Positions 1-64,000 of a DNA stretch of 64,000 nt are shown piece after piece. Origin of the DNA: Niallia sp. XMNu-256 (GTDB taxonomy: Bacteria > Bacillota > Bacilli > Bacillales > Cytobacillaceae). Every line of letters begins with the position of its first letter. Within the stretch, counting starts at the first letter, position 1. Below the pieces are notes generated by a model. That model made no database searches and was not told where the DNA came from. It saw only the letters and a list, made by a program, of their open reading frames with translations. The stretch lies in NCBI RefSeq assembly GCF_036670015.1, contig NZ_CP137636.1, positions 1,218,501 to 1,282,500 of the forward strand, read 5' to 3'. Position numbers and translations under genes: made by a program.

Positions 1-492
1 ATTGCTCGAGCACTTGCATTAAAGCCTAAACTTATTGTTTGTGATGAACCTGTTTCCGCCTTAGACGTTTCTATTCAGGCTCAAATCTTGAATCTCTTAA
101 AAGAAATTCAAGAAGAAATGGGGATATCATATCTTTTTATTGCGCATGGAATTCAAGCCGTAAAACATATAAGCGACAGAGTTGCTGTTATGTATCTTGG
201 CAGAATGATTGAGGTAGCAGAAACAGAGGAATTATTTGCTAATCCACGTCACCCATATACAGAGGCGTTGTTGGCCGCTGTACCACTACCAGATCCGAAC
301 TTGAGGGAAAGGGAGAGGATCATTTTAAAGGGGGATCTGCCGAGTCCAACAAATCCACCGCAGGGTTGTCATTTTCATACACGCTGTCTAGCCGCGATGG
401 AGAAATGTAAGAACATCCAGCCTATTTTAACACCTTTATCTCATCAAAATTTAACGGCTTGTTTATTGTACGAAGAATCTTTATTTCAGTAA
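1..492 (+). CDS. Oligopeptide/dipeptide ABC transporter ATPase, C-terminal part (5' end outside window)
   Basis: The reading frame is open from base 1, so the gene starts upstream. The visible part contains the Walker B/D-loop region ([18 protein letters not shown]), an H-loop-like AH in FIAHGIQAV, and the [14 protein letters not shown] and [12 protein letters not shown] motifs typical of OppF/DppF peptide-transporter ATPases. The Cys-rich tail (CHFHTRC...C...C) is the family's usual C-terminal extension. The H-loop normally reads SHDLSVV; here Asp after His is Gly. It would energise uptake of a peptide or similar solute at the inner face of the membrane. Its link to the following catabolic genes is only by position. 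Confidence 0.9.
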
Positions 493-664
493 AAATTGAA
501 TATATTTATTGACTTATGATCTCAGGTTAAGTAAAAACCAATAAAAATCATTGAAAATACAGAGAGAAGTTAAGGGTTTTTTCCTCTAGAAAAAATATAC
601 GGAATTTTCTAATATTTAGTTAAGGTCATGAAAAGGAAAAATAAAAAAGGAGGGCTGCAACTGC

Positions 665-1504
665 ATGGAAACGATTTATCTGAACCAAGACAATCTCATG
701 CTATGGCAGAAAAAGGCAGACCTGAGTGTCATGGCGTTAGGATTTTTTGATGGGGTTCATAAAGGTCACTTAAAAGTCATTGAGACCGCCTATCAAATAG
801 CCAGAGAAAAAGAACAGCTACTGGCCGTGATGAGTTTTTTCCCTCATCCAAAATCCGTTTTATCTGACGGAAGAAAAACGATTGATTATTTAATGCCTCT
901 TTCTTCAAAGGAGAAATTGCTGAGTGATTTAGGTGTGGACAGATTCTATATTGTTCAATTCACGAAAGAATTTGCAGCGCTTTCACCAGAAAGGTTTACA
1001 GCCCAATATTTATTGGGACTTGGTGTCACCCATGCAGTTGCAGGCTTCGATTATACGTATGGATCAAAGGGCATTGGCAATATGGACCGGCTGAAAGACG
1101 ATTCCGGTGGTCTTCTAGAAGTAACAAAAGTTTCCAAAGTAGAGTGCCGAGGAGAAAAAATTAGTTCAACCTCTCTGCGTGAGAAATTAGCACAAGGAAA
1201 AGTGGAAGAGGTTAGTAAATTACTAGGACGGCCCTATGAAGTAGAGTGTGAATGGAACGGTGCTTCCCTTAAGGTTCAGCCTTACTATACGCTGCCTCGA
1301 CCAGGTAGATATGCCATCACAATAAAAGGGGACCCCAGCAATCAAGAGGTCGAAGTGATCGTAAATGAACAAAAACGGTTAATCCCATTAAATCGTATGA
1401 CTACATTTCTTACTAGTTATCGTGGCCCACTTACCATCAAATGGCATCAACAGATTTATGGAGAAACCGCCATGGTTGAAAAGAAATTGATTCATATTAT
1501 CTAA
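665..1504 (+). CDS. FAD synthetase (RibF N-domain)-like protein without riboflavin kinase domain
   Basis: The first ~180 residues match the adenylyltransferase domain of RibF, which makes FAD from FMN and ATP: GFFDGVHKGH near residue 28, the AGFDYTYG block, and the ISSTSLREKL...LLGRPY block. The remaining ~95 residues lack the riboflavin-kinase signature. They carry instead PYYTLPRPGRY and GPLTIKWH, which recur in the paralogue at 58985-59857. At 279 residues it is shorter than bifunctional RibF (about 310). AGGAGGG lies just before the ATG. It heads a cluster of flavoenzymes, so a local FAD-supply role is an inference. The housekeeping ribF must lie elsewhere. Confidence 0.8.
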   Translation: METIYLNQDNLMLWQKKADLSVMALGFFDGVHKGHLKVIETAYQIAREKEQLLAVMSFFPHPKSVLSDGRKTIDYLMPLSSKEKLLSDLGVDRFYIVQFTKEFAALSPERFTAQYLLGLGVTHAVAGFDYTYGSKGIGNMDRLKDDSGGLLEVTKVSKVECRGEKISSTSLREKLAQGKVEEVSKLLGRPYEVECEWNGASLKVQPYYTLPRPGRYAITIKGDPSNQEVEVIVNEQKRLIPLNRMTTFLTSYRGPLTIKWHQQIYGETAMVEKKLIHII

Positions 1505-1557
1505 GAATTTAAGCATACAGTCGAAATTAAAATTTTGTAAATAGGTGGCTATCAATC

Positions 1558-2427
1558 ATGTCAAAAACGAAAGAATTTCAGAAGCTTTTAACAGAACCAG
1601 GTGCTTTTATCCTGCCAGGTGCCTATGATGCGATGTCAGCAAGATTAATCGAGGAAATTGGATTTAAGGCGATCTACGCGACAGGTGCAGGAATTTCAAA
1701 TGCTCAATTAGGATGGGCGGATGTAGGTTTAACAAGCTTAAAAGAAGTAGTTGATATTGTTACTCGTATGGCAGACGTGACTTCCATTCCGATTGTAGTA
1801 GATGCGGATACGGGGTTTGGAAATGCCATTAATGTGATGAGAACAGTAAGAGAATTTGAAAGAGCAGGAGTCGCTGCGATTCAACTGGAAGATCAAGTTT
1901 CGCCGAAGAAATGTGGGCATTTCAATGGAAAAGACGTGATTTCAAAAGAAGAAATGGTCGGCAAAATTAAGGCTGCACTGGATACAAGACAGGATGAAAA
2001 TTTGGCGATTATGGCTAGGACAGATGCTGTAGCCGTCCATGGAGTGGAAGAGGCAATTGAAAGGGCTCATGCTTATGCAGAAGCTGGAGCTGACATCATC
2101 TTTGTCGAAGCTCCAACCACACTTGAGCAGTTACGACAAATCACTAGTTCATTAAAAGGAATTCCACAAGTTCTTAATTTAGTAGAAGGTGGAAAAACTC
2201 CACTTGTTTCATTAAATGAAGCGGAAGAGTTGGGATTTAAGATTATGTTATGTGCAAATACAGCCCTTCGCTCAGCTATTAAAGGAATTACTGATTCTTT
2301 AAGAGTGTTAAAAGAAGAGGGATCTCATGATAATGTATTGGACTTTATTTGTACTTGGGAAGAAAGACAGTCCCTTTTCAAGCTAGATCAAATAAAGCAA
2401 TGGGAAAAAGAGTATTCACACAGTTAA
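1558..2427 (+). CDS. Isocitrate lyase/PEP mutase superfamily C-C lyase (methylisocitrate/dimethylmalate lyase-like)
   Basis: This 289-residue TIM-barrel enzyme keeps the superfamily's Mg-binding and catalytic features: PGAYDAMSARL, DADTGFGN, IQLEDQ and the PKKCGH loop with its catalytic Cys. That Cys-containing loop is typical of methylisocitrate, isocitrate and dimethylmalate lyases, while PEP mutases differ there. Such enzymes cleave a 2-hydroxy di- or tricarboxylate by a retro-Claisen step to pyruvate, glyoxylate or succinate-type products. GGTGG precedes the ATG. It sits directly upstream of the GlcG-like and flavoprotein genes, so it may perform the cleavage step after desaturation of the pathway substrate. 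The exact substrate cannot be read from sequence. Confidence 0.85.
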   Translation: MSKTKEFQKLLTEPGAFILPGAYDAMSARLIEEIGFKAIYATGAGISNAQLGWADVGLTSLKEVVDIVTRMADVTSIPIVVDADTGFGNAINVMRTVREFERAGVAAIQLEDQVSPKKCGHFNGKDVISKEEMVGKIKAALDTRQDENLAIMARTDAVAVHGVEEAIERAHAYAEAGADIIFVEAPTTLEQLRQITSSLKGIPQVLNLVEGGKTPLVSLNEAEELGFKIMLCANTALRSAIKGITDSLRVLKEEGSHDNVLDFICTWEERQSLFKLDQIKQWEKEYSHS

Positions 2428-2469
2428 GAAGTCGTTTCTAATGACTGGATATAAGGTGGTTAAATAAAA

Positions 2470-2928
2470 ATGGAAAAGGTGGTAAAACGAATGGAAAACA
2501 TCGTAACAACAGTTGAATCGAAAAGTATTAGTCTTGATTTAGCCAATAAAATGATTGAAGCAGCCGTAGCAAAAGGAAAAGAACTTGGAATGCCATTTAG
2601 CATTACAATTGTTGATAAACCAGGAAATTTAAGAGCATTTGCAGCAATGGATGGTGCTCTTCCATTAAGTATCGAAGTCGCTCAAAATAAAGCCTTCTCT
2701 GCAGCTGTATATAACCGAGCAACGCATGAATGGTATGACAGAATTAAGGATGATCCGCCATTGCTACACGGAATTGTTCATACAGAAAGATTGGTCATCT
2801 TTGGCGGAGGCTACCCAATTAAAATCAATGGAGAGCTAATCGGAGGCATCGGCGTTAGCGGCGGTCACTACACACATGATATGCAAGTATGTGAAGCGGC
2901 ATTAGAAGTGTTAAAAAACCTAGAATAA
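2470..2928 (+). CDS. GlcG/HbpS family (DUF336) protein
   Basis: The protein (152 residues from this start) has the GlcG/HbpS fold signature: FSITIVDKPGNLRAFAAMDGA, the AQNKAFSAA helix and the C-terminal GGYPI...GGIGVSGG block. Family members bind heme or cobalamin-related ligands, or serve unknown roles beside oxidoreductases and diol catabolism. There are two plausible starts: ATG 2470 with AAGGTGG ten bases upstream, and ATG 2491 with a second AAGGTGG eight bases upstream, which lies inside the first codons. The second has better spacing. It ends 15 bp before the flavoprotein gene, which suggests translational coupling. Confidence 0.8.
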   Translation: MEKVVKRMENIVTTVESKSISLDLANKMIEAAVAKGKELGMPFSITIVDKPGNLRAFAAMDGALPLSIEVAQNKAFSAAVYNRATHEWYDRIKDDPPLLHGIVHTERLVIFGGGYPIKINGELIGGIGVSGGHYTHDMQVCEAALEVLKNLE

Positions 2929-2943
2929 GGAAGATGAGAGATT

Positions 2944-4320
2944 ATGGAAACTTTTGACTTAATCATATTGGGTGGCGGATTAGCTGGAATGTGTGCAGCT
3001 GTTGAGGCAGGAGAAGAAGGCGCAAGCGTCCTTCTTCTCGAAAAACAGGATGAGCTTGGCGGCAGCACCGTTCTTAGTTCGGGATATATGGCGTTTTCTG
3101 GTACAGATATGCAAGAGAATGCTGGAATTACAGATTCAGTTGAATCACTAATGAGCGATTTGATTGAGGTTGGCGGGGGCGTCAATAACCCTGAGTTAAT
3201 TAAAACTTATGGTCAGTATCAATTTGAAACGTATCAATGGCTTAAAGACCATGGAGTCGAATTCCGAACACTGCAAGCCGTAAGCGGACATAGTGTACCG
3301 CGCGGGCATACGATTGATCCGCATCAAGGAATTCAGGCGTTATATAAACGAGTGAAGGAGCTTCCAAATGTAACGATCCGCTTTAATTCTCCTGCAAAGA
3401 GGCTTTTAAAGAACAAAGAAAACATCATTGATCGTGTTTTATACGAAACAGAAGCTGAAAGCGTTATTGTTGCGGCAACAAAAGGAGTTTTACTATCTTC
3501 TGGTGGATTTGCGAATAGTGAAGAACTACTCCAAAAGTTTGCGCCCCATCTTGATGGCGCATTAAGAATAAGCGGGGAAGGAAATGTTGGAGAAGGGTTA
3601 AAGATGGCATGGGAACATGGAGCCACGATCCTTGACCGTCAATACTTAAGCGGAACATACGGATTTCACCCATCGGCCAGCAGCGCAGTCAAGTCGCAAG
3701 GACTAGCTTTTTATAAGGGCGGGATTATCGTCAATCAAGATGGAAAGCGCTTTATCGATGAATCCCTTTCTTATAAATTATTAGGAAATGCCGCGCTGAA
3801 GCAGGCTGAAGGGATTACTTATCAAATCTGGGATCAGAATGTGATGGATCAAGCGGTCCATGATGATCCGTTGTATGATTTTCAATTATTAAAACGCCGT
3901 CGTCTTCTTTACCAAGTCGATACATTAGAGGAACTAGCAGACTGCATTGATGTACCAGTTGAGGTGTTATCAAAAACCATAACTACTTATAATAACGGCG
4001 TTCGAAACGGGGCAGAACCTGAATTTGGCCGTAAATCCCTTACACATAATTATGGAATGCCAACTCCGATCGAAAAAGCGCCATTTTACGCGTTTGAATC
4101 AACCGTTGCGATGTTGGCCACTTATGCTGGAGTAGCTGTAAATTCCGATGGACAAGTTCTCAACGCTTTCAATGAGCCGATTTTAGGGCTTTACGCAGCG
4201 GGAGAAGTAACAGGTGGATTCCATGGTGCTGGTTATGTAACGGGTTCATCCCTTGGCAAATGTGCTGTATTCGGAAGACTGGCTGTTCGTAACGCATTAA
4301 AAAAGGAAATCAAAGTTTGA
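2944..4320 (+). CDS. FAD-dependent fumarate-reductase/KstD-type dehydrogenase
   Basis: This 458-residue flavoprotein starts with a dinucleotide fold (LIILGGGLAGMCAA, then an acidic end LLLEK) and has the GGST FAD loop, the VLLSSGG strand, a NQDGKRFIDES capping segment and the terminal LGLYAAGEVTGGFHGAGY FAD site. This is the soluble fumarate reductase/ketosteroid dehydrogenase superfamily. The usual catalytic Arg in the GxNRLxGNSL region is absent: here the sequence is GAGYVTGSSLGKC, so classical fumarate reduction is doubtful. Neighbouring ETF genes suggest it oxidises a substrate and passes electrons to ETF. The start is supported by AGGAAG about 10 bp upstream. Confidence 0.85.
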   Translation: METFDLIILGGGLAGMCAAVEAGEEGASVLLLEKQDELGGSTVLSSGYMAFSGTDMQENAGITDSVESLMSDLIEVGGGVNNPELIKTYGQYQFETYQWLKDHGVEFRTLQAVSGHSVPRGHTIDPHQGIQALYKRVKELPNVTIRFNSPAKRLLKNKENIIDRVLYETEAESVIVAATKGVLLSSGGFANSEELLQKFAPHLDGALRISGEGNVGEGLKMAWEHGATILDRQYLSGTYGFHPSASSAVKSQGLAFYKGGIIVNQDGKRFIDESLSYKLLGNAALKQAEGITYQIWDQNVMDQAVHDDPLYDFQLLKRRRLLYQVDTLEELADCIDVPVEVLSKTITTYNNGVRNGAEPEFGRKSLTHNYGMPTPIEKAPFYAFESTVAMLATYAGVAVNSDGQVLNAFNEPILGLYAAGEVTGGFHGAGYVTGSSLGKCAVFGRLAVRNALKKEIKV

Positions 4321-4382
4321 TTGAAAGTTATAGGGCAGTTCGTTTATATAAAAATTTGAAATAATGATATAGAGGAGGGAAA

Positions 4383-5240
4383 ATGTTGAAAATTTGGCAT
4401 CAAAGCTTAACAAGTATTGAAGAAGTAGTTGCATACCGAGAGGCTGTCATCAATCATATTGATCGGGTAGCACGTCCTGGGGTAGAGGTTGTTCTACATG
4501 GAATGTCAAAAGGTACGTATCCTAGCCAATATCCTGGTCACTTTATTACGTATTCCTATCTACAAAATCTTCACCGCGAGCAATTTGTTCGTGCCGCGTT
4601 AATGGCTGAAAGCGCAGGATATGATGCCATGTTTATCGGAACAATCCCGGATGTCGGGCTGCTTGAAGCACGTACACTTGTCGATATTCCGGTTGTGGGA
4701 TATGGTCAGGCTTCTTTTCATATGGCATCCATGCTTGGGGACACCATTGGGGTTGTCAATTTCTTGGCCCCGCTCGCTGATGAACTCCGCCAAAATGCCG
4801 AACGCTATGGTCTCGGTGGAAAATTAGGACCGATTGTTCAAACAGAAGTTGGTTTTAATGATATTCTAGGTGGATTCCAAAACCCAGAACCGATTATCGA
4901 GGCGTTTAAAAAGGCAGCGGAGAAGGCCATTTCCCAAGGAGCTGATGTCATCGTTCCAGGGGAAGGACCGATGAATGTATTCTTGGCCACACATGGGGTG
5001 TCAAGAATTGAAGATGTTCCAATTGTTGACTCGTTTGCGTCAGGAATCAAAATGTGTGAAGCCTTAGTTGATTTGAAAGAAAACTCTGGGGTCTATATGA
5101 CACGTAAGGGATACTATAATGCCAAGCCGCCTGCAGAAGCAGTTGCAAGGCTTCGAGAATTGTACGGATTAGAACCTGTACCAGATCCGAAAAATGATCA
5201 AGGCCTTCCAGTTAGAGGAGAACAAAAAGCATCCATATAG
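4383..5240 (+). CDS. Asp/Glu/hydantoin racemase-fold protein lacking catalytic cysteines
   Basis: The 285-residue product follows the racemase-family layout: a first domain with IPDVGLLEARTLVDIPVVGY, a TIGVVNFL strand and a second domain ending in ADVIVPGEGPMN. In catalytic members Cys occupies the strand ends before the DxGL motif and in the second-domain CxG motif. Here these are FIGTIP and VPGEGP. The only Cys in the whole protein is in IKMCEAL near residue 222. It could therefore be a decarboxylase, isomerase or binding protein with altered chemistry. GAGGAGGGA precedes the start. It lies between the flavoprotein and etfB genes in one probable operon. Confidence 0.8.
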   Translation: MLKIWHQSLTSIEEVVAYREAVINHIDRVARPGVEVVLHGMSKGTYPSQYPGHFITYSYLQNLHREQFVRAALMAESAGYDAMFIGTIPDVGLLEARTLVDIPVVGYGQASFHMASMLGDTIGVVNFLAPLADELRQNAERYGLGGKLGPIVQTEVGFNDILGGFQNPEPIIEAFKKAAEKAISQGADVIVPGEGPMNVFLATHGVSRIEDVPIVDSFASGIKMCEALVDLKENSGVYMTRKGYYNAKPPAEAVARLRELYGLEPVPDPKNDQGLPVRGEQKASI

Positions 5241-5307
5241 TTATAGTTCGCCTTTAAAAATTTGAAATATTCCTAATTTAAACACATATGTGAGAGGTGA
5301 ATCATAC

Positions 5308-6105
5308 ATGCATATCGTTGTATGTTTAAAGCAGGTCGTTGATCCGGAGATCCCACCGCGTTATTTCAAAATCGATCCTGCAACGAACCGGCCTGAGGAA
5401 GGAAGCGGAGATATGGTAATGGATTCCTACGCTGAAAATGCTCTAGAAGCTGCGATTCAACTCAGAGACAAGATCGATGGAGCAACGGTGACAGCCCTTT
5501 GTCTTGGGGATGAAGAATCAGATGATGTACTCCGCAGAGCATTAGCCTTTACTGCTGATCAAGCGGTTCGTATTTGGGATGATGAATGGGAAAATTTAGA
5601 CGGACAAGCAGTCGGGTATATCCTTTCTCAGGCGATTAAAAAATTAGGTGATGTGGATTTGGTTTTGACTGGTTACCAAGCAAGTGACATAGAAGAGGGT
5701 CTAGTTGGAACGGTAATTGCAGAGGAGCTGAACATTCCAAGTGTAACACTTTCCTCCCAATTTGAGACAGACGGTACCAGAATTCAAGCAGTTTGTGAGA
5801 CAGAAACGAGCCATGCAATAAAGGATGTTCCAATGCCTGCAGTGATTACGATCGTTAGCTCTGAAAACAATGTACCACGCCTTCCAAAGGTAAAGGATAT
5901 TCGTTTAGCGAGAAGTAAACCAATTAACGAACTTGGAATCGATGATTTAGATGGCTTGAATTTTGAACTTTGTCAGCCAGCGGTTTTACTACAAAAGGTT
6001 TTTGTTCCCGATCGGGAAGTGAATTGTGAAATCCTAACTGGCAGTGATGACTCTCAAATCGCTAATAGCCTAACACATAAGCTACTAGAATTAAAAGTTT
6101 TATAG
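5308..6105 (+). CDS. etfB: Electron transfer flavoprotein beta subunit, first copy
   Basis: EtfB forms the AMP/FAD-binding half of the ETF heterodimer that carries electrons from acyl- and other flavin dehydrogenases. The sequence opens MHIVVCLKQVVDPE and has the ENALEAAIQL helix, VDLVLTGYQASD and the PRLPKVKDIRLARSKPI signature segment. ATG 5308 is preferred over an upstream GTG at 5290, because GAGAGGTGA lies inside that extension at good distance from the ATG. The AMP-loop region reads ASDIEEGLVG rather than the usual DGDTAQVG-like form, so cofactor binding may differ from that of the second copy. It is followed 12 bp later by etfA. Confidence 0.9.
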   Translation: MHIVVCLKQVVDPEIPPRYFKIDPATNRPEEGSGDMVMDSYAENALEAAIQLRDKIDGATVTALCLGDEESDDVLRRALAFTADQAVRIWDDEWENLDGQAVGYILSQAIKKLGDVDLVLTGYQASDIEEGLVGTVIAEELNIPSVTLSSQFETDGTRIQAVCETETSHAIKDVPMPAVITIVSSENNVPRLPKVKDIRLARSKPINELGIDDLDGLNFELCQPAVLLQKVFVPDREVNCEILTGSDDSQIANSLTHKLLELKVL

Positions 6106-6117
6106 GAGGTGATCTAG

Positions 6118-7098
6118 ATGGTCAAAGTGCTCATTTATGCAGCCCAAAAAGAGGGAAAATTGGACTCCAATGCAATCGAGGCGTTATCCTTTGGCACACG
6201 CTTGGCTGAAGCCGCTTCAATTGAAATGGAGGCGGTTCTTGTTGGTACAGGTGCAAAGGAAGGTGCGAAAGAAGCCATAACCTACGGAGCACAGCAAGCT
6301 TATACAATCGATAATCCTTTATTAGATGAGTATCAGACTGAATTGTATTCCCATGCAATTACTTCCGCTTTTCAACAGGCTGAAGCTGATATATTCATTC
6401 TTCCTTTTGATAAAAAAGGTAAGGATTTGCTCGGACGGGTTGCAACACGTGTTTCGGCAGCTGCCATAACCGAAGTGGTTGATTTTAAAGCAGAGGCTGA
6501 CGAAATAAACTGGATTCGTCCAATTTATGGGGATAAAGCTTACGGAGAATATACGGTTAATCGTAAAAAAGTCGTAGTTGGCCTTCGTCCGAAGTCCTGC
6601 GAAAAAATCGAAGCGGATGATAATAGAACAGGAACGATCACTGCTATTGATTGTGAATTATCCCAAGAGATGGTTGTGACAAAGCTGGTTGAAAAAATTG
6701 AATCCAGTTTATCTGGAATTCGCCTAGAAGATGCACGTGTCATTGTTTCCGGTGGAAGAGGACTTGGCAGCTCCGAAGCTTTTGATGAAATCCAAGAGTT
6801 AGCAGATGTTTTAAATGGTGCAGTTGGTGCATCAAGAGCAGCCTGTGATGCAGGATGGGTGCCATCCCAATATCAAGTCGGCCAAACAGGAGCGGTTGTC
6901 GCACCAGATCTATATATTGCGATTGGAATATCAGGGGCAAGTCAACACCTTTCAGGAATTACGAATGCGAAAACGGTAGTAGCCATCAACAATGACGCTG
7001 AAGCTCCTATTTTCAAAAGAGCAAACTTCGGGATCGTGGCTGATTATAAGACGGTCATCCCTGCTCTAACGGAAGCACTAAAGCAGAAGATCGGCTAA
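6118..7098 (+). CDS. etfA: Electron transfer flavoprotein alpha subunit, first copy
   Basis: The 326-residue protein is a standard EtfA: an N-terminal adenine-hydrolase-like domain, then the FAD-binding C-terminal domain with VSGGRGLG, GAVGASRAACDAGW, QVGQTGAVVAPDLYIAIG, ISGASQHLSGI and AINNDAEAPIF. It binds the redox-active FAD. GGAGGTGAT precedes the ATG and only 12 bp separate it from etfB, so the two subunits are co-translated. Together they should accept electrons from one or both flavin dehydrogenases encoded on either side. Confidence 0.95.
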   Translation: MVKVLIYAAQKEGKLDSNAIEALSFGTRLAEAASIEMEAVLVGTGAKEGAKEAITYGAQQAYTIDNPLLDEYQTELYSHAITSAFQQAEADIFILPFDKKGKDLLGRVATRVSAAAITEVVDFKAEADEINWIRPIYGDKAYGEYTVNRKKVVVGLRPKSCEKIEADDNRTGTITAIDCELSQEMVVTKLVEKIESSLSGIRLEDARVIVSGGRGLGSSEAFDEIQELADVLNGAVGASRAACDAGWVPSQYQVGQTGAVVAPDLYIAIGISGASQHLSGITNAKTVVAINNDAEAPIFKRANFGIVADYKTVIPALTEALKQKIG

Positions 7099-7230
7099 AT
7101 TCGTTTATCCTATAATGCTAGATTTTAAGATAACTACATTTCAGCAGAAGTCTGCTCATTTAAAGCTAATGGCTGAATGTAAAATATTCTTCCGATTCAA
7201 TGGGGGGTCAAACCAGGCTGAATGTAGTTA

Positions 7231-7380
7231 AGCCTCCGGCGGATGCCACGGATTTTTTAAAGGTATTTATCGAGCAAGCTCGACGACGGACAGGACGTCC
7301 TAGTCAGGCGAAAGCCACAGAATGTGGCGTTTTGAAGCGTGATAAAAATCCGGGCGCAAATTCGGCGGGGCGAATTTGAT
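7231..7380 (+). repeat. Structured intergenic repeat, copy 1
   Basis: About 150 bp are shared with copy 2 at 8933-9083 at high identity. The outer arms CGGATTTTT (7249-7257) and AAAAATCCG (7344-7352) can pair across the element. Inside are CGAG/CTCG, GGAC/GTCC, GGCGAAAGCC and CCACA/TGTGG hairpins, and a 3' hairpin CAAATTCG/CGAATTTG (7357-7378). Stem pairing is kept between copies while loops vary, as expected for a folded RNA or DNA element. No coding potential is seen. It lies just before the RBS of the flavoprotein gene at 7409. Confidence 0.8.
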
Positions 7381-7408
7381 CATTTTATAAAAAACGGAGG
7401 TTATATAT

Positions 7409-8830
7409 ATGGGAAGAGAAGTGGATTATGACATTGTTGTAATCGGTTGTGGGGTTGCAGGGACGTCAGCAGCGTTATCTGCAGCAGAAACAGCTAAAAA
7501 GCAAGGAAAAAAATTAAAAATTGCCATTTTAGAACGGTCTGATTTTGATCATAGAGGCGGAAATTCCAGATGGACAGCGTCCTACATGAGAATGAAGAAT
7601 ATTGATGAAATTGCTGATAATTTTGTGGATGATATGATGGCTTTCTCGGATAACTATTCGGATCGAAAGTATATTGAGACACTCGCTGAGAACGCAGGAA
7701 GCACGCTTCGCTGGGTAGAAGAAAAAGGGGTCGCATTCGACTATTTACCAACGATGTTTTTAACTTCTAATCGTCCGCGTTTGCTGCCAGTTGGTGGAGG
7801 CCGTGCCATCATTGACACATTATCTCAACGTGCAGCAGGTCTTGGAGTTGAAATTATCTATGAAGCAACAGCGTGGAAAATCCTTCTCGATGATGAAGGG
7901 GTTGTGGACGGACTCATGATTCGAGTAAAAGGAGGAACCTCTGTTCAATTAAAAGTTGGCGCTGTAGTCTTAGCTTCAGGTGGTTTCCAAGGAAATCAAG
8001 AGATGATGGCTCAATATATTGGCAGGGACGCCCACAAAATTCGCACAGTTTGTGAAGGCGGACTATTTAACAAAGGAGAAGCGATTCGAATGGCATTGAA
8101 TATCGGAGCGAAACCGGCTGGTCAATTTGATGCCTTTCATGCTGAACCAGTAGATCCAAGAAGTAATCGCGAAGAAGCAGCTGTCATGACCTATCCATAT
8201 GGAATTCTTGTTGATAAAAATGGCAAGCGTTTCGTTGATGAAGGGAAATCTACTGTAGACGAGCAATATGAAGAAGTGGCCCGAAAGATTTTCTACGATC
8301 TTCCAGATCATATTGCGTATATGATTAGTGATCAGAAAATGTATGACATTCCGAATTATGAACAGGCGTTGGAAACGGATAAACCTGCGATTACGGCTGA
8401 TACTCTTGAAGAATTAGCAGAGAAAATTGGCGTGCCGGCACAGCAACTTGTGGCAACTGTTCAAGAATTCAATGCTGCCGTACAACCGGGAGAATTCCAA
8501 GCACATAAAAAAGACGGCAAACAAGCGGTTGGAATTACACCGCCAAAATCCAATTGGGCGATTACCATTGATCAAGGTCCATTTATTGCTTACCCAATTG
8601 TTTGCTCAAATGTTTTTACAAATGGCGGGTTAGCAACAGATACAAATGGCTCTGTCCTTTCACAGGATGATGACGTGATCCCTGGATTATATGCTGCTGG
8701 TGAGGCAGCTGGTCTTTATTATGGCAAATATCCTGGTGGGACATCTGTTTTAAGAGGCCTTGTATTTGGGCGTCAAGCGGGTGAACATGCGGTTTCATAT
8801 GTTGCCAACGTTGAGAAAATGGGTGTGTAA
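7409..8830 (+). CDS. TcuA-like FAD-dependent dehydrogenase
   Basis: The 473-residue flavoprotein has the GxGxxG motif (VVIGCGVAGTSAALSA), the GGNSRWTASYMRM flavin loop, VLASGGFQGN, a GKRFVDEG cap segment and PGLYAAGEAAG near the end. GGTSVLRGLVFGRQAG carries the catalytic-type Arg missing from the protein at 2944. Overall order and spacing resemble tricarballylate dehydrogenase TcuA and related fumarate-reductase-family desaturases, which oxidise a succinyl moiety to a cis-enoate. CGGAGG lies upstream of the ATG. Flanking structured repeats isolate it from etfA and the SDR, although all run in the same direction. Confidence 0.85.
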   Translation: MGREVDYDIVVIGCGVAGTSAALSAAETAKKQGKKLKIAILERSDFDHRGGNSRWTASYMRMKNIDEIADNFVDDMMAFSDNYSDRKYIETLAENAGSTLRWVEEKGVAFDYLPTMFLTSNRPRLLPVGGGRAIIDTLSQRAAGLGVEIIYEATAWKILLDDEGVVDGLMIRVKGGTSVQLKVGAVVLASGGFQGNQEMMAQYIGRDAHKIRTVCEGGLFNKGEAIRMALNIGAKPAGQFDAFHAEPVDPRSNREEAAVMTYPYGILVDKNGKRFVDEGKSTVDEQYEEVARKIFYDLPDHIAYMISDQKMYDIPNYEQALETDKPAITADTLEELAEKIGVPAQQLVATVQEFNAAVQPGEFQAHKKDGKQAVGITPPKSNWAITIDQGPFIAYPIVCSNVFTNGGLATDTNGSVLSQDDDVIPGLYAAGEAAGLYYGKYPGGTSVLRGLVFGRQAGEHAVSYVANVEKMGV

Positions 8831-8870
8831 AGACAGTTGATATCACCACAAAATAGATAGAATAACGTAC

Positions 8871-8919
8871 ATGAAAAGGCAAAAGTGAAAGAGTTTCTCT
8901 CCCATTTTTGCTTTTTCAT
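8871..8919 (+). terminator. Rho-independent terminator-like hairpin
   Basis: ATGAAAAGGCAAAA pairs imperfectly with TTTTGCTTTTTCAT 40 bp after the TcuA-like gene. The U-rich 3' arm supports termination before the second structured repeat. Confidence 0.6.
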
Positions 8920-8932
8920 AAAATGTAAGTTT

Positions 8933-9083
8933 AGCCTCCGGTGGATGCCTCGGATTTTTTAGGGGAAGTTTATCGAGCGAACTCGACGACGGACAGGGAT
9001 GTCCTAGTCAGGCGAAAGCCACAGGATGTGGCCCTTTGAAGCGTGATAAAAATCCGAGCGCAAATTCGATAGGCGAATTTGAT
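8933..9083 (+). repeat. Structured intergenic repeat, copy 2
   Basis: This is the second copy of the 7231-7380 element. Outer arms CGGATTTTT (8951-8959) and AAAAATCCG (9048-9056) and the terminal hairpin CAAATTCG/CGAATTTG (9061-9081) are identical. The internal hairpin CGAGCGAACTCG replaces CGAGCAAGCTCG, and GGACA/TGTCC gains a base pair relative to copy 1. It sits directly upstream of the SDR gene. Confidence 0.8.
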
Positions 9084-9104
9084 TAGAAGAAAAGGGTGAT
9101 TTAA

Positions 9105-9833
9105 GTGGATTTACAAGGGAAAGTGGCTTTCGTAACAGGCGGTGGCAGAGGAATTGGCCGTGAGACTTGTATATTATTAGCCAAACATGGCGCAAAAGTG
9201 GCGGTTTTCTCTCGCAGTCAAGCTGAAGTCGCGGAGACTGCTAACTATATCATTGAAGAATTAGGTGGAGAAGCCATTTACGCAACAGGGGATGCGTGTG
9301 TAGAAGAGGATGTAAAAAGAGCGATTCAACAGACGAGATACATGTTAGGAAACATTGATATTCTCGTAAACAATGCAGGCACCATGCTTCTAAAGCCATT
9401 TGATGAAACCACCATCGAAGAATGGGACTTTGTTCAAAACATTAATAGCCGTGCGCCTTTTCTTTTTGCTCGTGAGGTTGTTCCAAATATGAAGGAAAAA
9501 CTAGATGGGGTCATCATCAACATTTCATCGATTTGGGGAACAAAAGGAGGACCAGACCGGAGTGCCTATATCACATCAAAATATGCGGTAATGGGCTTTA
9601 CAAAAGCGTTGGGTGAAGAGCTCAAACCTTATCGCGTAAGAGTGAATGCAGTATGTCCGGGTCCTGTCGACACGAAAATGACCGATGATTTAGGACCGAA
9701 TGTGAATAAGGAAGGCTGGCTGAAGCCAATTGATATCGCAAACATCATTGTTGATTTATGCTTGCCTAAATCCGTTGCGATCACAGCAACTGCGATCGAA
9801 GCATTTGGAAGTGGCAGACCTGTTAATACGTGA
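9105..9833 (+). CDS. Short-chain dehydrogenase/reductase (SDR)
   Basis: This is a classical SDR of 242 residues: the nucleotide motif TGGGRGIG, the DILVNNAGT strand, the catalytic Ser in NISSIWG and YITSK, and NAVCPGPVDTKM after the active site. It should interconvert an alcohol and a ketone using NAD(P). GTG start with AAAGGGTGAT upstream. Between the flavin dehydrogenases and the second ETF pair it could oxidise a hydroxy intermediate of the same pathway. The substrate is unknown. Confidence 0.85.
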   Translation: MDLQGKVAFVTGGGRGIGRETCILLAKHGAKVAVFSRSQAEVAETANYIIEELGGEAIYATGDACVEEDVKRAIQQTRYMLGNIDILVNNAGTMLLKPFDETTIEEWDFVQNINSRAPFLFAREVVPNMKEKLDGVIINISSIWGTKGGPDRSAYITSKYAVMGFTKALGEELKPYRVRVNAVCPGPVDTKMTDDLGPNVNKEGWLKPIDIANIIVDLCLPKSVAITATAIEAFGSGRPVNT

Positions 9834-9846
9834 AAAACATAAGTGT

Positions 9847-9899
9847 GACCTGCTAGAACGGGAATTTATTTGATAGAAAACTAGAGTAGGTTCTTTTTC
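9847..9899 (+). terminator. Possible terminator after SDR gene
   Basis: GACCTGCTAG pairs imperfectly with CTAGAGTAGGTTC, followed by five T. The stem has mismatches, so this is tentative. Confidence 0.45.
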
Positions 9900-9926
9900 C
9901 ATAGAAAATAGCGAAGGAGAAAAGCG

Positions 9927-10697
9927 ATGAATATTATTGTTTTATTAAAACAAACCTTTGATACAGAAGAAAAAATCGTTATAGAAAACGGTCAAATTGT
10001 AGAAGATGGTCCAGAGTATGTAATTAATCCTTATGATGAGTATGCAGTCGAAGAGGCCGTTAAGTTGAAGGAAGATCAAGGTGCCCAAGTTACGGTCGTC
10101 ACATTTGGCCCATCGCGTGCAGAAAGTGCGTTACGTACGGCTCTTGCCATGGGTGCAGACAAAGCGGTCTTAATTGAAGATGACGATTCACTTACGTTTG
10201 ATGAATATTCGATTTCCAAAATATTAACTGCTGCAATTAAGGATCGTGACTACGACCTTATTTTAACAGGCAGCATGTCGGTCGATAACGGCGCCAGTCA
10301 AGTGGCTGTAAGAGTGGCAGAAGAACTAAATCTGGCTCATGTGGCCACAGCCGTTGAATTAACAATCGATTCAGATAAGGTTACCGTTGTTAAGGATGTA
10401 GAAGGGAATTCAGAAGTGATTGAAGCATCTCTGCCTTTACTAGTAACGGCACAGCAAGGCTTGAATGAGCCTCGCTATCCTTCTCTCCCTGGGATTATGA
10501 AGGCGAAAAAGAAACCAATTGAGCGTGTAAGTATCGAAGACCTTGAGGTAAATCTAGAAGAAAGTGCTGCAAAGTCAGTCAATCTAGATCAATTCCTTCC
10601 TCCTAAGAAGGAAGCCGGAAAAGTATTGTCAGGGGAATTGTCCCAGCAAGCACAAGAATTAGTACAGCTGCTTCATCAAGATGCCAAAGTCATATAA
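9927..10697 (+). CDS. etfB: Electron transfer flavoprotein beta subunit, second copy
   Basis: This 256-residue protein is a canonical EtfB: MNIIVLLKQTFDTEE, a NPYDEYAVEEAVKLKE helix, the TGSMSVDNGASQV nucleotide loop and NEPRYPSLPGIMKAKKKPI. Its AMP-loop is closer to the family norm than that of the first copy at 5308. AAGGAG precedes the ATG. It is followed 14 bp later by etfA and then by the FadF-like gene, so this pair is the more likely direct partner of the quinone reductase. Confidence 0.95.
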   Translation: MNIIVLLKQTFDTEEKIVIENGQIVEDGPEYVINPYDEYAVEEAVKLKEDQGAQVTVVTFGPSRAESALRTALAMGADKAVLIEDDDSLTFDEYSISKILTAAIKDRDYDLILTGSMSVDNGASQVAVRVAEELNLAHVATAVELTIDSDKVTVVKDVEGNSEVIEASLPLLVTAQQGLNEPRYPSLPGIMKAKKKPIERVSIEDLEVNLEESAAKSVNLDQFLPPKKEAGKVLSGELSQQAQELVQLLHQDAKVI

Positions 10698-10711
10698 GGG
10701 AGGAATGGAAG

Positions 10712-11689
10712 ATGAAAAGAACATTAGTGTTAGTAGAAGTAAGAGATGATCAAATTAGAAACGTATCTTTTGAAGCATTGTCTGCAGCTCAGAAAATAGA
10801 TAGCGCTGAAATTACCGCCGTTGTTCTAGGAAGCTCAGAACCTCATTTTGTTACCTCTTTGGCTGAGTATGGTGCCGATAAAGTCTACATGGTTCCGGAT
10901 GAAAGACTGAAACAGTATACTCCGGATGGATATCTTCAAGCGTTATTCCAATTAGTAGATCAGGTGAAGCCGGATGTCATTTTGATGGGGCATACAGCAA
11001 TTGGGAAGGATGTGTCTCCTCGCTTAGCAACAAAGCTTGGAGTTGGCTTGATTTCGGATGTTACCCGTATCGAGCTAGAAGAAAACGAGATTATTTTTAC
11101 CCGCCCAATCTATGCCGGTAAAGCGTTCCAAAAGAAGAAAATCGTATCTGGTACAATATTTGCTACGATTCGTCCAAATAATATTCCATTAGTAGAAGCA
11201 GATTCTAGTCGAACTGCTGAATCTATCCCTTTTAATCCAACCATTAAAGATATTCGAACCGTCGTAAAAGAGATTGTTCAAAAGTCTGTTGGCGGAGTCG
11301 ATCTGACTGAAGCAAAAGTAATCGTTTCCGGCGGAAGAGGAGTGAAAAATGAAGAAGGATTTAAGCTGCTTGATGAACTGGCTAAAGTGTTAGGTGGTGC
11401 AGTTGGGGCATCTCGGGGCGCATGTGATGCAGGGTACTGTGATTATTCCATGCAGGTGGGGCAAACAGGAAAAGTAGTGACCCCAGATCTATACATTGCC
11501 TGTGGAATTTCCGGTGCGATTCAACACTTGGCAGGGATGTCCAATTCAAAGGTCATTGTAGCGATTAATAAAGACCCAGAAGCCCCAATTTTCTCGATAG
11601 CTGATTATGGAATTGTCGGTGATCTGTTCGAAGTCGTGCCATTGTTAACAGAAGAATTTAAGCAATTGACGGTTGCAACAGGCGTCTAG
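10712..11689 (+). CDS. etfA: Electron transfer flavoprotein alpha subunit, second copy
   Basis: The 325-residue EtfA has VSGGRGVKNEEGF, GAVGASRGACDAGYCD, QVGQTGKVVTPDLYIACG, ISGAIQHLAGM and AINKDPEAPIF, all FAD-domain signatures. It is clearly diverged from the first copy, so this is not a recent tandem duplication. AGGGAGG lies before the ATG. It forms a heterodimer with the EtfB just upstream. Confidence 0.95.
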   Translation: MKRTLVLVEVRDDQIRNVSFEALSAAQKIDSAEITAVVLGSSEPHFVTSLAEYGADKVYMVPDERLKQYTPDGYLQALFQLVDQVKPDVILMGHTAIGKDVSPRLATKLGVGLISDVTRIELEENEIIFTRPIYAGKAFQKKKIVSGTIFATIRPNNIPLVEADSSRTAESIPFNPTIKDIRTVVKEIVQKSVGGVDLTEAKVIVSGGRGVKNEEGFKLLDELAKVLGGAVGASRGACDAGYCDYSMQVGQTGKVVTPDLYIACGISGAIQHLAGMSNSKVIVAINKDPEAPIFSIADYGIVGDLFEVVPLLTEEFKQLTVATGV

Positions 11690-11696
11690 TGAAGAC

Positions 11697-11731
11697 AATG
11701 GGAGGAATTTAATTTCTCCCATTTCGTTTTA
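11697..11731 (+). terminator. Rho-independent terminator after etfBA
   Basis: AATGGGAGGAA pairs with TTTCTCCCATT and is followed by a T-rich stretch, closing the second etf operon before the FadF-like gene. Confidence 0.7.
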
Positions 11732-11764
11732 ACTTGCATAAAGACCCATTGCTTGAATGGGAGT

Positions 11765-11865
11765 TTGCTAGGGGGCAATCGGCAGTAAAGCTATAAAAAT
11801 TGAACACAGACTATAGTGCTTACAGCAATGTCTGTATGACCAGCATCTCGCTGGCCTCAACGTAA
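11765..11865 (-). repeat. Dispersed repeat family 2, copy C
   Basis: Read on the minus strand, this segment contains GCTGGTCATACAGACATTGC and TCTGTGTTCAA, which closely match segments at 36120-36165 (plus) and 59945-59995 (minus). A second block, TATAGC...CCCCCTA, is also shared with the 59.9-kb copy. No ORF is maintained. It occupies most of the gap before the FadF-like gene. Confidence 0.5.
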
Positions 11866-11891
11866 GAATCAACAAGGGAGGTTGAAGAAAG

Positions 11892-13952
11892 ATGATGACA
11901 TTACTGAATTTATTGGCTTTTCTAGCTGTAGCTGGATATGCGGCTTATTTGTTTATTAATCTAGTATATACGCGCTATTTGTTTATCAAACTTGGGAAAA
12001 AAAGTGAGTTTCAGCCAAACTTAAAGGAACGAATTACTACAGTTGCTAGTAATGCTTTAGGTCATAAAAAATTATTTAAAGATAAGAAAAGCGGTCTTAT
12101 GCATTTAGTCTTATTTTATACCTTCTTCATCATTCAAATAGGACTTATCGAATTAATCATTAAAGGTTTTATTAGAGGATATGAATATCCTTTAGGGGAC
12201 ACCCATAAATACTTTAGTCTTTTACAGGAGTGGGCAACATTTCTCATGTTTTTAGCGGTTGTATATGGTTTTTATCGTCGTTATGGTGAAAAATTAAAGC
12301 GATTGCAATGGAAACGTGATGGGAAAGCAGCTTTTGTTTATATCGCTTTAAGTACGCTTACTTTATCGATTTTAATTACATTAGGTTTTGAAACCATTAT
12401 GGTTGGTCGCGAACCAAATCTCGTTTATGCTCCGTTCTCTAGTATGATTGCTTTATTATTTTCTGGTATCGGAACAACCGCAGGAACGGTCTTGTTTTAC
12501 GTATTTTGGTGGGTTCATATGCTCGTCGTATTTTCTTTTCTTGTATTTGTTCCACAATCCAAACAATTTCATGAACTATTTGCGATGGTCAATATCTTTT
12601 TCAAAAAACAGGGCCCTGTTGGGAAACTAAGTAAAATCGATTTTGAGGATGAAGAAGCAGAAGAGTTTGGTGTAGGAAAAATTGAGGATTTCACTCAGCA
12701 TCAATTAATTGATTTATACGCTTGTGCCGAATGTGGACGTTGTACGAATATGTGTCCAGCATCAGGAACGGGTAAAACTCTTTCGCCAATGGATCTAATC
12801 GTCAAGATGAGAGATCACCTCACAGAAAAAGGGGCAAGTGTAACATCACGAAGTCCTTGGCTGCCTGCTAATGTTTTTGGATCATCTGCTTTAGCGGTAG
12901 ATGTGGCACAAAAAGAATCAGCAGCTACGGTTGAATTGCCTAGTTTAATTGGCGATGTCATTACAGAAGAGGAGCTTTGGGCTTGTACAACATGCCGAAA
13001 TTGTGAAGATCAATGTCCAGTAGGAAATGAGCATGTCGATAAAATCATTGATTTAAGACGTTATTTAGTAATGACTGAAGGCAATATCCCAAGTGATGCG
13101 ACTCGTTACTTTCAAAACATTGAAAGACAAAGCAACCCATGGGGAATTAACCGTAAAGAAAGAATTAAGTGGCGTGAAGAGCGTGAAGATATCACGGTTA
13201 AGACGGTAAAAGAAACAGATGAATTTGAGTACTTATTATGGGTAGGTTCGATGGGATCTTTTGATAAACGCAGCCAAAAGGTTGTCCAATCTCTCTCTAA
13301 AATTATGAATCTAGCAGGAATCGAATTTGCAATACTTGGCAATGAAGAGCGCAATTCTGGTGATACTGCTCGCAGAATGGGGAATGAATTCTTATTCCAA
13401 CAGCTTTGTGAAAAAAATATTGCTAATTTTCAAAAATATAACGTCAAGAAAATTGTGACGATTGATCCACATGCCTACAATACCTTTAAACACGAATATC
13501 CTGAATTTGGATTGGAAGCTGAAGTGTATCATCATACAGAGTTAATTTGGAAATGGATTCAAGAAGGCCGAATTAAGCCGTCGAAAGATGTTTCAGAGTC
13601 GATTGCTTATCATGATTCTTGTTATATCGGACGTTATAACGATATTTACGATATTCCACGCCAAATTCTTAAGTCGATTCCAGGTGTGAACGTGTTAGAA
13701 ATGGAACGAAATAAATCGGATTCGATGTGCTGTGGCGCTGGTGGCGGGATGATGTGGATGGAAGAAACGCAAGGGAAACGGATTAATGTGGAACGAACAG
13801 AACAAGCTCTTCAACTTAATCCAACGATGCTTGGAAGCAATTGTCCGTACTGTTTAACAATGTTAAGTGATGGAACGAAAGCGAAGGAAGTTGAAGATAC
13901 GGTGGCAACGATGGATATCGTAGAGATCGTTGAGCGTTCATTGGTTGGATAA
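11892..13952 (+). CDS. FadF/EtfD-type membrane Fe-S protein, probable ETF:menaquinone oxidoreductase
   Basis: The 686-residue protein has an N-terminal NarI-like membrane part (about six helices within residues 1-240), two 4Fe-4S motifs (CAECGRCTNMCP near 277 and CTTCRNCEDQCP near 365) and two CCG-type domains. The second CCG domain is intact (HDSCYIGRYN, CCGAGGGMMW, NCPYCLTM). The first has lost its cysteines (WVGSMGS, RNSGDTARR, TIDPHAYNTF), which I recall also for Bacillus FadF. The architecture matches FadF and mycobacterial EtfD, which pass ETF electrons to menaquinone. Its position right after etfBA supports that role. GGGAGGTTG precedes the ATG. Confidence 0.85.
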   Translation: MMTLLNLLAFLAVAGYAAYLFINLVYTRYLFIKLGKKSEFQPNLKERITTVASNALGHKKLFKDKKSGLMHLVLFYTFFIIQIGLIELIIKGFIRGYEYPLGDTHKYFSLLQEWATFLMFLAVVYGFYRRYGEKLKRLQWKRDGKAAFVYIALSTLTLSILITLGFETIMVGREPNLVYAPFSSMIALLFSGIGTTAGTVLFYVFWWVHMLVVFSFLVFVPQSKQFHELFAMVNIFFKKQGPVGKLSKIDFEDEEAEEFGVGKIEDFTQHQLIDLYACAECGRCTNMCPASGTGKTLSPMDLIVKMRDHLTEKGASVTSRSPWLPANVFGSSALAVDVAQKESAATVELPSLIGDVITEEELWACTTCRNCEDQCPVGNEHVDKIIDLRRYLVMTEGNIPSDATRYFQNIERQSNPWGINRKERIKWREEREDITVKTVKETDEFEYLLWVGSMGSFDKRSQKVVQSLSKIMNLAGIEFAILGNEERNSGDTARRMGNEFLFQQLCEKNIANFQKYNVKKIVTIDPHAYNTFKHEYPEFGLEAEVYHHTELIWKWIQEGRIKPSKDVSESIAYHDSCYIGRYNDIYDIPRQILKSIPGVNVLEMERNKSDSMCCGAGGGMMWMEETQGKRINVERTEQALQLNPTMLGSNCPYCLTMLSDGTKAKEVEDTVATMDIVEIVERSLVG

Positions 13953-14080
13953 TCGTTTTTAAAGTGAGGTTAGAGATTTAGTAGGATAAGGTGTGATGTC
14001 TTTTCTAACAAGAATGTTTATTCTCATAAATGGGGTTTCAAAAGGTTGTTTTTATTATTAAAAATGGAGGAATGTAATCA

Positions 14081-15061
14081 ATGAAAAAAAGAAATTTAGT
14101 CGTAATAGTATCTATATTCATCTTCCTCATTACCGCGAGCATTGTAGGAGCTAAGGCGAAGTATGAAACAAAACCTGTTCCAAAAGGAGAAAGGCATAAC
14201 ATTTCAGAAATCATTCATGCTAACGCCAAATGGGAAAAGGTGGTTGTAAGTGAAGGTGACACGGGTAGATTTATGGAGGGAATTAACTTCGATCGAAAAG
14301 GGAATATTTGGATGGTCAGCCCTATGTCAGGAGAACTTCTTACTATTGAAAAGGACAAGGTGGTTTCAGTTGTAGAAGAAGGTATAGTGCCTGTTGGAGC
14401 AAAAATTCACAAAGATGGACGCATTTTTATGACGGATCTAAATGGAAAAATTATTGCTTATGACCCAATAGCAAAGAAAACAGAAACGGTTGTCAATACC
14501 TATGAAGGGAAACCGTTAAATGGATTGAATGATTTAGTATTTGATGAAAAAGGCGGGTTGTACTTTACAGAGCCAATGGGATCGAGTGCGACTCATCCAG
14601 TTGGTCGGGTTTTCTACTTGCCAGCCGATAGTACTGAACCTGAACTATTCGCTGAGAATATTGCTTATCCAAATGGAGTTGTAATCTCCGCAGATGGGCA
14701 GCGTGTGTACATTTCTGAATTTGACAAAAACCGATTACTTTCTATTCCTTCTAAGAAAGCAGAAAAATCACCTGAAACGCCATTTGTTTTCGGTTCCTTT
14801 GAAGGAGGAATTGGTCCTGATGGATTAGCGGTCGATACGGATGGGAATGTATATGTCGCCCATTTCCAAGCAGGAGAAATTGTGGTTCTTGATGCGAATG
14901 GGTTTAAATACGGAACTATTCGTCTGCCAGAAGATGCTGGAACCTTTACAACCAACCTAGCGTTTAACGATGGATACTTGTATATTACCGAGTCCTCAAA
15001 AAATGAGGTATGGCGCATTAAAGTGAAAAAAGAAGGATTAACTCCATACGGTTTGCAGTAG
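14081..15061 (+). CDS. Exported SMP-30/gluconolactonase-family protein
   Basis: The first ~26 residues form a signal peptide (MKKR, a hydrophobic stretch, then VGAKA before KYE). The rest is a six-bladed propeller of the SMP-30/lactonase type: EGINFDRKGNIWMV (metal Glu), LNGLNDLVFDEKGG (metal Asn), YPNGVVISADG and GPDGLAVDTDGNVYVAH (metal Asp). Family members hydrolyse lactones using a divalent metal. Export suggests action on an extracellular or wall-associated lactone before MFS uptake. GGAGG precedes the ATG. A decayed fragment of a related gene lies at 16443-16545, beyond the MFS gene. Confidence 0.85.
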   Translation: MKKRNLVVIVSIFIFLITASIVGAKAKYETKPVPKGERHNISEIIHANAKWEKVVVSEGDTGRFMEGINFDRKGNIWMVSPMSGELLTIEKDKVVSVVEEGIVPVGAKIHKDGRIFMTDLNGKIIAYDPIAKKTETVVNTYEGKPLNGLNDLVFDEKGGLYFTEPMGSSATHPVGRVFYLPADSTEPELFAENIAYPNGVVISADGQRVYISEFDKNRLLSIPSKKAEKSPETPFVFGSFEGGIGPDGLAVDTDGNVYVAHFQAGEIVVLDANGFKYGTIRLPEDAGTFTTNLAFNDGYLYITESSKNEVWRIKVKKEGLTPYGLQ

Positions 15062-15103
15062 AAAATGAAGAAATAATACACATTTAGTAAAGGGGTGTTG
15101 CGT

Positions 15104-16411
15104 ATGGTAGCAGATAACATCAGGATCCAATCAGAAAAAATGGATAAGAAAAAATATAAAATATTCTTTGGAGCCTATATCGGCTGGATCTTTGACTATT
15201 ATGAAGTTTTTTTATTAAGCTTCTTAGTCATTCCAATGGCAGCTGCCCTTTCACTATCAACTGCACTAGTAGCCTCCGTCTTCTCAGTACAATTGGCCTT
15301 TTTAGCCATTGGTGGAGTTGTATTTGGCTATTTAGGTGACAAGATTGGGAGAAAGAAAATCCTCATTGCTACATTAGTAATCTTTTGTTTAGCTACTTTC
15401 ATGCGTGCCTTCACTTTTGATTATGAATGGCTCATCTTTTGGACGGCGATAGCTGGTTTCGGTTTAGGGGGAGAGTATGGTGCTGCACAAGCATTAGTTA
15501 GTGAAACTGTTCCATCCAAACAAAGAGGATTTTGGAGCTCTATGCTATATGGAGGCGCTTATGTGGGAATTTTTATAGGTGCGACTGTAGGAGGCTTTAT
15601 TTTACCGTTAATCGGTTGGCGCTGGACATTTGTCATTTCGTCCCTGCCTGTTCTATTTGCTCTCTATCTCCGAAAAGATGTTGAAGAATCAAAGGTTTGG
15701 GAAAAAGAAATAGGCAAAACCGCAAAGGTAAAAGTAAATGTCCGTGAAAAATACGGATTGAGACGATTTTGGAAGCCTTTTACCATTGCGTTAATTGCGG
15801 CGGTACTACAATATTTCGCTTACTACGGAATTACAAATTTCTTGCCTACGTATTTAGTCAAGTACGAAGGGTTTGAAATGGGAACAGCGGGTTGGTGGTT
15901 ATTTTTTACGGCTTTTGCTGGGTTAGTAGGTTCGTTTATTGCTGGATATACTGCAGATAAATGGGGAAGAAGAATTACGCTTTCTTATTTAGGGTTTGTG
16001 GCTGCAATAGGTGGAATTGCCCTTTTCTTCACTTGGTCAAGTTTAATCGATTCGTTGTGGATCTTATTACCGATGTTTTTCTTATACTTCGGCTCAAATG
16101 GGGCCTCTGTGTTCGGATCGTTATTTAGTGAAATTTTCCCGACAGATGTTCGTTCAACGGGAATTTCATGGTCCTTACAAATTGGTCGTGGATTATCTGC
16201 ATTTCCTCCGCTCATAACAGCTGCTGTATTCCCAGTATATGGGTACAGTCCAATTATTTTAGGAGGAGCGGCCTTATTTTTGATGTTAGCCATATGGGCA
16301 TGGGTATTCCCAGAAACAAAGAATGTACGATTAGATAATGTTTCTAGTACACTATCTAAACCAAATAATGAAGAAGCGACCATAACAAATGTTTCTACAG
16401 ACTTAAGTTAA
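15104..16411 (+). CDS. MFS transporter (metabolite:H+ symporter type)
   Basis: The protein (435 residues from ATG 15104) has twelve predicted helices, the MFS loop 2-3 motif (YLGDKIGRKKI), GLGGEYGAAQALVSE in helix 4 and a second copy of the loop motif (YTADKWGRRI). This pattern is typical of carboxylate or sugar:H+ symporters. ATG 15104 is chosen because AAAGGGGTG (15089-15097) then has normal spacing. An in-frame GTG at 15095 lies inside that RBS. It follows the lactonase by 42 bp and probably imports the pathway substrate. Confidence 0.85.
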   Translation: MVADNIRIQSEKMDKKKYKIFFGAYIGWIFDYYEVFLLSFLVIPMAAALSLSTALVASVFSVQLAFLAIGGVVFGYLGDKIGRKKILIATLVIFCLATFMRAFTFDYEWLIFWTAIAGFGLGGEYGAAQALVSETVPSKQRGFWSSMLYGGAYVGIFIGATVGGFILPLIGWRWTFVISSLPVLFALYLRKDVEESKVWEKEIGKTAKVKVNVREKYGLRRFWKPFTIALIAAVLQYFAYYGITNFLPTYLVKYEGFEMGTAGWWLFFTAFAGLVGSFIAGYTADKWGRRITLSYLGFVAAIGGIALFFTWSSLIDSLWILLPMFFLYFGSNGASVFGSLFSEIFPTDVRSTGISWSLQIGRGLSAFPPLITAAVFPVYGYSPIILGGAALFLMLAIWAWVFPETKNVRLDNVSSTLSKPNNEEATITNVSTDLS

Positions 16412-16442
16412 TGGGGAAAAAAGGTAAAATATCCCATGTTGG

Positions 16443-16545
16443 CGGATATGATTCGACTGTCTGAAGATGCTGGAACATTCACGATAAATTGCTTTTAATG
16501 GTCAGTTGTATGTGTCAGAATCGATCAGTATTCCTCTATTTCCTT
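16443..16545 (+). pseudogene. Remnant of a second SMP-30/lactonase gene (3' end)
   Basis: ATTCGACTGTCTGAAGATGC at 16451 encodes IRLSEDAGTFTIN, matching TIRLPEDAGTFTTN of the intact protein at 14081. After a frameshift of about two bases it continues AFNGQLYVSES, matching AFNDGYLYITESS. No upstream coding sequence survives, and no start exists. Confidence 0.75.
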
Positions 16546-16581
16546 CACAGCTAAAAAATGATTTGCTTTCATACAGAAAAC

Positions 16582-16625
16582 AATTAAAGGCCTAATTCAA
16601 CATCAGATTAATTAGGCCTTTAATT
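16582..16625. terminator. Bidirectional rho-independent terminator
   Basis: The perfect 16-bp arms AATTAAAGGCCTAATT (16582-16597) and AATTAGGCCTTTAATT (16610-16625) close the catabolic island. Confidence 0.85.
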
Positions 16626-16848
16626 TCTATTTTTCTATTCATTTTAATGCCTCATTATATAACTCTGTTTCTGGGAGGAAGCATCGTTTTGGCCGTTTCC
16701 AAGCGTATTTGTGATTATTCCTAATAATCCCGACAGGTGTGACTTCTGTTTATTATAGGGTTATGTTTTTCCAATTATATAACGATCTGTATAAACCTTA
16801 AGTATGAATTCCTCTATCCAAAATAATGAGAAAATTTAACCTAATTTA

Positions 16849-16889
16849 TTGAACGTTAAGTACATATTTGGTATAGTAGACCGGCCGGT
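16849..16889 (+). promoter_or_regulatory. Sigma-A promoter and palindromic operator of the TetR gene
   Basis: TTGAAC (16849-16854) and TATAGT (16872-16877) are separated by 17 bp. The palindrome ACCGGCCGGT (16880-16889) lies at the expected transcription start, where a bound repressor would block initiation. It resembles ACCGGT-type boxes of LmrA/YxaF-like regulators, suggesting autorepression. Confidence 0.75.
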
Positions 16890-16909
16890 ATGAGGAGGTC
16901 ACTGCCAAT

Positions 16910-17470
16910 ATGGATACGAAAACTTTAATCATTGAAACTGCGACCACTCTTTTTCAACAAAAAGGCTTCAAGAGTGTCGGTTTAAATGAAATATTGAATG
17001 CTTGTAAAATTACAAAAGGATCTATGTATCATCATTTTCCAAATGGAAAAGAAGAATTGCTCATTGCTTGTCTCCGCTTGATGAATGAGGCGATTACAGA
17101 TGACATGCAATCGATTTATTCTCAATATCCTACGACATTAGAGGCGACACGTGCCATGATTGATATCTTAATGGAAAGGTTTGAAAAGGATGGTACAATC
17201 ACAGGTTATACGTTTACGAGCATTGTCCGGGAAATGGAATCATTGAGTGAACCGGTTCGAAATGCGAGTAATTTATTATATCGACAAATAATAAAGATCT
17301 GTTCAGATAAACTAGTAGCAGATGGAATTCCAGAGGATAAAGCTTATTCCACTGCACTTATGATTACAGCTTCAATCGAAGGGGGAATTTTGCTTAGTTT
17401 ATCTAAAAACGATACGATCCCGCTTCAAACCGTCTCTCAATTTTTACCTAATATATTGAAGGAAATCTAA
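16910..17470 (+). CDS. TetR/AcrR-family regulator (LmrA/YxaF-like)
   Basis: The 186-residue protein has an N-terminal TetR helix-turn-helix (ETATTLFQQKGFKSVGLNEI, then KGSMYHHFPNGKEELL). The C-terminal ligand domain has SIEGGILLSLS, typical of LmrA/YxaF-like repressors of drug or flavonoid-responsive genes. GAGGAGGT lies 10 bp before the ATG. No transporter or oxygenase gene follows; it stands alone between terminators, so its main target is probably itself or a distant locus. Confidence 0.85.
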   Translation: MDTKTLIIETATTLFQQKGFKSVGLNEILNACKITKGSMYHHFPNGKEELLIACLRLMNEAITDDMQSIYSQYPTTLEATRAMIDILMERFEKDGTITGYTFTSIVREMESLSEPVRNASNLLYRQIIKICSDKLVADGIPEDKAYSTALMITASIEGGILLSLSKNDTIPLQTVSQFLPNILKEI

Positions 17471-17495
17471 CTGCTCTCAGGGGCAGTATTTTTTT
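17470..17495 (+). terminator. Terminator of the TetR gene
   Basis: ACTGC/GCAGT stem immediately after the stop codon, followed by a run of T. Confidence 0.6.
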
Positions 17496-17673
17496 GTTTA
17501 AGGGTGATAAACATATTAACCCGCTTTGTTATTAGACCTTGTAAACCATTCTTTTGTTTCAGTGGTTTGATCAAGGAATATAGTGAATCTAACATTATAC
17601 GTCCTATCTAAATCAACTTTATTATTTTATAATAAAGAACGGTTTACAATTTTACCTAACGGAGGAACTAACT

Positions 17674-18123
17674 TTGATACTTGATAAATTGTCAAATGCA
17701 AAAATGTATGATCAGCTACATCCCAGATTAAAGAAGGGACTTCATTTTCTGCTTGAAAATGATCTAAATTCACTTGAAGTAGGTACATATCCTATTGAAG
17801 AGGATAAAGTGTTTGTGATGATACAAGAATATGATACAAAATTACCCGAAGTTTGTCGCTTTGAAGCCCATTATCGTTATGCTGATATTCAATATGTTAT
17901 TCAAGGGCAGGAGAAAATGGAGTACACTCACATCGGAGAGGCACAGGTCATTGAAGCGCATCAAGAGAAGGATTTAATGTTCCTTGATGCAGAAGGAGAG
18001 AGCTTTGTAGTAAAAGAAAGTTACTTTGCCGTCTTCACCCCAAAAGATGCACATAGACCAGGTATGTGTGTCAATAATCCCGAGCCGATTCGAAAAGCAG
18101 TCGTCAAGGTGCTGTGGGATTAA
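17674..18123 (+). CDS. YhcH/YjgK/YiaL family protein (DUF386)
   Basis: This 149-residue cupin-like protein has the family signature FEAHYRYADIQYVIQG, the EKDLMFLDAEG segment and FAVFTPKDAHRPGMCVN, including the conserved His and acidic metal ligands. Relatives include EbgC and proteins of sialic acid or ascorbate catabolism, proposed to act on open-chain or anomeric sugars. The start is TTG 17674, with GGAGG eight bases upstream. It is monocistronic and ends in a clear terminator. Confidence 0.85.
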   Translation: MILDKLSNAKMYDQLHPRLKKGLHFLLENDLNSLEVGTYPIEEDKVFVMIQEYDTKLPEVCRFEAHYRYADIQYVIQGQEKMEYTHIGEAQVIEAHQEKDLMFLDAEGESFVVKESYFAVFTPKDAHRPGMCVNNPEPIRKAVVKVLWD

Positions 18124-18156
18124 TCTTTAACCTTGATTTTAATATTTTTATGTCAG

Positions 18157-18181
18157 CCCTTCAGATGATGAAGGGTTTTTT
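18157..18181 (+). terminator. Rho-independent terminator
   Basis: CCCTTCA/TGAAGGG stem with six T, 34 bp after the YhcH-like gene. Confidence 0.85.
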
Positions 18182-18283
18182 GCGGTTATGTCAATTTCCT
18201 TATTAAGTTAATAAGAATTTAGTATTTCAATAATTATCTGAAAATATTTTAAAATAGATATATATAGGCTACGTAAATAAATG

Positions 18284-18297
18284 TGTAAACGTTATCA
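18284..18297 (+). promoter_or_regulatory. CcpA cre site
   Basis: TGTAAACGTTATCA matches the cre consensus TGWAARCGYTWNCW at all 14 positions. It precedes a strong RBS (AGGAGGG) and a 15-codon ORF stub, so catabolite repression of a now-lost gene is likely. Confidence 0.7.
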
Positions 18298-18317
18298 ATA
18301 TAATAGGAGGGTTAACA

Positions 18318-18365
18318 ATGGCGATTACAGGCGTGATCATTAATAGTGATGGTGGATTGGTGTAA
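18318..18365 (+). CDS. 15-residue ORF: gene stub or leader peptide
   Basis: AGGAGGG lies at normal distance from ATG 18318, and the frame stops after MAITGVIINSDGGLV. The downstream region holds no plus-strand gene, only the terminator shared with the YeeE gene. Given the perfect cre site upstream, the simplest reading is the 5' stub of a catabolic gene removed by deletion. Confidence 0.4.
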   Translation: MAITGVIINSDGGLV

Positions 18366-18404
18366 GAGGGTTTGATCGGATATCGGGCGGAGACCATTTA
18401 TAAA

Positions 18405-18435
18405 AAACGGGATAAGGTTTTTCCTTATCCCGTTT
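18405..18435. terminator. Bidirectional terminator
   Basis: AAACGGGATAAGG/CCTTATCCCGTTT stem with a five-base loop. It lies directly after the YeeE gene stop on the minus strand. Confidence 0.85.
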
Positions 18436-18437
18436 GA

Positions 18438-19718
18438 TTAGCAGAATGTGTCTTTTGAGCTTGGATTTTTCAGCCCGAATAATGGGCGAATAAAGAGGGC
18501 TAAGAAGGTTCCAAGTAAAGCCATAATTGCCCAGACCCATCCGTGAAGACTGAAGGACGAAATTCCTCCAAAATAAGCTCCAATATTACAGCCGAAAGCA
18601 AGCCGTGATCCGTATCCCATTAGGAGACCGCCAAAAATGGAAGCTCCGGCAATGCCAGGTTTTATTTTCTTTGGTTTAAACGTACCTTGGAAAGAGGAGG
18701 CAATAAAGGCTCCTAACATAATTCCAAAGTTCAGTACGCTTGTAGAATCTGCTAACACTGAGTTTTTCAAAGCTTCACCATTTGGACCGGTAAAATATCC
18801 CCAGCTTGCAACATCGATTCCAACTGTATTGAGGAATTTTCCTCCCCATAGAGCAAAGGCCGATGTAATTCCCCATGGTGTCCCTCTAACGGTTAAAGTT
18901 AAAGCGTTTAGGAGAGCTAAAACAATCGCCGCAACGAATAATGGCCAGGAACCGCGTAATACTTTTCTCCAACCCGTCGTTGTTGCTAGCGGCTTCATCA
19001 TTGGAGGATTTTTCTTTTTCCCAATTTGAATCGTTATGAAGTAAATCACGGCAAATAAAGCCATTTGAATTGCCCAAGCTCCAAAGTAACCCAGTCCTGT
19101 AGAAGTTGCCAATGATATCGGCGGAAGCGTTGGGGTTTCTTCCATCCAAAAGTTGAGATGATAGGCACCAAGAGTAGAACCGGCAATAAAGGAAATAAGG
19201 GTTAACACCATGGAAGAAGAGCCCCCACCTAAGTTATACAAAGTTCCTGATGCACAACCATTTCCAAGCTGCATGCCAATCCCGAACAGAAAAGCACCGA
19301 AAAGAACGGGAATTCCTACAGGTGAGACATAACCTGCTGGCGTTACACCTGTAAAACTAAATCCTGTACTCAAAATAATTGCAAATAGAGTAGTAGAAAC
19401 GGCAAACATGAGCATATGGGCTTGGAGTCCCTGCACGTTACCTACGGATACAAGCCTGCGAAAGGCAGATGTAAAACCAAATCGAGCATAAAGCAATGTC
19501 GCTCCCAAAGCTAATCCGATGATAAAAAGGGTTCCCTGTACCCAACCAGCCGTATTGACAATTGTCATCAGCAAAATAAGGGAAATAATTAGACCAGCTG
19601 AAACATATCCCTTTTGCATCGGGTTAAGATTTGTGACAAACGTAGTCGGGTTCTTAACTAAGGATTTATATTTAAGCTTAGACGTTGATTCTAAAGTTGT
19701 ATGTGACAATCCATTCAC
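18438..19718 (-). CDS. YeeE/YedE (TsuA-type) thiosulfate/sulfur transporter
   Basis: The 426-residue polytopic protein has two similar halves, each with the sulfur-transport Cys motif: QLGNGCASGTLYNLGGG in the first half and LAFGCNIGAYFGG in the second. In TsuA these cysteines relay thiosulfate through the membrane. The length and the paired GxxF/GxLLMG helices fit the family. Start ATG 19718 has AGAGGTGAATGG upstream. No TusA or rhodanese partner is adjacent. A candidate inverted-repeat operator lies at 19736-19761. Confidence 0.9.
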   Translation of the reverse strand: MNGLSHTTLESTSKLKYKSLVKNPTTFVTNLNPMQKGYVSAGLIISLILLMTIVNTAGWVQGTLFIIGLALGATLLYARFGFTSAFRRLVSVGNVQGLQAHMLMFAVSTTLFAIILSTGFSFTGVTPAGYVSPVGIPVLFGAFLFGIGMQLGNGCASGTLYNLGGGSSSMVLTLISFIAGSTLGAYHLNFWMEETPTLPPISLATSTGLGYFGAWAIQMALFAVIYFITIQIGKKKNPPMMKPLATTTGWRKVLRGSWPLFVAAIVLALLNALTLTVRGTPWGITSAFALWGGKFLNTVGIDVASWGYFTGPNGEALKNSVLADSTSVLNFGIMLGAFIASSFQGTFKPKKIKPGIAGASIFGGLLMGYGSRLAFGCNIGAYFGGISSFSLHGWVWAIMALLGTFLALFIRPLFGLKNPSSKDTFC

Positions 19719-19735
19719 CTCTTAATCTTATGAAG

Positions 19736-19761
19736 ATAGTATGATTTATTTAACATACTAT
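19736..19761 (-). promoter_or_regulatory. Candidate operator of the YeeE gene
   Basis: ATAGTATG (19736-19743) and CATACTAT (19754-19761) form a perfect 8-bp inverted repeat with a 10-bp spacer, 18 bp upstream of the start codon. A further half-site TATAGTATG lies near 19890. Confidence 0.5.
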
Positions 19762-20008
19762 TATAGTAATAGTGAAAAGTAAAGTAGTTTTTGGATTTTC
19801 ATCCTGTTACATCCGGGAGTACACCGTTTTTTTGAGTTCTAATATCTGGCTTAACGGGAAGTAAGACTCTCACTGATGGTAGTTTCACTTTATAGTATGT
19901 TGATGTTGTTAAATCCCTCCTGTTCTATTATAATGTAATTGTTTCAAATTTCTGGAAAAAAGAGAGAGTTAAACGATAAATTAATTTAATACTACGGGAG
20001 GATCGTTT

Positions 20009-20119
20009 ATGCCAAACTGGTTACATAACACCATTAATGTTATTTTATTAATCGTTAGTATGGGATGTGTTGCAAGTGGAATTAAGTGGAAGACGAATAA
20101 AAGAACGGAAACAAACTAA
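20009..20119 (+). CDS. Small membrane protein, 36 residues
   Basis: ATG 20009 follows GGGAGG with good spacing. The product begins MPNWLHNTIN, has one hydrophobic helix (VILLIVSMGCVASG) and ends in a Lys/Arg/Thr-rich tail. A strong terminator follows at once. The family is not recognised. It is convincing as a gene because RBS, length and terminator agree. Confidence 0.65.
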   Translation: MPNWLHNTINVILLIVSMGCVASGIKWKTNKRTETN

Positions 20120-20163
20120 ACAAGAGGACGGATCTTTTAAAATACAAGATCCGTCTCTTGTTT
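20118..20163 (+). terminator. Rho-independent terminator
   Basis: AAACAAGAG-ACGGATCTT pairs with AAGATCCGTCTCTTGTTT, overlapping the stop codon of the small membrane gene. Confidence 0.8.
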
Positions 20164-20287
20164 AATAATTAATAAATAAAGAGATTTAATATTTTGAAAG
20201 TAACTTTTATATAATAGAGTAAGGTTAGAGGACTATTGTTTATCCTATAATTGACAAATGTTTAATAAAAAGGAAGTGATACATTCG

Positions 20288-20758
20288 ATGTCAAATGAAA
20301 ATGAGGTTCTATTTAATACTGAGAAAGACAAAGAGCCCAAAATGAAGGTTGAAAGAAAAGAAGGCGAGCCAACATCAGCTTTTAAAGGGGCTTCTTGGGC
20401 AGCGTTTATTATAGGTGTTGGGGCATATTTGATTGGCTTGTTTAACGCAATGATGGAACTAAACGAAAAAGGCTATTACTTTGCCGTGTTAGTATTTGGT
20501 TTATATGCAGCGGTCTCTTTACAAAAGGCAGTAAGGGATAAGGAAGAAGGGATACCGGTTACGGGAATATATTATGGAATTAGTTGGTTTGCACTCATTG
20601 TTTCAATATCACTTATGGCGATCGGTTTATACAATGCAGGGAGTATTGTTTTAAGCGAAAAGGGATTTTATGGGATGGCCTATGTTCTTAGTTTATTTGC
20701 AGCCATAACGGTTCAAAAAAATATTAGAGATACAAAGAATGCACGAGAAAGGGAATAA
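20288..20758 (+). CDS. YiaA/YiaB family inner-membrane protein
   Basis: The protein has a charged N-terminal stretch followed by two tandem YiaAB units, each a pair of helices. The first has [20 protein letters not shown] and ...[11 protein letters not shown]; the second has [20 protein letters not shown] and ...[10 protein letters not shown]. Function of the family is unknown. ATG 20288 is preferred over 20258, because the RBS AAGGAAGTGAT lies between them. It is monocistronic. Confidence 0.85.
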
Positions 20759-20916
20759 TATCTAAACGGATTTATGTGTTACATCTTCCTGAATTATGGA
20801 GTTTCTTATAATTGAATTTTCAAAAAGGGGAGTGCTAACTTTCCTTTTTTTTTTGTTTTAGCAAGAATGAGGTATAATTGAAAAATAATCTAAATGACTA
20901 AAAAGGAAGTGGCATA

Positions 20917-21351
20917 GTGGTCGGTGTAGAAATCGATATGGTTGTTACAGACAGCTTGAAAGCATTAGAATTATACGAAAAGGTATTTGAGATTGATCAT
21001 ATTGAGGTTACAAATTTCCCTAAAGGCGAAAATGAGGTTGTTTTCAACTTATATGGAGTTCGCTTTCACATGTTAGATGAAAATCCAAAATTCCATTTAA
21101 TCGCACCAAGTGAAGAGGATCCTAAAACCATCTGGTTTAATATCACAGTTCCAGATATTAAGGAAACATATTCAAAAGCGATGAGCCTTGGCTGCACGGA
21201 AGTACAAGCGGTTACTGAAATGATGGATTTTGGGGTATCAAATGCCATGTTTAGCGATCCTTACGGTTATATTTGGATGTTGCATCAAGTTCATAGAGAA
21301 GTGAGTTTTGAAGAACGAGTACAACTGTGGGAAGAGAATAGAGAAAAATAA
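20917..21351 (+). CDS. VOC (glyoxalase/PhnB-like) family protein
   Basis: This 144-residue protein has two beta-alpha-beta-beta-beta units: VTDSLKALELYEKVF near residue 10 and a second half ending FSDPYGYIWMLHQVH, typical of PhnB-like vicinal oxygen chelate proteins. One metal-ligand pair is not obvious, so it may be non-catalytic. Start GTG 20917 follows AAGGAAGTGG. It is followed by an 111-bp gap and a strong terminator. Confidence 0.8.
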   Translation: MVGVEIDMVVTDSLKALELYEKVFEIDHIEVTNFPKGENEVVFNLYGVRFHMLDENPKFHLIAPSEEDPKTIWFNITVPDIKETYSKAMSLGCTEVQAVTEMMDFGVSNAMFSDPYGYIWMLHQVHREVSFEERVQLWEENREK

Positions 21352-21461
21352 ATGAGATAGGCACGATTCCAGTTCTGGATGGTGTCTTATCATTATTCCT
21401 ATGTTTAATGGTTTCAATTTTGATTTACATACTGCGAATATGAAACTAGATACGATCATAC

Positions 21462-21509
21462 AAAAAGCGGCATGTTGAGCAGCCTAGATTGCATAACATG
21501 CCGCTTTTT
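21462..21509. terminator. Strong bidirectional terminator
   Basis: AAAAAGCGGCATGTT (21462-21476) pairs perfectly with AACATGCCGCTTTTT (21495-21509). Confidence 0.85.
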
Positions 21510-21563
21510 GTGGAAAACATTAACACTTTTAGAAACTAATGGAAATTATATAGATAGCTGAGA

Positions 21564-21660
21564 TCAGTTTAATGCTTGTGTTACTTCTTCTGCGGCTTGT
21601 TGTACTCGTTTGATTAGCTTTGGAGTTGTTAGCTTGTTGATTCTTTGAACCGGTCCAGCA
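21564..21660 (-). pseudogene. C-terminal remnant of an IclR-family regulator
   Basis: The minus-strand frame reads IAGPVQRINKLTTPKL, then an amphipathic helix ending AEEVTQALN and a stop at 21564. The (S/A)GPxxR motif followed by a terminal helix is the standard end of IclR proteins. All upstream sequence is missing, replaced at about 21660 by a plus-strand aldehyde dehydrogenase fragment. Confidence 0.65.
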
Positions 21661-21661
21661 A

Positions 21662-22435
21662 TTCACAGGGTCGACTCCAGCTGGACGTCATGTAGGAGCG
21701 GTCGCTGGCAAGAATTTGAAGCGTGTTGCACTTGAACTCGGAGGCAATAACCCGTTTGTTGTTCTAAAAGATGCAGATGTTAATCAAACTGTTAACGCTG
21801 CGGCTTTTGGTGCTTACTTACACCAAGGCCAAATATGTATGAGTATCAATCGAATTTTAGTTGATCAATTAATTTATGATGCATTTGTTACAAAGTTTGC
21901 TGCTAAGGTTTCCAAGCTCGAATATGAAGACCCGAAAAATCCAAATGTGATTATAGGACCCATTATTAATGAAAAGCACATAAATAAAATATTAGAGCTC
22001 ATAGAAACAGCCAAAAAAGAAGGAGCTACGGTTGCTCTTCAAGGGCAACGAGTCGGTAATGTGTTAACGCCTTTTGTGTTGGCTGACGTAACAAATGAAA
22101 TGACAATTGCTCAAAGCGAAATTTTTGGGCCTGTCGTGTCGATTATTCCATTTAAATCTGAGGACGAAGCAATTGAAATGGCTAATCATACAGAATTTGG
22201 TTTAAGCTCATCTGTGTTTACTAGAAATTTAGACAGAGGGATAGAATTTGCTCAACAGATTGAAAGTGGCATGACACATGTCAATGATCAAACGGTCAAT
22301 GATGAAGCAAATGTCCCTTTTGGTGGAGAAAAAAGTTCGGGTCTAGGTCGTTATAACGGAGAATGGGCATTAGAAGAGTTTACTACTATGAAGTGGATTT
22401 CAGTTCAAAAGGAAAACAGGAAATATCCTCTTTAA
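21662..22435 (+). pseudogene. Aldehyde dehydrogenase, 5'-truncated
   Basis: The frame is coding from FTGSTPAGRHVG at 21662, well before the first in-frame ATG-like start. It includes the ELGGNNPFVVL loop, the catalytic Cys in HQGQICMS, QSEIFGPVVSIIPF and NDQTVNDEANVPFGGEKSSG. The first ~220 residues, containing most of the NAD-binding domain, are missing, so no active enzyme is expected. The 5' break abuts the IclR fragment of opposite direction. A terminator follows. Confidence 0.85.
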
Positions 22436-22498
22436 TTCATACAATTATAGGAATAGAATAATTGTCTGTTTGGAGATAAAGTCTATTAAAATGAAACG

Positions 22499-22531
22499 GC
22501 AGGTATTTCAAATATGAAGTACCTGCCTTTC
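22499..22531 (+). terminator. Terminator after truncated aldehyde dehydrogenase
   Basis: GGCAGGTA/TACCTGCC stem followed by TTTCT. The gap from here to 22868 holds no gene that I can see; TTGACA at 22669 may belong to a promoter of the next gene. Confidence 0.7.
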
Positions 22532-22868
22532 TATTTGCTTTTGAGATGATCAACAAATATCCTATTTTCTGATGACCCTATTCCCATTTCGCTGTATTGA
22601 ATAAAGAATGCTAGTTTTCAGAATTTGATATTTCTGGTACATTTAATCATAGGAAAACGTCTTCAACTTTGACAAAATATTTTATTTTTGGCATATGTCA
22701 TGGTAGACTGTATTTTTGAGTTATCCATTATGGGAGATTAGATCTCTTGGGCGAGGTGGTACAAGGATCCTATAGAATCGTTAAATTTAATTTAAAATTG
22801 AATCTATAGATATATGAATAGAAGAATGTTTATGCTAGGATGGAGTTTTAATTGGAGTGAGGGTATAT

Positions 22869-24851
22869 ATGAATAAAATATTTCAAAAAGGACAGGGGAT
22901 GCTTAATAAATACGTTGTCTTTTTCTTTATAACGGTTCTTTTTCTATGGATGAAAACGTATTTCATTCAGTTGACACAGTTTAATTTAGGTGTAGAAAGT
23001 TCATTCCAGGAGTTTCTATTATTTTTAAACCCTTTAGGTTCAGCGATGATCTTTTTAGGATTTGCTAGCTTTTTAAACGGAAGGAAGAAATACATAGGGC
23101 TGATTATTATTGATTTCCTTCTAACTTTTTTGTTATATGCAAATGTGTTATATTATCGTTTCTTTAATGATTTCCTTACCTTACCTACCATTTTTCAGAC
23201 ACAGAATTTTGGGGATGTAAGCAGTAGTATAGTATCACTATTGAGATCATATGACATTTTGTTCTTTGTCGATATCATATTGTTAATCGGCTTGTTGGCT
23301 TTTCGGGTTGTTAAAATCGAAGGTAAGAACATGAAACATCGAATGGCTGCGGCTTTGATCCTATTGGGTTTAGGAATTTCAAGTTTAAATTTGGCTTTAG
23401 CAGAATCCGATCGACCTCAATTATTAACTAGGGGATTTGATCGTAACTATATAGTGAAATATTTAGGCATGTATAATTACACGGTTTATGATGCTGTTCA
23501 AAGTACAAAAGCTTCGGCCCAGCGAGCGTTGGCAGATGGCAGTGACCTAACTGAGGTTATTAACTATACACAATCTAACTATGCTGAACCGAATCCAAAA
23601 TATTTTGGCGCCGCAAAAGGCATGAATGTGATCTATATTCACCTTGAATCCATACAAAACTTTTTAATCGATTTCGAACTGCACGGTGAACAAGTGACAC
23701 CATTTTTAAACTCTTTTATAAGAGATGAGAACACGATTTATTTTGATAACTTTTTCCATCAAACAGCACAAGGCAAGACAGCTGATGCGGAATTTCTATT
23801 AGAAAACTCCTTATATGGCTTAGCACAAGGTTCCGCCTTCACCATGAAAGGATTAAACACCTATCATGCGGTTCCAGCCATTTTAAGACAACAAGGGTAT
23901 ACTTCAGCTGTGTTCCATCCAAATACAGGAACATTTTGGAATCGGAATGAAATTTATAAATCATTCGGATATGATCGATTCTATGATTCTAGTTATTATG
24001 AAATGAACCCGGAAGACCTTGCTGATTATGGGCTGATGGACAAACCATTTTTTGAGCAGTCGATTCCAAAGTTAGAATCATTGCCACAACCTTTTTATTC
24101 AAAGTTTATTACAGTAACACATCATTATCCCTATAAGCTTAAAGAAGAAGATGCGACGATTGCGCCTCATACAACGAATAGTAAATCAGTGAATCGCTAC
24201 TTTCAAACCGCTCGCTATGCAGATGAAGCGCTTGAGCAATTTTTTGGCTATCTGAAGGAGTCCGGTTTATACGATAACTCGATCATTATTATGTACGGAG
24301 ATCATTATGGAATTTCACAAAATCATAATAAAGCGATGGGACAAGTTCTAGGAAAAGAAATTACTCCATTTGAAAGCACTGGTTTACAACGGGTTCCATT
24401 GATGATTCGTGTGCCAGGAATCGAGGGTGGAGTGAATCATGAATATGGGGGGCAAATCGATTTGATGCCAACCCTTCTTCATTTATTAGGAATCGACACA
24501 AAGAACTTCATCGTGTTTGGAACCGATTTATTATCAGAAGAACATGATGATATTATTCCTTTCCGTAATGGTGATTTTGTTAGTTCAACCATTACGTCTA
24601 TTTCGGGTAAATACTATGATTCTCAAACAGGGCTTTTACTAGAAGCAGAGAGATTACCCGAAGCAAGAAATTATCAAGAAAACGCCATGCAAAAATTAGC
24701 ACTTTCAGACCGGGTGGTCAATGGCGATTTATTACGCTTTTATACACCAGACGGATTCCAACCAGTGGACCGATCAAAATATAACTACAGTAAACAAGAA
24801 ACTGAAGAACCAAATGAAGAGGAAGCATCCTTTAATAACGAAAATTACTAA
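22869..24851 (+). CDS. LtaS-type lipoteichoic acid synthase
   Basis: The protein (660 residues from ATG 22869) has five N-terminal membrane helices and an extracellular sulfatase-fold domain. It transfers glycerol-phosphate from phosphatidylglycerol to a growing chain. The expected residues are visible: Glu in HLESIQNF near 258, nucleophile Thr in AQGKTADAEF near 303, FWNRN near 355 and YGDHYG near 476. GGAGTGAGG lies before ATG 22869; an in-frame GTG at 22857 lies within that RBS. The Glu-rich tail is extra. The gene is monocistronic. Confidence 0.92.
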   Translation: MNKIFQKGQGMLNKYVVFFFITVLFLWMKTYFIQLTQFNLGVESSFQEFLLFLNPLGSAMIFLGFASFLNGRKKYIGLIIIDFLLTFLLYANVLYYRFFNDFLTLPTIFQTQNFGDVSSSIVSLLRSYDILFFVDIILLIGLLAFRVVKIEGKNMKHRMAAALILLGLGISSLNLALAESDRPQLLTRGFDRNYIVKYLGMYNYTVYDAVQSTKASAQRALADGSDLTEVINYTQSNYAEPNPKYFGAAKGMNVIYIHLESIQNFLIDFELHGEQVTPFLNSFIRDENTIYFDNFFHQTAQGKTADAEFLLENSLYGLAQGSAFTMKGLNTYHAVPAILRQQGYTSAVFHPNTGTFWNRNEIYKSFGYDRFYDSSYYEMNPEDLADYGLMDKPFFEQSIPKLESLPQPFYSKFITVTHHYPYKLKEEDATIAPHTTNSKSVNRYFQTARYADEALEQFFGYLKESGLYDNSIIIMYGDHYGISQNHNKAMGQVLGKEITPFESTGLQRVPLMIRVPGIEGGVNHEYGGQIDLMPTLLHLLGIDTKNFIVFGTDLLSEEHDDIIPFRNGDFVSSTITSISGKYYDSQTGLLLEAERLPEARNYQENAMQKLALSDRVVNGDLLRFYTPDGFQPVDRSKYNYSKQETEEPNEEEASFNNENY

Positions 24852-24862
24852 CTTGCAGACAA

Positions 24863-24890
24863 CCCCAATCTCACTTGAGATTGGGGTTTG
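24863..24890. terminator. Rho-independent terminator
   Basis: CCCCAATCTC/GAGATTGGGG stem with short T-run after ltaS. Between here and 25157 no gene is called. Confidence 0.8.
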
Positions 24891-25157
24891 TTTGTATTTA
24901 GAAACAGGAGCACGATTCTTATTTGAATGAATTAATACTTCGTCTCTCCCGCCTTGAGCAATCACCGCTTCTAGCTCTTTATTACCAGCCCTTTTGATTT
25001 TTTGCTTTAGATTTGAATATTTAATTTTCTTGGAGTAAACATGGGAAACGTTCGGTTTTCACATTTCGATTATAAACTCCATGATTGTCCATTTCTTAAA
25101 CAGGTGTTTTAACATACTTTATATTAAAATCACAAGCTTGTTTAATAGGAGGCAGAC

Positions 25158-25397
25158 ATGTCAAATCAAATTAAAATTTATAATCTGATTGTTAACGGTA
25201 TTGCACAAAATGCCAATGTTGATATTGGTAGAACGGTACAAAATAGTCATACTGCAAATGTAAAATTATATGGAGCAAATTTTTCAATGGGAGATTTTTC
25301 GCCTACACATTCTGTAATTGTTACAAAAGTCAAAGATCCCGATTATAGTGATCAAGGTCAAACAGAGAACCCCTCTTCAGCTGACAACAGTCAATAG
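25158..25397 (+). CDS. GerPA/GerPF-like spore protein
   Basis: This 79-residue protein has the small-spore-protein pattern seen in GerPA/Ger[18 protein letters not shown], a short Asn/Ser/Thr linker, [12 protein letters not shown] and the terminal DPDYSDQ. These proteins lie in the coat and help germinants cross it. AGGAGGC precedes the ATG, and CATACTTTA upstream fits a sigma-E/K -10 box. It is the single plus-strand GerP-like gene of the first module and converges on the DUF421 gene. Confidence 0.75.
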
Positions 25398-25435
25398 ATA
25401 TTTATTTTAGATTAAATGGACCGAGAATGGTTTAT

Positions 25436-26134
25436 TCAATGAAGAGCATCATTTTTTGGATCAATGTATAGTGTACCGTCCTTTTGAATTTCAGCATAAA
25501 AGACATCCGTTATAGAATTTATACCGTGATCTTTTAATTGGTTCTCTAACCATTGTCGATTTAGGTTTAATTTTTCTAAGTTCTCTTCCTTAATTTTACC
25601 ATCGGAAATGACAGATGTAGAAATAGGGAATACATGGGCATTTTTCTGGTTTATATTTAAATCACCCTTTGTCAAAGGCTGCTTAGATTCTTTTTTCATA
25701 ACTGAAAGAGTTCCATCTGTTTCAAAAATGGCATAATTGACTTCTGATAGGGAAAATACGTTTTTCTTTCGTAATAAAGTATTTAAAGCGTCTATGTCTA
25801 AACGAACTTTACGGAGTTCATCTTCCATAATTTTTCCCTTTTTCACAAGAATTCTAGGCTCACCTTCAATAGCTACTCGTAACTTTTGAGATTTTAGATC
25901 TAAGATGCTTATAAAAATGGTAAAAGCAGTCCAAGCGATAAGCGCTAGTAATCCATTAGTGATAGTGAGGGAAGCATCAATGGCAAGAGAGCCCCCTATA
26001 TGTCCTATTGAGATTGCAGAGATAAAATTAAAAAAGGTCATTTGGGATATTTCTTTTCTGCCCATAAGTCTGGTTAAAAATAATAAAGTTACGAAAGCAA
26101 TTGCAAGTCTTAGGATTAATTCTGGAATCGTCAT
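25436..26134 (-). CDS. DUF421 (YetF-like) membrane protein, first module
   Basis: The 232-residue protein has three N-terminal helices with TRLMGRKEISQMTFFNF and a cytosolic part with GEPRILVKKGKIMEDELRK and LLRKKNVFSLSEVNYAIFE, the two conserved YetF/DUF421 blocks. Family members are often sporulation-associated, and their function is unknown. A second DUF421 gene lies in the second module at 37707-38282, but the two differ in length and in the C-terminal extension. AGGAG is upstream of the ATG. Confidence 0.9.
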   Translation of the reverse strand: MTIPELILRLAIAFVTLLFLTRLMGRKEISQMTFFNFISAISIGHIGGSLAIDASLTITNGLLALIAWTAFTIFISILDLKSQKLRVAIEGEPRILVKKGKIMEDELRKVRLDIDALNTLLRKKNVFSLSEVNYAIFETDGTLSVMKKESKQPLTKGDLNINQKNAHVFPISTSVISDGKIKEENLEKLNLNRQWLENQLKDHGINSITDVFYAEIQKDGTLYIDPKNDALH

Positions 26135-26219
26135 TTTATTAACTCCTTATAGTAAAAAGATACCTACTCCTATCATATTGTTCGCCCCTTTAAATTTAAA
26201 ATGTATTTTTTCTAATAAA

Positions 26220-26268
26220 AAAACGTAGACAAACTAAAACAGAAGACAGTTTAGTTTGTCTACGTTTT
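26220..26268. terminator. Long perfect hairpin upstream of DUF421 gene
   Basis: The 19-bp arms at 26220-26238 and 26250-26268 (starting AAAACGTAGAC) are perfect with an 11-base loop. The T-run at the end favours plus-strand termination, but no plus gene precedes it closely. Confidence 0.6.
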
Positions 26269-26297
26269 AATGCACTACCCTTCAATTTCACGCAAAA

Positions 26298-26338
26298 AAA
26301 TCCCCCGATTTTGATGAGGTTTTTATCAAATTGGGGAT
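26298..26338 (-). terminator. Terminator of the GerP-like minus-strand cluster
   Basis: An imperfect AATCCCC/GGGGATT hairpin with ATTTTGAT/ATCAAAT extension lies 58 bp beyond the last GerP-like gene on the minus strand. Confidence 0.65.
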
Positions 26339-26395
26339 TGTTTATTATTTATGATGTTCTTGACTACAAATATATTATCGAATCTAGAAAGAATT

Positions 26396-26632
26396 TTATA
26401 TGACACTGTTTTTAATGGCATTACTATCACTAGCATCGGGGTCAATGACGGCGGCTGCTTGGACCGCTACTGGGGAAAGGTCTCCGTTTTGTTCTCCAAA
26501 CGCTTGATTTCGCTTATATGTCACAAGTTGATCGATTAATTGCAGAGTCCCCATATTCGCTACGGCACCATTATCAATTGTATTTACTTTGAATCCAAGT
26601 ATATTAAAGACCATTGGTGAAACAAAAACCAT
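26396..26632 (-). CDS. GerPA/PF-like small protein A
   Basis: The 78 residues show the pattern of this paralogous family: NILGFKVNTIDNGAVANMG, then TYKRNQAFGEQNGDLSP and a terminal VIDPDASDSN. It is about 60% identical to its neighbour at 26696, so the pair arose by tandem duplication. Predicted mostly beta with no membrane helix. A role in the spore coat is inferred from similarity to GerPA/GerPF and from the sporulation genes around it. Confidence 0.75.
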   Translation of the reverse strand: MVFVSPMVFNILGFKVNTIDNGAVANMGTLQLIDQLVTYKRNQAFGEQNGDLSPVAVQAAAVIDPDASDSNAIKNSVI

Positions 26633-26695
26633 ATTTCAACACATCCCTGTCTTTATGTTATTCATAGCCAAACGTACCATCGTCTTAAGCTTGCA

Positions 26696-26929
26696 CTATA
26701 CAATGCTTGCTTTGATGGAGTTGCTGTCAGAGATATCCGGGTCCAATACCAGAGAGTTTGGCAGTACCGTAGGGGATAAATCTCCATTTTGTTCTCCAAA
26801 CCCTTGATTTCGTTTATACGAAACAAACTGATCCAGGTGTTGACTAGGGCCGAGATTTACGATTGCCCCATTGTCAATGGCATTAATCTTAATTCCTAAG
26901 ATATTTATTGATACAGGTGCAAATGGCAT
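26696..26929 (-). CDS. GerPA/PF-like small protein B
   Basis: The 77-residue paralogue has INILGIKINAIDNGAIVNLG, SYKRNQGFGEQNGDLSP and VLDPDISDSN. It is the closest relative of the gene at 26396. The 11-bp gap to the upstream gene at 26941 and AAGGAG before the start suggest co-transcription. Confidence 0.8.
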   Translation of the reverse strand: MPFAPVSINILGIKINAIDNGAIVNLGPSQHLDQFVSYKRNQGFGEQNGDLSPTVLPNSLVLDPDISDSNSIKASIV

Positions 26930-26940
26930 GTTATAACTCC

Positions 26941-27183
26941 TTATGGGTTAGCCGTTTCAAAAGAGGAGTTAGAATCAATTTGGTCTCGGTCATCGACAGC
27001 GCTCTTTGTAGCGACAAAATTGGTCCCATCTCCCATGTTTTGGCCTAACCCTTGGTTTTTTTTATCAGAATTATGCCATTCCGCTAATAAATTTTGTCCT
27101 ACATTTATTGCGGAAGCATTCTCGAATGAATTTACCTTAATGATATTAATATTGATATTAATGTATGGAACAGGACCTCCCAT
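26941..27183 (-). CDS. GerPA/PF-like small protein C
   Basis: This 80-residue member has repeated Asn-Ile dipeptides (INININIIKVNSFENASAIN), a central LLAEWHNSDKKNQGLGQNMGD and a final DDRDQIDSN. The central W-x-x-x-x-K-x-N-Q-G-(F/L)-G core is the family hallmark also found in the second module. AGGAGG lies before its ATG. Confidence 0.8.
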   Translation of the reverse strand: MGGPVPYINININIIKVNSFENASAINVGQNLLAEWHNSDKKNQGLGQNMGDGTNFVATKSAVDDRDQIDSNSSFETANP

Positions 27184-27208
27184 TTAAATCCTCCTAAATA
27201 ATACGTAT

Positions 27209-27436
27209 TCAGTTACTTTTTTGAATTAGAAAATCCTCGACGTCATGATCAAAAGTCGCGCTTGTTGTGTTGATTCTGAAACACCCGTCAGCTAACTGCT
27301 GGCCAAAGCCTTGATTTTTCTTTGCTGATACATTTCTGTTTTGTATTATGGTAGAACTAAAAGATATTGAACTGCAATGATCGATATTATTTAGTTTTAT
27401 TTCGGTAATATTTACCTTTGTCGGTATAAAGAACAT
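27209..27436 (-). CDS. GerPA/PF-like small protein D
   Basis: The first gene of the minus-strand set (75 residues) has VNITEIKLNNIDHCSSIS, SAKKNQGFGQQLADG and a degenerate FDHDVEDF end. It is more divergent than the others and holds two Cys. The preceding intergenic region (27437-27668) is shared with the divergent Hsp20 gene and should contain both promoters. Confidence 0.75.
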   Translation of the reverse strand: MFFIPTKVNITEIKLNNIDHCSSISFSSTIIQNRNVSAKKNQGFGQQLADGCFRINTTSATFDHDVEDFLIQKSN

Positions 27437-27668
27437 GGGTCATTATCCTTTCTGTGCTTTTATTACGGGTACTTAACTATATGATGGTTATAAATGAAAT
27501 ATGTTTTCAGTTAGTGTGGACGAGCTAAATGGAATGATCGATTTTAAGTTTTAATTTTAGCAGTGAGTGTACATTTTTTTATGAATGATTTAATAAATCG
27601 TAAATATCATTATAAATGAGGGCATGTAACGGGATTCATATCGAGCGTTACAAGGGGGTGGATCCATC

Positions 27669-28142
27669 ATGGATATGAATAAGATCTTACAGTGGATGGA
27701 TTTGGCAAAAAAATACCAAACCGGTGATTTTTGGGATGGGATATTTGATCAATCCTCCTTTGAGGAATTTATGAAAAGCAATGTTGATGGAAATCATTCA
27801 GGTGAAACTGCTATGAAAAAAGGGCAGGGAAGAAATTTTCCACAAACAGATATTTACATAACGGATGAGGACGTTTTATTAATAATGGAATTAGCGGGTT
27901 ACGTAAAAGAAAATATTCAATTATCTGTGTCAGGAACAAGCCTATTAATCAAAGGGAACAATCATGAAATGATCACCGGAGAGCCAGTACAGCAAGAACG
28001 ATATCATGGCCCCTTTGAACGTGTGATCCAGCTTCCTGAGCCGACATATCCGAATCGAATTCGTGCTAAATTTAATAATGGACTCTTATTTATTTCATAT
28101 AAACGACAGTTTTTAAAAGAAGAGCGAGTAAATATTGAATAA
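27669..28142 (+). CDS. Hsp20/alpha-crystallin family protein, first module
   Basis: The 157-residue protein has a variable N-terminus and an alpha-crystallin domain from about residue 60: TDIYITDEDVLLIMELAGYV, SLLIKGNN, FERVIQLPEP and the FNNGLLFISYKRQ strand. It resembles coat-associated CotM/CotP more than general chaperones because of its divergent termini and its context. AAGGGGGTGG precedes the ATG. It is followed 50 bp later by a GerPC-like gene, as in the second module. Confidence 0.85.
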   Translation: MDMNKILQWMDLAKKYQTGDFWDGIFDQSSFEEFMKSNVDGNHSGETAMKKGQGRNFPQTDIYITDEDVLLIMELAGYVKENIQLSVSGTSLLIKGNNHEMITGEPVQQERYHGPFERVIQLPEPTYPNRIRAKFNNGLLFISYKRQFLKEERVNIE

Positions 28143-28192
28143 CCGAACGAGTGGAATCATTGGGTTAATAATTTTACTAAGCGTGGGGAGAC

Positions 28193-29275
28193 ATGATGTC
28201 TATAAAAGGGATGTTCAATCAAAAAGGTCAAAAGAAAAACGAAATTGAGTGGGAAAAACAAATTTTAAGAATCAATGCACTTGAGGTTCAAATTAAAGGC
28301 TTATTAGAGTTTGAGAAAAAGTTTCGAACATCAATGTCTATGGACAGAATTGCAGAAAAAAAAGAGCAGAGCCGAGTAAAGAATCAGGGGAAGGAAGCTC
28401 AAGTAAAAAGCTTAGAGGATACCCAGAAATTTAAGGAGATCAATAAAAGATTAGCGGAACTAGGACAAAGAGTCTACCAGTTGGAAAACGATAAGGAAGA
28501 AAAAGGAACATTGCTCATAAATCCTCTTCCGCAAGAAGAAGAACATAAAGATGATGAACGTTTAATCCATTTAATTCAACAGCTCATTTTAGAAAAGGAT
28601 ACCTTTCATCTCCAAAGGGAAAAAGAATTGATTGAAAAAATCCAGGCTTTAGAAAATCAAATTTCGATAATCAAACTTAAAGTAGAACAATCCAAAATAG
28701 ATTATAATCAGACACCACCTGAAAATATTGCAACAGTTCAACGTACAAATGAAAAAAGAGACGAGAATGAAGTTTTTTATACGCAGTTGGAAAGGAGAGT
28801 ACAGATCTTAGAACACAATTTGTTATTGGTTAATGAAGTTCAGGTCAGTTTGTTGAAACGGATGGAGGAACTAATTGAAACAAGCAATGAATTACTGAAA
28901 CAAATGGACGAAACAGAAGCTTCAATACAGCAGGAAGACCCCATTTGTAAAACATTGTATGTCGATAAACTATATTTAGAAAAATATGAACAAAATAATA
29001 ACTTCGCACAGCTTGGCATCAAAAATCTTAATGGAGCTTTAAATATTGGTGCAACATATGGGAAAGAAACCATACCGCAGAAAATCACTGAGCAAATAAA
29101 AGGGGATATGGCAAAAATGAAGGAAATGAAAGAGGAAATGGAAAATAGTCAATCTAGTATGGACAAGCCAGATGACATGCAGGTTGATGAATCTTCCACC
29201 TCAGAGCAAGCCGTCAATCCAACTGAAGAAAATCCTCAATATACTGATATCGTTATTGAGGATGAAGAGACTTAA
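28193..29275 (+). CDS. Long coiled-coil protein with GerPC-like motif
   Basis: The 360-residue protein is mostly charged coiled coil. Near residues 255-290 it has LYVDKLYLEKYEQNN and LGIKNLNGALNIGATYG, which match the conserved end of GerPC (…LNIGL). GerPC itself is about 200 residues, so this is a longer relative. An acidic tail follows. In the gerP operon GerPC is thought to organise the small GerP proteins in the coat, and a scaffold role here is an inference. A terminator follows. Confidence 0.7.
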   Translation: MMSIKGMFNQKGQKKNEIEWEKQILRINALEVQIKGLLEFEKKFRTSMSMDRIAEKKEQSRVKNQGKEAQVKSLEDTQKFKEINKRLAELGQRVYQLENDKEEKGTLLINPLPQEEEHKDDERLIHLIQQLILEKDTFHLQREKELIEKIQALENQISIIKLKVEQSKIDYNQTPPENIATVQRTNEKRDENEVFYTQLERRVQILEHNLLLVNEVQVSLLKRMEELIETSNELLKQMDETEASIQQEDPICKTLYVDKLYLEKYEQNNNFAQLGIKNLNGALNIGATYGKETIPQKITEQIKGDMAKMKEMKEEMENSQSSMDKPDDMQVDESSTSEQAVNPTEENPQYTDIVIEDEET

Positions 29276-29278
29276 TAG

Positions 29279-29311
29279 GGCTTCTAAATCCCTGAAGCCC
29301 TATTTTTTACC
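29279..29311 (+). terminator. Rho-independent terminator
   Basis: GGGCTTC/GAAGCCC stem followed by a T-run, directly after the GerPC-like gene. Confidence 0.8.
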
Positions 29312-29412
29312 GTATACTTTTGCGATAAGAGTAAAACAATTTGTAACATTAAATTTAGTTAAGGTTGTACATATTTAATCTATAAGGAGTTGTAAATAAA
29401 CTGAGTTTTGTC

Positions 29413-29667
29413 TTACCACCAGAAAAATGGGAGCAAAGCTAATCCTACGATTGCCCCTAAAGCGATTCCCCAGCCAAACCCCCCACCACCGTAATAACCA
29501 TAACCAAAGCCACCTAGATTTCTTCTAGATCTTAGCGGTTGCAGAAATACTCTGTTTGGAGAAACACGATGAATAATTCCTCTATGAACTCTCCCGTCGC
29601 GGGTTCTGATCTCAACAGCTCTACCTCTATGTTTGTTACATAAACCATGATAATAACCGAGTGACAT
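29413..29667 (-). CDS. Sm-like small protein with glycine/aromatic tail
   Basis: In 84 residues there is a short Sm/LSm-like barrel pattern (VEIRTRDGRVHRGIIHRV, then NRVFLQPL) and a tail rich in Gly, Tyr and Phe ending in a hydrophobic helix (IALGAIVGLALLPFFWW). The same order occurs in the His-rich protein at 33032. Its sigma-K-type promoter (29698-29724) makes a late mother-cell, coat-related role likely. No named family is certain. Confidence 0.7.
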   Translation of the reverse strand: MSLGYYHGLCNKHRGRAVEIRTRDGRVHRGIIHRVSPNRVFLQPLRSRRNLGGFGYGYYGGGGFGWGIALGAIVGLALLPFFWW

Positions 29668-29697
29668 AAGTTTCCCTCCATTCTAATTAGTACAAGA

Positions 29698-29724
29698 TAT
29701 CCTATGCTATTTATTAGAAGTGGT
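29698..29724 (-). promoter_or_regulatory. Candidate sigma-K promoter
   Basis: On the minus strand AC is followed after 16 bases by CATAGGATA, matching AC-N16/17-CATAnnnTA. It ends about 31 bp before the start of the Sm-like gene. Confidence 0.6.
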
Positions 29725-30021
29725 TAAGGACAAACATCCTAGGTTTATAGTGGAAGTGTGTTGTAACTTTATTAATTGATGAGATTAGACAAATGTTTAG
29801 GAAACATTTAATTGGTTTCTTACATCATGATCTGTATTTAGACATTTATGCATTGGATTTATTTTTGGGTAGCTCGAGTCAGGCATTAAATGACTCTTTA
29901 AAGGGGCTTGTGGATAGGGTGACTTTAGGTTATAGCCCAAAAGTTAAAAAATACGATTTTATCCAATCAAAAAATCGTGTAATGACATAGTCTATTTTAT
30001 ATCGCTTGGAGGTGATTGTAT

Positions 30022-30120
30022 ATGAGTGGAGCTGGATACGGATCCGGATCTGGATTTGCTTTGTTAGTAGTGTTATTTATTCTGCTGGTTATTATTGGAG
30101 CCTCTTGGTGGGGCTACTAA
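30022..30120 (+). CDS. YjcZ-family sporulation micro-protein (32 residues)
   Basis: Encodes MSGAGYGSGSGFALLVVLFI and ends with a Trp/Gly/Tyr motif. The Gly/Ser-rich start plus the [16 protein letters not shown] helix define the YjcZ/YosQ-type spore proteins. GGAGGTGATT lies before the ATG, and CATAGTCTA at 29986-29994 is a sigma-E/K-like -10 box. It is the first of two adjacent copies. Confidence 0.85.
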   Translation: MSGAGYGSGSGFALLVVLFILLVIIGASWWGY

Positions 30121-30158
30121 GACACTAAAAAATCAATAAACACGTTAGGAGCGTTATT

Positions 30159-30293
30159 ATGTTTGGTTGTGGTGGAGTTGGAGGCTATGGATACGGCGGC
30201 TATGGCTATGGTGGAGGTTTTAGAGGAGGATTCGCGTTAATAGTAGTTTTATTTATCCTTCTCATTATTGTTGGAGCTACTTTATGGTGTTAA
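30159..30293 (+). CDS. YjcZ-family sporulation micro-protein (44 residues)
   Basis: A longer Gly-Tyr-rich N-terminus with a Cys at residue 4 precedes the [19 protein letters not shown] helix. The gap from the previous YjcZ gene is 38 bp, and a terminator follows, so the two are probably co-transcribed. Confidence 0.85.
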
Positions 30294-30306
30294 AATAGTC
30301 AGAAAG

Positions 30307-30340
30307 AAAAAAAGATGTCGGGAGTACCGGCATCTTTTTT
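30307..30340 (+). terminator. Rho-independent terminator
   Basis: AAAAAAGATG-CGG pairs with CCG-CATCTTTTTT after the two YjcZ genes. Confidence 0.8.
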
Positions 30341-30413
30341 ATGCTTTCTGTTTAATAAATTTTGAGATTATATATAGTGGGAGTTTTGAAAAGATGGGAT
30401 CTATACGTAACCT

Positions 30414-31184
30414 TCAAAGAGAAAACTGATTAGAATCGGTGGATAGTAAACCATTTGCAGTGGAATGATTTTTTTCTATATAGTTTTTAACTAAAAAGTA
30501 GCCAACAGCGTATCCCGCCAATTTAGGGTATAAAGGGGATCCGTATAATAGCTCGTGGTGTTTAGGGTTTGATTTTAAAATCATTCGGTTCGGAACAATT
30601 AAATTTTCCCACATGTGAAGCAACTCTTTGTCCGTATAAAAAGATATCCAAGGGGATAAAAATTCTTCCCCAACCCTTTCACGTACGGTATTTTCAGCTA
30701 ACCCTTCTAAAATCATCGTATCTAATAATGTGTAGATGCCTTCATGCTTTGGAAAATACGTTAAGCGACAAACATGGTTGTATTCATGTGTTAGCAACGA
30801 TCTTATTTCCGCCTCGTTATTCTCCTCTGAAATAAACAGAAATAATTTATCCTTAAAGGCTAAACCAGATTTTCCGTTAAACTCAATCTTCATTGTTTCG
30901 TTACTTGTATCGGATGGAAAAATAAAAATGGGGATATCTGGACCATTCCACAACCGTTGAAGGTCCTGTGCTTCGTTCTGAACAATCTCCCATACTTGAT
31001 TATTTTGTAGCTTAATGATTTGATCTTTTCCGTTTGTAAGAGGGGAATACATCCCATGTAGTAATAAATAATCATAAATTTCAGAGGCATAAGCACCATC
31101 AAAAAGTCCTCTAACCTTTTCGCACATTTCAACAGGTTGATTATATTCTTCTTGAAGCCAATAATCTGTCCTAATTACTTTCAT
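30414..31184 (-). CDS. YjaZ-like DUF2268 zinc protease
   Basis: The 256-residue protein carries the zincin motif HEYNHVCRL near residue 139 and a downstream Glu in ILEGLAENTVRE, the expected third ligand region. This is the DUF2268/YjaZ family of predicted Zn-dependent proteases. No signal peptide is seen, so it should act in the cytosol. A near-perfect sigma-K promoter lies upstream (31215-31242), pointing to mother-cell expression late in sporulation. AGGGATT precedes the ATG. Confidence 0.85.
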   Translation of the reverse strand: MKVIRTDYWLQEEYNQPVEMCEKVRGLFDGAYASEIYDYLLLHGMYSPLTNGKDQIIKLQNNQVWEIVQNEAQDLQRLWNGPDIPIFIFPSDTSNETMKIEFNGKSGLAFKDKLFLFISEENNEAEIRSLLTHEYNHVCRLTYFPKHEGIYTLLDTMILEGLAENTVRERVGEEFLSPWISFYTDKELLHMWENLIVPNRMILKSNPKHHELLYGSPLYPKLAGYAVGYFLVKNYIEKNHSTANGLLSTDSNQFSL

Positions 31185-31214
31185 GCCAATCCCTCCAATT
31201 CTTCCTCAATGTAA

Positions 31215-31242
31215 TAAAATATGAAAAGAACAAAAGGGAAGT
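31215..31242 (-). promoter_or_regulatory. Candidate sigma-K promoter
   Basis: On the minus strand AC-N17-CATATTTTA, with CATATTTTA at 31223-31215. It is about 31 bp from the start codon of the YjaZ-like gene. Confidence 0.6.
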
Positions 31243-31388
31243 ACCATCTTAATACTAAAAATAAAAAATGAAGTCCAGAGAATATACATAATAAAACATT
31301 TAATCAATCCGCCCAAATGCAGGCGGAAGCCCTAACCCAAACCTACTTTTTGAATAGGATATAGCATTAAATAAAGGAGGTATCAATC

Positions 31389-31604
31389 ATGTTTCAGGGG
31401 AGACCTAGACGCCCATATCCACCACCACATATGCATCATAGGCGGATCCATCCACGTCAGCAACCAAAAAGACTAAATATTTTGTCCCAGTTTTATGATG
31501 CGGAAGGGAAACTAGATATAGAGAAAATGACAAAAACGGCTGAAGATATAAAACAAATTTATAGTCAAATCAGCCCGATCTTTAGCAAGTTGGTTAAAAA
31601 GTAA
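31389..31604 (+). CDS. YppG-like small protein
   Basis: This 71-residue basic protein has a Pro/His/Arg-rich start (RRPYPPPHMHHRR) and a C-terminal helix region LSQFYDAEGKLDIEKMTKT followed by QIYSQISPIF, which fits the YppG-like family of small sporulation proteins. AAAGGAGGT lies upstream of the ATG. Function is unknown. Confidence 0.65.
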   Translation: MFQGRPRRPYPPPHMHHRRIHPRQQPKRLNILSQFYDAEGKLDIEKMTKTAEDIKQIYSQISPIFSKLVKK

Positions 31605-31669
31605 AAACGCATTGTATAGGTGAACTAAACCTTTTTATATAAAAAAATTTACAAGGGTTGGGAGAAAAG

Positions 31670-32383
31670 GTGAATTACACATATCTAGATTGTTTGGCTT
31701 TATTTGGAGTCGGCGGCGCCCATCCAGGTGGTCTGCAATTGACCAAAAAACTTTTATCAAGAGAAAAAATAAATGAACAAACCATTGTACTGGATGTTGG
31801 ATGTGGTACAGGACAAACTTCTGCCTATATGGCTGAAAAGTATAATTGTAAAATAATCGGTTTAGATAACAATGAAATGATGTTGGAAAAAGCAAGGAAA
31901 AGGTTTCAATCTAAAAATCATCCTATTGAAACTAGACTTGGACGTGTCGAAAGTTTGCCGTTTGGTGAGGAATCCTTTGATTTGGTTCTATCTGAATCGG
32001 TCGCTGCATTTACAGATGTCTCCAAAACCCTCCCAGAGTTTAGGCGAGTATTGAAAGCGGATGGTGTTTTATTGGCGATTGAAATGGTTCTAGAGGAACA
32101 ACTACCAGAGGAAGAATTATTCCCAATAACGGAGTTTTATGGAGTTCCTTTGATTCTGACGGAACCGCAGTGGCGTTCCTTTTTTCAAAAGGCAGGTTTC
32201 CAGGAAATAAATATAGAGAAATTTCATTTGACAGCCCATGAACCTGACCTTGACAATACTACGGATTTTTCACTTTCTGAGCAGTTGGATGAAGAATTAT
32301 ATAACATCCTGGACCAGCATGAGCAATTCTCAAAAAGATATCAAAATGTACTAAGTTTCCGTGTGTTTAGATGCTGTGTTTGA
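31670..32383 (+). CDS. SAM-dependent methyltransferase, plus-strand paralogue
   Basis: This class I methyltransferase has the SAM motif VLDVGCGTGQTSAYMA, GLDNNEMMLEKARKR and SFDLVLSESVAAF. It shares the unusual N-terminal LxxFGVGGAHPGG motif with the gene at 33516. GTG 31670 is preferred over TTG 31658, since GGGAG then has workable spacing and the length matches the paralogue. The substrate is unknown. The two paralogues converge on the GNAT and Sm-like genes between them. Confidence 0.85.
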   Translation: MNYTYLDCLALFGVGGAHPGGLQLTKKLLSREKINEQTIVLDVGCGTGQTSAYMAEKYNCKIIGLDNNEMMLEKARKRFQSKNHPIETRLGRVESLPFGEESFDLVLSESVAAFTDVSKTLPEFRRVLKADGVLLAIEMVLEEQLPEEELFPITEFYGVPLILTEPQWRSFFQKAGFQEINIEKFHLTAHEPDLDNTTDFSLSEQLDEELYNILDQHEQFSKRYQNVLSFRVFRCCV

Positions 32384-32454
32384 AGTTCAACGTTCAATTA
32401 CGTTAAACCATAGCTTTTTTCGAAGTTTAATCCATAAAGGGGTTGAAGCGGAGG

Positions 32455-32886
32455 ATGACAATTAGAAAAGCTACCTACGAAGAGACCCAAGAGATCCTTA
32501 CCTATTCCCTGGACGTGTTCAAGGAATCCACCATGGGATTAATTGATCTATTGGAAAATCAAGAGCTCACACTGATGGCCTTTTTGGAAGACGGTGGTTA
32601 TTACCTTGTTTATTCAGAGAATAACGTCTTAAAGGGGTGGATCGGTATTGCCGGTACATGGAGCCACTATAATGGTGAAAGAGTGGGGATGATTTCAGAA
32701 GTTTATGTTATTCCCGAATTTCGTAGGGATGGAATCGGGAGACAGTTGTGTTTGGAAGGGATTAATAGGTTGCAAGAACAGGGACTTAATAAAGTACAAT
32801 TAAATGTATTTGCAGGTAATAAAGCCCGGCAACTTTATCAACAGCTTGGATTCCAAGAAGTTACAACATTAATGGAAAAAAAGTGA
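32455..32886 (+). CDS. GNAT-family N-acetyltransferase
   Basis: In 143 residues the GNAT fold is clear: MTIRKATYEET start, IAGTWSHYNG, VYVIPEFRRDGIGRQLC (acetyl-CoA loop) and QLYQQLGFQEV. It should acetylate an unidentified amine. ATG 32455 gives the typical N-terminus, but a TTG at 32443 is possible, because RBS spacing is unclear for both. Confidence 0.8.
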   Translation: MTIRKATYEETQEILTYSLDVFKESTMGLIDLLENQELTLMAFLEDGGYYLVYSENNVLKGWIGIAGTWSHYNGERVGMISEVYVIPEFRRDGIGRQLCLEGINRLQEQGLNKVQLNVFAGNKARQLYQQLGFQEVTTLMEKK

Positions 32887-33031
32887 ATCTGGAGATTACC
32901 TTCACCAAAGCAATGGTTAACTTGATCGAGGAAGCGGTTTTTTACTGAATATAGATTTTAACAAATACTGGTAACACAAAAACTTGTCTATGAATAATGT
33001 GAAAGGGTAGTAAATTAGAGGAGGGTACGTC

Positions 33032-33382
33032 ATGCAACCATATATGAATCAGAATCCTATTTATGACGAAAGGGACCATGACCATCATCATAAGTGCAAA
33101 AAGCATTTATATCAATTTATTCAAGTAGAGTTAAAAGATGGTACCATTTATCAGGGGATTCTTCACAGCTATGATAGAGATAAAATGTATATTCTTATGC
33201 CTAAAATGCATCATCAACTTCACCAACACCATCAACACCATCAACATCATCACGAGTCCATTCATATGGAAGATGAGAGCAGCAGCAGACAGTTCTTTCC
33301 TTTCTTTGGACCATTTGGATTGTTTGGCTTTCCATTCTTTGGAGTTAGAAGATTTGGCCCGTTTTTCCCGTTTTTTATTTAA
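33032..33382 (+). CDS. Histidine-rich Sm-like protein with phenylalanine-rich tail
   Basis: The 116 residues contain a short Sm-like barrel (FIQVELKDGTIYQGILHSYD, then DKMYILMPK), a His/Gln metal-binding-type stretch (QLHQHHQHHQHHH) and a hydrophobic Phe/Gly/Pro tail. The barrel aligns with that of the 29413 protein. Further His cluster near residue 20 with a Cys. RBS GAGGAGG. Probably a coat or metal-binding protein; this is inferred only from composition and neighbourhood. Confidence 0.7.
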   Translation: MQPYMNQNPIYDERDHDHHHKCKKHLYQFIQVELKDGTIYQGILHSYDRDKMYILMPKMHHQLHQHHQHHQHHHESIHMEDESSSRQFFPFFGPFGLFGFPFFGVRRFGPFFPFFI

Positions 33383-33390
33383 ATATAACC

Positions 33391-33423
33391 AAAAAGACTT
33401 GCAGAGATTCTGCAAGTCTTTTT
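33391..33423. terminator. Bidirectional terminator
   Basis: AAAAAGACTTGCAGA/TCTGCAAGTCTTTTT, perfect 15-bp stem, between the convergent Sm-like and methyltransferase genes. Confidence 0.9.
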
Positions 33424-33515
33424 GGTTGAGCTGAATGAATATCATAAAATAAATTTAACTAAAGAAAAAAGAGCTTCAAACTTGAGCCCTTTAATCGTCC
33501 ATAGTTTATAAGTAA

Positions 33516-34235
33516 CTATTTCGTACAGGAAAATACCCGATAGTCCAAAGTTCCATGGTATTTTGCCATAATATAAACATGTTGATTCATAATGGTGTAC
33601 AGTTCAGGTTTAATATCATTTGAATAAAAGAATTCTGGCGTCACATTCTGTTGGGAGATTGGTTGTACTTGCTTATGGATGTTTATCCCTTTAAACCCAG
33701 TCTGTTGTAACAAAGTAATCCAATCACTTTCTAGCAAAAGGGAATCTATTCCGTAAAATTGAGTAATTTCCTTCTCATTACTTGGGTGAACACGTTGATT
33801 TATAGTAAGTTCATTAGCAATAAAACGGCCGCCATATTTTAATAATCGGTAAATTTCAGTTAATGATCTTGGTTTATTGACAAATGAAAGAACAGATTCA
33901 GAAATGATCATATCAAATGTGTCGTCTTTTAAAGGACAATTATCGATCGACCCTTGAATGATTTCAACCGGTAATTGGTATCTTGCCATTCTCTTTCTAG
34001 CTTTTTCGACCATGACAGGGTTAATGTCTATCCCGGTTACAATGGCTCCGTATTGGGCAGCTAAGTAGGCTGCAGTTTGACCAGTACCACAACCAACATC
34101 TAAAATGCGAGTAGTGGGGGTGACTTTCTCAGACTTGAATATTTCTAACGTCAGCTCAATTCCCCCTGGATGGGCCCCACCAACACCAAACTTAGACAAG
34201 AAATCTAAATAGATTGAGGTCTCAATTCTAACCAC
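33516..34235 (-). CDS. SAM-dependent methyltransferase, minus-strand paralogue
   Basis: This 239-residue class I methyltransferase has the same LSKFGVGGAHPGG N-terminal motif as the 31670 protein, the SAM site ILDVGCGTGQTAAYLA and GIDINPVMVEKARKRM. It is about 40% identical to that paralogue along its length. GTG start with GGGAGTAGG upstream. Substrate unknown. Confidence 0.85.
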   Translation of the reverse strand: MVRIETSIYLDFLSKFGVGGAHPGGIELTLEIFKSEKVTPTTRILDVGCGTGQTAAYLAAQYGAIVTGIDINPVMVEKARKRMARYQLPVEIIQGSIDNCPLKDDTFDMIISESVLSFVNKPRSLTEIYRLLKYGGRFIANELTINQRVHPSNEKEITQFYGIDSLLLESDWITLLQQTGFKGINIHKQVQPISQQNVTPEFFYSNDIKPELYTIMNQHVYIMAKYHGTLDYRVFSCTK

Positions 34236-34281
34236 CTACTCCCATTTGATTTTAATGAGAAAATTAAATATAATGTCGAAA

Positions 34282-35121
34282 TTAATTTGGTTCTTGCCTT
34301 TTTTCCTTTTTATCGGCTTCAAATGAATCGACCATATGCCTCATCCATTTTTCATAAATCTTAGCCTTATGATCGATGATTTGATTAAAGGAACTTTGGT
34401 CAGGTAGAAGGGAAAACAAATATGGATCAGGAGCCCCTTGTGTGTCATCTGTATTTACTTCTATAATCCACAGGTTTCCAAGATGGTCCAATCCAAAATC
34501 AATTCCTACTTCAGTGAAAAAATGGTATTGATCAAGCATTTGACAAATTTCCATGGATACTGTCTTTAATTTTTCTGTTGAAAATGTATGGTTTGAAGTA
34601 GGGAATACGGTAGAAATCACTTCATGGGTTGGTTTAACGGAACCATTACTAATTTCAATATTGGATACGATGGATCCTTTTCCACCAATTCTTATTAAAT
34701 CACCCGCATAGACCCAGGAACCGTTCATCTCTTTATATAAATGAGACCTGATATCAAATGGTTGATCTTTAAAACGGACTGTTGGAATTCCTCTCTGTAT
34801 GATGGTGCTTTTATCTTGATAAAATTGCTGGATTTGATGATAGATCTCATTAAAGTCATGAAGAATGATTGCTTCCTGTCCTTGAATCGTCCAAATATAG
34901 GAATTTCCGTCTTGTTGAAAGGTACTGATATCTTTTCCACCCCAGGAGTCAATTGGCTTTATATAAAGAAGGGGATATTGGATCAGCATGGAGGACAATG
35001 ATTCTCTTGAAAATAATTGGGTATCAGGGATTTGGACGTTATTTATGGAGTGACATAATAATAATTTATACATTTCCCATTTGTTAATAAACTCTCTGTT
35101 TGGATCCAAAATAGGTGACAT
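34282..35121 (-). CDS. YheC/YheD-family ATP-grasp spore-coat-associated protein
   Basis: The 279-residue protein carries ATP-grasp blocks: LYIKPIDSWGGKDI, IIQRGIPTVRF, PFDIRSHLYKEM, GKGSIVSNIEISNG and a metal-site WIIEVNTDDTQGAPDP. YheC/YheD proteins are known spore-coat-associated ATP-grasp ligase-like proteins. It starts 4 bp after the panD gene, indicating tight coupling. Which acid and amine it might join is unknown. A beta-alanine link from PanD is only a hypothesis. Confidence 0.85.
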   Translation of the reverse strand: MSPILDPNREFINKWEMYKLLLCHSINNVQIPDTQLFSRESLSSMLIQYPLLYIKPIDSWGGKDISTFQQDGNSYIWTIQGQEAIILHDFNEIYHQIQQFYQDKSTIIQRGIPTVRFKDQPFDIRSHLYKEMNGSWVYAGDLIRIGGKGSIVSNIEISNGSVKPTHEVISTVFPTSNHTFSTEKLKTVSMEICQMLDQYHFFTEVGIDFGLDHLGNLWIIEVNTDDTQGAPDPYLFSLLPDQSSFNQIIDHKAKIYEKWMRHMVDSFEADKKEKRQEPN

Positions 35122-35125
35122 GCCA

Positions 35126-35512
35126 TTAATCCCCCCATGATTCCATCAAAGGATTCTCTACAACCTTTGTTATATTATTTTGACTATCTACATAGGCCAC
35201 CTTCGTTTTTAAATATTTGATTTCTACCTCGGTAAATATTCCTGTGCTTAAAATGATCACAATGTCTCCCTTCGAAAAAAGGTGAGCTGGCGGGCCGTTT
35301 AAACAGATAACACCTGAATGTGCCTCTCCAGGAATGGCATAGGTTTTCCAGCGAGTTGCATTGCGGAGATTGGTAATTTGTACGATCTCATATGGCAAGA
35401 TATCGGCTGCTTTCATGAGTTCTTTATCGATTGTAATGCTTCCAGGATAATTTAAATCGGCCTCTGTTACAGTAGCTCTATGGATTTTGCCTTTACACAT
35501 ATAACGTTGCAT
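35126..35512 (-). CDS. panD: Aspartate 1-decarboxylase (PanD)
   Basis: From ATG 35512 (GGAGG 5 bp upstream) the product has 128 residues, the usual PanD length. It shows GKIHRATVTEADL (Lys9), the self-processing YPGSITID site where Ser becomes the pyruvoyl group, ATRWKTYAIPG (Arg54/Tyr58 equivalents) and SGVICLNGPPAH. The normal NGAAA is NGPPA here, and the C-terminus differs from the norm. PanD makes beta-alanine from aspartate for pantothenate, but panB and panC are not nearby. Pairing with an ATP-grasp coat-type gene is unusual. Confidence 0.85.
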   Translation of the reverse strand: MQRYMCKGKIHRATVTEADLNYPGSITIDKELMKAADILPYEIVQITNLRNATRWKTYAIPGEAHSGVICLNGPPAHLFSKGDIVIILSTGIFTEVEIKYLKTKVAYVDSQNNITKVVENPLMESWGD

Positions 35513-35665
35513 CTTAATCCTCCAAAATATAAACTTTTTAACATCTGTATATGAAGTTTCAAAATACAATGTGCCTAGAATGGAAGGAAATCGAAAAATA
35601 AATTATTAAAAATTTATAAAATCGGAGGAAGGAATTTTATTAAAAATCTTAGTAATCTATACAAA

Positions 35666-35698
35666 GAGAGGATTCTAAATAGATATTAGAATCCCCTC
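35666..35698. terminator. Terminator near YjcZ gene
   Basis: GAGAGGATTCTAA/TTAGAATCCCCTC stem, 24 bp beyond the minus-strand YjcZ gene. Confidence 0.7.
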
Positions 35699-35722
35699 AA
35701 CGTGTGCTGTTTTTTCAAAAAA

Positions 35723-35836
35723 TTAGTACCCGCTCATAAATTGAGTACCAACAATAACCAACAGAATAAAGAGAACGACAATTAAAGCAAAACTAGAACC
35801 CTTGCTGTAACCACCGCCGTATCCGCCATCTGACAT
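35723..35836 (-). CDS. YjcZ-family sporulation micro-protein (37 residues)
   Basis: The product [20 protein letters not shown] continues with the conserved [10 protein letters not shown] helix and ends QFMSGY. GGAGG lies before the ATG. CATACAATA upstream fits a sigma-E/K -10. It is monocistronic with its own terminator. Confidence 0.85.
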
Positions 35837-35910
35837 AATATCTAACCTCCATTTATGAAAGATAACATATTGTATGCAAATTTGATTATGGTGAAATGGA
35901 CAAGCATGTA

Positions 35911-36000
35911 ATAGGTGAAGCGAAGAGTTAACAAGAATTATCCGACCGTACTTTCAACTTGTTTAAGAAATTGCGGAACAGGTCTATCAAAAAAGGTTGA
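35911..36000 (+). pseudogene. Remnant of a histidine phosphatase gene
   Basis: AGGTGAAGCGAAGAGTTAAC and the following ~60 bp align with 41400-41490 of the intact phosphatase gene (encoding [17 protein letters not shown]). An in-frame TAA (in AGTTAACAA) and missing flanks show it is dead. Confidence 0.75.
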
Positions 36001-36069
36001 ATTCTATGAAAGGAATTGAAGAATACAGGAAGTAAATTAAATACCCAGAATAGGGTGAAAATTCTGTCG

Positions 36070-36165
36070 GTAAGAGACTTTCATCCCCCATTGATGGTTA
36101 GATGAAGATAGCAGCATGCTGGTCACACAGACGTTGCCGTAGGTGTATTTAGTCTGTATTCAACG
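36070..36165 (+). repeat. Dispersed repeat family 2, copy A
   Basis: GCTGGTCACACAGACGTTGC and GTCTGTATTCAA match the minus strand at 11.8 kb and 59.95 kb. A GGTAAGAGACTTTCA block 50 bp upstream resembles the GTAAGACTC-type end seen at 19.86 and 59.89 kb. No gene is maintained. Confidence 0.5.
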
Positions 36166-36285
36166 TGCTTTTTATTAAGCGCATGGGTCTTTAACATCAT
36201 TCATGCTATTGCAAAATACGTTCGTAAAAAAATAATTCAAGGATAGGGCTTGTCCAAAAATGGAAAGCAGCAAAATAGAAATGAA

Positions 36286-37272
36286 TCATGGGAAAAAGAC
36301 TGGATGTGGATTCTGTTTAAGTGTTCGAATCAAATGCTGTGTATGCCAAATGGCAGGAATATTAAAATTTAGGTTTAAAACAGTTTCAATAAAGTGAACT
36401 TCTGGAATCTCTTTTTCTTCATTCCAATTACGAAGTGATGTTTCTAATAAGGAAAAATTTTGCGTCCATGCTTTCTTGTCCTCTTTTGTAAATGTGCCAG
36501 ATTTACTCCATTCATCGATAATCGTATATAAAAAATAAATATCGTTGCCCACTCCATTCAATGTTTTGACAAGGGTTTCACCATCTTGGAGTTGAGATTG
36601 GCTTTTGTGTGCAAAGGGGTTAAATTTCAAACTTAATTTTGCTTTTTGAATTTGTTTTTCTGACTCCTGTAATTCTTGATGTATGTAATTGAATTGTTGT
36701 TTAAAATAGTTTTGTTGTAAGGCTCCTGCATCAATCCAAGCTGCCAAGGATTTGAGACTTTTCGCTAATAGGTTTGGTAATCCATCCACATGATGAATGG
36801 CTTTTTTTGTAAAATTTGGTGGATATACATATTGTAGGATTAGGGCTACCACTACTCCAATAATTGAGTCTCGGACGCGATCTAATCCATAGCCGGATAG
36901 TTTATGTTCAAATTCTAGAACAAGCAAAACACTTAGCGCAATTTGATGAAGCGTAGTGCCATTTGCTCTTAAGAAAAAAGGGAAGATAAGACTGACCAAC
37001 ATAATGAGCGCAATTGATAAACCGTTGGCATGTAAAGAGGATGCGAGAATATATACCGATACTCCTCCAATGATCGTTCCTAAAATTCTAGCCACACCGA
37101 AACGAATCGATTTAAAAATAGTCGCCTGTAAACAGAGAATAAGTGATATGGGTCCTAAATAGGGATATTTCGAGCCAAAGAAAATAGATAATTCCCATGA
37201 AATAGCCGAACCTATTACTATTTTAAGAATGAGGATCCATTTCTCAGGACCAGTTAGTTTTATTTTATTCAC
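36286..37272 (-). CDS. FUSC/aromatic acid exporter family protein
   Basis: The protein (328 residues from GTG 37272) has a membrane half with SWELSIFFGSKYPYLGPIS, FGVARILGTIIGGVSVYI and LDRVRDSIIGVVVALI, and a long soluble helical half. This is the ArAE/FUSC layout of putative exporters of aromatic acids. GGAGG lies six bases before GTG 37272, so this start is preferred over the further upstream ATG. Confidence 0.85.
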   Translation of the reverse strand: MNKIKLTGPEKWILILKIVIGSAISWELSIFFGSKYPYLGPISLILCLQATIFKSIRFGVARILGTIIGGVSVYILASSLHANGLSIALIMLVSLIFPFFLRANGTTLHQIALSVLLVLEFEHKLSGYGLDRVRDSIIGVVVALILQYVYPPNFTKKAIHHVDGLPNLLAKSLKSLAAWIDAGALQQNYFKQQFNYIHQELQESEKQIQKAKLSLKFNPFAHKSQSQLQDGETLVKTLNGVGNDIYFLYTIIDEWSKSGTFTKEDKKAWTQNFSLLETSLRNWNEEKEIPEVHFIETVLNLNFNIPAIWHTQHLIRTLKQNPHPVFFP

Positions 37273-37373
37273 GATAATCCTCCTGCTAAAAATCATCCAC
37301 CATTAGTTTTCATTTTGTTATGTTTTTTATACAAAATTAGGATTAAAGTTAGCTATTTAAATGAAGTCAAAAA

Positions 37374-37401
37374 AAAGCCGAACGCTAATGGTATCGGCTT
37401 T
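37374..37401 (-). terminator. Terminator of YjcZ gene, duplicated copy 1
   Basis: AAAGCCGA/TCGGCTTT stem; identical arms are present at 41741-41768 in the duplicate. Confidence 0.75.
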
Positions 37402-37447
37402 GATTCTATTCTGGTGAAGCTGATTTAGAAATATGTTGTTTTATAGA

Positions 37448-37555
37448 TTAGTAAAATCCGCCGCCACAAAAACTGGCGCCAATGATGATTAAAAGGATAA
37501 ACAATACGATTAATAAGGCGAAACCTCCGCCTGCGAAACCAACTGCTCCAGACAT
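37448..37555 (-). CDS. YjcZ-family micro-protein, duplicate 1 (35 residues)
   Basis: Encodes MSGAVGFAGGGFALLIVLFI and ends GASFCGGGFY. Nearly identical to the gene at 41819 including flanks, so a segment of about 250 bp (37370-37625 and 41738-42000) was duplicated. AGGAGGTGATTTT precedes the ATG. Confidence 0.9.
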   Translation of the reverse strand: MSGAVGFAGGGFALLIVLFILLIIIGASFCGGGFY

Positions 37556-37561
37556 AAAATC

Positions 37562-37583
37562 ACCTCCTCAGGATTTAGGAGGT
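37562..37583 (-). promoter_or_regulatory. Shine-Dalgarno-masking hairpin, copy 1
   Basis: On the minus strand ACCTCCT and the RBS AGGAGGT are perfect complements with an 8-base loop, so the leader can hide its own RBS. Confidence 0.6.
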
Positions 37584-37706
37584 ATGTGTATGGGTCCATA
37601 CATACTATGTGCTAAATAGGCAGTTGACACTTTGTATTAATAAAAGTTTTCGAATACCTAGGCAAATTTGAAAAAAGCTTTCGTGAAAAAGGCATTATAG
37701 AGGCTT

Positions 37707-38282
37707 TCATTCAGTGGTTTTTTTGAGATGAACGTTTTCAACAGACCCATTAGATAAGTGATGTTCATTTTCTACAAATTGTTGGACTAAAATAGGGAGT
37801 TGTTCCTTTAACGTTTTTTCAAGTTCCCCAACAGTAACGGGTTTTGCATGTCTCATTAACTCATATCCCAGCTGTCCGGTAATCTCAATGGAAGCATTTT
37901 TAACATCTGAAGTTGATGAAATGCCTTTTTCTCGTAACTTGGCTTCCAGCTGATCAATGGTTATACGCAACTTTTTCAGGTTGTGGGTTATAACTTTACC
38001 CTCCTGAATAACAGGAGTTGGTTTCCCGATGAATAATCTTTCAACCTTTTTGGATTGAGTGGTTAAAAATTGAATAATGAGCAGTAATGATACAAGCGAA
38101 CATAAAGTTAATATCGTTTTGATTAATCCGGTTTCAGAAATAGCATGGCCTGTTGTTGAGGCAATGGCTAAAATTGTGATAATCTCTAATCCTGACATTT
38201 CACTTACTGTTTTTTTTCCTGCAATGCGCAACAAACAAAAACCGATGAATAGTATCGTGATTGCTTCCCAAATGTAGTTCAT
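37707..38282 (-). CDS. DUF421 (YetF-like) membrane protein, second module
   Basis: The protein (191 residues from ATG 38282) has three helices with LLRIAGKKTVSEMSGLEI, then KPTPVIQEGKVITHNLKK and LREKGISSTSDVKNASIEI, the DUF421 cytosolic blocks. GAGGG lies before ATG 38282; an upstream TTG extends it by four codons. It is divergent from the GerP-like double protein at 38494, and shares the intergenic region with it. Confidence 0.85.
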   Translation of the reverse strand: MNYIWEAITILFIGFCLLRIAGKKTVSEMSGLEIITILAIASTTGHAISETGLIKTILTLCSLVSLLLIIQFLTTQSKKVERLFIGKPTPVIQEGKVITHNLKKLRITIDQLEAKLREKGISSTSDVKNASIEITGQLGYELMRHAKPVTVGELEKTLKEQLPILVQQFVENEHHLSNGSVENVHLKKTTE

Positions 38283-38424
38283 AGCAGCCCTCAATTTATT
38301 TCTTAATGTCTTGATCTTAAATTTCCCTTATTTTTCTTATCTATACTCCTTTGAAGTACTTTTAAAAAGCTTTGTTTTAGGACAAAGACGGATGAAAAGG
38401 ATTCTATAGTTCGATTAAAATGGA

Positions 38425-38452
38425 ACCTTAATAAGCATTCAAACATAGTGTA
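38425..38452 (+). promoter_or_regulatory. Candidate sigma-K promoter of second GerP-like module
   Basis: AC (38425-38426), 17 bases, then CATAGTGTA (38444-38452), a full match to AC-N17-CATAnnnTA. A transcript would start about 34 bases before TTG 38494. Confidence 0.65.
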
Positions 38453-38493
38453 ATTTATAACTACATTCTATTATGAGTAAGGATTGAGCACAA

Positions 38494-38973
38494 TTGAACC
38501 GAAAAAGTACCATTAATCAATTTCAATTAAGTCAAATTACAGTAAATACGATTGATACCGCCTCTGGAATTTTTATTGGGACAAATTATGCACAAAATTG
38601 GTCCTCTAAACGAAAAAATAATTATGGTTTTGGGTCGGTAAGTCAATCTAAAGTGTCAAATAATATTAGTTATGTTATCGATGAGGATTGGGTAGATACC
38701 CCAATCGAAAATAAACCGTCTATTTTATATGATGGAGATCGAGCGGGAAATGCAAATGAAATTGAGATTGGTGAAATAAACGTCAATGTTTTAGATACAG
38801 GTGCTGCTGTTTCAGTGGGAGAAAATGATTTAAATGCATGGAGTGCTCACAGTAAGCGGAATGCAGGTCAAGGAAGGTTCGCGGGAGAAATACAAAATAC
38901 ACAAAACTCTTCTCTTATTTTAGATAGTGATGTAATGGACGCTCAAATGAATGATTATAAAGGACTATTATAA
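38494..38973 (+). CDS. Two-domain GerPA/PF-like protein
   Basis: The 159 residues contain two family units in tandem. Unit 1: ITVNTIDTASGIFIG, NWSSKRKNNYGFG, then YVIDEDWVD. Unit 2: INVNVLDTGAAVSVG, AWSAHSKRNAGQGRFAG, then LILDSDVMD. Each has the W/K-x-N-x-G-x-G core. The start is TTG with only a weak AAGGA upstream. It leads the second module, downstream of the sigma-K-type promoter. Confidence 0.75.
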   Translation: MNRKSTINQFQLSQITVNTIDTASGIFIGTNYAQNWSSKRKNNYGFGSVSQSKVSNNISYVIDEDWVDTPIENKPSILYDGDRAGNANEIEIGEINVNVLDTGAAVSVGENDLNAWSAHSKRNAGQGRFAGEIQNTQNSSLILDSDVMDAQMNDYKGLL

Positions 38974-38996
38974 GGCAAAAAAGGAGGAGGATTTAT

Positions 38997-39242
38997 GTGG
39001 CCATTGCTTTTACATTAGGTGCAATTAATGTAAATTCCCAACAGACAAATGCAGTCGTCACAGTTGGGGAAAATCAATTACCAGGATGGGCCGCTCACAG
39101 GAAGGTAAATAATGGGTATGGTTTCTTTGCTGGAAATGTATTAAACGCGGGGAATATGGCTTCCGTTATCGATCCTGACGGTGTGGATGGAATGATGAAT
39201 AACCAAAATATTGCTCCGGGAGTACAAAGTCAAGCTCTTTAA
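38997..39242 (+). CDS. GerPA/PF-like small protein E
   Basis: The 81 residues read LGAINVNSQQTNAVVTVG, GWAAHRKVNNGYGFFAGN and VIDPDGVDG, closest to unit 2 of the preceding protein. The start is GTG 38997. It overlaps an ATG at 38995, which opens only a 7-codon frame, so GTG is needed. AAGGAGGAGG lies just upstream. Confidence 0.75.
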   Translation: MAIAFTLGAINVNSQQTNAVVTVGENQLPGWAAHRKVNNGYGFFAGNVLNAGNMASVIDPDGVDGMMNNQNIAPGVQSQAL

Positions 39243-39395
39243 TGATAGGGCTTGATTTTTTATATGGAATAAGCGGAATGAAAGTTACTAGCTACTAAAA
39301 CATTAGCATACGAAATGATTAAATTCATATAGATAAATAAAGAGGTTCTTATAGAATGAAAAAAGAATTTCAGTCCTGTAAGGGAGGTTGCAAGA

Positions 39396-39797
39396 GTGGT
39401 AAAACCTCATTTTCACTCTAATCTAAAAGAGACGTTAGGAGAGGACTTTAACGAATTATTATATGAAATTGCCCCTTTTATGGAGCCTCGAATAGATATC
39501 TATGAGTCAGATTTATATTTCAACATTTCTGTAGATTTGGCTGGTGCACGTAAAGAAGATCTTTCATTAAAATGTTGTAACAACATGTTGTTGATTGAGG
39601 GAATGATCCAAACTGACCACAAGATAGCATCTTATAAAAAAATTCAAAAAGAACGGTTTTATGGTTCTTTTAAAAGAGAAGTTTTACTTCCTAAAAACTG
39701 TGAACTTCAACATATACAAGCTATTTTTGAAAATGGAGTTTTATCAATTACCATTCCGTTATTAGAGGGAACAATGAAAAATAAAGATACGAGGTAA
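39396..39797 (+). CDS. Hsp20/alpha-crystallin family protein, second module
   Basis: The 133 residues have an alpha-crystallin domain (DIYESDLYFNISVDLAGA, MLLIEGMI, FKREVLLPKNCE, FENGVLSITIPL). It is shorter than the first-module Hsp20 and only distantly similar, with two Cys in KCCNNM. GTG start after GGGAGG. It lies between GerP-like genes, so CotM/CotP-like coat association is the most likely role. Confidence 0.85.
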   Translation: MVKPHFHSNLKETLGEDFNELLYEIAPFMEPRIDIYESDLYFNISVDLAGARKEDLSLKCCNNMLLIEGMIQTDHKIASYKKIQKERFYGSFKREVLLPKNCELQHIQAIFENGVLSITIPLLEGTMKNKDTR

Positions 39798-39809
39798 AGG
39801 AGATTATTG

Positions 39810-39995
39810 ATGACTTCTATTAAACATGGATTTTTAAAAATTGATACTATAACAGCTTCATCAGGATTATTTATTGGAACAAATATTCATCAAGGCCGGA
39901 CAAGCAAATCCTCTATCAACGAAGGGTTTGGAAAGATAAAAGGAAAGCGAAATAACGTTAAAGGGAATACCGCGATGATCAAGAAAAAAATTTAA
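39810..39995 (+). CDS. Short, C-terminally reduced GerPA/PF-like protein
   Basis: The 61 residues keep LKIDTITASSGLFIG and the SINEGFGKIKG core, but lack the terminal Asp-rich DxDxxD motif. A basic tail replaces it. ATG 39810 with AAAGGAG 7 bp upstream is preferred over the overlapping TTG 39807. It is the most degenerate member, perhaps decaying. Confidence 0.65.
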   Translation: MTSIKHGFLKIDTITASSGLFIGTNIHQGRTSKSSINEGFGKIKGKRNNVKGNTAMIKKKI

Positions 39996-40007
39996 AAAGG
40001 AATTGGA

Positions 40008-40388
40008 ATGATGGATGAAGAGAAGATGATGAATAAAATTGAAGAATTGGTTGAAAAAATAAAACTACTTGAAACAGCCATTGATAATAAAAGGAATCCC
40101 CCTATTATAGTAAAAGTCGATGTTAAGGACCTTCATCTCAACAAATTAACTTTGGAAGAACTAGCCTTTCATCTTGATAAGTTAGATATCAAAGAAATTA
40201 GTGGAATGCTCAATCTCGGAAATACTTTTTCTCCTCGAATCCATCCTAAATCAAAAGATAAACAGCCATCATCCAAAGAAAATCGAGAACCTCAAGAAGA
40301 GGAGGAAAGAAATGATTTCAATGAAATTCAAGTCACGATTAATTATCAATCAGTGCCTTATACAATAACGGAGGGAAAGGATGAATAA
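40008..40388 (+). CDS. GerPC-like protein, second module
   Basis: A 126-residue protein with a short coiled-coil start, then VKVDVKDLHLNKLTLEEL and IKEISGMLNLGNTF, equivalent to the LxIKNLNGALNIGATY stretch of the 28193 protein. The rest is acidic, Gln/Glu-rich. It has lost the long coiled coil. It overlaps the next gene's RBS and sits 2 bp from it. Confidence 0.7.
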   Translation: MMDEEKMMNKIEELVEKIKLLETAIDNKRNPPIIVKVDVKDLHLNKLTLEELAFHLDKLDIKEISGMLNLGNTFSPRIHPKSKDKQPSSKENREPQEEEERNDFNEIQVTINYQSVPYTITEGKDE

Positions 40389-40390
40389 AT

Positions 40391-40753
40391 TTGAAACGAT
40401 TTTCCCCTTCTTTTTTTATTGGTTCTATTTCGATTGGGACGGTTGAAGGAGCCTCCTGTGTGAACTTTGGGAATAATCTCCCTAGTGGCTTTGTGAATTA
40501 TAAAAAACATAATCAAGGTTTTGGGTCGATTTCTGGTGATAACAATGATATTTACGACATATTAGCGACACTAGAGGAAAAGGATATCCATGATACGTTC
40601 CATTACGATGGATTTAAAGACGAAACATACTCACAGGCTTTACAAGAAATCGAAAACGAAATGTTGAACACAGAAGTAGAAATTGAAGGACAAGAAGAGT
40701 CGATGGAAATGGATAATGAAATTGATGAAAGTCCTCGAACTAAGGATCGATGA
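40391..40753 (+). CDS. GerPA/PF-like protein with acidic tail
   Basis: The family unit (FIGSISIGTVEGASCVNFG, YKKHNQGFGSISGD) is followed by a ~75-residue acidic, Glu-rich tail. The start is TTG 40391, with GGAGGG/AAAGG in the 3' end of the preceding gene. It closes the second module. Confidence 0.7.
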   Translation: MKRFSPSFFIGSISIGTVEGASCVNFGNNLPSGFVNYKKHNQGFGSISGDNNDIYDILATLEEKDIHDTFHYDGFKDETYSQALQEIENEMLNTEVEIEGQEESMEMDNEIDESPRTKDR

Positions 40754-40856
40754 ATTCATAACCATGCATTTTATGGATAGCTCTATTAAATATGAACAGA
40801 CTAACTCTATATTATTCTTAATAAGGTTTGTTTCATAAAAGGAGCTGGAATACAAG

Positions 40857-41663
40857 TTGAAAAAGAGGCTATTTATTGCTTTACTATCTGTCATCATGAT
40901 TTGCTTCACAACCTTAGCAAATCCGATTTATGCCCAAAAAGAGATCACATCGATAAGTAGAGCCGTAGAGAATCAAAATGATCCTGGAATCGTGACCATT
41001 TATCTTGTTCGCCATGGTCAAACCATTTTGAATCATACGAACCGTGCTCAAGGTTGGGCGGATGGGCCACTAACTCCTTCTGGTGAAGATTTGATCAAAA
41101 GAGTGGGAAAAGGTTTGGCAGACGTTCCGTTTGTTGCAGCTCATTCAAGTGATAGTGGGCGAGCCATACAAACAGCAAAACTGATTTTAGCGGAAAATCA
41201 AACGAAGGCAAAGGATTTGCAGCTTAATGAAAATAAAGGATTGCGCGAGGTTTATTTCGGAAAATTTGAAGGAGAAAAAATGAATGTACTTTGGAAACTA
41301 GCCGCTACTCATTCGGAGCTAAGGAATGGACGAGAATTTTTCATAAGAAGTGTCAATCCATATAAAGAATTAATCAATATTCTTTCAGAATTGGATGAAT
41401 CAGGTGAAGCGGAGAGTTATCAGGAATTATCAGACCGTACTTTTAAAGCGTTTAAACAAATTGCGAGTCAAGCCTATCAAAATGGAGGTGGCAATATTTT
41501 AGTGGTTTCCCATGGAATCACAATAAATGCCATACTTGAAAAAATGGATGAGAGTAAAGTACCGAAAGAGATTTGTAAAAACGGCAGTGTGACAAAAGTT
41601 GAATTTAATGGGAATAATTGGAGAATTCAGGAAGTAAATGAAATGAAATACGCAGAAAATTGA
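40857..41663 (+). CDS. Exported histidine phosphatase family protein
   Basis: A signal peptide (MKKRLFIALLSVIMICF to about residue 26, NPIYAQ) precedes a phosphoglycerate-mutase-type domain: YLVRHGQTILN with the catalytic His, HSSDSGRAIQTA, REVYFGKFEG and VVSHGITINAI with the second His. It should dephosphorylate an extracellular substrate. Start TTG with GGAGCTGG. A dead fragment of the same gene type lies at 35911-36000. Confidence 0.88.
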   Translation: MKKRLFIALLSVIMICFTTLANPIYAQKEITSISRAVENQNDPGIVTIYLVRHGQTILNHTNRAQGWADGPLTPSGEDLIKRVGKGLADVPFVAAHSSDSGRAIQTAKLILAENQTKAKDLQLNENKGLREVYFGKFEGEKMNVLWKLAATHSELRNGREFFIRSVNPYKELINILSELDESGEAESYQELSDRTFKAFKQIASQAYQNGGGNILVVSHGITINAILEKMDESKVPKEICKNGSVTKVEFNGNNWRIQEVNEMKYAEN

Positions 41664-41694
41664 CCCGCACTTCTGATGTGCAAGGGTCTTTTGT
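41662..41694 (+). terminator. Terminator of histidine phosphatase gene
   Basis: GACCCGCAC/GTGC-GGGTC hairpin with TTTTGT, overlapping the stop codon. Confidence 0.75.
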
Positions 41695-41740
41695 GTTTTT
41701 GTTTTTACTGTATAAAAAATAACTCATGTCGACATAAAAA

Positions 41741-41768
41741 AAAGCCGAACGCTAAGAGTGTCGGCTTT
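41741..41768 (-). terminator. Terminator of YjcZ gene, duplicated copy 2
   Basis: AAAGCCGA/TCGGCTTT stem, same arms as 37374-37401. Confidence 0.75.
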
Positions 41769-41818
41769 GATTTTATTCTGGTGGAGCTAATTAATGTAAA
41801 AAGATAAATGATCGATTA

Positions 41819-41926
41819 TTAGTAAAACCCTCCGCCACAAAAACTTGCGCCGATGATGATCAATAGAATAAACAATACGATTAATAAGGCGAAACCTCCG
41901 CCACACGAACCAGCTGCTCCAGACAT
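41819..41926 (-). CDS. YjcZ-family micro-protein, duplicate 2 (35 residues)
   Basis: MSGAAGSCGGGFALLIVLFI continuing to GASFCGGGFY. The start is ATG 41926 with AGGAGGTGATTTT; a longer frame upstream is not needed. It is the partner of the 37448 gene. CATAGTATA lies upstream as a sigma-E/K-like -10 box. Confidence 0.9.
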   Translation of the reverse strand: MSGAAGSCGGGFALLIVLFILLIIIGASFCGGGFY

Positions 41927-41932
41927 AAAATC

Positions 41933-41954
41933 ACCTCCTTCAAAGTTAGGAGGT
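41933..41954 (-). promoter_or_regulatory. Shine-Dalgarno-masking hairpin, copy 2
   Basis: ACCTCCT/AGGAGGT complement is kept as in copy 1 although the loop has changed (aactttga instead of aaatcctg). Confidence 0.6.
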
Positions 41955-42097
41955 AAAAGTATGGGTCCATCTATACTATGTGCTACATAGGTATTTGACA
42001 CTGATTTTTTATAAGTTATGAAGCTTTAAATTATTTGATGTGAATGTCATTACTTGAATAGAAAGGGTGGGTTTATTAAGTTAAAGTGGTAAATATT

Positions 42098-42122
42098 AGG
42101 AAGGGGCAATGCCCCTTCCTGT
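42098..42122. terminator. Bidirectional terminator
   Basis: AGGAAGGGGCA/TGCCCCTTCCT stem at the 3' end of the PepSY lipoprotein gene. Confidence 0.8.
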
Positions 42123-42124
42123 TA

Positions 42125-42760
42125 TTATTTTTCCACTTCTAAAACTTCTTCAGTTTTAGCGTCGATTTTTATTTCTATATCGGATTCATTATTTCTTTCA
42201 TATTCAATGGTGTACGTTTGTTTTCCATCATCCGCTTCAAGTTTCCATCCTGTTGGAGAAAGCCCCTCAACTTCAGAACTTCTTGAGGCAATTTCAATTG
42301 CTTTTTCCGGATCGATAATAGCTGAAAAATCTAATGAATCATCCCTATTTTTTTCTTTTTCAACGTCATTTTCCTTTATTTCTTTTGTCGTTGCATCAAT
42401 TTCTGTGTCATATTCATTTGTTGAATCAAAACCATCGATATCATAATGTAATCGACCATCATCGTTATCCAAGTCAATGGATTCGATTTTAGCGTCTGGA
42501 TGAGCATCATTAAAGATGTTAACGGCCTCCTCTAAAGAGACAGTGGGGTTTGTTATGTCAACGGTTGTGGTTTGGTTTTCCGTATTTGGATTGCTGGAAT
42601 CTTTAGCTGTATTTGATTCCTTATTTGTATTGTTTGTTGTACTAGCTTCATTCGTAGTATTTGGCTGATTTGCTGTACTCGTATTTTCTTCTGGTTTATC
42701 TTGACCACAAGCCGTTAATAACAGTAAAGTGCCTCCAGTTATCATTAGTTTTTTGAACAT
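42125..42760 (-). CDS. PepSY-domain lipoprotein
   Basis: The 211-residue protein starts with a lipobox signal (LLLLTACG), a Thr/Asn-rich linker of about 50 residues and two PepSY-like units (VSLEEAVNIFNDAHPDAKI, and IDPEKAIEIASRSS followed by YTIEYERNNESDIEI). PepSY proteins are extracytoplasmic and often inhibit proteases or sense wall conditions. An M28 peptidase is encoded divergently about 270 bp away, a possible but unproven target. Confidence 0.85.
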   Translation of the reverse strand: MFKKLMITGGTLLLLTACGQDKPEENTSTANQPNTTNEASTTNNTNKESNTAKDSSNPNTENQTTTVDITNPTVSLEEAVNIFNDAHPDAKIESIDLDNDDGRLHYDIDGFDSTNEYDTEIDATTKEIKENDVEKEKNRDDSLDFSAIIDPEKAIEIASRSSEVEGLSPTGWKLEADDGKQTYTIEYERNNESDIEIKIDAKTEEVLEVEK

Positions 42761-43029
42761 ATTCGATCGCTCCCATTCTTTGATTAATAATTATTCCTAT
42801 TCTCATTATGTAAAATACCCTTTAATCATACAAAATACGCATTAAAAAATGGTGAGAAACGAATAGGATTTACATTAATTTAACAAATGAATCTATAGAT
42901 GTTATGAATAAGTACAGCGATAACTGTCTGAATTTTTACAAACGTTAATGGTGGACAACCTATGAAAATCCATTTAATATATCTATAGGTAATAAAATTT
43001 TGAAAATTTAAAAAAGAGGAGGATGTTCA

Positions 43030-44412
43030 TTGTTAAAAAAAACAACATTATCAATTTTGCTTGCAGCTAGCCTTTCTGTAGGGGCCACTCCGGCATGGGC
43101 TGCACCCGAAGCAAATCTGCCATCCGATCAAGCGTTTGACAATAAAATTGTGAAACGGATTAAAGTAGACAACATTTATAACCATATTGCTAAGCTTTCA
43201 GAGAAACCACGTGTTGCCGGAACACCAGGTGAGGACGTCGCGGTGGAATACATAAAAAGTCAATTTGAGTCTTATGGATATGACACGGAAGTGCAACCAT
43301 TCGAGATTTATAGTTACACAACTCCTAGTTTAATAGAATTAGAAGTTGATGGGATAACCTTTGAACCAGCACCACTCGACTTTAGCTATGGTGTTGATGG
43401 AGAGGTTACAGCCGAACTCGTTTATGCGGGTAAAGGAGCACCAAGTGATTTTGAGGGAAAAGATGTACAAGGGAAGATTGCATTAATTGAGCGTGGTGAC
43501 TTTAGTTTTGCAGTGAAAATCTTAAACGCTGCTAATGCAGGAGCAGCAGGTGTCATTATTTATAACAATGCGACTGGTGTCCTTAATGGAACACTTGGTG
43601 AACCTAATGATGATTATGTTCCCGCTGTAGCGATCACAAAAGATCAAGGAGTTGCATTAAAGGAACGTTTGGATAAAGGTGAAACCATAGAAGCCACTTT
43701 AAAATTAGAAGGAGCTAAAACAGACCGAGCTATTTCTCATAACGTAGTCGCAACGAAAGAAGCCACTCACAAATCTACCGGTGAAATGATTCTAGTTGGG
43801 GCCCATCATGATTCTGTAGATGGAGCACCAGGGGCCAATGATGATGCATCCGGTACAGCGACGGTCCTTGAATTGGCACGTGTATTTGCGAATGCACCAA
43901 CCGATACGGATATACGTTTTGTCACTTTTGGTGCTGAGGAGAATGGATTATTAGGATCCTATGAATTTGTGGAAAGAATGACAGAAGAAGACTATGAACG
44001 CACAGTTGGTATGTTTCAAATGGATATGGTTGGAAGTAAGGGTGCCGGCGACTTAATTATGTACACAAATGATGGTGAGAAAAATATTGTGACGGATTTA
44101 GGAGCAGCAGCGGGTGCACGTTTATCCAAGACGGGAGAAGCCACTTCTTATGGAATGGAAGGACGAAGTGACCATGTTCCATTCGCGGAAATTGGACTTC
44201 CTGCTGCGTTATTTATCCATGCACCAGTTGAACCATGGTATCATACTCCAGAGGATACGTTAGACAAAATTAGTAAAGAGAAATTAAAGGAAGTATCTAA
44301 TATTGTTGGCGCTGCTGTTTACCAAGTGGCTCGCCCAGATACTCCAGCATTAGAAAACGCAAAAGTTGCACCAAAAAACGTCGATTATAATTTTGAGGAA
44401 AGAGAACTTTAA
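43030..44412 (+). CDS. Secreted M28-family aminopeptidase with PA domain (YwaD-like)
   Basis: The 460 residues comprise a signal peptide (cleavage after PAWA), a PA insert around residues 125-220 and a di-zinc M28 peptidase: VGAHHDSVDGAPGANDDASG (His and bridging Asp), TFGAEENGLLGS (catalytic Glu), QMDMVGSKG and EPWYHTPEDT. It should release N-terminal amino acids from extracellular peptides. TTG start 43030, five bases after GAGGAGGATG. A terminator follows. Confidence 0.92.
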   Translation: MLKKTTLSILLAASLSVGATPAWAAPEANLPSDQAFDNKIVKRIKVDNIYNHIAKLSEKPRVAGTPGEDVAVEYIKSQFESYGYDTEVQPFEIYSYTTPSLIELEVDGITFEPAPLDFSYGVDGEVTAELVYAGKGAPSDFEGKDVQGKIALIERGDFSFAVKILNAANAGAAGVIIYNNATGVLNGTLGEPNDDYVPAVAITKDQGVALKERLDKGETIEATLKLEGAKTDRAISHNVVATKEATHKSTGEMILVGAHHDSVDGAPGANDDASGTATVLELARVFANAPTDTDIRFVTFGAEENGLLGSYEFVERMTEEDYERTVGMFQMDMVGSKGAGDLIMYTNDGEKNIVTDLGAAAGARLSKTGEATSYGMEGRSDHVPFAEIGLPAALFIHAPVEPWYHTPEDTLDKISKEKLKEVSNIVGAAVYQVARPDTPALENAKVAPKNVDYNFEEREL

Positions 44413-44425
44413 CGATCCCTTGTAG

Positions 44426-44452
44426 CCCTGCGGTTTTCCAGCAGGGTTTTTT
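44426..44452 (+). terminator. Rho-independent terminator
   Basis: CCCTGC/GCAGGG with six T after the M28 peptidase gene. Confidence 0.85.
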
Positions 44453-44625
44453 GTATTTAATGGAATAATACATAAGTGAACCCTGTGTCAGTTAGTTGTG
44501 GCTGGAAAGGGAGGTGGATTTTATTAAAGCGTAGGGAATTGCATACAGTTTGAGATATACTTTTTCTTATTAAGTAAAAGTTAGACTAGTATGATACAAT
44601 AGTTTAATGTAATTAACAATTTAAA

Positions 44626-44699
44626 CAGAGGTTTTTAGCTACCCTCTATAAAAAACTAAGGAGGAACAGTTCTGCGCTTCTTTAGTAGAACTGTTTTTT
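44626..44699 (+). promoter_or_regulatory. PreQ1-I riboswitch with terminator
   Basis: CAGAGGTTTTTAGCTACC followed by CTCTATAAAAAACTAAGG is the class I preQ1 aptamer (44626-44661): a short hairpin with AAAAAACTA pseudoknot tail. AACAGTTCT/AGAACTGTT plus six T (44665-44699) forms the terminator. High preQ1 should stop queDE transcription. Confidence 0.92.
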
Positions 44700-44864
44700 C
44701 TATTTTTAAAGGAGTGTTTTTTAATAAAAAATATAAGAACGAATAGATTTCTAGAACAAAAGAGTGATGGTTTTTCTACTTATTTAATATACTTCATTGG
44801 TGTGGATAAAATTAAGATACAGAAGTTCGACGAAAAAATTATTTGAAGGAAAGGGGTTGCAGAT

Positions 44865-45341
44865 ATGTCTGGATTTCGTATTGTTGAAAAACTCCAAAAG
44901 TTTGGTGAAGATATCAAACAGGATCAGCTAAAGTACCATCATAAACGAGTATTGGTCAGTAAAGAATTTACATTTGATGCGGCCCATCATCTTCATGCGT
45001 ATGAAGGGAAATGTAAAAATTTACATGGACATACTTATAAAGTTGTGTTTGGTATTAGCGGATTTGTTGATGAAATTGGTCTGGTAATAGATTTTGGGGA
45101 TATCAAGGAGATCTGGAAAGAGGAAATTGAAATATTTCTCGACCATCGTTATCTGAATGAAACGTTGCCGAAAATGAATACTACAGCTGAAAACATGGTT
45201 GTTTGGATTTATGAAAAGATGGCAGAATCGTTGAATAATAAGTTAGAAGAATATCAGAGTGCTCGAGTAGAATTTGTACGATTATATGAAACGCCAACAA
45301 GCTATGCAGAAGCACGAAGGGAATGGATGGAAGTTGAGTAA
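44865..45341 (+). CDS. queD: 6-carboxytetrahydropterin synthase QueD
   Basis: The 158 residues include FDAAHHLHAYEGKCKNLHGH, with the Zn histidines and catalytic Cys, DFGDIKEIWK and the HRYLNE/ PTSYAEA blocks. QueD converts dihydroneopterin triphosphate to 6-carboxytetrahydropterin in queuosine synthesis. AAAGGGG lies before the ATG. The 165-bp leader after the riboswitch terminator contains no other queuosine gene. It overlaps queE. Confidence 0.95.
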   Translation: MSGFRIVEKLQKFGEDIKQDQLKYHHKRVLVSKEFTFDAAHHLHAYEGKCKNLHGHTYKVVFGISGFVDEIGLVIDFGDIKEIWKEEIEIFLDHRYLNETLPKMNTTAENMVVWIYEKMAESLNNKLEEYQSARVEFVRLYETPTSYAEARREWMEVE

Positions 45342-46062
45342 AATCCCTGTTATGGAAATATTTGGACCAACTATTCAAGGAGAAGGGATGGTGATCGGGC
45401 AAAAAACCATGTTTGTTCGAACAGCCGGTTGTGATTATTCATGTTCCTGGTGTGATTCTAAGTTTACTTGGGATGGTTCGGGCAAAGATTTAATCAAACA
45501 AATGGAAGCAGAAGAAATCTGGCAGGAACTTCAATCACTGGCTGGTGACGGTTTTTCCTTTGTAACCATATCTGGCGGAAACCCTGCCTTATTAAAAAAC
45601 CTAAGTTATTTGGTCGAGCTATTAAAAGAAAAGCGTATAAATATCGGTTTAGAAACCCAGGGAAGCAAGTGGCAGGATTGGTTCTTAGAAATTGATGAGT
45701 TAACGATTTCTCCTAAACCACCTAGCTCTGGGATGATTACTGATTTTGATGCTCTTGATCACATTATCGATAAGCTAAATGCAGAGAACCCGAGACAAAA
45801 TACGAGTTTGAAGGTCGTTGTGTTTGATGATCAAGATTACCACTATGCGAAAAATATGCATCTTCGTTATCCGCAAATCCCATTTTTTCTGCAGGCAGGT
45901 AATAGCGATATTCAAACAACGGACAATACCGAACTATTATTGCAATTAATCCAGAAATATGAGTGGTTAATTAATAAAACGATGTTAGATAACGAGCTAA
46001 GAAATGTGAAAGTCTTACCTCAGCTTCACACTTATGTTTGGGGAAATAAGCAGGGTGTTTAA
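45334..46062 (+). CDS. queE: 7-carboxy-7-deazaguanine synthase QueE
   Basis: This radical-SAM enzyme shows FGPTIQGEGMVIGQKTMFVR, the AGCDYSCSWCDSKF cluster motif (C-x3-C-x2-C) and ISGGNPAL. It converts 6-carboxytetrahydropterin to carboxydeazaguanine. TTG 45334 overlaps the queD stop by 8 bp and gives the normal N-terminus (MSKIPVMEIFG); longer frames within queD are not needed. queC and queF, usually in the same operon, are not in this window. Confidence 0.93.
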   Translation: MSKIPVMEIFGPTIQGEGMVIGQKTMFVRTAGCDYSCSWCDSKFTWDGSGKDLIKQMEAEEIWQELQSLAGDGFSFVTISGGNPALLKNLSYLVELLKEKRINIGLETQGSKWQDWFLEIDELTISPKPPSSGMITDFDALDHIIDKLNAENPRQNTSLKVVVFDDQDYHYAKNMHLRYPQIPFFLQAGNSDIQTTDNTELLLQLIQKYEWLINKTMLDNELRNVKVLPQLHTYVWGNKQGV

Positions 46063-46172
46063 TGAAATAGGGGACGTTCCCATGATCCATTAAATTGTGA
46101 TGAAGATGACCACACGATCATTAGCATTTGCTTACGCAATTATTTTACCTTTACTAAGTATTAGGAGAATAG

Positions 46173-46204
46173 AAAAACCGTCCCTTAGTAGGAGACGGTT
46201 TTTG
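46173..46204 (+). terminator. Terminator of queDE
   Basis: AAAAACCGTC/GACGGTTTTT perfect stem, 110 bp after queE. Confidence 0.8.
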
Positions 46205-46289
46205 TGTTCCAAAACGGTGTTAACGGGGTAGAGAAGAACGGTCCTCATGTTATGTGTTAATCGAAGTATCTTATACTAAACGCTCATCT

Positions 46290-46751
46290 TTAACTTTTTT
46301 CTAATTCTAAAAGGCTAAGATCACGGGATAATCTTTTACTTTTCTTCAAGAGTTTTTTATTTTGTGCAACTAATTCTTTTAATTCCTTATTAAGTTGAGA
46401 AAGTTCATTATTGATCGAATCAAGTTTCTCGTATAAAGAGGCTGACTCGGTACTATCTACTCGTAATAAAGATGTGTTTTCAGTCGTATTTTCTTGTTTT
46501 TGAGAGGTTTGAGGTGCTGTTTCTTCTAGTATTTGGTGTGATATAGGTGCCGCATTTTCTTGTTTCTCAGCATCTGGAGAAATAAGATTTTTAGAACTCC
46601 GATCAACCGCAGCCGGTTCTGTTACAGAATTAAGCAAAGATTCATTTTTTAGTAAATTTGTTAATAAACTGCTAGCCAAATCATTGAAAATATTATTGTC
46701 TAAATTAATATTGCTATTGTTTACATTCTTTTCATTGTTGTTCTCATTCAT
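46290..46751 (-). CDS. Asn-rich, coiled-coil protein, probable spore protein
   Basis: The 153 residues start MNENNNEKNVNNSNI, have a Ser/Gln/Thr-rich middle and end in a coiled coil (YEKLDSINNELSQLNKEL to LSLLELEK). No known family is recognised. ATG 46751 is chosen, because AAAGGTGG has good spacing. Its upstream region has a full sigma-K-type promoter match, so a late spore-coat role is likely. Confidence 0.7.
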   Translation of the reverse strand: MNENNNEKNVNNSNINLDNNIFNDLASSLLTNLLKNESLLNSVTEPAAVDRSSKNLISPDAEKQENAAPISHQILEETAPQTSQKQENTTENTSLLRVDSTESASLYEKLDSINNELSQLNKELKELVAQNKKLLKKSKRLSRDLSLLELEKS

Positions 46752-46798
46752 TAAGATAACCACCTTTTTATTTAAATAAACAAGTTCAGAACTCCTAT

Positions 46799-46825
46799 TA
46801 ACTTATGTCCATTAAATAAAAAAGT
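46799..46825 (-). promoter_or_regulatory. Candidate sigma-K promoter
   Basis: Minus strand: AC-N16-CATAAGTTA, with CATAAGTTA at 46807-46799 and AC at 46825-46824. Confidence 0.6.
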
Positions 46826-46922
46826 AGTGTGCTAATACCCTATGTAAAGAGTATTTTTTCGTTTATCAAGAAATGTACCATTTTGAATAATAAAACCTAG
46901 AAGATGTTAAGAAAGGACAAGC

Positions 46923-47003
46923 ATGGACAAATGGTATATAAAAATTCAAAATGGGTTGTCCGATTTAAAGAAATTTGTGAAGGATGAGATATTGGAATAT
47001 TAA
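46923..47003 (+). CDS. Possible 26-residue small protein
   Basis: ATG 46923 follows AGAAAGGA at workable distance. The product MDKWYIKIQNGLSDLKKFVK is followed by an acidic end; it would form one amphipathic helix. No homologue is recognised, and the remaining sequence between 46826 and 47229 shows nothing else. Confidence 0.3.
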   Translation: MDKWYIKIQNGLSDLKKFVKDEILEY

Positions 47004-47165
47004 AAAATCCACAGGGATGACAGCGAAGTAGTTAATATTTTGTTTAGAAGACGGTACAATTCCATCAACACTAATTTGACACATGTTATTTTTAAATTAT
47101 TTTAATTGATGGGATGGGAGAGGTAAAAGATATATTGAATAATCTTATTCAACATGTAGACAATC

Positions 47166-47189
47166 CCCAATCTTTTATAAGATTGGGGA
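47166..47189. terminator. Hairpin, possible terminator
   Basis: CCCCAATCTT/AAGATTGGGG stem with a 4-base loop, flanked by GTAGAC/GTCTA. T-runs are weak. Confidence 0.5.
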
Positions 47190-47229
47190 CGTCTATACAC
47201 ACCGAGGGAGCGGTTCTTGTCTGCGTTTT

Positions 47230-47388
47230 TTAATCTCTCATGGATCCTGCTTCCCGAGAAGTCATCGCACCTTGTCCTTCGTTTACATCTTTTTGGATTT
47301 CTTGTTTTACTTTTTGTGGATCTGTTCCGGCAAACCCTGGTTCCATAATAGAGCTTAGATTTTCTTTTGCGTTTTGATCACGCTGCAT
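47230..47388 (-). CDS. Small hypothetical protein, 52 residues
   Basis: ATG 47388 has AGGAGGG upstream. The product starts MQRDQNAKENLSSIMEPGFA, then GTDPQKVKQEIQKDVNEG and ends MTSREAGSMRD. Composition and GTxxQxVKxxIxxD pattern recall small soluble spore proteins, but no named family can be assigned. Confidence 0.6.
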   Translation of the reverse strand: MQRDQNAKENLSSIMEPGFAGTDPQKVKQEIQKDVNEGQGAMTSREAGSMRD

Positions 47389-47484
47389 ATAAACCCTCCT
47401 TTATTTCTTGTTTCATTGTTATTATTTACAAGCTCACATTAATTATGTTTTAGATTTGGACCGGTCGGTAAAACACAAATGATC

Positions 47485-47967
47485 CTAAATTATTACAGCC
47501 AATATAAACCACACGATCATAATCAATTGGATCAATACTTTAGCTATACTCCCGCCTAAAAAGCCAATGATCGTAGCAAAACCAATTTTTATAGCCTTTA
47601 TGCCGTCTTTCTGAAGAATAAATTCTGTAACAAAAACTGACAAAAATGGAACGAGAATAATCCCAAAAGGAGGGAAGATAAATGAACCAACAATGGTAGC
47701 TATCGCTGCAAGTCTCTCCGAGGTTTTTGAACCACCATATCTTTTCACGAAATAACTGTTGGCAATGATGTCTGACCCAATTAAAACTGCACTTAAAACC
47801 ACCATACTGATCCAGAACCATAGAGATAACTCATTCGGATTAATGAGAAATTGATAAACAATAAATCCGCCCCAAATGGTTACAATCGAAGGAATCAATG
47901 GATAGATGATCCCTACAAAACTTAAGACAAATAAGACGATTATTAATCCCCACCATAATAATTCCAT
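47485..47967 (-). CDS. DUF456 membrane protein (YqgC-like)
   Basis: From ATG 47967 the protein has 160 residues, the usual length of YqgC-type DUF456 proteins. It has SFVGIIYPLIPSIVTIWGG, SDIIANSYFVKRYGGSK and IFPPFGIILVPFLSVFVTE, the conserved Gly/Pro loops between helices. An upstream TTG (48003) has its RBS too far away. Function unknown. Confidence 0.85.
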   Translation of the reverse strand: MELLWWGLIIVLFVLSFVGIIYPLIPSIVTIWGGFIVYQFLINPNELSLWFWISMVVLSAVLIGSDIIANSYFVKRYGGSKTSERLAAIATIVGSFIFPPFGIILVPFLSVFVTEFILQKDGIKAIKIGFATIIGFLGGSIAKVLIQLIMIVWFILAVII

Positions 47968-48015
47968 TGGCAAAAACTCGCTTTCTATATAAAATTTTAT
48001 CAATTATGCCAGTTG

Positions 48016-48705
48016 TTAATCCTCCTTTTTCCAAAACTTTGAAAGAAAGGAGTAGGTTTGATCCATAAACTCATCAAAGGGAGCGGAATGAATGCTCCTA
48101 TGATTATATGTTTTTCGAATTGTTTCAATTATAAGGTGTGGCACAGGTTTCCCCTTAATAAAAGGGTAATACAGATCATATGCCTTTTTCAAATGCTCCC
48201 ATCTCATATCATTTCCCGGCTTCACATATTCGGAAACATCAATGATTTTTGCTCTGCCATTTTGCAGTAAAATATTTTTCAAGTGGATGTCCCGTGGGTT
48301 TAACCCTTTTTGACGTACATATTCCCTTGCTTGATCGACATCTTCAATTACTTCATTTGGAATCGGAATGCCTTGCAGTAAACAATCATATAAATTGATT
48401 CCTTCTTCAAAGCTTAGAACAAGATAATTATCTTTATAGCCAAAGCAGGTTGAAAAATAGGGGGAGTCCCCTAACTTTTCATAGACTTCTGTCTCGATTT
48501 GAACCTTTTGGACTCTATCATTTGCATACATTTTAAATGCGTAATCTGGAACATCAATGGACTGAAATACAGCTGCGTCCGTACCAATACCAATACACCT
48601 TAAATGATCTGACGTTCCATGGACGGATACAGGTTCGTTATTTGGATTTGATGAAACTGAAATTTTCGACAAGTGTTTATCAGCAAATATCCACTCCTCT
48701 CTCAT
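48016..48705 (-). CDS. Protein-kinase-like protein (YrzF-like)
   Basis: From ATG 48705 (AAAGGAGATG upstream) the 229 residues have a Gly-rich loop GIGTDAAVFQS, the beta3 Lys in YAFKMY, a catalytic loop RDIHLKNILL and IIDVSEYV in the DFG position. DFG is thus DVS, and HRD is PRD, as in several small Bacillus kinase-like proteins. Activity is possible but uncertain. Substrate unknown. Confidence 0.75.
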   Translation of the reverse strand: MREEWIFADKHLSKISVSSNPNNEPVSVHGTSDHLRCIGIGTDAAVFQSIDVPDYAFKMYANDRVQKVQIETEVYEKLGDSPYFSTCFGYKDNYLVLSFEEGINLYDCLLQGIPIPNEVIEDVDQAREYVRQKGLNPRDIHLKNILLQNGRAKIIDVSEYVKPGNDMRWEHLKKAYDLYYPFIKGKPVPHLIIETIRKTYNHRSIHSAPFDEFMDQTYSFLSKFWKKED

Positions 48706-48748
48706 TAGACACATCTCCTTTATAAAAGTTGTCACTTAATCCCGTTAA

Positions 48749-49459
48749 TTACATTCCTTTTGTTTTCTTTTCTATCTCTTTTGTAGATTGATATATATTT
48801 TTATTATAAAAATATATAATTTCTAGGAAACTAATACATAAAATGAGCCAAAAACCTCCAGCCATGTAGCCTGCGATGACATCAGTAGGATAATGTACCC
48901 CTAAGTAAATACGACTCATTCCGATTAATAAGATAATGATACTAAAAAAAGTGGCCAAGCCTATCTTTGAAAGAGGATGGAACTTACTGCGTATCACTAA
49001 ATAGATCAAAAATCCGTAATAAGTCATGCTGCCCATGGAATGACCACTAGGAAAACTGAATCCGTCCGCCTCGATGATTCGATTGATCGTTGGACGTTCT
49101 CGTTCAAAAAAGTTCTTTAATGATAGATTTAATAGACCACCTCCAGCCACAGTAATGAAGTAAAATAGCATTCCCCATTGATTTTTACGGTTTAGCCAAA
49201 TCATACTAATCATGAGAAGAAGACCTAGCATTAACTTGGATCCCAATTCTGTTATAAAAATCATGAAAGTATCCATTGCTGGCGATGCATACAATCTGAT
49301 GGTCTCAATCACTCTTTGATCAAATAAAAATGACCCTTTTTCCATTAGATCATAGGATAAAAGAATAAATGTGTATAAACAAGCAATGGAAAATAACATG
49401 CCCGTCATTCCCAAAATTGTAGGGGAGAGAGCGAATCCCTTTAAACGTTTTCGAAGCAA
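48749..49459 (-). CDS. PAP2-family membrane phosphatase
   Basis: The 236 residues contain six helices and the three PAP2 motifs: KNFFERERP, SFPSGHSMGSMTYYG and SRIYLGVHYPTDV. Such enzymes dephosphorylate lipid phosphates such as undecaprenyl pyrophosphate or phosphatidylglycerol phosphate. TTG start, AGGAGG 11 bp upstream. The leader carries a manganese riboswitch and two terminators (49516-49670), an unusual regulator for this family. Confidence 0.9.
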   Translation of the reverse strand: MLRKRLKGFALSPTILGMTGMLFSIACLYTFILLSYDLMEKGSFLFDQRVIETIRLYASPAMDTFMIFITELGSKLMLGLLLMISMIWLNRKNQWGMLFYFITVAGGGLLNLSLKNFFERERPTINRIIEADGFSFPSGHSMGSMTYYGFLIYLVIRSKFHPLSKIGLATFFSIIILLIGMSRIYLGVHYPTDVIAGYMAGGFWLILCISFLEIIYFYNKNIYQSTKEIEKKTKGM

Positions 49460-49515
49460 TGTAGATTAAACCTCCTAACTATCTTTACAAATATTAATGA
49501 CTTCATGAAAGTGAA

Positions 49516-49547
49516 AAAGACCTTTACTTTTAGTAGTAAAGGTCTTT
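49516..49547 (-). terminator. Second terminator in the PAP2 leader
   Basis: AAAGACCTTTACT/AGTAAAGGTCTTT, a perfect 13-bp stem with T-runs in both directions, 57 bp before the PAP2 start. Confidence 0.75.
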
Positions 49548-49670
49548 AAAAAAATAAAAGACCCTTACCAACTATACTGGTAAAGGTCTCGCTAACAATG
49601 GACATTGCTAACAAAGCCGAGGACTCTCGTCCCGGAATGACGACTTTGTTATTAAAGCTACTCCCCTTTG
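49548..49670 (-). promoter_or_regulatory. yybP-ykoY manganese riboswitch with terminator
   Basis: On the minus strand AAAGGGGAGTAGC begins the aptamer (49669 downward), followed by AACAAAGTCGTCATTCC, GGCTTTGTTAGC and GCGAGACCTTTACC, matching the Mn-sensing motif closely. The P1 strand CCTTTACC can alternatively pair with GGTAAGGGTCT to form a terminator (49559-49589). Mn binding should favour read-through. Confidence 0.9.
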
Positions 49671-49769
49671 GAGGATTATAGATAAATATATTACTTTTAT
49701 TATAACGGTGTTTTATTTAAAAATCAAAAAAAATTAAGAGGAGAGAGGTACCATGTTTCGGTGCGTATG

Positions 49770-49994
49770 TTAATCTCCTCCGCAACCACCGCCATCCCCA
49801 CCACTGTCACTACTACCAGAATGGTCATTGCAAGAATCACCTGTATTTGATGCACCAAGAAACCACCAGCTACTAGTATGGTCCGATGAGGTGTCATGAT
49901 TATTTTTCATGGTTTTTTTATCTTTACGAGAGACTGCAATAATTACGATGATGGATAAAAGAATTAAAAAAGCAAGGAAGAAAATCCATTCCAT
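49770..49994 (-). CDS. Small membrane protein with glycine-rich Cys tail
   Basis: From ATG 49994 (AAAGGATG upstream) the 74 residues have one N-terminal helix (MEWIFFLAFLILLSIIVIIA), a basic stop-transfer and a Ser/His/Gly-rich tail ending GGDGGGCGGD. Similar tails occur in small Bacillus membrane proteins of unknown role. Confidence 0.65.
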   Translation of the reverse strand: MEWIFFLAFLILLSIIVIIAVSRKDKKTMKNNHDTSSDHTSSWWFLGASNTGDSCNDHSGSSDSGGDGGGCGGD

Positions 49995-50222
49995 TGACAA
50001 CATCCTTTCCAATTCTCATTATACAATGAATTTTCAAAATGGAATGTAAATATTTGGTTAATGACTTTATACGACTCTTAATTTATATTTATCAACCTAA
50101 ACAATCGGCTATAGCTTCAGCGTGTTAAAGTAAAAAGGTTTTAATATTCCTAGTTTTCCTATATTATATACTATAGATATAGTGGAAACCTATTGTTAAT
50201 GAGGAAGTAAGAGGAGAGACAT

Positions 50223-50783
50223 ATGAATAGTTTGGAAAAATCAAATACTGAGATTAAGAGTCGTTCTTTTGAAGGTGTATCAAATTATTTAAATAAAATG
50301 AAGGGTGAATCGAGAAGTGAAGTGAAGTTTGATTATATCGATTCACTCATTTCTGCGACAGGTGTTTTTCTAGCTGTTAGTATCATCTGTTTGTTAGCTG
50401 TTTACTTCAATTATCCGATGGTCATTGGTCCTTTAGGGGCAAGTTGTGTTCTTGTCTTTATTGCACATAGCGGCCCTTTATCTCAGCCAAGGCAAGTAAT
50501 TGGAGGACATATCCTTTCCACTATTACAGGTTTACTCATTTGGAGTATATTCGGAAAAAGCTTATTTATTATTATGATATCTTTAGTGGTTGTTTTAATT
50601 CTGATGTCACTCACAAATACCATTCATCCACCTGCAGCAGCAAGTGCTCTCGTAGCGATCAACTTTGAAACAGGCTGGGGATACCTCATCCCCATTATCA
50701 TTGGAGTTCTCTTCCTTGTTTTACTAGCTATACTTTATAATAATCTATTTCATAATAGACAATATCCAAAATATTGGTTATAA
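50223..50783 (+). CDS. HPP-family membrane protein
   Basis: The 186 residues have four helices with the HPP family blocks GPLGASCVLVFIAHSGPLSQ, RQVIGGH and the name-giving NTIHPPAAASAL. Some HPP proteins transport nitrite; the function here is unknown. AGGAGAG precedes the ATG. The GC-rich downstream gap (50784-50868) contains CCCCG/CGGGG stems. Confidence 0.85.
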   Translation: MNSLEKSNTEIKSRSFEGVSNYLNKMKGESRSEVKFDYIDSLISATGVFLAVSIICLLAVYFNYPMVIGPLGASCVLVFIAHSGPLSQPRQVIGGHILSTITGLLIWSIFGKSLFIIMISLVVVLILMSLTNTIHPPAAASALVAINFETGWGYLIPIIIGVLFLVLLAILYNNLFHNRQYPKYWL

Positions 50784-50868
50784 CCCCGTAATCGGGGCGT
50801 CACTGTGACCGCGCAAAATTCGGGGCGTACAGTGACTACGGAGTGGGGACCGCGGAGTTACCGCGCAA

Positions 50869-51693
50869 TCAAATTTGTTTTTCAAACAGGACAAAGCGAT
50901 CATTGTATTTCATGATTCGTTGGAGGAGGATCACATTGATGATTAAGATTACGAGTGAGATGATTAGAGTTACTTGTGCTCCTACGATGAATAATCCACT
51001 TGTTTGACCAATAAGCATGGCAATGACAGGTAGGATGATGATGCCACTGATATTCTGGGCTTCTTGATACGTTTTGACACGGGAGGAAATAAAAATATTG
51101 ATTAAAACTGTCATCAACGTAACCATCGGAGAGAGGCATATAATCAATGCCAGCCAATTCGTTGATGGAAAAATCATCGCTCCAAATATTGGATAACCCA
51201 TTGAGTTGATTAGAATTCCACTAAAGATGAAGCTCACAATCGAAACGAGAAACGAAGGAATAAATGAAGCAATCATTTTACTAACGAAAAGGGTTTTAAT
51301 CGATACGGGTGAAAGGAGCAAACTTTCAAGCGTTCTTCGTTCTTTTTCACCAACGAAGCTATTTGCAGCAACCGTACTTGCCGTAATAATTGGGACTAAT
51401 AAGAACAATGATGGTAATAAATAATTAATAAACAAGTAAAGGAATTGCTGCTCAATTGAATCAAAGGGAAGGGCGCTCCCATTCATTTGCCCTAAAAAGG
51501 ATTCAACTAATTTTGAAGCGTCGGCACCGGCAACTTTTTCTAAATCGAATAGTAAGGCACTTCCTAATAGAATAGCAGGGAAGATGACGGAAAAAACAAT
51601 CGGAATCACGATCAATGTAGAAAATAAATTCTTACTGCGATAAATGTCTCTTAGATCCTTTTTGACAATGGCTTTCATCATTCGATTATTCAT
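50869..51693 (-). CDS. ABC-2 type transporter permease
   Basis: This 274-residue permease begins MNNRMMKAIVKKDLRDIYRS and has six helices, with FVGEKERRTLESLLLSP, the conserved NatB-like cytosolic loop. It overlaps the ATPase gene by 8 bp and forms an exporter with it. Substrate unknown; linked CPBP protease suggests peptide or bacteriocin defence, by inference. Confidence 0.85.
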   Translation of the reverse strand: MNNRMMKAIVKKDLRDIYRSKNLFSTLIVIPIVFSVIFPAILLGSALLFDLEKVAGADASKLVESFLGQMNGSALPFDSIEQQFLYLFINYLLPSLFLLVPIITASTVAANSFVGEKERRTLESLLLSPVSIKTLFVSKMIASFIPSFLVSIVSFIFSGILINSMGYPIFGAMIFPSTNWLALIICLSPMVTLMTVLINIFISSRVKTYQEAQNISGIIILPVIAMLIGQTSGLFIVGAQVTLIISLVILIINVILLQRIMKYNDRFVLFEKQI

Positions 51694-52594
51694 GGATTTT
51701 TTCCCTCACTTTGAAATAAATTGATTCAAGGCCATTATTCATAATGGTAACAGAGTAAATGTCATTGCTTTTTAGTATTTCCCTAAGTAAAAATGGAATT
51801 TGACCCTTCGAGGGGAGAGTAAAGGTAACTGTATGATCATCCTGTTGTTTACATGGCAACCCTAAGAATGTTTTTTCTATTGATTTAAAATTCGTAAGAA
51901 CGTTGATCACAACATCTTTAATATACTTTTCCTCCAGTTGTATCAATGAACCTTGCTCAACAACGGTTTGATTTTCAAGAAAAGCGAAGGAGTCACAAAT
52001 CGGTTCTAATTGGTGCAGGACGTGTGAACAAATAATGATGGTTGTGTCATTTTCCTCGTTATATTTTTTCAAATAAGATAAAACCATCTGAATTCCATCT
52101 GGGTCCAGCCCGTTAGTTGGTTCATCTAAAAACAGCAATTGAGGTTCATGCAACAACGCTTTCCCGAGTGCTAGTCTTTTTTTCATCCCAGTACTATAAG
52201 TGCCCACCGCTTTATCCTTATGCTCTTCTAAATCAAAGAGCTGTAATAATTCACTGATTTTATTTTTATCTTGGACATCATATAATTCGGAAAAGAAGGC
52301 TAAATTTTCTTCTCCACTCATTTGATGATACAATCCCGCGCTTTCTGTTACGATTCCGGATGCTTTTCGGATGTCGTCTCCAACCTTTATAGGGTTGAAT
52401 CCGAGAATGGATATCGATCCGTTGTCAGGCTTCAGAACCCCATTTAAAATCCGAATAAACGTTGTTTTTCCTGCTCCATTTGGCCCTAATAAACCAACGA
52501 TCTCTCCTTTATTTACAGTGAAATTTATATCGCGTAAAACCATCTGATCGCCAAATGATTTTGTTACACCTTTAACCTTAATGACTGGCTCCAT
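51686..52594 (-). CDS. ABC transporter ATPase (exporter)
   Basis: Walker A GLLGPNGAGKTTF, a YSTGMKKRLALGKALLHEP signature region (TGMKKR), Walker B LLFLDEPTNGLDP and H-loop ICSHVLHQL are clear in 302 residues. It powers the permease encoded by the overlapping gene downstream. GGTGGGAAG lies before its ATG. It is in one operon with the CPBP and regulator genes. Confidence 0.93.
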   Translation of the reverse strand: MEPVIKVKGVTKSFGDQMVLRDINFTVNKGEIVGLLGPNGAGKTTFIRILNGVLKPDNGSISILGFNPIKVGDDIRKASGIVTESAGLYHQMSGEENLAFFSELYDVQDKNKISELLQLFDLEEHKDKAVGTYSTGMKKRLALGKALLHEPQLLFLDEPTNGLDPDGIQMVLSYLKKYNEENDTTIIICSHVLHQLEPICDSFAFLENQTVVEQGSLIQLEEKYIKDVVINVLTNFKSIEKTFLGLPCKQQDDHTVTFTLPSKGQIPFLLREILKSNDIYSVTIMNNGLESIYFKVREKIHE

Positions 52595-52606
52595 AGACTT
52601 CCCACC

Positions 52607-53404
52607 TTAATAAAATATAGGATAAAATAATAATTGTACCGAAATGTGAGCAAACATATGTGCAAAAATGGCATATTCCAGTCCTTTTTTCCAGTACAAA
52701 TAGCCAAAAAAGAGACCGCCAATTCCATTTAATAAGAGACTACGGAATATAATGGTACTGTTTAACTCACCGAAGTACATAATAGTTGCCGGAAAATGGC
52801 CTACAGCAAATAATAATGCGGCGATGACAATCGATACCCCATAAACCCAGTTTGGAATTGAATCTATTCCACGTGTAATCACCTTATTGATGATCCATAC
52901 GAACAAACTCATTATGAAAAGTCGCATCAAAACCTCTTCAAAAACCCCGCCATAAAAGATCCCGGCAAACATACCTGTAATCGAGGTTTCAGGGGTGACG
53001 CTTGCTAATTGAGGGATGTTTTGTTGGAAATAAAACTTATCAGCCCCGACAAGGATGAATCCTGTTATAGCTCCAAACAGTAGCGATAACGCTAATGAAT
53101 GACGATTGATTATTACTTTTTTGCCTTTTTCAAAAATAGTTTCAAAAAAGGCAAATGAAAATCCCGATTTTCGACCGATTTTTAATCCTAAAAATGCGAT
53201 AATAAAACTCATAATAAAAATTTGAATCGAGCTAATGACGGTTAAGACAGGTATGGAAAATGGCATTTCTTCCATTAACTTCGCATAATCGCTAGGGTTC
53301 AAATACAATTGAAGTGTTTCCATCTGATTAGGTACGAGGATCAATGTACCTACAACGCAAATGGCAGAGAGCAATAAAGCGATTTTGACATCGATTTTCT
53401 TCAT
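52607..53404 (-). CDS. CPBP-family intramembrane metalloprotease
   Basis: The 265-residue polytopic protein has the CPBP motifs GGVFEEVLMRLFIM (EExxxR), AVGHFPA and YAIFAHMFAH. It also has eight helices. Family roles include bacteriocin self-immunity and protein processing. It lies between the regulator and exporter genes, 12 bp from the ATPase gene. Confidence 0.88.
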   Translation of the reverse strand: MKKIDVKIALLLSAICVVGTLILVPNQMETLQLYLNPSDYAKLMEEMPFSIPVLTVISSIQIFIMSFIIAFLGLKIGRKSGFSFAFFETIFEKGKKVIINRHSLALSLLFGAITGFILVGADKFYFQQNIPQLASVTPETSITGMFAGIFYGGVFEEVLMRLFIMSLFVWIINKVITRGIDSIPNWVYGVSIVIAALLFAVGHFPATIMYFGELNSTIIFRSLLLNGIGGLFFGYLYWKKGLEYAIFAHMFAHISVQLLFYPIFY

Positions 53405-53422
53405 TTTGCTTCCCCCTTAAGG

Positions 53423-53956
53423 TTACTTTTTTGCATCTGGAATAATAATTGTTGCGATATTTCGTGCTCTTCGTTCAAATGTTGGTTCATTTTTTAACGC
53501 GGATTGGATCAGCATTCCGATCCCTTGCACTAATTCCATAAATTCTTCGTCAGATAGGTAAAGATTTGCCATTGTATAACTAACGCCATCTTTAACTAAA
53601 TCGAATTCATCTTGATTTAAGTAATTTTCATACAAACTCATTAACTGGGCGGTAAAGGTTAAAAATAACTCAAGATGTTCTTCTTTAGTTAATTTTAAAA
53701 AGTCTTTCTGTGACTGGACGTCTGGTTCTTTTAAGGCATAAACCTTTTCAATCGTACCTCTCACAGGATTTTCCTGTACCACTTTGATAAATCCCGCATC
53801 TAACAGTTTGTTTAAATGGCGATATAAAGTGGCCTGTGGGACATCCTCTGCCCATTTTGACAATTCTTGAGCCGTCATTTCCTTTCCGTTAATTAATGCT
53901 TGAATAATCTTCATTCTCACAGGATGGAGAATCACCTTCATCTTAGAAGTATTCAT
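53423..53956 (-). CDS. ArsR-like winged-helix regulator
   Basis: From ATG 53956 (GGAAGGTGAT upstream) the 177 residues start with a winged helix (ILHPVRMKIIQALINGKEM, TAQELSKWAEDVPQATLYRH) followed by a helical C-terminal domain as in YdfL/PadR-like helix-turn-helix proteins. It is the first gene of the exporter operon. Two palindromes just upstream (53981-54065) probably bind it. Confidence 0.85.
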   Translation of the reverse strand: MNTSKMKVILHPVRMKIIQALINGKEMTAQELSKWAEDVPQATLYRHLNKLLDAGFIKVVQENPVRGTIEKVYALKEPDVQSQKDFLKLTKEEHLELFLTFTAQLMSLYENYLNQDEFDLVKDGVSYTMANLYLSDEEFMELVQGIGMLIQSALKNEPTFERRARNIATIIIPDAKK

Positions 53957-53980
53957 GAAATCACCTTCCATTACATTATA

Positions 53981-54065
53981 TTGTTATCATTATCAAAGAT
54001 GATAACAATCAACCAAAAAAATATGGATTATTTTTTAATATTATCATTATCGATAATGATAATAT
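53981..54065 (-). promoter_or_regulatory. Two palindromic operator candidates
   Basis: TTGTTATCA/TGATAACAA (53981-54008) and a perfect 28-bp palindrome (54038-54065, arms ATATTATCATTATC) share the core TTATCATTATC. They lie directly upstream of the regulator gene. Confidence 0.7.
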
Positions 54066-54270
54066 AATCTATGTTTAATGTCAATGTGAATTTACTTAGT
54101 ATGTTAAGAAGTTGAGGGATGAATTTTTTAATAAATAATTTATTCATTGTTCGGGGCGTCACTCTGTACCTGTCTCTTGGGAATTACCCTTTTATTTGGC
54201 AAAATTTTCTGTTAAACAATATACTTACTTATAAGCCATATTTTTTTAGAAAACAGAGAGGGTGATTGGT

Positions 54271-55086
54271 ATGGCCTCCGCGAAGGTTGCTTCGATTTGG
54301 AGATATCCTGTTAAGTCGATGATAGGAGAGGAATTAAATGCCTGTGAGATTACCGATAAAGGATTATTAGGTGATAGAGCTTATGGGGTCATCGATCATG
54401 AAACTGGTAAACTAGCCAATGCGAAAAATCCAAAGAAATGGCCAAACATGTTTCAGTATCGTGCCAACTTTATTGATCCTCTCATAAAAGGAGCAAGTAT
54501 TCCACCGGTAAGAATTACGTTTCCAAGTGGTCGCTCAATTATTAGTACAGATAAGAACAAAAACGAATTACTATCAAACAGTCTTAATCGAAAGGTTCAT
54601 TTGTCAATCCCATCCACAATCGATAGACAGTTTGAAGGATATATACCAGAAGAAATTGAGGAACTTGATAACAAAGGATCTATTTTTACAAAAACTTCTC
54701 CTGAAGGTACTTTTTTTGATATTGATATGGTCCATATTATTACAACCTCAACGATTAATTACTTAAGAAAACTAGCACCAGAAAGCAGAATTGAGCCACG
54801 ACGCTTCAGGCCCAATTTGATTATTGAAGTTCCGGATACAGATGCCTTTATAGAAAACGAATGGGTAGGGAAAACCTTAACGATTGGAAATGTACAGCTC
54901 AAAGTCTCTCAAGAAACAAAGAGGTGTGTCATGACAACGTTGGCTCAAGGTGACCTAACTAAAGATCCAAATGTACTTAGATCGATTGTAAGAAATAATG
55001 CAGGAAGCTTTGGTGTTTATGCTTCTGTTGTGAAACCTGGAAGGGTAAACATTGGGGACACGATTGAGATTAGTCCAAATTTTTAA
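54271..55086 (+). CDS. MOSC-domain protein
   Basis: From ATG 54271 (GAGAGGGTGAT upstream) the 271 residues have an N-terminal MOSC beta-barrel (VASIWRYPVKSMIGEEL) and a MOSC domain with RFRPNLIIEVPD and the conserved Cys in KRCVMTTLAQGDL. Such proteins handle molybdenum-cofactor-bound sulfur or reduce N-hydroxylated compounds. It is monocistronic. The following 55087-55307 gap holds nothing I recognise. Confidence 0.88.
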   Translation: MASAKVASIWRYPVKSMIGEELNACEITDKGLLGDRAYGVIDHETGKLANAKNPKKWPNMFQYRANFIDPLIKGASIPPVRITFPSGRSIISTDKNKNELLSNSLNRKVHLSIPSTIDRQFEGYIPEEIEELDNKGSIFTKTSPEGTFFDIDMVHIITTSTINYLRKLAPESRIEPRRFRPNLIIEVPDTDAFIENEWVGKTLTIGNVQLKVSQETKRCVMTTLAQGDLTKDPNVLRSIVRNNAGSFGVYASVVKPGRVNIGDTIEISPNF

Positions 55087-55307
55087 AGTGGGGGAAGATT
55101 CGCAAGGTTCCAAAGTACCTATACAAGGGTTGGCGGACAAAATCACAATATTTTCCTCCGATTTTCGTTGGAATTGCGTTTGAGAGCTACGTCGGTATTT
55201 AGTGCGAATCAGTCGTATTGAATGTACTTCGTTTATAAAGCGTAAAATTAGTGGGATGGGCATGATCCGATCCAATGGGATGACTGCACCATTTTATGAA
55301 GGGATGA

Positions 55308-55856
55308 TTGAAATTGGCAAAAGAAGCTTTATTAATTGTGGATATGAGTAATGACTTTGTAGCGGATGAGGGTACATTAACGGTTGGTAAACCAGCACAG
55401 GAAATCGTACCTTATATTAAGGATTTGGCGTCAAAATTTTTAGCAGAGGGAAATATAGTAGTTGTTTCAATGGATGCACACCAACCAAATGACCCGCATT
55501 TTGAATTATGGCCGCCCCATAATATTGTCGGTACAGAAGGGCAACAATTATATGGAGAGCTATATGATTGGTATGAAAATAATAAAGCTCATGAAAATGT
55601 CATGTATTCAGCGAAACCAAACTACAATGCATTCTTTCAAACAGATTTGGCTGAAACGTTTAGAAATTTAGGAGTAGATACGGTTCATGTTGTTGGGGTT
55701 ACGACAGATATATGTGACTTTTTAACCATTGCCGGAGCGGATGCAGAAGGGTTTAAAACAGCGATTCATAAACGAGGAGTAGCCACATTTACAGATCTTG
55801 GAGACACGATGATCAACCATATGAACCGTTGCTTCCATACGGAAATCATTGAATAA
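55308..55856 (+). CDS. Cysteine hydrolase, nicotinamidase-like (YueJ/PncA)
   Basis: The 182 residues show the isochorismatase-fold triad: Asp in LLIVDMSNDFV, Lys in MYSAKPNY and Cys in VGVTTDICDFL. It also has DAHQPNDPHFELWPPH, a nicotinamidase metal site. Nicotinamide to nicotinate is the expected reaction. TTG start after GAAGGGATG. It is followed 23 bp later by a DUF896 gene. Confidence 0.88.
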   Translation: MKLAKEALLIVDMSNDFVADEGTLTVGKPAQEIVPYIKDLASKFLAEGNIVVVSMDAHQPNDPHFELWPPHNIVGTEGQQLYGELYDWYENNKAHENVMYSAKPNYNAFFQTDLAETFRNLGVDTVHVVGVTTDICDFLTIAGADAEGFKTAIHKRGVATFTDLGDTMINHMNRCFHTEIIE

Positions 55857-55879
55857 AATGAAGCGGGGTAGGCGAAAAA

Positions 55880-56098
55880 ATGAAGGATATGTTACAAAAA
55901 ATTAATAATTTAGCTAAAAAGCAACGTGAACAAGGCTTAACAAATGCAGAAAAAGTTGAGCAGCAAGTGCTTCGAGAAGATTATTTGCGTGCCATACGTG
56001 GTCAAGTTCTTACTACCTTTTCAGGTATGAAGGTACTGGATCCACTTGGAAATGATGTAACCCCACAAAAGGTTCGAAATTTAAAAACAATCCATTGA
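55880..56098 (+). CDS. DUF896 family small protein
   Basis: The 72 residues have the family pattern: INNLAKKQREQGLTNAEKVE, REDYLRAIRGQ and LDPLGNDVTPQKVRNLK. It is a small helical-hairpin protein of unknown function, common in Bacillus. AGCGGGGTAGG lies before the ATG, and a terminator follows. Confidence 0.88.
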   Translation: MKDMLQKINNLAKKQREQGLTNAEKVEQQVLREDYLRAIRGQVLTTFSGMKVLDPLGNDVTPQKVRNLKTIH

Positions 56099-56122
56099 AT
56101 CGAATGGAATAATATGAATGGT

Positions 56123-56157
56123 AATAACTTAGTTCATTTGAACTGAGTTATTTTTTT
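56123..56157 (+). terminator. Rho-independent terminator
   Basis: AATAACTTAGTTC/GAACTGAGTTATT with seven T. Confidence 0.9.
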
Positions 56158-56298
56158 ACCCAAAAACACAGAAAATGGATTTTTTATATACGATTTTCAC
56201 TTATATTCAAAAACTAAGCGCGCCAGAGAGTTTGATTTGTTTCAAAATGTTATAGTTGGAATATATGGTTTATATAACGTAAATGGAGGTTAGTTAAG

Positions 56299-56751
56299 GT
56301 GGAAAAATTTATGGAACGGGCAGTACAATTAGCATTAGAAAATGTTCGTGAAGGAGGACAACCTTTTGGGGCAGTTCTTGTAAAGGATAAACAGATTGTC
56401 TCTGAAGGGGTGAATGAGTTACATAAAAAGTATGATGTAAGTGGTCATGCGGAATTACTTGCGATTCGTCGGGCGCAGGAGCAATTTCAAACAAATGATC
56501 TTTCAGGTTATACAATGATTGCGAGTGGGGAACCTTGTCCGATGTGCCTTTCCGCTATGTATTTTGCAGGGATCGAAACCGTGTATTATTGTACAACTGT
56601 CGAGGAGGCGGTTGACGCAGGATTAGGGACATCAAAAATGATCTATGAGGATTTGCAAAGACCAAAAGCAGAACGAACGCTTTCGATGGTACATATGCCA
56701 TTAAATAAGGGACGAGAAAACCCAATGGAGCTTTGGAAGAAACAATCGTAG
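56299..56751 (+). CDS. Cytidine deaminase-fold enzyme, guanine deaminase-like
   Basis: The 150 residues have the zinc-site motifs VSGHAELLAIR (His, catalytic Glu) and SGEPCPMCLSAM (two Cys). The C-terminal PMELWKK end resembles the GuaD lid. Bacillus GuaD deaminates guanine to xanthine; related nucleoside deaminases cannot be excluded. GTG 56299, TGGAGG nine bases upstream. Monocistronic. Confidence 0.85.
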   Translation: MEKFMERAVQLALENVREGGQPFGAVLVKDKQIVSEGVNELHKKYDVSGHAELLAIRRAQEQFQTNDLSGYTMIASGEPCPMCLSAMYFAGIETVYYCTTVEEAVDAGLGTSKMIYEDLQRPKAERTLSMVHMPLNKGRENPMELWKKQS

Positions 56752-56794
56752 GCTCCTTTTATGAGGTTTTCTAATATTCGAGGGTTTTTTATAG

Positions 56795-56829
56795 AATAAA
56801 TGACGTGGGATGAACACACGTCATTTATT
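56795..56829. terminator. Bidirectional terminator
   Basis: AATAAATGACGTG/CACGTCATTTATT, perfect 13-bp stem between convergent genes. Confidence 0.9.
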
Positions 56830-56850
56830 GTTTATTACGAAAAACAGACG

Positions 56851-57336
56851 TTATAGAGTTCTAGTTTTCTTTATTTGTCTGACTTTATATTTTTCTCCTA
56901 CTTTAAAAATAAACGGTGTTCCAACAATAGTTGGTAAAAACCAAAAGAAAAGAACGGGAAATTCATTTAACACAGGGATCTTTGGAATGTTGACAACAAT
57001 GGTTGCGGTAACAATCCCAATATAGGAACCTAACATACCGCCAATGTGGCTACTTAACCAATTTTTCCATCTGAATTTTGCAGATAAATAGCCTAGTAGG
57101 GCGAGTGCGTATGAAAAGACTCCAACATAGAAAAGATAAGCACTATCTTCCCAATGAATGATAGACATTACGACTGCGGAAATGAATACGAATACATAGG
57201 AGCCATGATAAATCTCACCCGCAATTGTATGTTTTCCATTCTTCTTCTTATATGACATTGCGAATATTCCACTTATTAAGCAAATAAAGCCAGTGCTAAT
57301 ATGAGTTATTAAAAATAGATTAAACAAGTAAACCAC
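56851..57336 (-). CDS. DUF2306-like membrane protein
   Basis: The 161 residues have four or more helices, including THISTGFICLISGIFAM, KKKNGKHTIAGEIYHGSY and HIGGMLGSYIGIVTATIVVN. The His-rich conserved positions fit the DUF2306/YozB-type family of unknown function. It is 35 bp from the upstream gene at 57372 and possibly co-transcribed with it. Confidence 0.75.
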   Translation of the reverse strand: MVYLFNLFLITHISTGFICLISGIFAMSYKKKNGKHTIAGEIYHGSYVFVFISAVVMSIIHWEDSAYLFYVGVFSYALALLGYLSAKFRWKNWLSSHIGGMLGSYIGIVTATIVVNIPKIPVLNEFPVLFFWFLPTIVGTPFIFKVGEKYKVRQIKKTRTL

Positions 57337-57371
57337 CTCGAATTGTAATTGAATGATTCAGTAATTAAAGG

Positions 57372-57929
57372 CTAATCAGTTATGTTAAAGGTCTCTTTCT
57401 TAAGTTCCCTTAATATGAGTAGCACACTAATTCCATATATGAGTGAGATGGCTAAAGGAACAATGATAAAGGCATAATCAACAAAAAATCCACCAATGAT
57501 TAAAGAGGAAAAACAGACACCAAGAGTAACGAATAAATACGCTTTACTTCGATAAATCCACATATATGGTAGAAAATGAGAGCCGCCTAATAAACCAATC
57601 GTAAAAGGTAAATAGGATGGCATATGCATATAAACGATAATAAATACGGGAATATAAAAAGCTTGTGGAGCTGCGATAATTCCACCTAAAGTTCCTAAAG
57701 GGTTTCCAGTAGTTAGAATATTTACTTTGAGTAGTTTGCTTAATAACAAACCGAGAGGAAAAATAACACTCAATCCAAAAATCCAAATTAAATAAACAGT
57801 ATCCATTGAGAATAAGGTAGGTAAAAAGGCGAAGATTAAAAAGACAATACATCCAGAAAGTAGAATAGGATATCCTTTTTTTGCTTCTTTAATAATATTG
57901 GATTGTAATAGATCTAGTGTTTTGGTCAC
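57372..57929 (-). CDS. Hypothetical polytopic membrane protein
   Basis: From GTG 57929 (AAAGGGGTG 6 bp upstream) the 185 residues have about six helices: KKGYPILLSGCIVFLIFA, FPLGLLLSKLLKVN, GNPLGTLGGIIAAPQAFYIP and LGGSHFLPYMWIYRSKAY. The pattern resembles DUF7010-like proteins, with low certainty. The longer frame to 58082 lacks support. Confidence 0.65.
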   Translation of the reverse strand: MTKTLDLLQSNIIKEAKKGYPILLSGCIVFLIFAFLPTLFSMDTVYLIWIFGLSVIFPLGLLLSKLLKVNILTTGNPLGTLGGIIAAPQAFYIPVFIIVYMHMPSYLPFTIGLLGGSHFLPYMWIYRSKAYLFVTLGVCFSSLIIGGFFVDYAFIIVPLAISLIYGISVLLILRELKKETFNITD

Positions 57930-58211
57930 GAATACACCCCTTTTTAAATCATTCAAATTTCTTAAATAATATAACAGAAAAAGGTAAAATATTCCATAAA
58001 AATGGTGCTTTGCCCCTCTTTCACAACGGATACACATTAAATGATAAGCATAATCATCAATAAAGAGATGAACGACAGACATTGTCTTGATTCCGATAAC
58101 AACAGATGATATAACTTTGTTAATGAAATATATATTTAGTAAAATGCAATATATATATTGTAAAATGAATAATATATCATATAATAAAGTAAAACAGGAG
58201 GTGGATTATAC

Positions 58212-58700
58212 ATGAGTTTTTTTAAAAAAGGGTTCGATGAACGTGTAGAAAATGTTCGCAATAAGATTTATAAGGAAACACTCCGAATTGTTTTAGTAAT
58301 TAGTTTAGTCAGTTTATTTTTTAAAAACTTCATATTCGATGTAGAAATAGTAGGGGTGATAACGGAATTAGTCATTCTGTTAGTAAGTGGGATTTATTAT
58401 TTAGCCCGTTCAATTTTCCTAGGGGTACACTGGGATGAAGTGGAGTTGCATGATCGGAACAGTAAAATGCCGATGAGCAAAAAAACCATATTCGGTAGTA
58501 TTGGTGCTTCTTTATTAATTGCTATACTTATGGGAATAAATAGCGCTGTTAACTATGCAGATAGTACTTCACAAGGGGTATGGTATTTTATATTGGTCTT
58601 GCTTGTTTCGATCCTAATTTATTTACCTATCTTGTTTCTCCTTTTTGGTGGGGTATACTTTTTAGCGAGAAAAATTGGTTTGAAGAACAACAGAGAATAA
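58212..58700 (+). CDS. DUF6773-like membrane protein linked to a small XRE regulator
   Basis: The 162 residues have a charged N-terminus (MSFFKKGFDERVENVRNKI) and four helices. Such proteins commonly precede a tiny XRE regulator, as here (15 bp gap). AGGAGGTGG before the ATG. Two direct repeats of ATATATAT(T)TGTAAAATG-like sequence (58125-58172) in the promoter region may be the regulator's binding site. Confidence 0.75.
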   Translation: MSFFKKGFDERVENVRNKIYKETLRIVLVISLVSLFFKNFIFDVEIVGVITELVILLVSGIYYLARSIFLGVHWDEVELHDRNSKMPMSKKTIFGSIGASLLIAILMGINSAVNYADSTSQGVWYFILVLLVSILIYLPILFLLFGGVYFLARKIGLKNNRE

Positions 58701-58715
58701 ATGTAGGTGAATTCC

Positions 58716-58916
58716 TTGAAAAATATAAGATTAAAACTTGCAAGAGTAGAGAAGGACTTATCACAGGAAGAGTTGGCTAAGATTGTCGGGGTTTCTAGGA
58801 ACACGATCGGTTTAATCGAGGCTGGAAAATATAACCCTTCTTTAAATCTATGCGTATCTATTTGTAAGGCTCTTTCTCGAACATTAGATGATTTATTTTG
58901 GGAGGGAGAACAATAA
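58716..58916 (+). CDS. Small XRE-family regulator (YgzD-like)
   Basis: The 66 residues are one helix-turn-helix: LARVEKDLSQEELAKIVG, then SRNTIGLIEAGKYNPSL, ICKALSRTLDDLFW. TTG 58716 is preferred, because AGGTG then has correct spacing; GTG 58707 overlaps that RBS. It probably represses its own operon with the membrane protein upstream. Confidence 0.88.
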   Translation: MKNIRLKLARVEKDLSQEELAKIVGVSRNTIGLIEAGKYNPSLNLCVSICKALSRTLDDLFWEGEQ

Positions 58917-58938
58917 AGTGAAACTTCTAATAATAAAA

Positions 58939-58985
58939 ACAGGTACCCGGGCAATTTCCAGGTTGGAAGGATGCCCGGTACCTGT
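58939..58985. terminator. Bidirectional terminator
   Basis: ACAGGTACCCGGGCA/TGCCCGGTACCTGT between the convergent XRE and FAD synthetase-like genes. Confidence 0.85.
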
Positions 58986-59857
58986 TACTTTTTAGAAACA
59001 AAATTTAGCATGTATTTTCTATTTGATATGTCTGACAAAAGTTGGGACCAGCCAAAAATACGTTTTTCCTTGATGGCGCGATGCCAAACTATTGATAGGC
59101 TGCCAACCATGAATTTTGGAATTTCTGTCAAACATTTTAATGCCTTTCCTTCACCCGTTTCCAAGACGATAACTTCGGTTCTAATCGAACCGATCTGATT
59201 TTTTAAGGTGACCTCATAATAGCCAGGAGCAGGGAGTGTATAGTAGGGGGTAGGCTTTAGTGTGTTTTCGTCCCATATACATTCCACTTCATACGGGTGT
59301 CCTAACAGGGTTGGAATTTCATCCACTCTCCCTTTTAACAGCCTTTCTCGAATGCAAGTGGAACTGACTTTTTCTCCATGGATTTCTAGCTTTTCGACTT
59401 TCGTGATATCAATAAGGCCACCAGAATCAGCTTTTAAACGATCCATATTTCCTGCACCCCGAAAGCCGTATGTGTAATCAAAACCTGCGACTGCATGGAT
59501 TACACCTAGATTGAGTAAGTATTGGGCCACAAATTGTTCAGGTGGAAGTGAGGCAAACTCTTTATTAAATTCGACGATATAGAAAATGTCGACACCAAGC
59601 TCGCGTAGCTTTTCCTTTTTTTCAGAAAGGGGCATCAAATAGTGAACCTTTCCATTGGATATCACGGTTTTGGGATGAGGAAAGAAACTCATCACTGCTA
59701 GTGAAAGACTTTTATCCCTAGCAATTTTTGCTGCTGTGTTGATCACTTCGCAATGACCTTTATGAACGCCATCAAAAAAACCTAAAGCCATCACATTCGG
59801 CTTTGCCTTTTCCTGCCAATACGCCAACTTGTCCAGGTTTAAATAAATCGTTTCCAT
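58985..59857 (-). CDS. FAD synthetase (RibF N-domain)-like protein, second paralogue
   Basis: The 290-residue protein is a close paralogue of the 665 gene: METIYLNLDKLAYWQEKAKP, GFFDGVHKGHCEV, AGFDYTYGFRGAGN and VSSTCIRERLLKG, and the same tail features PYYTLPAPGYY and GSLSIVWHRAI. It also lacks a riboflavin-kinase domain. GAAAGGAGACT precedes the ATG. The next gene upstream on this strand encodes a flavin reductase, so again a flavin context. Confidence 0.82.
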   Translation of the reverse strand: METIYLNLDKLAYWQEKAKPNVMALGFFDGVHKGHCEVINTAAKIARDKSLSLAVMSFFPHPKTVISNGKVHYLMPLSEKKEKLRELGVDIFYIVEFNKEFASLPPEQFVAQYLLNLGVIHAVAGFDYTYGFRGAGNMDRLKADSGGLIDITKVEKLEIHGEKVSSTCIRERLLKGRVDEIPTLLGHPYEVECIWDENTLKPTPYYTLPAPGYYEVTLKNQIGSIRTEVIVLETGEGKALKCLTEIPKFMVGSLSIVWHRAIKEKRIFGWSQLLSDISNRKYMLNFVSKK

Positions 59858-59884
59858 ACAGTCTCCTTTCAGGTTTTATCAGGC

Positions 59885-60000
59885 TTAACGGGTAATAAGA
59901 CTCCCAACAAAAGAAGATAGGGGGATATGCCCGTATAGCTCCGAAAGTTGAACACTGAGTATAATAATACGCCTACGGCAACGTTTGCGTGACCAGTCTT
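59885..60000 (-). repeat. Dispersed repeat family 2, copy B
   Basis: Minus strand: CTGGTCACGCAAACGTTGCC and CAGTGTTCAA match 36120-36165 (plus). TACGGGCATATCCCCCTATC matches the 11.8-kb copy, and GAGTCTTATTACCCGTTAAG (plus: GGCTTAACGGG) matches 19850-19880. Confidence 0.55.
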
Positions 60001-60013
60001 GTGGCCTCGGGCT

Positions 60014-60051
60014 TTCCAACAGTGGGGGTGAAAGAACCCCCACTGTTGGAA
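60014..60051. terminator. Strong terminator
   Basis: TTCCAACAGTGGGGGT/ACCCCCACTGTTGGAA, 16-bp perfect stem, 9 bp beyond the flavin reductase stop. Confidence 0.88.
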
Positions 60052-60059
60052 GATTCATT

Positions 60060-60539
60060 TTATTGAGTAACAGCTGATTGTTCTTCTACTAAGGAGCGAT
60101 AACGTCCACTGTAAAAAATAAGCGGTTCTGCATCCTCTAAGTGAATATCTGTTACTTTGCCAATAAACAATGTATGATCGCCTTCAACATGTACGGCTGA
60201 TACTTCACAAGCAATTTGTGCAACAGCTCCAGGTACAACTGGTTTGCCATCTAGTCGATCAAACTCAACTTCCCGGTCTTTTAGTTGTCCGGCAAAAATC
60301 ATTGAAACTTCTTGTTGATCGGCTGCTAGAATATTAACTGAAAAGGTATTGCTTTCTTTTATTAAATTTAGCATTCTAGCCTTTTCACCTATCGAAATGA
60401 CAACCAGTTTAGGATCAAGTGATACGGACATGAACGCATTAGCCGTCATACCATGTACTCCATCCTCTACTTCTGTTGCGATTACGGTTACTCCTGTAGC
60501 AAATTTCCCCATTGCATTTCGAAATTGACGATCATCCAT
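60060..60539 (-). CDS. Flavin reductase (HpaC-like)
   Basis: The 159-residue split-barrel protein starts with FRNAMGKFATGVTVIATE, has GMTANAFMSVSLDPKLVVIS (flavin site) and GDHTLFIGKVTDI. Such enzymes reduce FMN or FAD with NAD(P)H and supply reduced flavin to partner monooxygenases. AGGAGAAAAA lies upstream. The adjacent fragment at 60633-60734 and a candidate cre site at 60796 lie in its leader. No monooxygenase gene is nearby. Confidence 0.88.
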   Translation of the reverse strand: MDDRQFRNAMGKFATGVTVIATEVEDGVHGMTANAFMSVSLDPKLVVISIGEKARMLNLIKESNTFSVNILAADQQEVSMIFAGQLKDREVEFDRLDGKPVVPGAVAQIACEVSAVHVEGDHTLFIGKVTDIHLEDAEPLIFYSGRYRSLVEEQSAVTQ

Positions 60540-60632
60540 TTTTTCTCCTCCAAATTCTTTTATTAAAATTAATTTTTATATATTTTAAAGGGTGTTTCAG
60601 ATCAACTAGCAATCTGAAACATCACTAAAATA

Positions 60633-60734
60633 TTAACCTTTTACAACTTTTGTCGAGTAGCCAAAGAGATTTTGTCCATAAGCATCGATGGCATCTTCAT
60701 ATAATGAAGTCGTCATATGGGGTTCAATCGTCAA
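60633..60734 (-). pseudogene. Short coding remnant or 33-residue protein
   Basis: The frame reads TIEPHMTTSLYEDAIDAYGQ then NLFGYSTKVVKG and stop, which looks like a protein C-terminus. TTG 60734 with GGGAGA upstream could start it. It may be the end of a lost enzyme gene that was in operon with the flavin reductase. Family not recognised. Confidence 0.35.
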
Positions 60735-60795
60735 AATATCTCCCTATTATTTAAATATTCGGTATCTTAATTGTTATATTTTATAAATTATGAAT

Positions 60796-60809
60796 TTGAA
60801 GCGCTTTCA
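60796..60809 (-). promoter_or_regulatory. Candidate cre site
   Basis: Minus strand TGAAAGCGCTTCAA agrees with TGWAARCGYTWNCW at 13 of 14 positions. It lies upstream of the flavin reductase gene and the remnant. The rest of 60810-61051 shows no gene. Confidence 0.55.
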
Positions 60810-61051
60810 GTAACTTAATAATATTGAATTTTCCGCTCACATAATAGACACAAAGTATTTCGAATTTTAATGTCTTTTTCATCAAAATTAGTATTTTCTA
60901 TACTAAATTCTATTAGAAAGTTGGAAAAGTGATGGAGAAGTTCAAGTAAATGAAAGATAGGGAGGGTTTTTTTTGTTTGAGCAAAAATATGTCAGCTGAC
61001 ATTAGAAGGAGTAAGGAAAAAGGAGGATGTTCTTTCACTTGTTTTTAAAAA

Positions 61052-61104
61052 GGGACGATTCCCGGCTTCCCTAGAAATACAACAGGGAAACGGGGAATCG
61101 TCCC
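61052..61104. terminator. Strong terminator
   Basis: GGGACGATTCCC...GCTTCCCT pairs with AGGGAA...GGGGAATCGTCCC; long stem after the 81-residue gene on the minus strand. Confidence 0.85.
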
Positions 61105-61123
61105 GCTATTTACCTTTTTCTTT

Positions 61124-61369
61124 TCAATCCAGTGACTGTTGTTCGAAGAATCCAAGCGCACATTTAATGGCTTCTTCTACATTATTCGTTTCATAACCAG
61201 CTAAATCTTCATGAGTTATTTCCAACTTAGTACGGGAGAGGGAATAACCGCTGTCAAGGTTAACGTCAAGCATTACCTCATAACCGAGTGGGGTGGGGTT
61301 AATGTCAATGATGTCATAATCACGAATCATCGTTCCTGTTTCATAATCTACTGGTTCTAATTTTGACAT
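61124..61369 (-). CDS. Hypothetical acidic protein, 81 residues
   Basis: The product starts MSKLEPVDYETGTMIRDYDI and has two predicted beta hairpins (LGYEVMLDVNLDSGYSLS) and an alpha end (NVEEAIKCALGFFEQQ). No family is recognised. AAGGAGC precedes the ATG, and a strong terminator follows, so it is very probably a real gene. Confidence 0.75.
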   Translation of the reverse strand: MSKLEPVDYETGTMIRDYDIIDINPTPLGYEVMLDVNLDSGYSLSRTKLEITHEDLAGYETNNVEEAIKCALGFFEQQSLD

Positions 61370-61537
61370 TTCATAGCTCCTTTTTAATAAATTTTGTAAT
61401 GTAGATAGGGAATTGAAAACAGGGCTACTAAAAAGATGATGCCTTCTTTTTAATAATGAACAATTATATTATTTACAATGTTAGTAAAAATATTTGGTCG
61501 GATCGATGTGGAGTAGTGTTTTTCGTTTTATTAAATA

Positions 61538-61578
61538 AGGTGCTAGGCATGATCCAAGTTGGATTTTACCTAGCACCT
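61538..61578. terminator. Terminator of the ABC-2 exporter operon
   Basis: AGGTGCTAGG/CCTAGCACCT stem, 37 bp after the permease stop on the minus strand. Confidence 0.75.
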
Positions 61579-61614
61579 AGTAAAAAGTATAGAGAAACAA
61601 AAGGACTCCATGTT

Positions 61615-62727
61615 TTACCTTGTTGACACAATCGATTTTCTTTTATAGAACAAGGAGCCAAGAATGAAGGTAATAGCACCCCAAATGATCATATTGCCTA
61701 TTCCGAACCAAATGGAACTAGTGAAAATGCTTGTATCATAGACCATGCTGTTCCGTAAACCTTCGGCAAAATAAGTAAGTGGAAGAATATTGGATACGGG
61801 TTGAAGCCAGTCTGGCATGGAATCAATCGGAAAAAATACACCGCTTAGAAACATCATAATAAAGCTTGTAATATTAGCTACTCCCATATATGCCTCTGTT
61901 GTCTTGCTCAAAGAAGAAATAAAATATCCTAAGGCATTAAAGGAGAGTGCACCTACGAGAAAGACAACCATTAAACTTAGGAAATTGAGATAGAGGCTCG
62001 CCCCAAAAACAAATACACCGATTAGGGACAAGAGAATAAGCTGAATAATGCTAAATAGCAGCCGCATAATCATATCGCTTAATCCAAAGATCCCCATATT
62101 GGCAGGTGTCATGCGTAGCCTTTTAATTAACCCTTTTCTCCGCATTTCCACAAGGTCTACCATTCCAAACATACCACCTTGCGCAATCGATAAGGCAATC
62201 ATTCCCGTTAGGAGAAAATCGGTGTAGTCCAGTGCAGCATTTCCAGCTGTAATCGAAGTAAATTGGAGCTCGTAGATGGGGGTAGCTCCAGCTTCCTGTA
62301 AATTGGCTTGTTGCACAAATTGATCTAAGATTCCGGCGATAATTTGTGTAGTCATACTTTGTTCATTTTCTTTATTAACGATCAGTTCGATTGATCTTGC
62401 ATTCTCCAAATCAGGCAATACAATCGCAGCATCGACTTCTTGTTCTTCTACCCATTGGGTAGCAATCTCTTCATCAACGGGTTGTTCTGATCTAATCTCG
62501 ATTCCAGGTATTTGTTCGAGTTGGGCTAATAGGTTATCAGAGGTTTCGCTCGGATTTTGTTTGACAATTGCAACGCTTGTTTCAAATTCCTCGTTTGATT
62601 CTCCCGTGAAAATAACCATGAATATCGACATTAAAATAACAGGAAAGAAGATTCCCCAAAACCAGGCTTGTTTTTCACGAAGGGTTAGTTTTAATTGAGT
62701 GAGAAACATTTGTTTAAACTGTTTCAC
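61615..62727 (-). CDS. ABC-2 permease of a drug/lipid-type exporter
   Basis: The 370-residue protein has one N-terminal helix, a ~130-residue extracytoplasmic domain and five C-terminal helices (GGMFGMVDLVEMRRKGLIKR is the cytosolic loop, LSGVFFPIDSMPDWLQPVS the last motif). This is the YhgE/YfiM-like ABC-2 layout. It starts 1 bp from the ATPase stop. Substrate unknown. Confidence 0.88.
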   Translation of the reverse strand: MKQFKQMFLTQLKLTLREKQAWFWGIFFPVILMSIFMVIFTGESNEEFETSVAIVKQNPSETSDNLLAQLEQIPGIEIRSEQPVDEEIATQWVEEQEVDAAIVLPDLENARSIELIVNKENEQSMTTQIIAGILDQFVQQANLQEAGATPIYELQFTSITAGNAALDYTDFLLTGMIALSIAQGGMFGMVDLVEMRRKGLIKRLRMTPANMGIFGLSDMIMRLLFSIIQLILLSLIGVFVFGASLYLNFLSLMVVFLVGALSFNALGYFISSLSKTTEAYMGVANITSFIMMFLSGVFFPIDSMPDWLQPVSNILPLTYFAEGLRNSMVYDTSIFTSSIWFGIGNMIIWGAITFILGSLFYKRKSIVSTR

Positions 62728-62728
62728 C

Positions 62729-63658
62729 TTAGTCCCTCCATTCCTTTCCGGTTAAGGAGATAAAGACATCTTCTAAGCTTTTCTCACGGATGGAAATCTG
62801 TTCGACTTCATATTCGTTTTCTTTCGTAAATTTGAACAAATCATAAAGGGTATCCTCAGGGTGTAGGGTCCAAATCTTTAATAAAGTATCATTTCGCTCT
62901 GTTCTTGTAACAGAAGCGAGTTCTTGTAAAAATAATTCTCCCTCGATAGCTGCTTTTTGACTTTCAATAAAAGATAACCGAATTTCTCTTTCTTTCGTTA
63001 ACCCCTCAATAAGAGCGGTTGGCGAATCAATGGCTACGATGAGACCCTGGTCAATGATACAAACGCGGTCGCTTAATATCTCAGCTTCTTCCATATAATG
63101 GGTGGTTAAAATGATGGTTTTCCCGAGATGCTTTAATTCTAAAATAATGTCCCAGATATTTCGTCGTGCTTGAGGATCCAATCCTGTTGTAGGTTCATCT
63201 AGAAAGAGAATGTCAGGATCACTGATCATTGCTAGGCCAATCGCAAGCCGTTGCCGCTGACCGCCAGAAAGTTTCTTCACATGGTTATTCCGATGGTCGT
63301 TTAGATTGATTAATTCCAGTATTTCTTCTGTTGGTCTTGACTGGTTATAAAACGTAGCAAACAGATTTAAATTTTCTTTAGGTGTTAATAAGTCAAACAT
63401 TGCGCTTGATTGTGGCTGTACTCCAATCATCTTTTTTATTGTCGCTCCGTTACGAATCCAGTTCAATTCCCCATAGTTGATCTCGCCCTGATCAGGTGTA
63501 ACCAATCCTTCAATCATTTCAAGGGTGGTTGTTTTTCCTGCACCATTCGGTCCAATGATGGTAAATACCTCACCACCATCAACCGAAAAACTAATGTCCT
63601 GAACAGCACGAATGGTACCGAAAGACTTTTGCAAATGTTTGACTTCTAGAACAGACAT
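62729..63658 (-). CDS. ABC exporter ATPase (DrrA-like)
   Basis: From ATG 63658 (GTGAGGT upstream) the 309 residues include Walker A TIIGPNGAGKTTT, signature KKLSGGQRQRLAIGLAM, Walker B ILFLDEPTTGLDP and H-loop LTTHYMEEAEIL. A DrrA/NatA-type C-terminal domain follows. It pairs with the permease at 61615. From 63683 to the window end I see no gene. Confidence 0.93.
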   Translation of the reverse strand: MSVLEVKHLQKSFGTIRAVQDISFSVDGGEVFTIIGPNGAGKTTTLEMIEGLVTPDQGEINYGELNWIRNGATIKKMIGVQPQSSAMFDLLTPKENLNLFATFYNQSRPTEEILELINLNDHRNNHVKKLSGGQRQRLAIGLAMISDPDILFLDEPTTGLDPQARRNIWDIILELKHLGKTIILTTHYMEEAEILSDRVCIIDQGLIVAIDSPTALIEGLTKEREIRLSFIESQKAAIEGELFLQELASVTRTERNDTLLKIWTLHPEDTLYDLFKFTKENEYEVEQISIREKSLEDVFISLTGKEWRD

Positions 63659-64000
63659 AATAAACCTCACTTTCATAACCATTTTTTTAGCAGGGAATAT
63701 TGACTTTTAGTAAAATAGGATGTTGCAATACTAATGTTGGGTTTTCTAGAAATGATGGTATTCGATAAAAGACTGTTTCAAAGTGTAAAAGTTTACAAAT
63801 AGGAAATTAGCTATATATCTTTCTATCCATCAATCATTGTATTACTGGGGGAATGGATTCATCCCTGTTTTTTGTAAAAGATGCTATGTACCATCCCAAC
63901 TTGTATGGCAATATAATTTCCTTGTGAGAAGAGTCGTATAATTTAATAATCCTCGTATGCACTAAAACTCTCTTTCAGCCAACTTCAAGAGTGATATTCA

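Follow-up and report, generated by a model that had tools for sequence, protein, structure and literature searches.

A linked set of GerPA/PF-like, Hsp20 and GerPC-like genes with a probable spore-coat role, present as two different modules in Niallia sp. XMNu-256

The window analysed here is a stretch of 64,000 nucleotides from Niallia sp. XMNu-256 (contig NZ_CP137636.1, positions 1,218,501 to 1,282,500). Its named genes are all open reading frames at the coordinates first given, and the two loci described in the initial annotation proved to be two different modules (Table 1). The small genes had been said to encode 60-85 residues, which holds for most of them; however, 38494-38973 encodes two domains in 159 aa, and 40391-40753 encodes 120 aa. 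Both modules and eight intervening genes are found in the same order in Bacillus sp. FJAT-27251 (locus L045). The gene at 25158-25397 has no counterpart within this syntenic region. Its product is 58% identical to that of a gene of module 3 (type I, L002) and therefore belongs with another module type.

Table 1. Genes and promoter-like site of the two modules and their neighbours, in window coordinates
Feature	Position	Strand	Evidence
Separate GerPA/PF-like gene, outside type II	25158..25397	+	PF10676 3e-16
DUF421 (YetF-like) neighbour	25436..26134	-	PF04239 3e-41, YetF_N 3e-11; 52% relative in L102
Module 1 (type II) GerPA/PF-like, 78 aa	26396..26632	-	gerPA 7e-5, below cut-off; 88% identity with syntenic FJAT-27251 gene
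Module 1 GerPA/PF-like, 77 aa	26696..26929	-	gerPA 1.1e-5, below cut-off; 74% in FJAT-27251
Module 1 GerPA/PF-like, 80 aa	26941..27183	-	gerPA 6.8e-4, below cut-off; 96% in FJAT-27251
Module 1 GerPA/PF-like, 75 aa; leftward unit starts here	27209..27436	-	own profile, no Pfam match; 69% in FJAT-27251
Module 1 Hsp20, 157 aa	27669..28142	+	PF00011 7e-12; among ten type II Hsp20s, support 100/97
Module 1 long GerPC-like, 360 aa, coiled coil and LNIG core	28193..29275	+	aligned core; 55% in FJAT-27251, 363 columns
Short DUF421 neighbour	37707..38294	-	PF04239 5e-22; 71.5% relative adjoining L053 module
Sigma-K-like promoter ACCTTAATAAGCATTCAAACATAGTGTA	38425..38452	+	69 bases 5' of start codon of 38494
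Module 2 (type III) tandem two-domain GerPA/PF-like, 159 aa	38494..38973	+	PF10676 3e-8, two stretches; 28-row family A6
Module 2 GerPA/PF-like, 81 aa	38997..39242	+	gerPA 0.008 and own profile; 84% in FJAT-27251
Module 2 Hsp20, 133 aa	39396..39797	+	PF00011 4e-18; one of 19 type III Hsp20s in a single group, support 100/98
Module 2 GerPA/PF-like, 62 aa	39807..39995	+	own profile; weak GerPB 0.054; 77% in FJAT-27251
Module 2 short GerPC-like, 126 aa	40008..40388	+	family motif, found at 67 loci; family homologous to canonical GerPC
Module 2 GerPA/PF-like, acidic tail, 120 aa	40391..40753	+	own profile, no Pfam match; 83% in FJAT-27251

The nine small genes of the window differ in their distance from the known family. 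PF10676 is matched above its curated cut-off by two of them (25158, 38494), matches of this type are weak (1.1e-5 to 0.008) in four (26396, 26696, 26941, 38997), and a Pfam GerPA/PF match is absent for the remaining three (27209, 39807, 40391). One profile unites all nine with 63.7-145.4 bits; note that they match it by construction, because its seeds are these nine and gerP sequences. NCBIfam gave no match for the one GerPF-like protein tried. The best AlphaFold model of the tandem protein 38494 consists of two like beta domains at a pLDDT of 65, the other four of the five predictions reaching 42-46. With this model, Foldseek and VIA yielded nothing significant. Among PDB chains, no relative was found by sequence for family A1 at E ≤ 1 or for family A6 at E ≤ 10, and the sole match of family A4 was a designed coil at 0.076.

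The GerPC-like proteins consist of a coiled coil and a core of the form LDIKELSGxLN(I/L)G and are related to GerPC. Neither of the two in the window (28193-29275 and 40008-40388) matched PF10737 (GerPC) at E up to 1 or any NCBIfam model, whereas the canonical GerPC of the same genome matches PF10737 at 7e-53. In a profile-to-profile comparison with canonical GerPC, however, 40008 and 48 relatives scored 95.5% (E 1.4e-8, 56 columns). Common to both are the coil and the core only; the canonical C-terminal part is missing in the GerPC-like proteins. The AlphaFold prediction of a GerPC-like protein is confident for the coil only (residues 2-29). The distribution is patchy: four congeners were found to contain no short GerPC-like gene, the single match in each having the length of canonical GerPC.

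Conservation of the gene set was assessed at 67 loci from named genomes, which were found by one GerPC-like peptide pattern alone and are not phylogenetically independent. Own profiles were applied with thresholds of 1e-2 for GerPF-like and GerPC-like proteins, 1e-3 for Hsp20 and 1e-5 for DUF421. The 67 loci include three possible canonical-like GerPC (L076, L078, L092) and one locus without a GerPC-like frame (L063), which was counted at the matched span. Within 3 kb, a GerPF-like gene is present at 61 of the 67 loci and absent at 6. Hsp20 is present at 59, in 52 cases as a strong match (E<1e-15), and absent at 8; the number expected from gene density, with rounded genome sizes, is 0.27. Both occur together at 55 loci. 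The full set with a strong Hsp20 comprises 48 loci and 16 of 25 genus labels (one of them a MAG label), including Alicyclobacillus, Paenibacillus and Desulfallas. GerPA/PF-like, Hsp20 and GerPC-like genes thus form a real, old unit of three types, and some spore-former genomes carry such a set of chaperone and GerP-like genes more than once. In the Niallia genome itself, three of the five Hsp20 genes adjoin GerPF-like genes, which exceeds chance. The association of GerPF-like genes with Hsp20 is not general: among the matches listed for this genome and its relatives, 10 of 30 GerPF-like clusters outside gerP have no Hsp20 within 3 kb. Of the conserved four-type unit initially proposed, three types therefore stay linked across genera and their random association is refuted; for the fourth, DUF421, random association is largely true.

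The evidence on DUF421 points in both directions. One such gene adjoins each window module, module 3 has a third at a distance of about 9 kb, and each window gene has a relative near a module elsewhere, the second (71.5%) beside a type III module in L053 and the first (52%) near a type II module in L102. Among the matches listed, DUF421 lies within 3 kb of 2 of the 26 GerPF-like clusters of relatives (P 0.03, with rounded genome sizes). YetF, YdfS and 2Duf, of the same family as both window neighbours, are DUF421 proteins of the spore inner membrane (accessible parts of PMC10126465 and PMC12548441), and a role in spore resistance and germination is reported for YetF and YdfS in the latter. If DUF421 were integral to a four-gene unit, it would tie coat assembly to the spore membrane. 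This is nevertheless very improbable and largely refuted. DUF421 was found within 5 kb at 3 of the 67 loci compared to 1.1 expected, again with rounded genome sizes (P 0.10), and no such gene is present in the 38.5 kb examined of the syntenic FJAT-27251 region. The two clusters of relatives (L019, L029) are lone GerPF-like genes without Hsp20, and strand and position of DUF421 vary among the loci that have it. The family is therefore, unlike GerPF-like, Hsp20 and GerPC-like proteins, no conserved component of window-type modules. DUF421 was rejected as a member; it is probably a neighbour that recurs near modules now and then, and need not count in work on them.

A phylogenetic tree of Hsp20 was calculated from 93 sequences; it is unrooted, and the pairs L028/L050 and L043/L077 each consist of identical rows whose genomes are the same or nearly so. 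Most module sequences fall into two groups of 41 rows (99/96) and 26 rows (99/92; one row non-module). Outside both are five module Hsp20s (L015, L018, the second copy of L038, L074 and L095). The other Hsp20s lie apart from the module groups in 21 of 22 cases (92/96), their own group not being fully supported. According to Pfam, the Hsp20/alpha-crystallin domain is present in both window proteins, which are 36% identical over 86 columns and belong to different supported groups. In agreement with the initial annotation, an origin of the two modules as recent copies of each other was therefore rejected.

The Hsp20 could also be a general protector of the spore or mother cell, unrelated to the GerP-like proteins, so that linkage would only give common timing. 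In possible agreement with this, an hsp20 deletion in B. thuringiensis is described, in the accessible part of PMC6737285, as lowering sporulation and crystal protein with a broad change of the proteome. We consider this rather unlikely, as the module Hsp20s mostly cluster by module type and, in the window, the next module gene follows Hsp20 after 50 bases (module 1) and 9 bases (module 2). An explanation by spore-gene islands, in which coat genes gather in hot spots without joint function, is unlikely to a somewhat greater degree. The interval between the modules does hold other coat-type genes (YppG, YheCD, YjcZ). However, across the compared loci and their flanks (8 kb at most), the genes of this interval recur in L045 and are rare otherwise, with a weak YheCD match in L070 and GNAT in four further loci; the module gene types, in contrast, remain linked across genera.

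Every one of the 55 genomes that gave a GerPC-like match (among the matches listed, which include weak ones and some to canonical GerPC) contains spoIVA, compared to 148 of 200 sampled genomes. Promoters were searched with the pattern AC-N14..17-CATANNNTA, which we take to be the sigma-K consensus. Such sites precede 41 of 258 unit starts (including those of the L040 gerP units), compared to 8 of 796 control frames and to 2.64 in sequence resampled by a first-order Markov model, which differs from an exact dinucleotide shuffle. This corresponds to an enrichment of about 15-fold upstream of modules. By gene type, the strict pattern precedes 37 of 151 GerPF-like, 3 of 85 Hsp20 and 1 of 22 GerPC-like unit starts. 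It is present before 38494 of the window and in module 3, and there is none in module 1; a sigma-E-like sequence, ACATATT-N14-CATATAGTT, was read by eye upstream of 27209-27436. The late coat function suggested in the initial annotation fits these sequence data, because the three gene types are linked, the genomes carry spoIVA and sigma-K-like sites lie upstream.

It is probable that each module encodes a late mother-cell spore-coat subassembly of the GerP type with its own Hsp20 as assembly chaperone, DUF421 standing outside; coat localisation and a role in germination are what we infer for the modules. Judging from the promoter-like sites, sigma-K would switch the genes on in the late mother cell, and perhaps sigma-E the leftward unit of module 1. 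The GerPC-like coiled-coil protein, with its GerPC core and missing C-terminal part, may by homology be the scaffold or anchor on which several small asparagine-rich GerPA/PF-like beta proteins would assemble. The linked Hsp20 would keep the latter soluble until deposition; alternatively, it might remain in the layer, as is thought of CotM/CotP-type coat proteins. By analogy with GerP, the outcome would be a further layer of the coat or interspace, tuning the passage of small molecules such as germinants, in addition to the products of the gerP operon, which is also present in this genome.

This operon lies in L001 (6655-8679), where GerPA, GerPF and GerPC were identified by Pfam and GerPB, GerPD and GerPE by order and size. 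The modules resemble gerPABCDEF in combining GerPA/PF-domain proteins with one protein that has a coiled coil and the GerPC core. In contrast to gerPABCDEF, they have Hsp20, a GerPC-like protein that lacks the canonical C-terminal region, a larger number of GerPF-like genes (some fused in tandem) and another gene order. Inspection of six gerP operons (L001, L021-L024, L040) revealed no Hsp20 among their genes. CotM and CotP are alpha-crystallin-type spore-coat proteins of B. subtilis, in which ydfR, ydfS and cotP are presumably adjacent. They share the Hsp20 domain, by which alone the module Hsp20s were compared with them, and are coat proteins under late mother-cell control. The accessible part of PMC11841064 lists cotM and cotP among the GerE-repressed coat genes and does not state a linkage to GerP-like genes. 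GerP proteins belong to the inner coat, where they are believed to aid germinant passage (PMC11841064, PMC2817736, as far as accessible). The available text of PMC2817736 also describes gerPF2 and gerPF3 of B. anthracis, extra GerPF paralogues outside gerP with overlapping germination function, one of which is said to share an operon with an SLH/Excalibur protein. These are like the modules in being extra GerPF-family genes outside gerP; unlike the modules, they are mentioned there without an Hsp20 or GerPC-like partner.

In titles and abstract openings of the open-access literature searched, no description of Hsp20 linkage with GerPF-like and GerPC-like genes was found. The single paper found to name both GerPC and Hsp20, on a Virgibacillus genome, lists them as separate genes in its accessible part (PMC10556750), and a Moorella spore paper (PMC8745062) contained none of the terms sought. 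Among the genomes examined, other spore-formers have additional GerP-like sets in which a chaperone is linked and the GerPC-like protein is shortened, the latter escaping Pfam and NCBIfam models. The modules constitute a compact system to probe GerPA/PF and GerPC function, a candidate cause of species differences in germination and permeability, and perhaps an example of a small heat-shock protein that serves the construction of a single spore structure.

A further, unlikely reading is that the modules make a chaperone-guarded, amyloid-like spore-coat polymer. The GerPA/PF-like proteins would then be asparagine/glycine/serine-rich beta-solenoid subunits stacking into fibres or a sheet, and the linked Hsp20 would keep fibres from growing too early in the mother cell. 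As its LDIKELSGxLNIG core resembles one beta-arch of the GerPF-like repeat, the GerPC-like coiled-coil protein would serve as nucleator or anchor. No PDB chain with homology of the FapC/curli amyloid type was found for family A1 at E ≤ 1 or family A6 at E ≤ 10. A comparison of the GerPC core with the GerPF-like hairpin by hhalign gave P 0.015, and further runs, with cores trimmed around the motif, gave 0.034, 0.0077 and 0.0072. Since reversed and unrelated controls gave 0.13-0.84 and these cores were motif-trimmed, we regard the homology of core and hairpin as suggestive only. If the polymer existed, there would be a broader family of coat polymers, with classical GerP as its simplest member.

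Open frames and Pfam matches confirmed the coordinates and gene types given for both modules in the initial annotation, which had read DUF421, GerP-like, Hsp20 and GerPC-like genes as one four-gene unit present twice. The 4.36 Mb genome of Niallia sp. XMNu-256 also contains a gerP operon (locus L001), in which GerPA, GerPF and GerPC were assigned by Pfam and the remaining three genes from their order and size. Three of the five Hsp20 genes of this genome adjoin GerPF-like genes. One GerPF-like gene (119 aa; L003:4640-4999, same genome) stands by itself, with neither an Hsp20 nor a GerPC-like partner. About 2 kb from module 3, L002:2903-3412 encodes a coat-like protein of ~10 copies of a GYGMGHGGYPG repeat. 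Short, near-identical YjcZ-type sporulation peptides flank module 2 at 37448-37555 and 41819-42001, the latter matching PF09680. The G+C content is 0.39-0.43 at window positions 1-12000 and drops to 0.34-0.39 past ~12 kb.

Modules and adjoining genes in the window and in L002, another locus of the same genome
Feature	Position	Gene content
Module 1	26396-29275	four GerPA/PF-like (leftward), then Hsp20 and GerPC-like of 360 aa (rightward)
Module 2	38494-40753	all rightward: tandem GerPF-like, GerPF-like, Hsp20, GerPF-like, short GerPC-like, GerPF-like
Module 3 (third, simpler set)	L002 5254-6227	two GerPF-like, Hsp20
DUF421 gene beside module 1	25436-26134	
DUF421 gene beside module 2	37707-38294	
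Additional GerPA/PF-like gene beside modules	25158-25397	

This genome's canonical GerPC scored 7e-53 with the Pfam GerPC model, which matched neither window GerPC-like protein at E up to 1; NCBIfam likewise gave no match for these two. In alignments, they have a coiled coil in common with their relatives, as well as the core LDxLDIKELSGxLN(I/L)G. Canonical GerPC additionally has a C-terminal region, which they lack. When 49 short GerPC-like proteins were compared by profile with six canonical GerPCs, the probability was 95.5% (E 1.4e-8) over 56 columns, which correspond to coil and core. The longest GerPC-like frame seen, 677 aa in Scopulibacillus daqui (L083:7659-9692), has no Pfam match.

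The co-occurrence of GerPF-like, Hsp20 and GerPC-like genes held up in most of the 67 loci that were fetched from genome contigs by the GerPC-like motif alone, independently of neighbouring genes, and scored with profiles built in this analysis. A GerPC-like frame was found at the motif position in 66 loci. Within 3 kb, 61 loci have GerPF-like genes and 59 have an Hsp20 (E<1e-15 in 52), compared with 0.27 loci expected for Hsp20 by density; both are present in 55 of the 67 loci (48 with a strong Hsp20), which are related, so that independent cases number fewer than 67. Loci with the full set and a strong Hsp20 are spread over 16 of 25 genus labels, of which one is a MAG label; Neobacillus, Peribacillus, Niallia, Halobacillus, Paenibacillus, Alicyclobacillus and Desulfallas are among them. 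Among the matches listed for this genome and 40 relatives, 30 GerPF-like clusters lie outside gerP, both window modules included; Hsp20 within 3 kb is strong in 18, present in 20 if weak matches are counted, and absent from 10. The distribution of the GerPC-like gene is patchy: matches at E<1e-8 occur in 9 of these 41 genomes, and the four congeners have none at this threshold, the single match in each having the length of canonical GerPC. In the listed titles and opening abstract lines of openly licensed papers no description of the GerP-like/Hsp20 linkage was found, and other papers could contain one; a Virgibacillus genome paper, the single one found to mention both GerPC and Hsp20, gives them as separate genes (PMC10556750).

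The modules were sorted into types. Type I consists of two GerPF-like genes followed by Hsp20 (L002, L025, L027, L032, L034-L037), with a GerPC-like match after these in L027, L032 and L037. Type II covers most of L102-L111 together with module 1, whereas L045-L061 and module 2 make up type III; type IV is a label for all remaining modules, e.g. those of Halobacillus. In a maximum-likelihood tree of 93 Hsp20 rows, one group (99/96) unites the 19 type III rows, without exception, with 22 of the 28 rows of type IV. A second (99/92; 26 rows) holds mainly types I and II, plus the non-module L127 and type IV L099; five type IV rows fall outside both. The third contains 21 of the 22 other Hsp20s at 92/96, under the tool's full-support mark. 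Type III Hsp20s form a single group (100/98), and 10 of 11 type II rows, including that of module 1, form another (100/97). The two window Hsp20s, 36% identical, stand in separate tree groups and therefore belong to different lineages. A second, very divergent Hsp20-like protein lies beside the module Hsp20 in L027:7630-8103, L032:6937-7413, L034:7264-7740 and L069:7286-7717, and stands alone in L040:14030-14491 and L044:5788-6312; of four scanned with Pfam, only that of L069 passed the HSP20 cut-off.

Bacillus sp. FJAT-27251 (L045) keeps the stretch from module 1 to module 2. Identities are 69-96% for the four GerPF-like proteins, 76% for Hsp20 and 55% for the GerPC-like protein of module 1, and 64-85% for module 2, which is complete. 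The intervening genes are, in order, Sm-like, DUF2268, methyltransferase, GNAT, Sm-like, methyltransferase, YheCD and PanD (62-85%), PanD ending ~180 bases ahead of module 2. The two small Sm-like proteins (window 29413-29667 and 33032-33382), both kept, have weak Sm-like/Ataxin-2 SM matches and low-complexity tails. The paralogous SAM methyltransferase genes (window 31658-32383 and 33516-34235) face each other, and each also matches the syntenic gene of the other at 42-44% identity.

DUF421 did not prove to be a regular member of the unit. It lies within 5 kb in three of the 67 loci (L053, L086, L102), with 1.1 expected (P 0.10), and the 38.5 kb examined in FJAT-27251 showed no DUF421 gene and no counterpart of the gene at 25158 or of the FUSC gene; the closest DUF421 matches of that genome, one at 404 kb and the other at 1566 kb, are a long way from 568-579 kb. 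Some link to the modules is suggested by L053, in which a 71.5% relative of the second window DUF421 lies beside a type III module, by L102, in which the first has a 52% relative close to a type II module, and by DUF421 within 3 kb in 2 of 26 GerPF-like clusters of relatives (L019, L029; P 0.03), although these two clusters contain no Hsp20. We take DUF421 to be an occasional neighbour of modules.

The modules show a link to sporulation. SpoIVA is present in 148 of 200 genomes of the class. These 148 include every one of the 55 genomes whose GerPC-like match reaches E<=1e-3 (P 2e-9; canonical GerPC is among the weaker of these matches) and every one of the 32 whose match is below 1e-6 (P 2e-5). 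The sigma-K-type promoter pattern AC-N14..17-CATANNNTA occurs no more than 150 bases upstream of 41 of the 258 module unit starts, compared with 2.64 (maximum 7) in 100 resamplings and 8 of 796 control frames. By first gene of the unit, it precedes 37/151 GerPF-like, 3/85 Hsp20 and 1/22 GerPC-like starts. For module 1, the strict pattern was not found and a candidate sigma-E-like site was read by eye; the sigma-K-type pattern lies 69 and 62 bases ahead of the first genes of modules 2 and 3, respectively.
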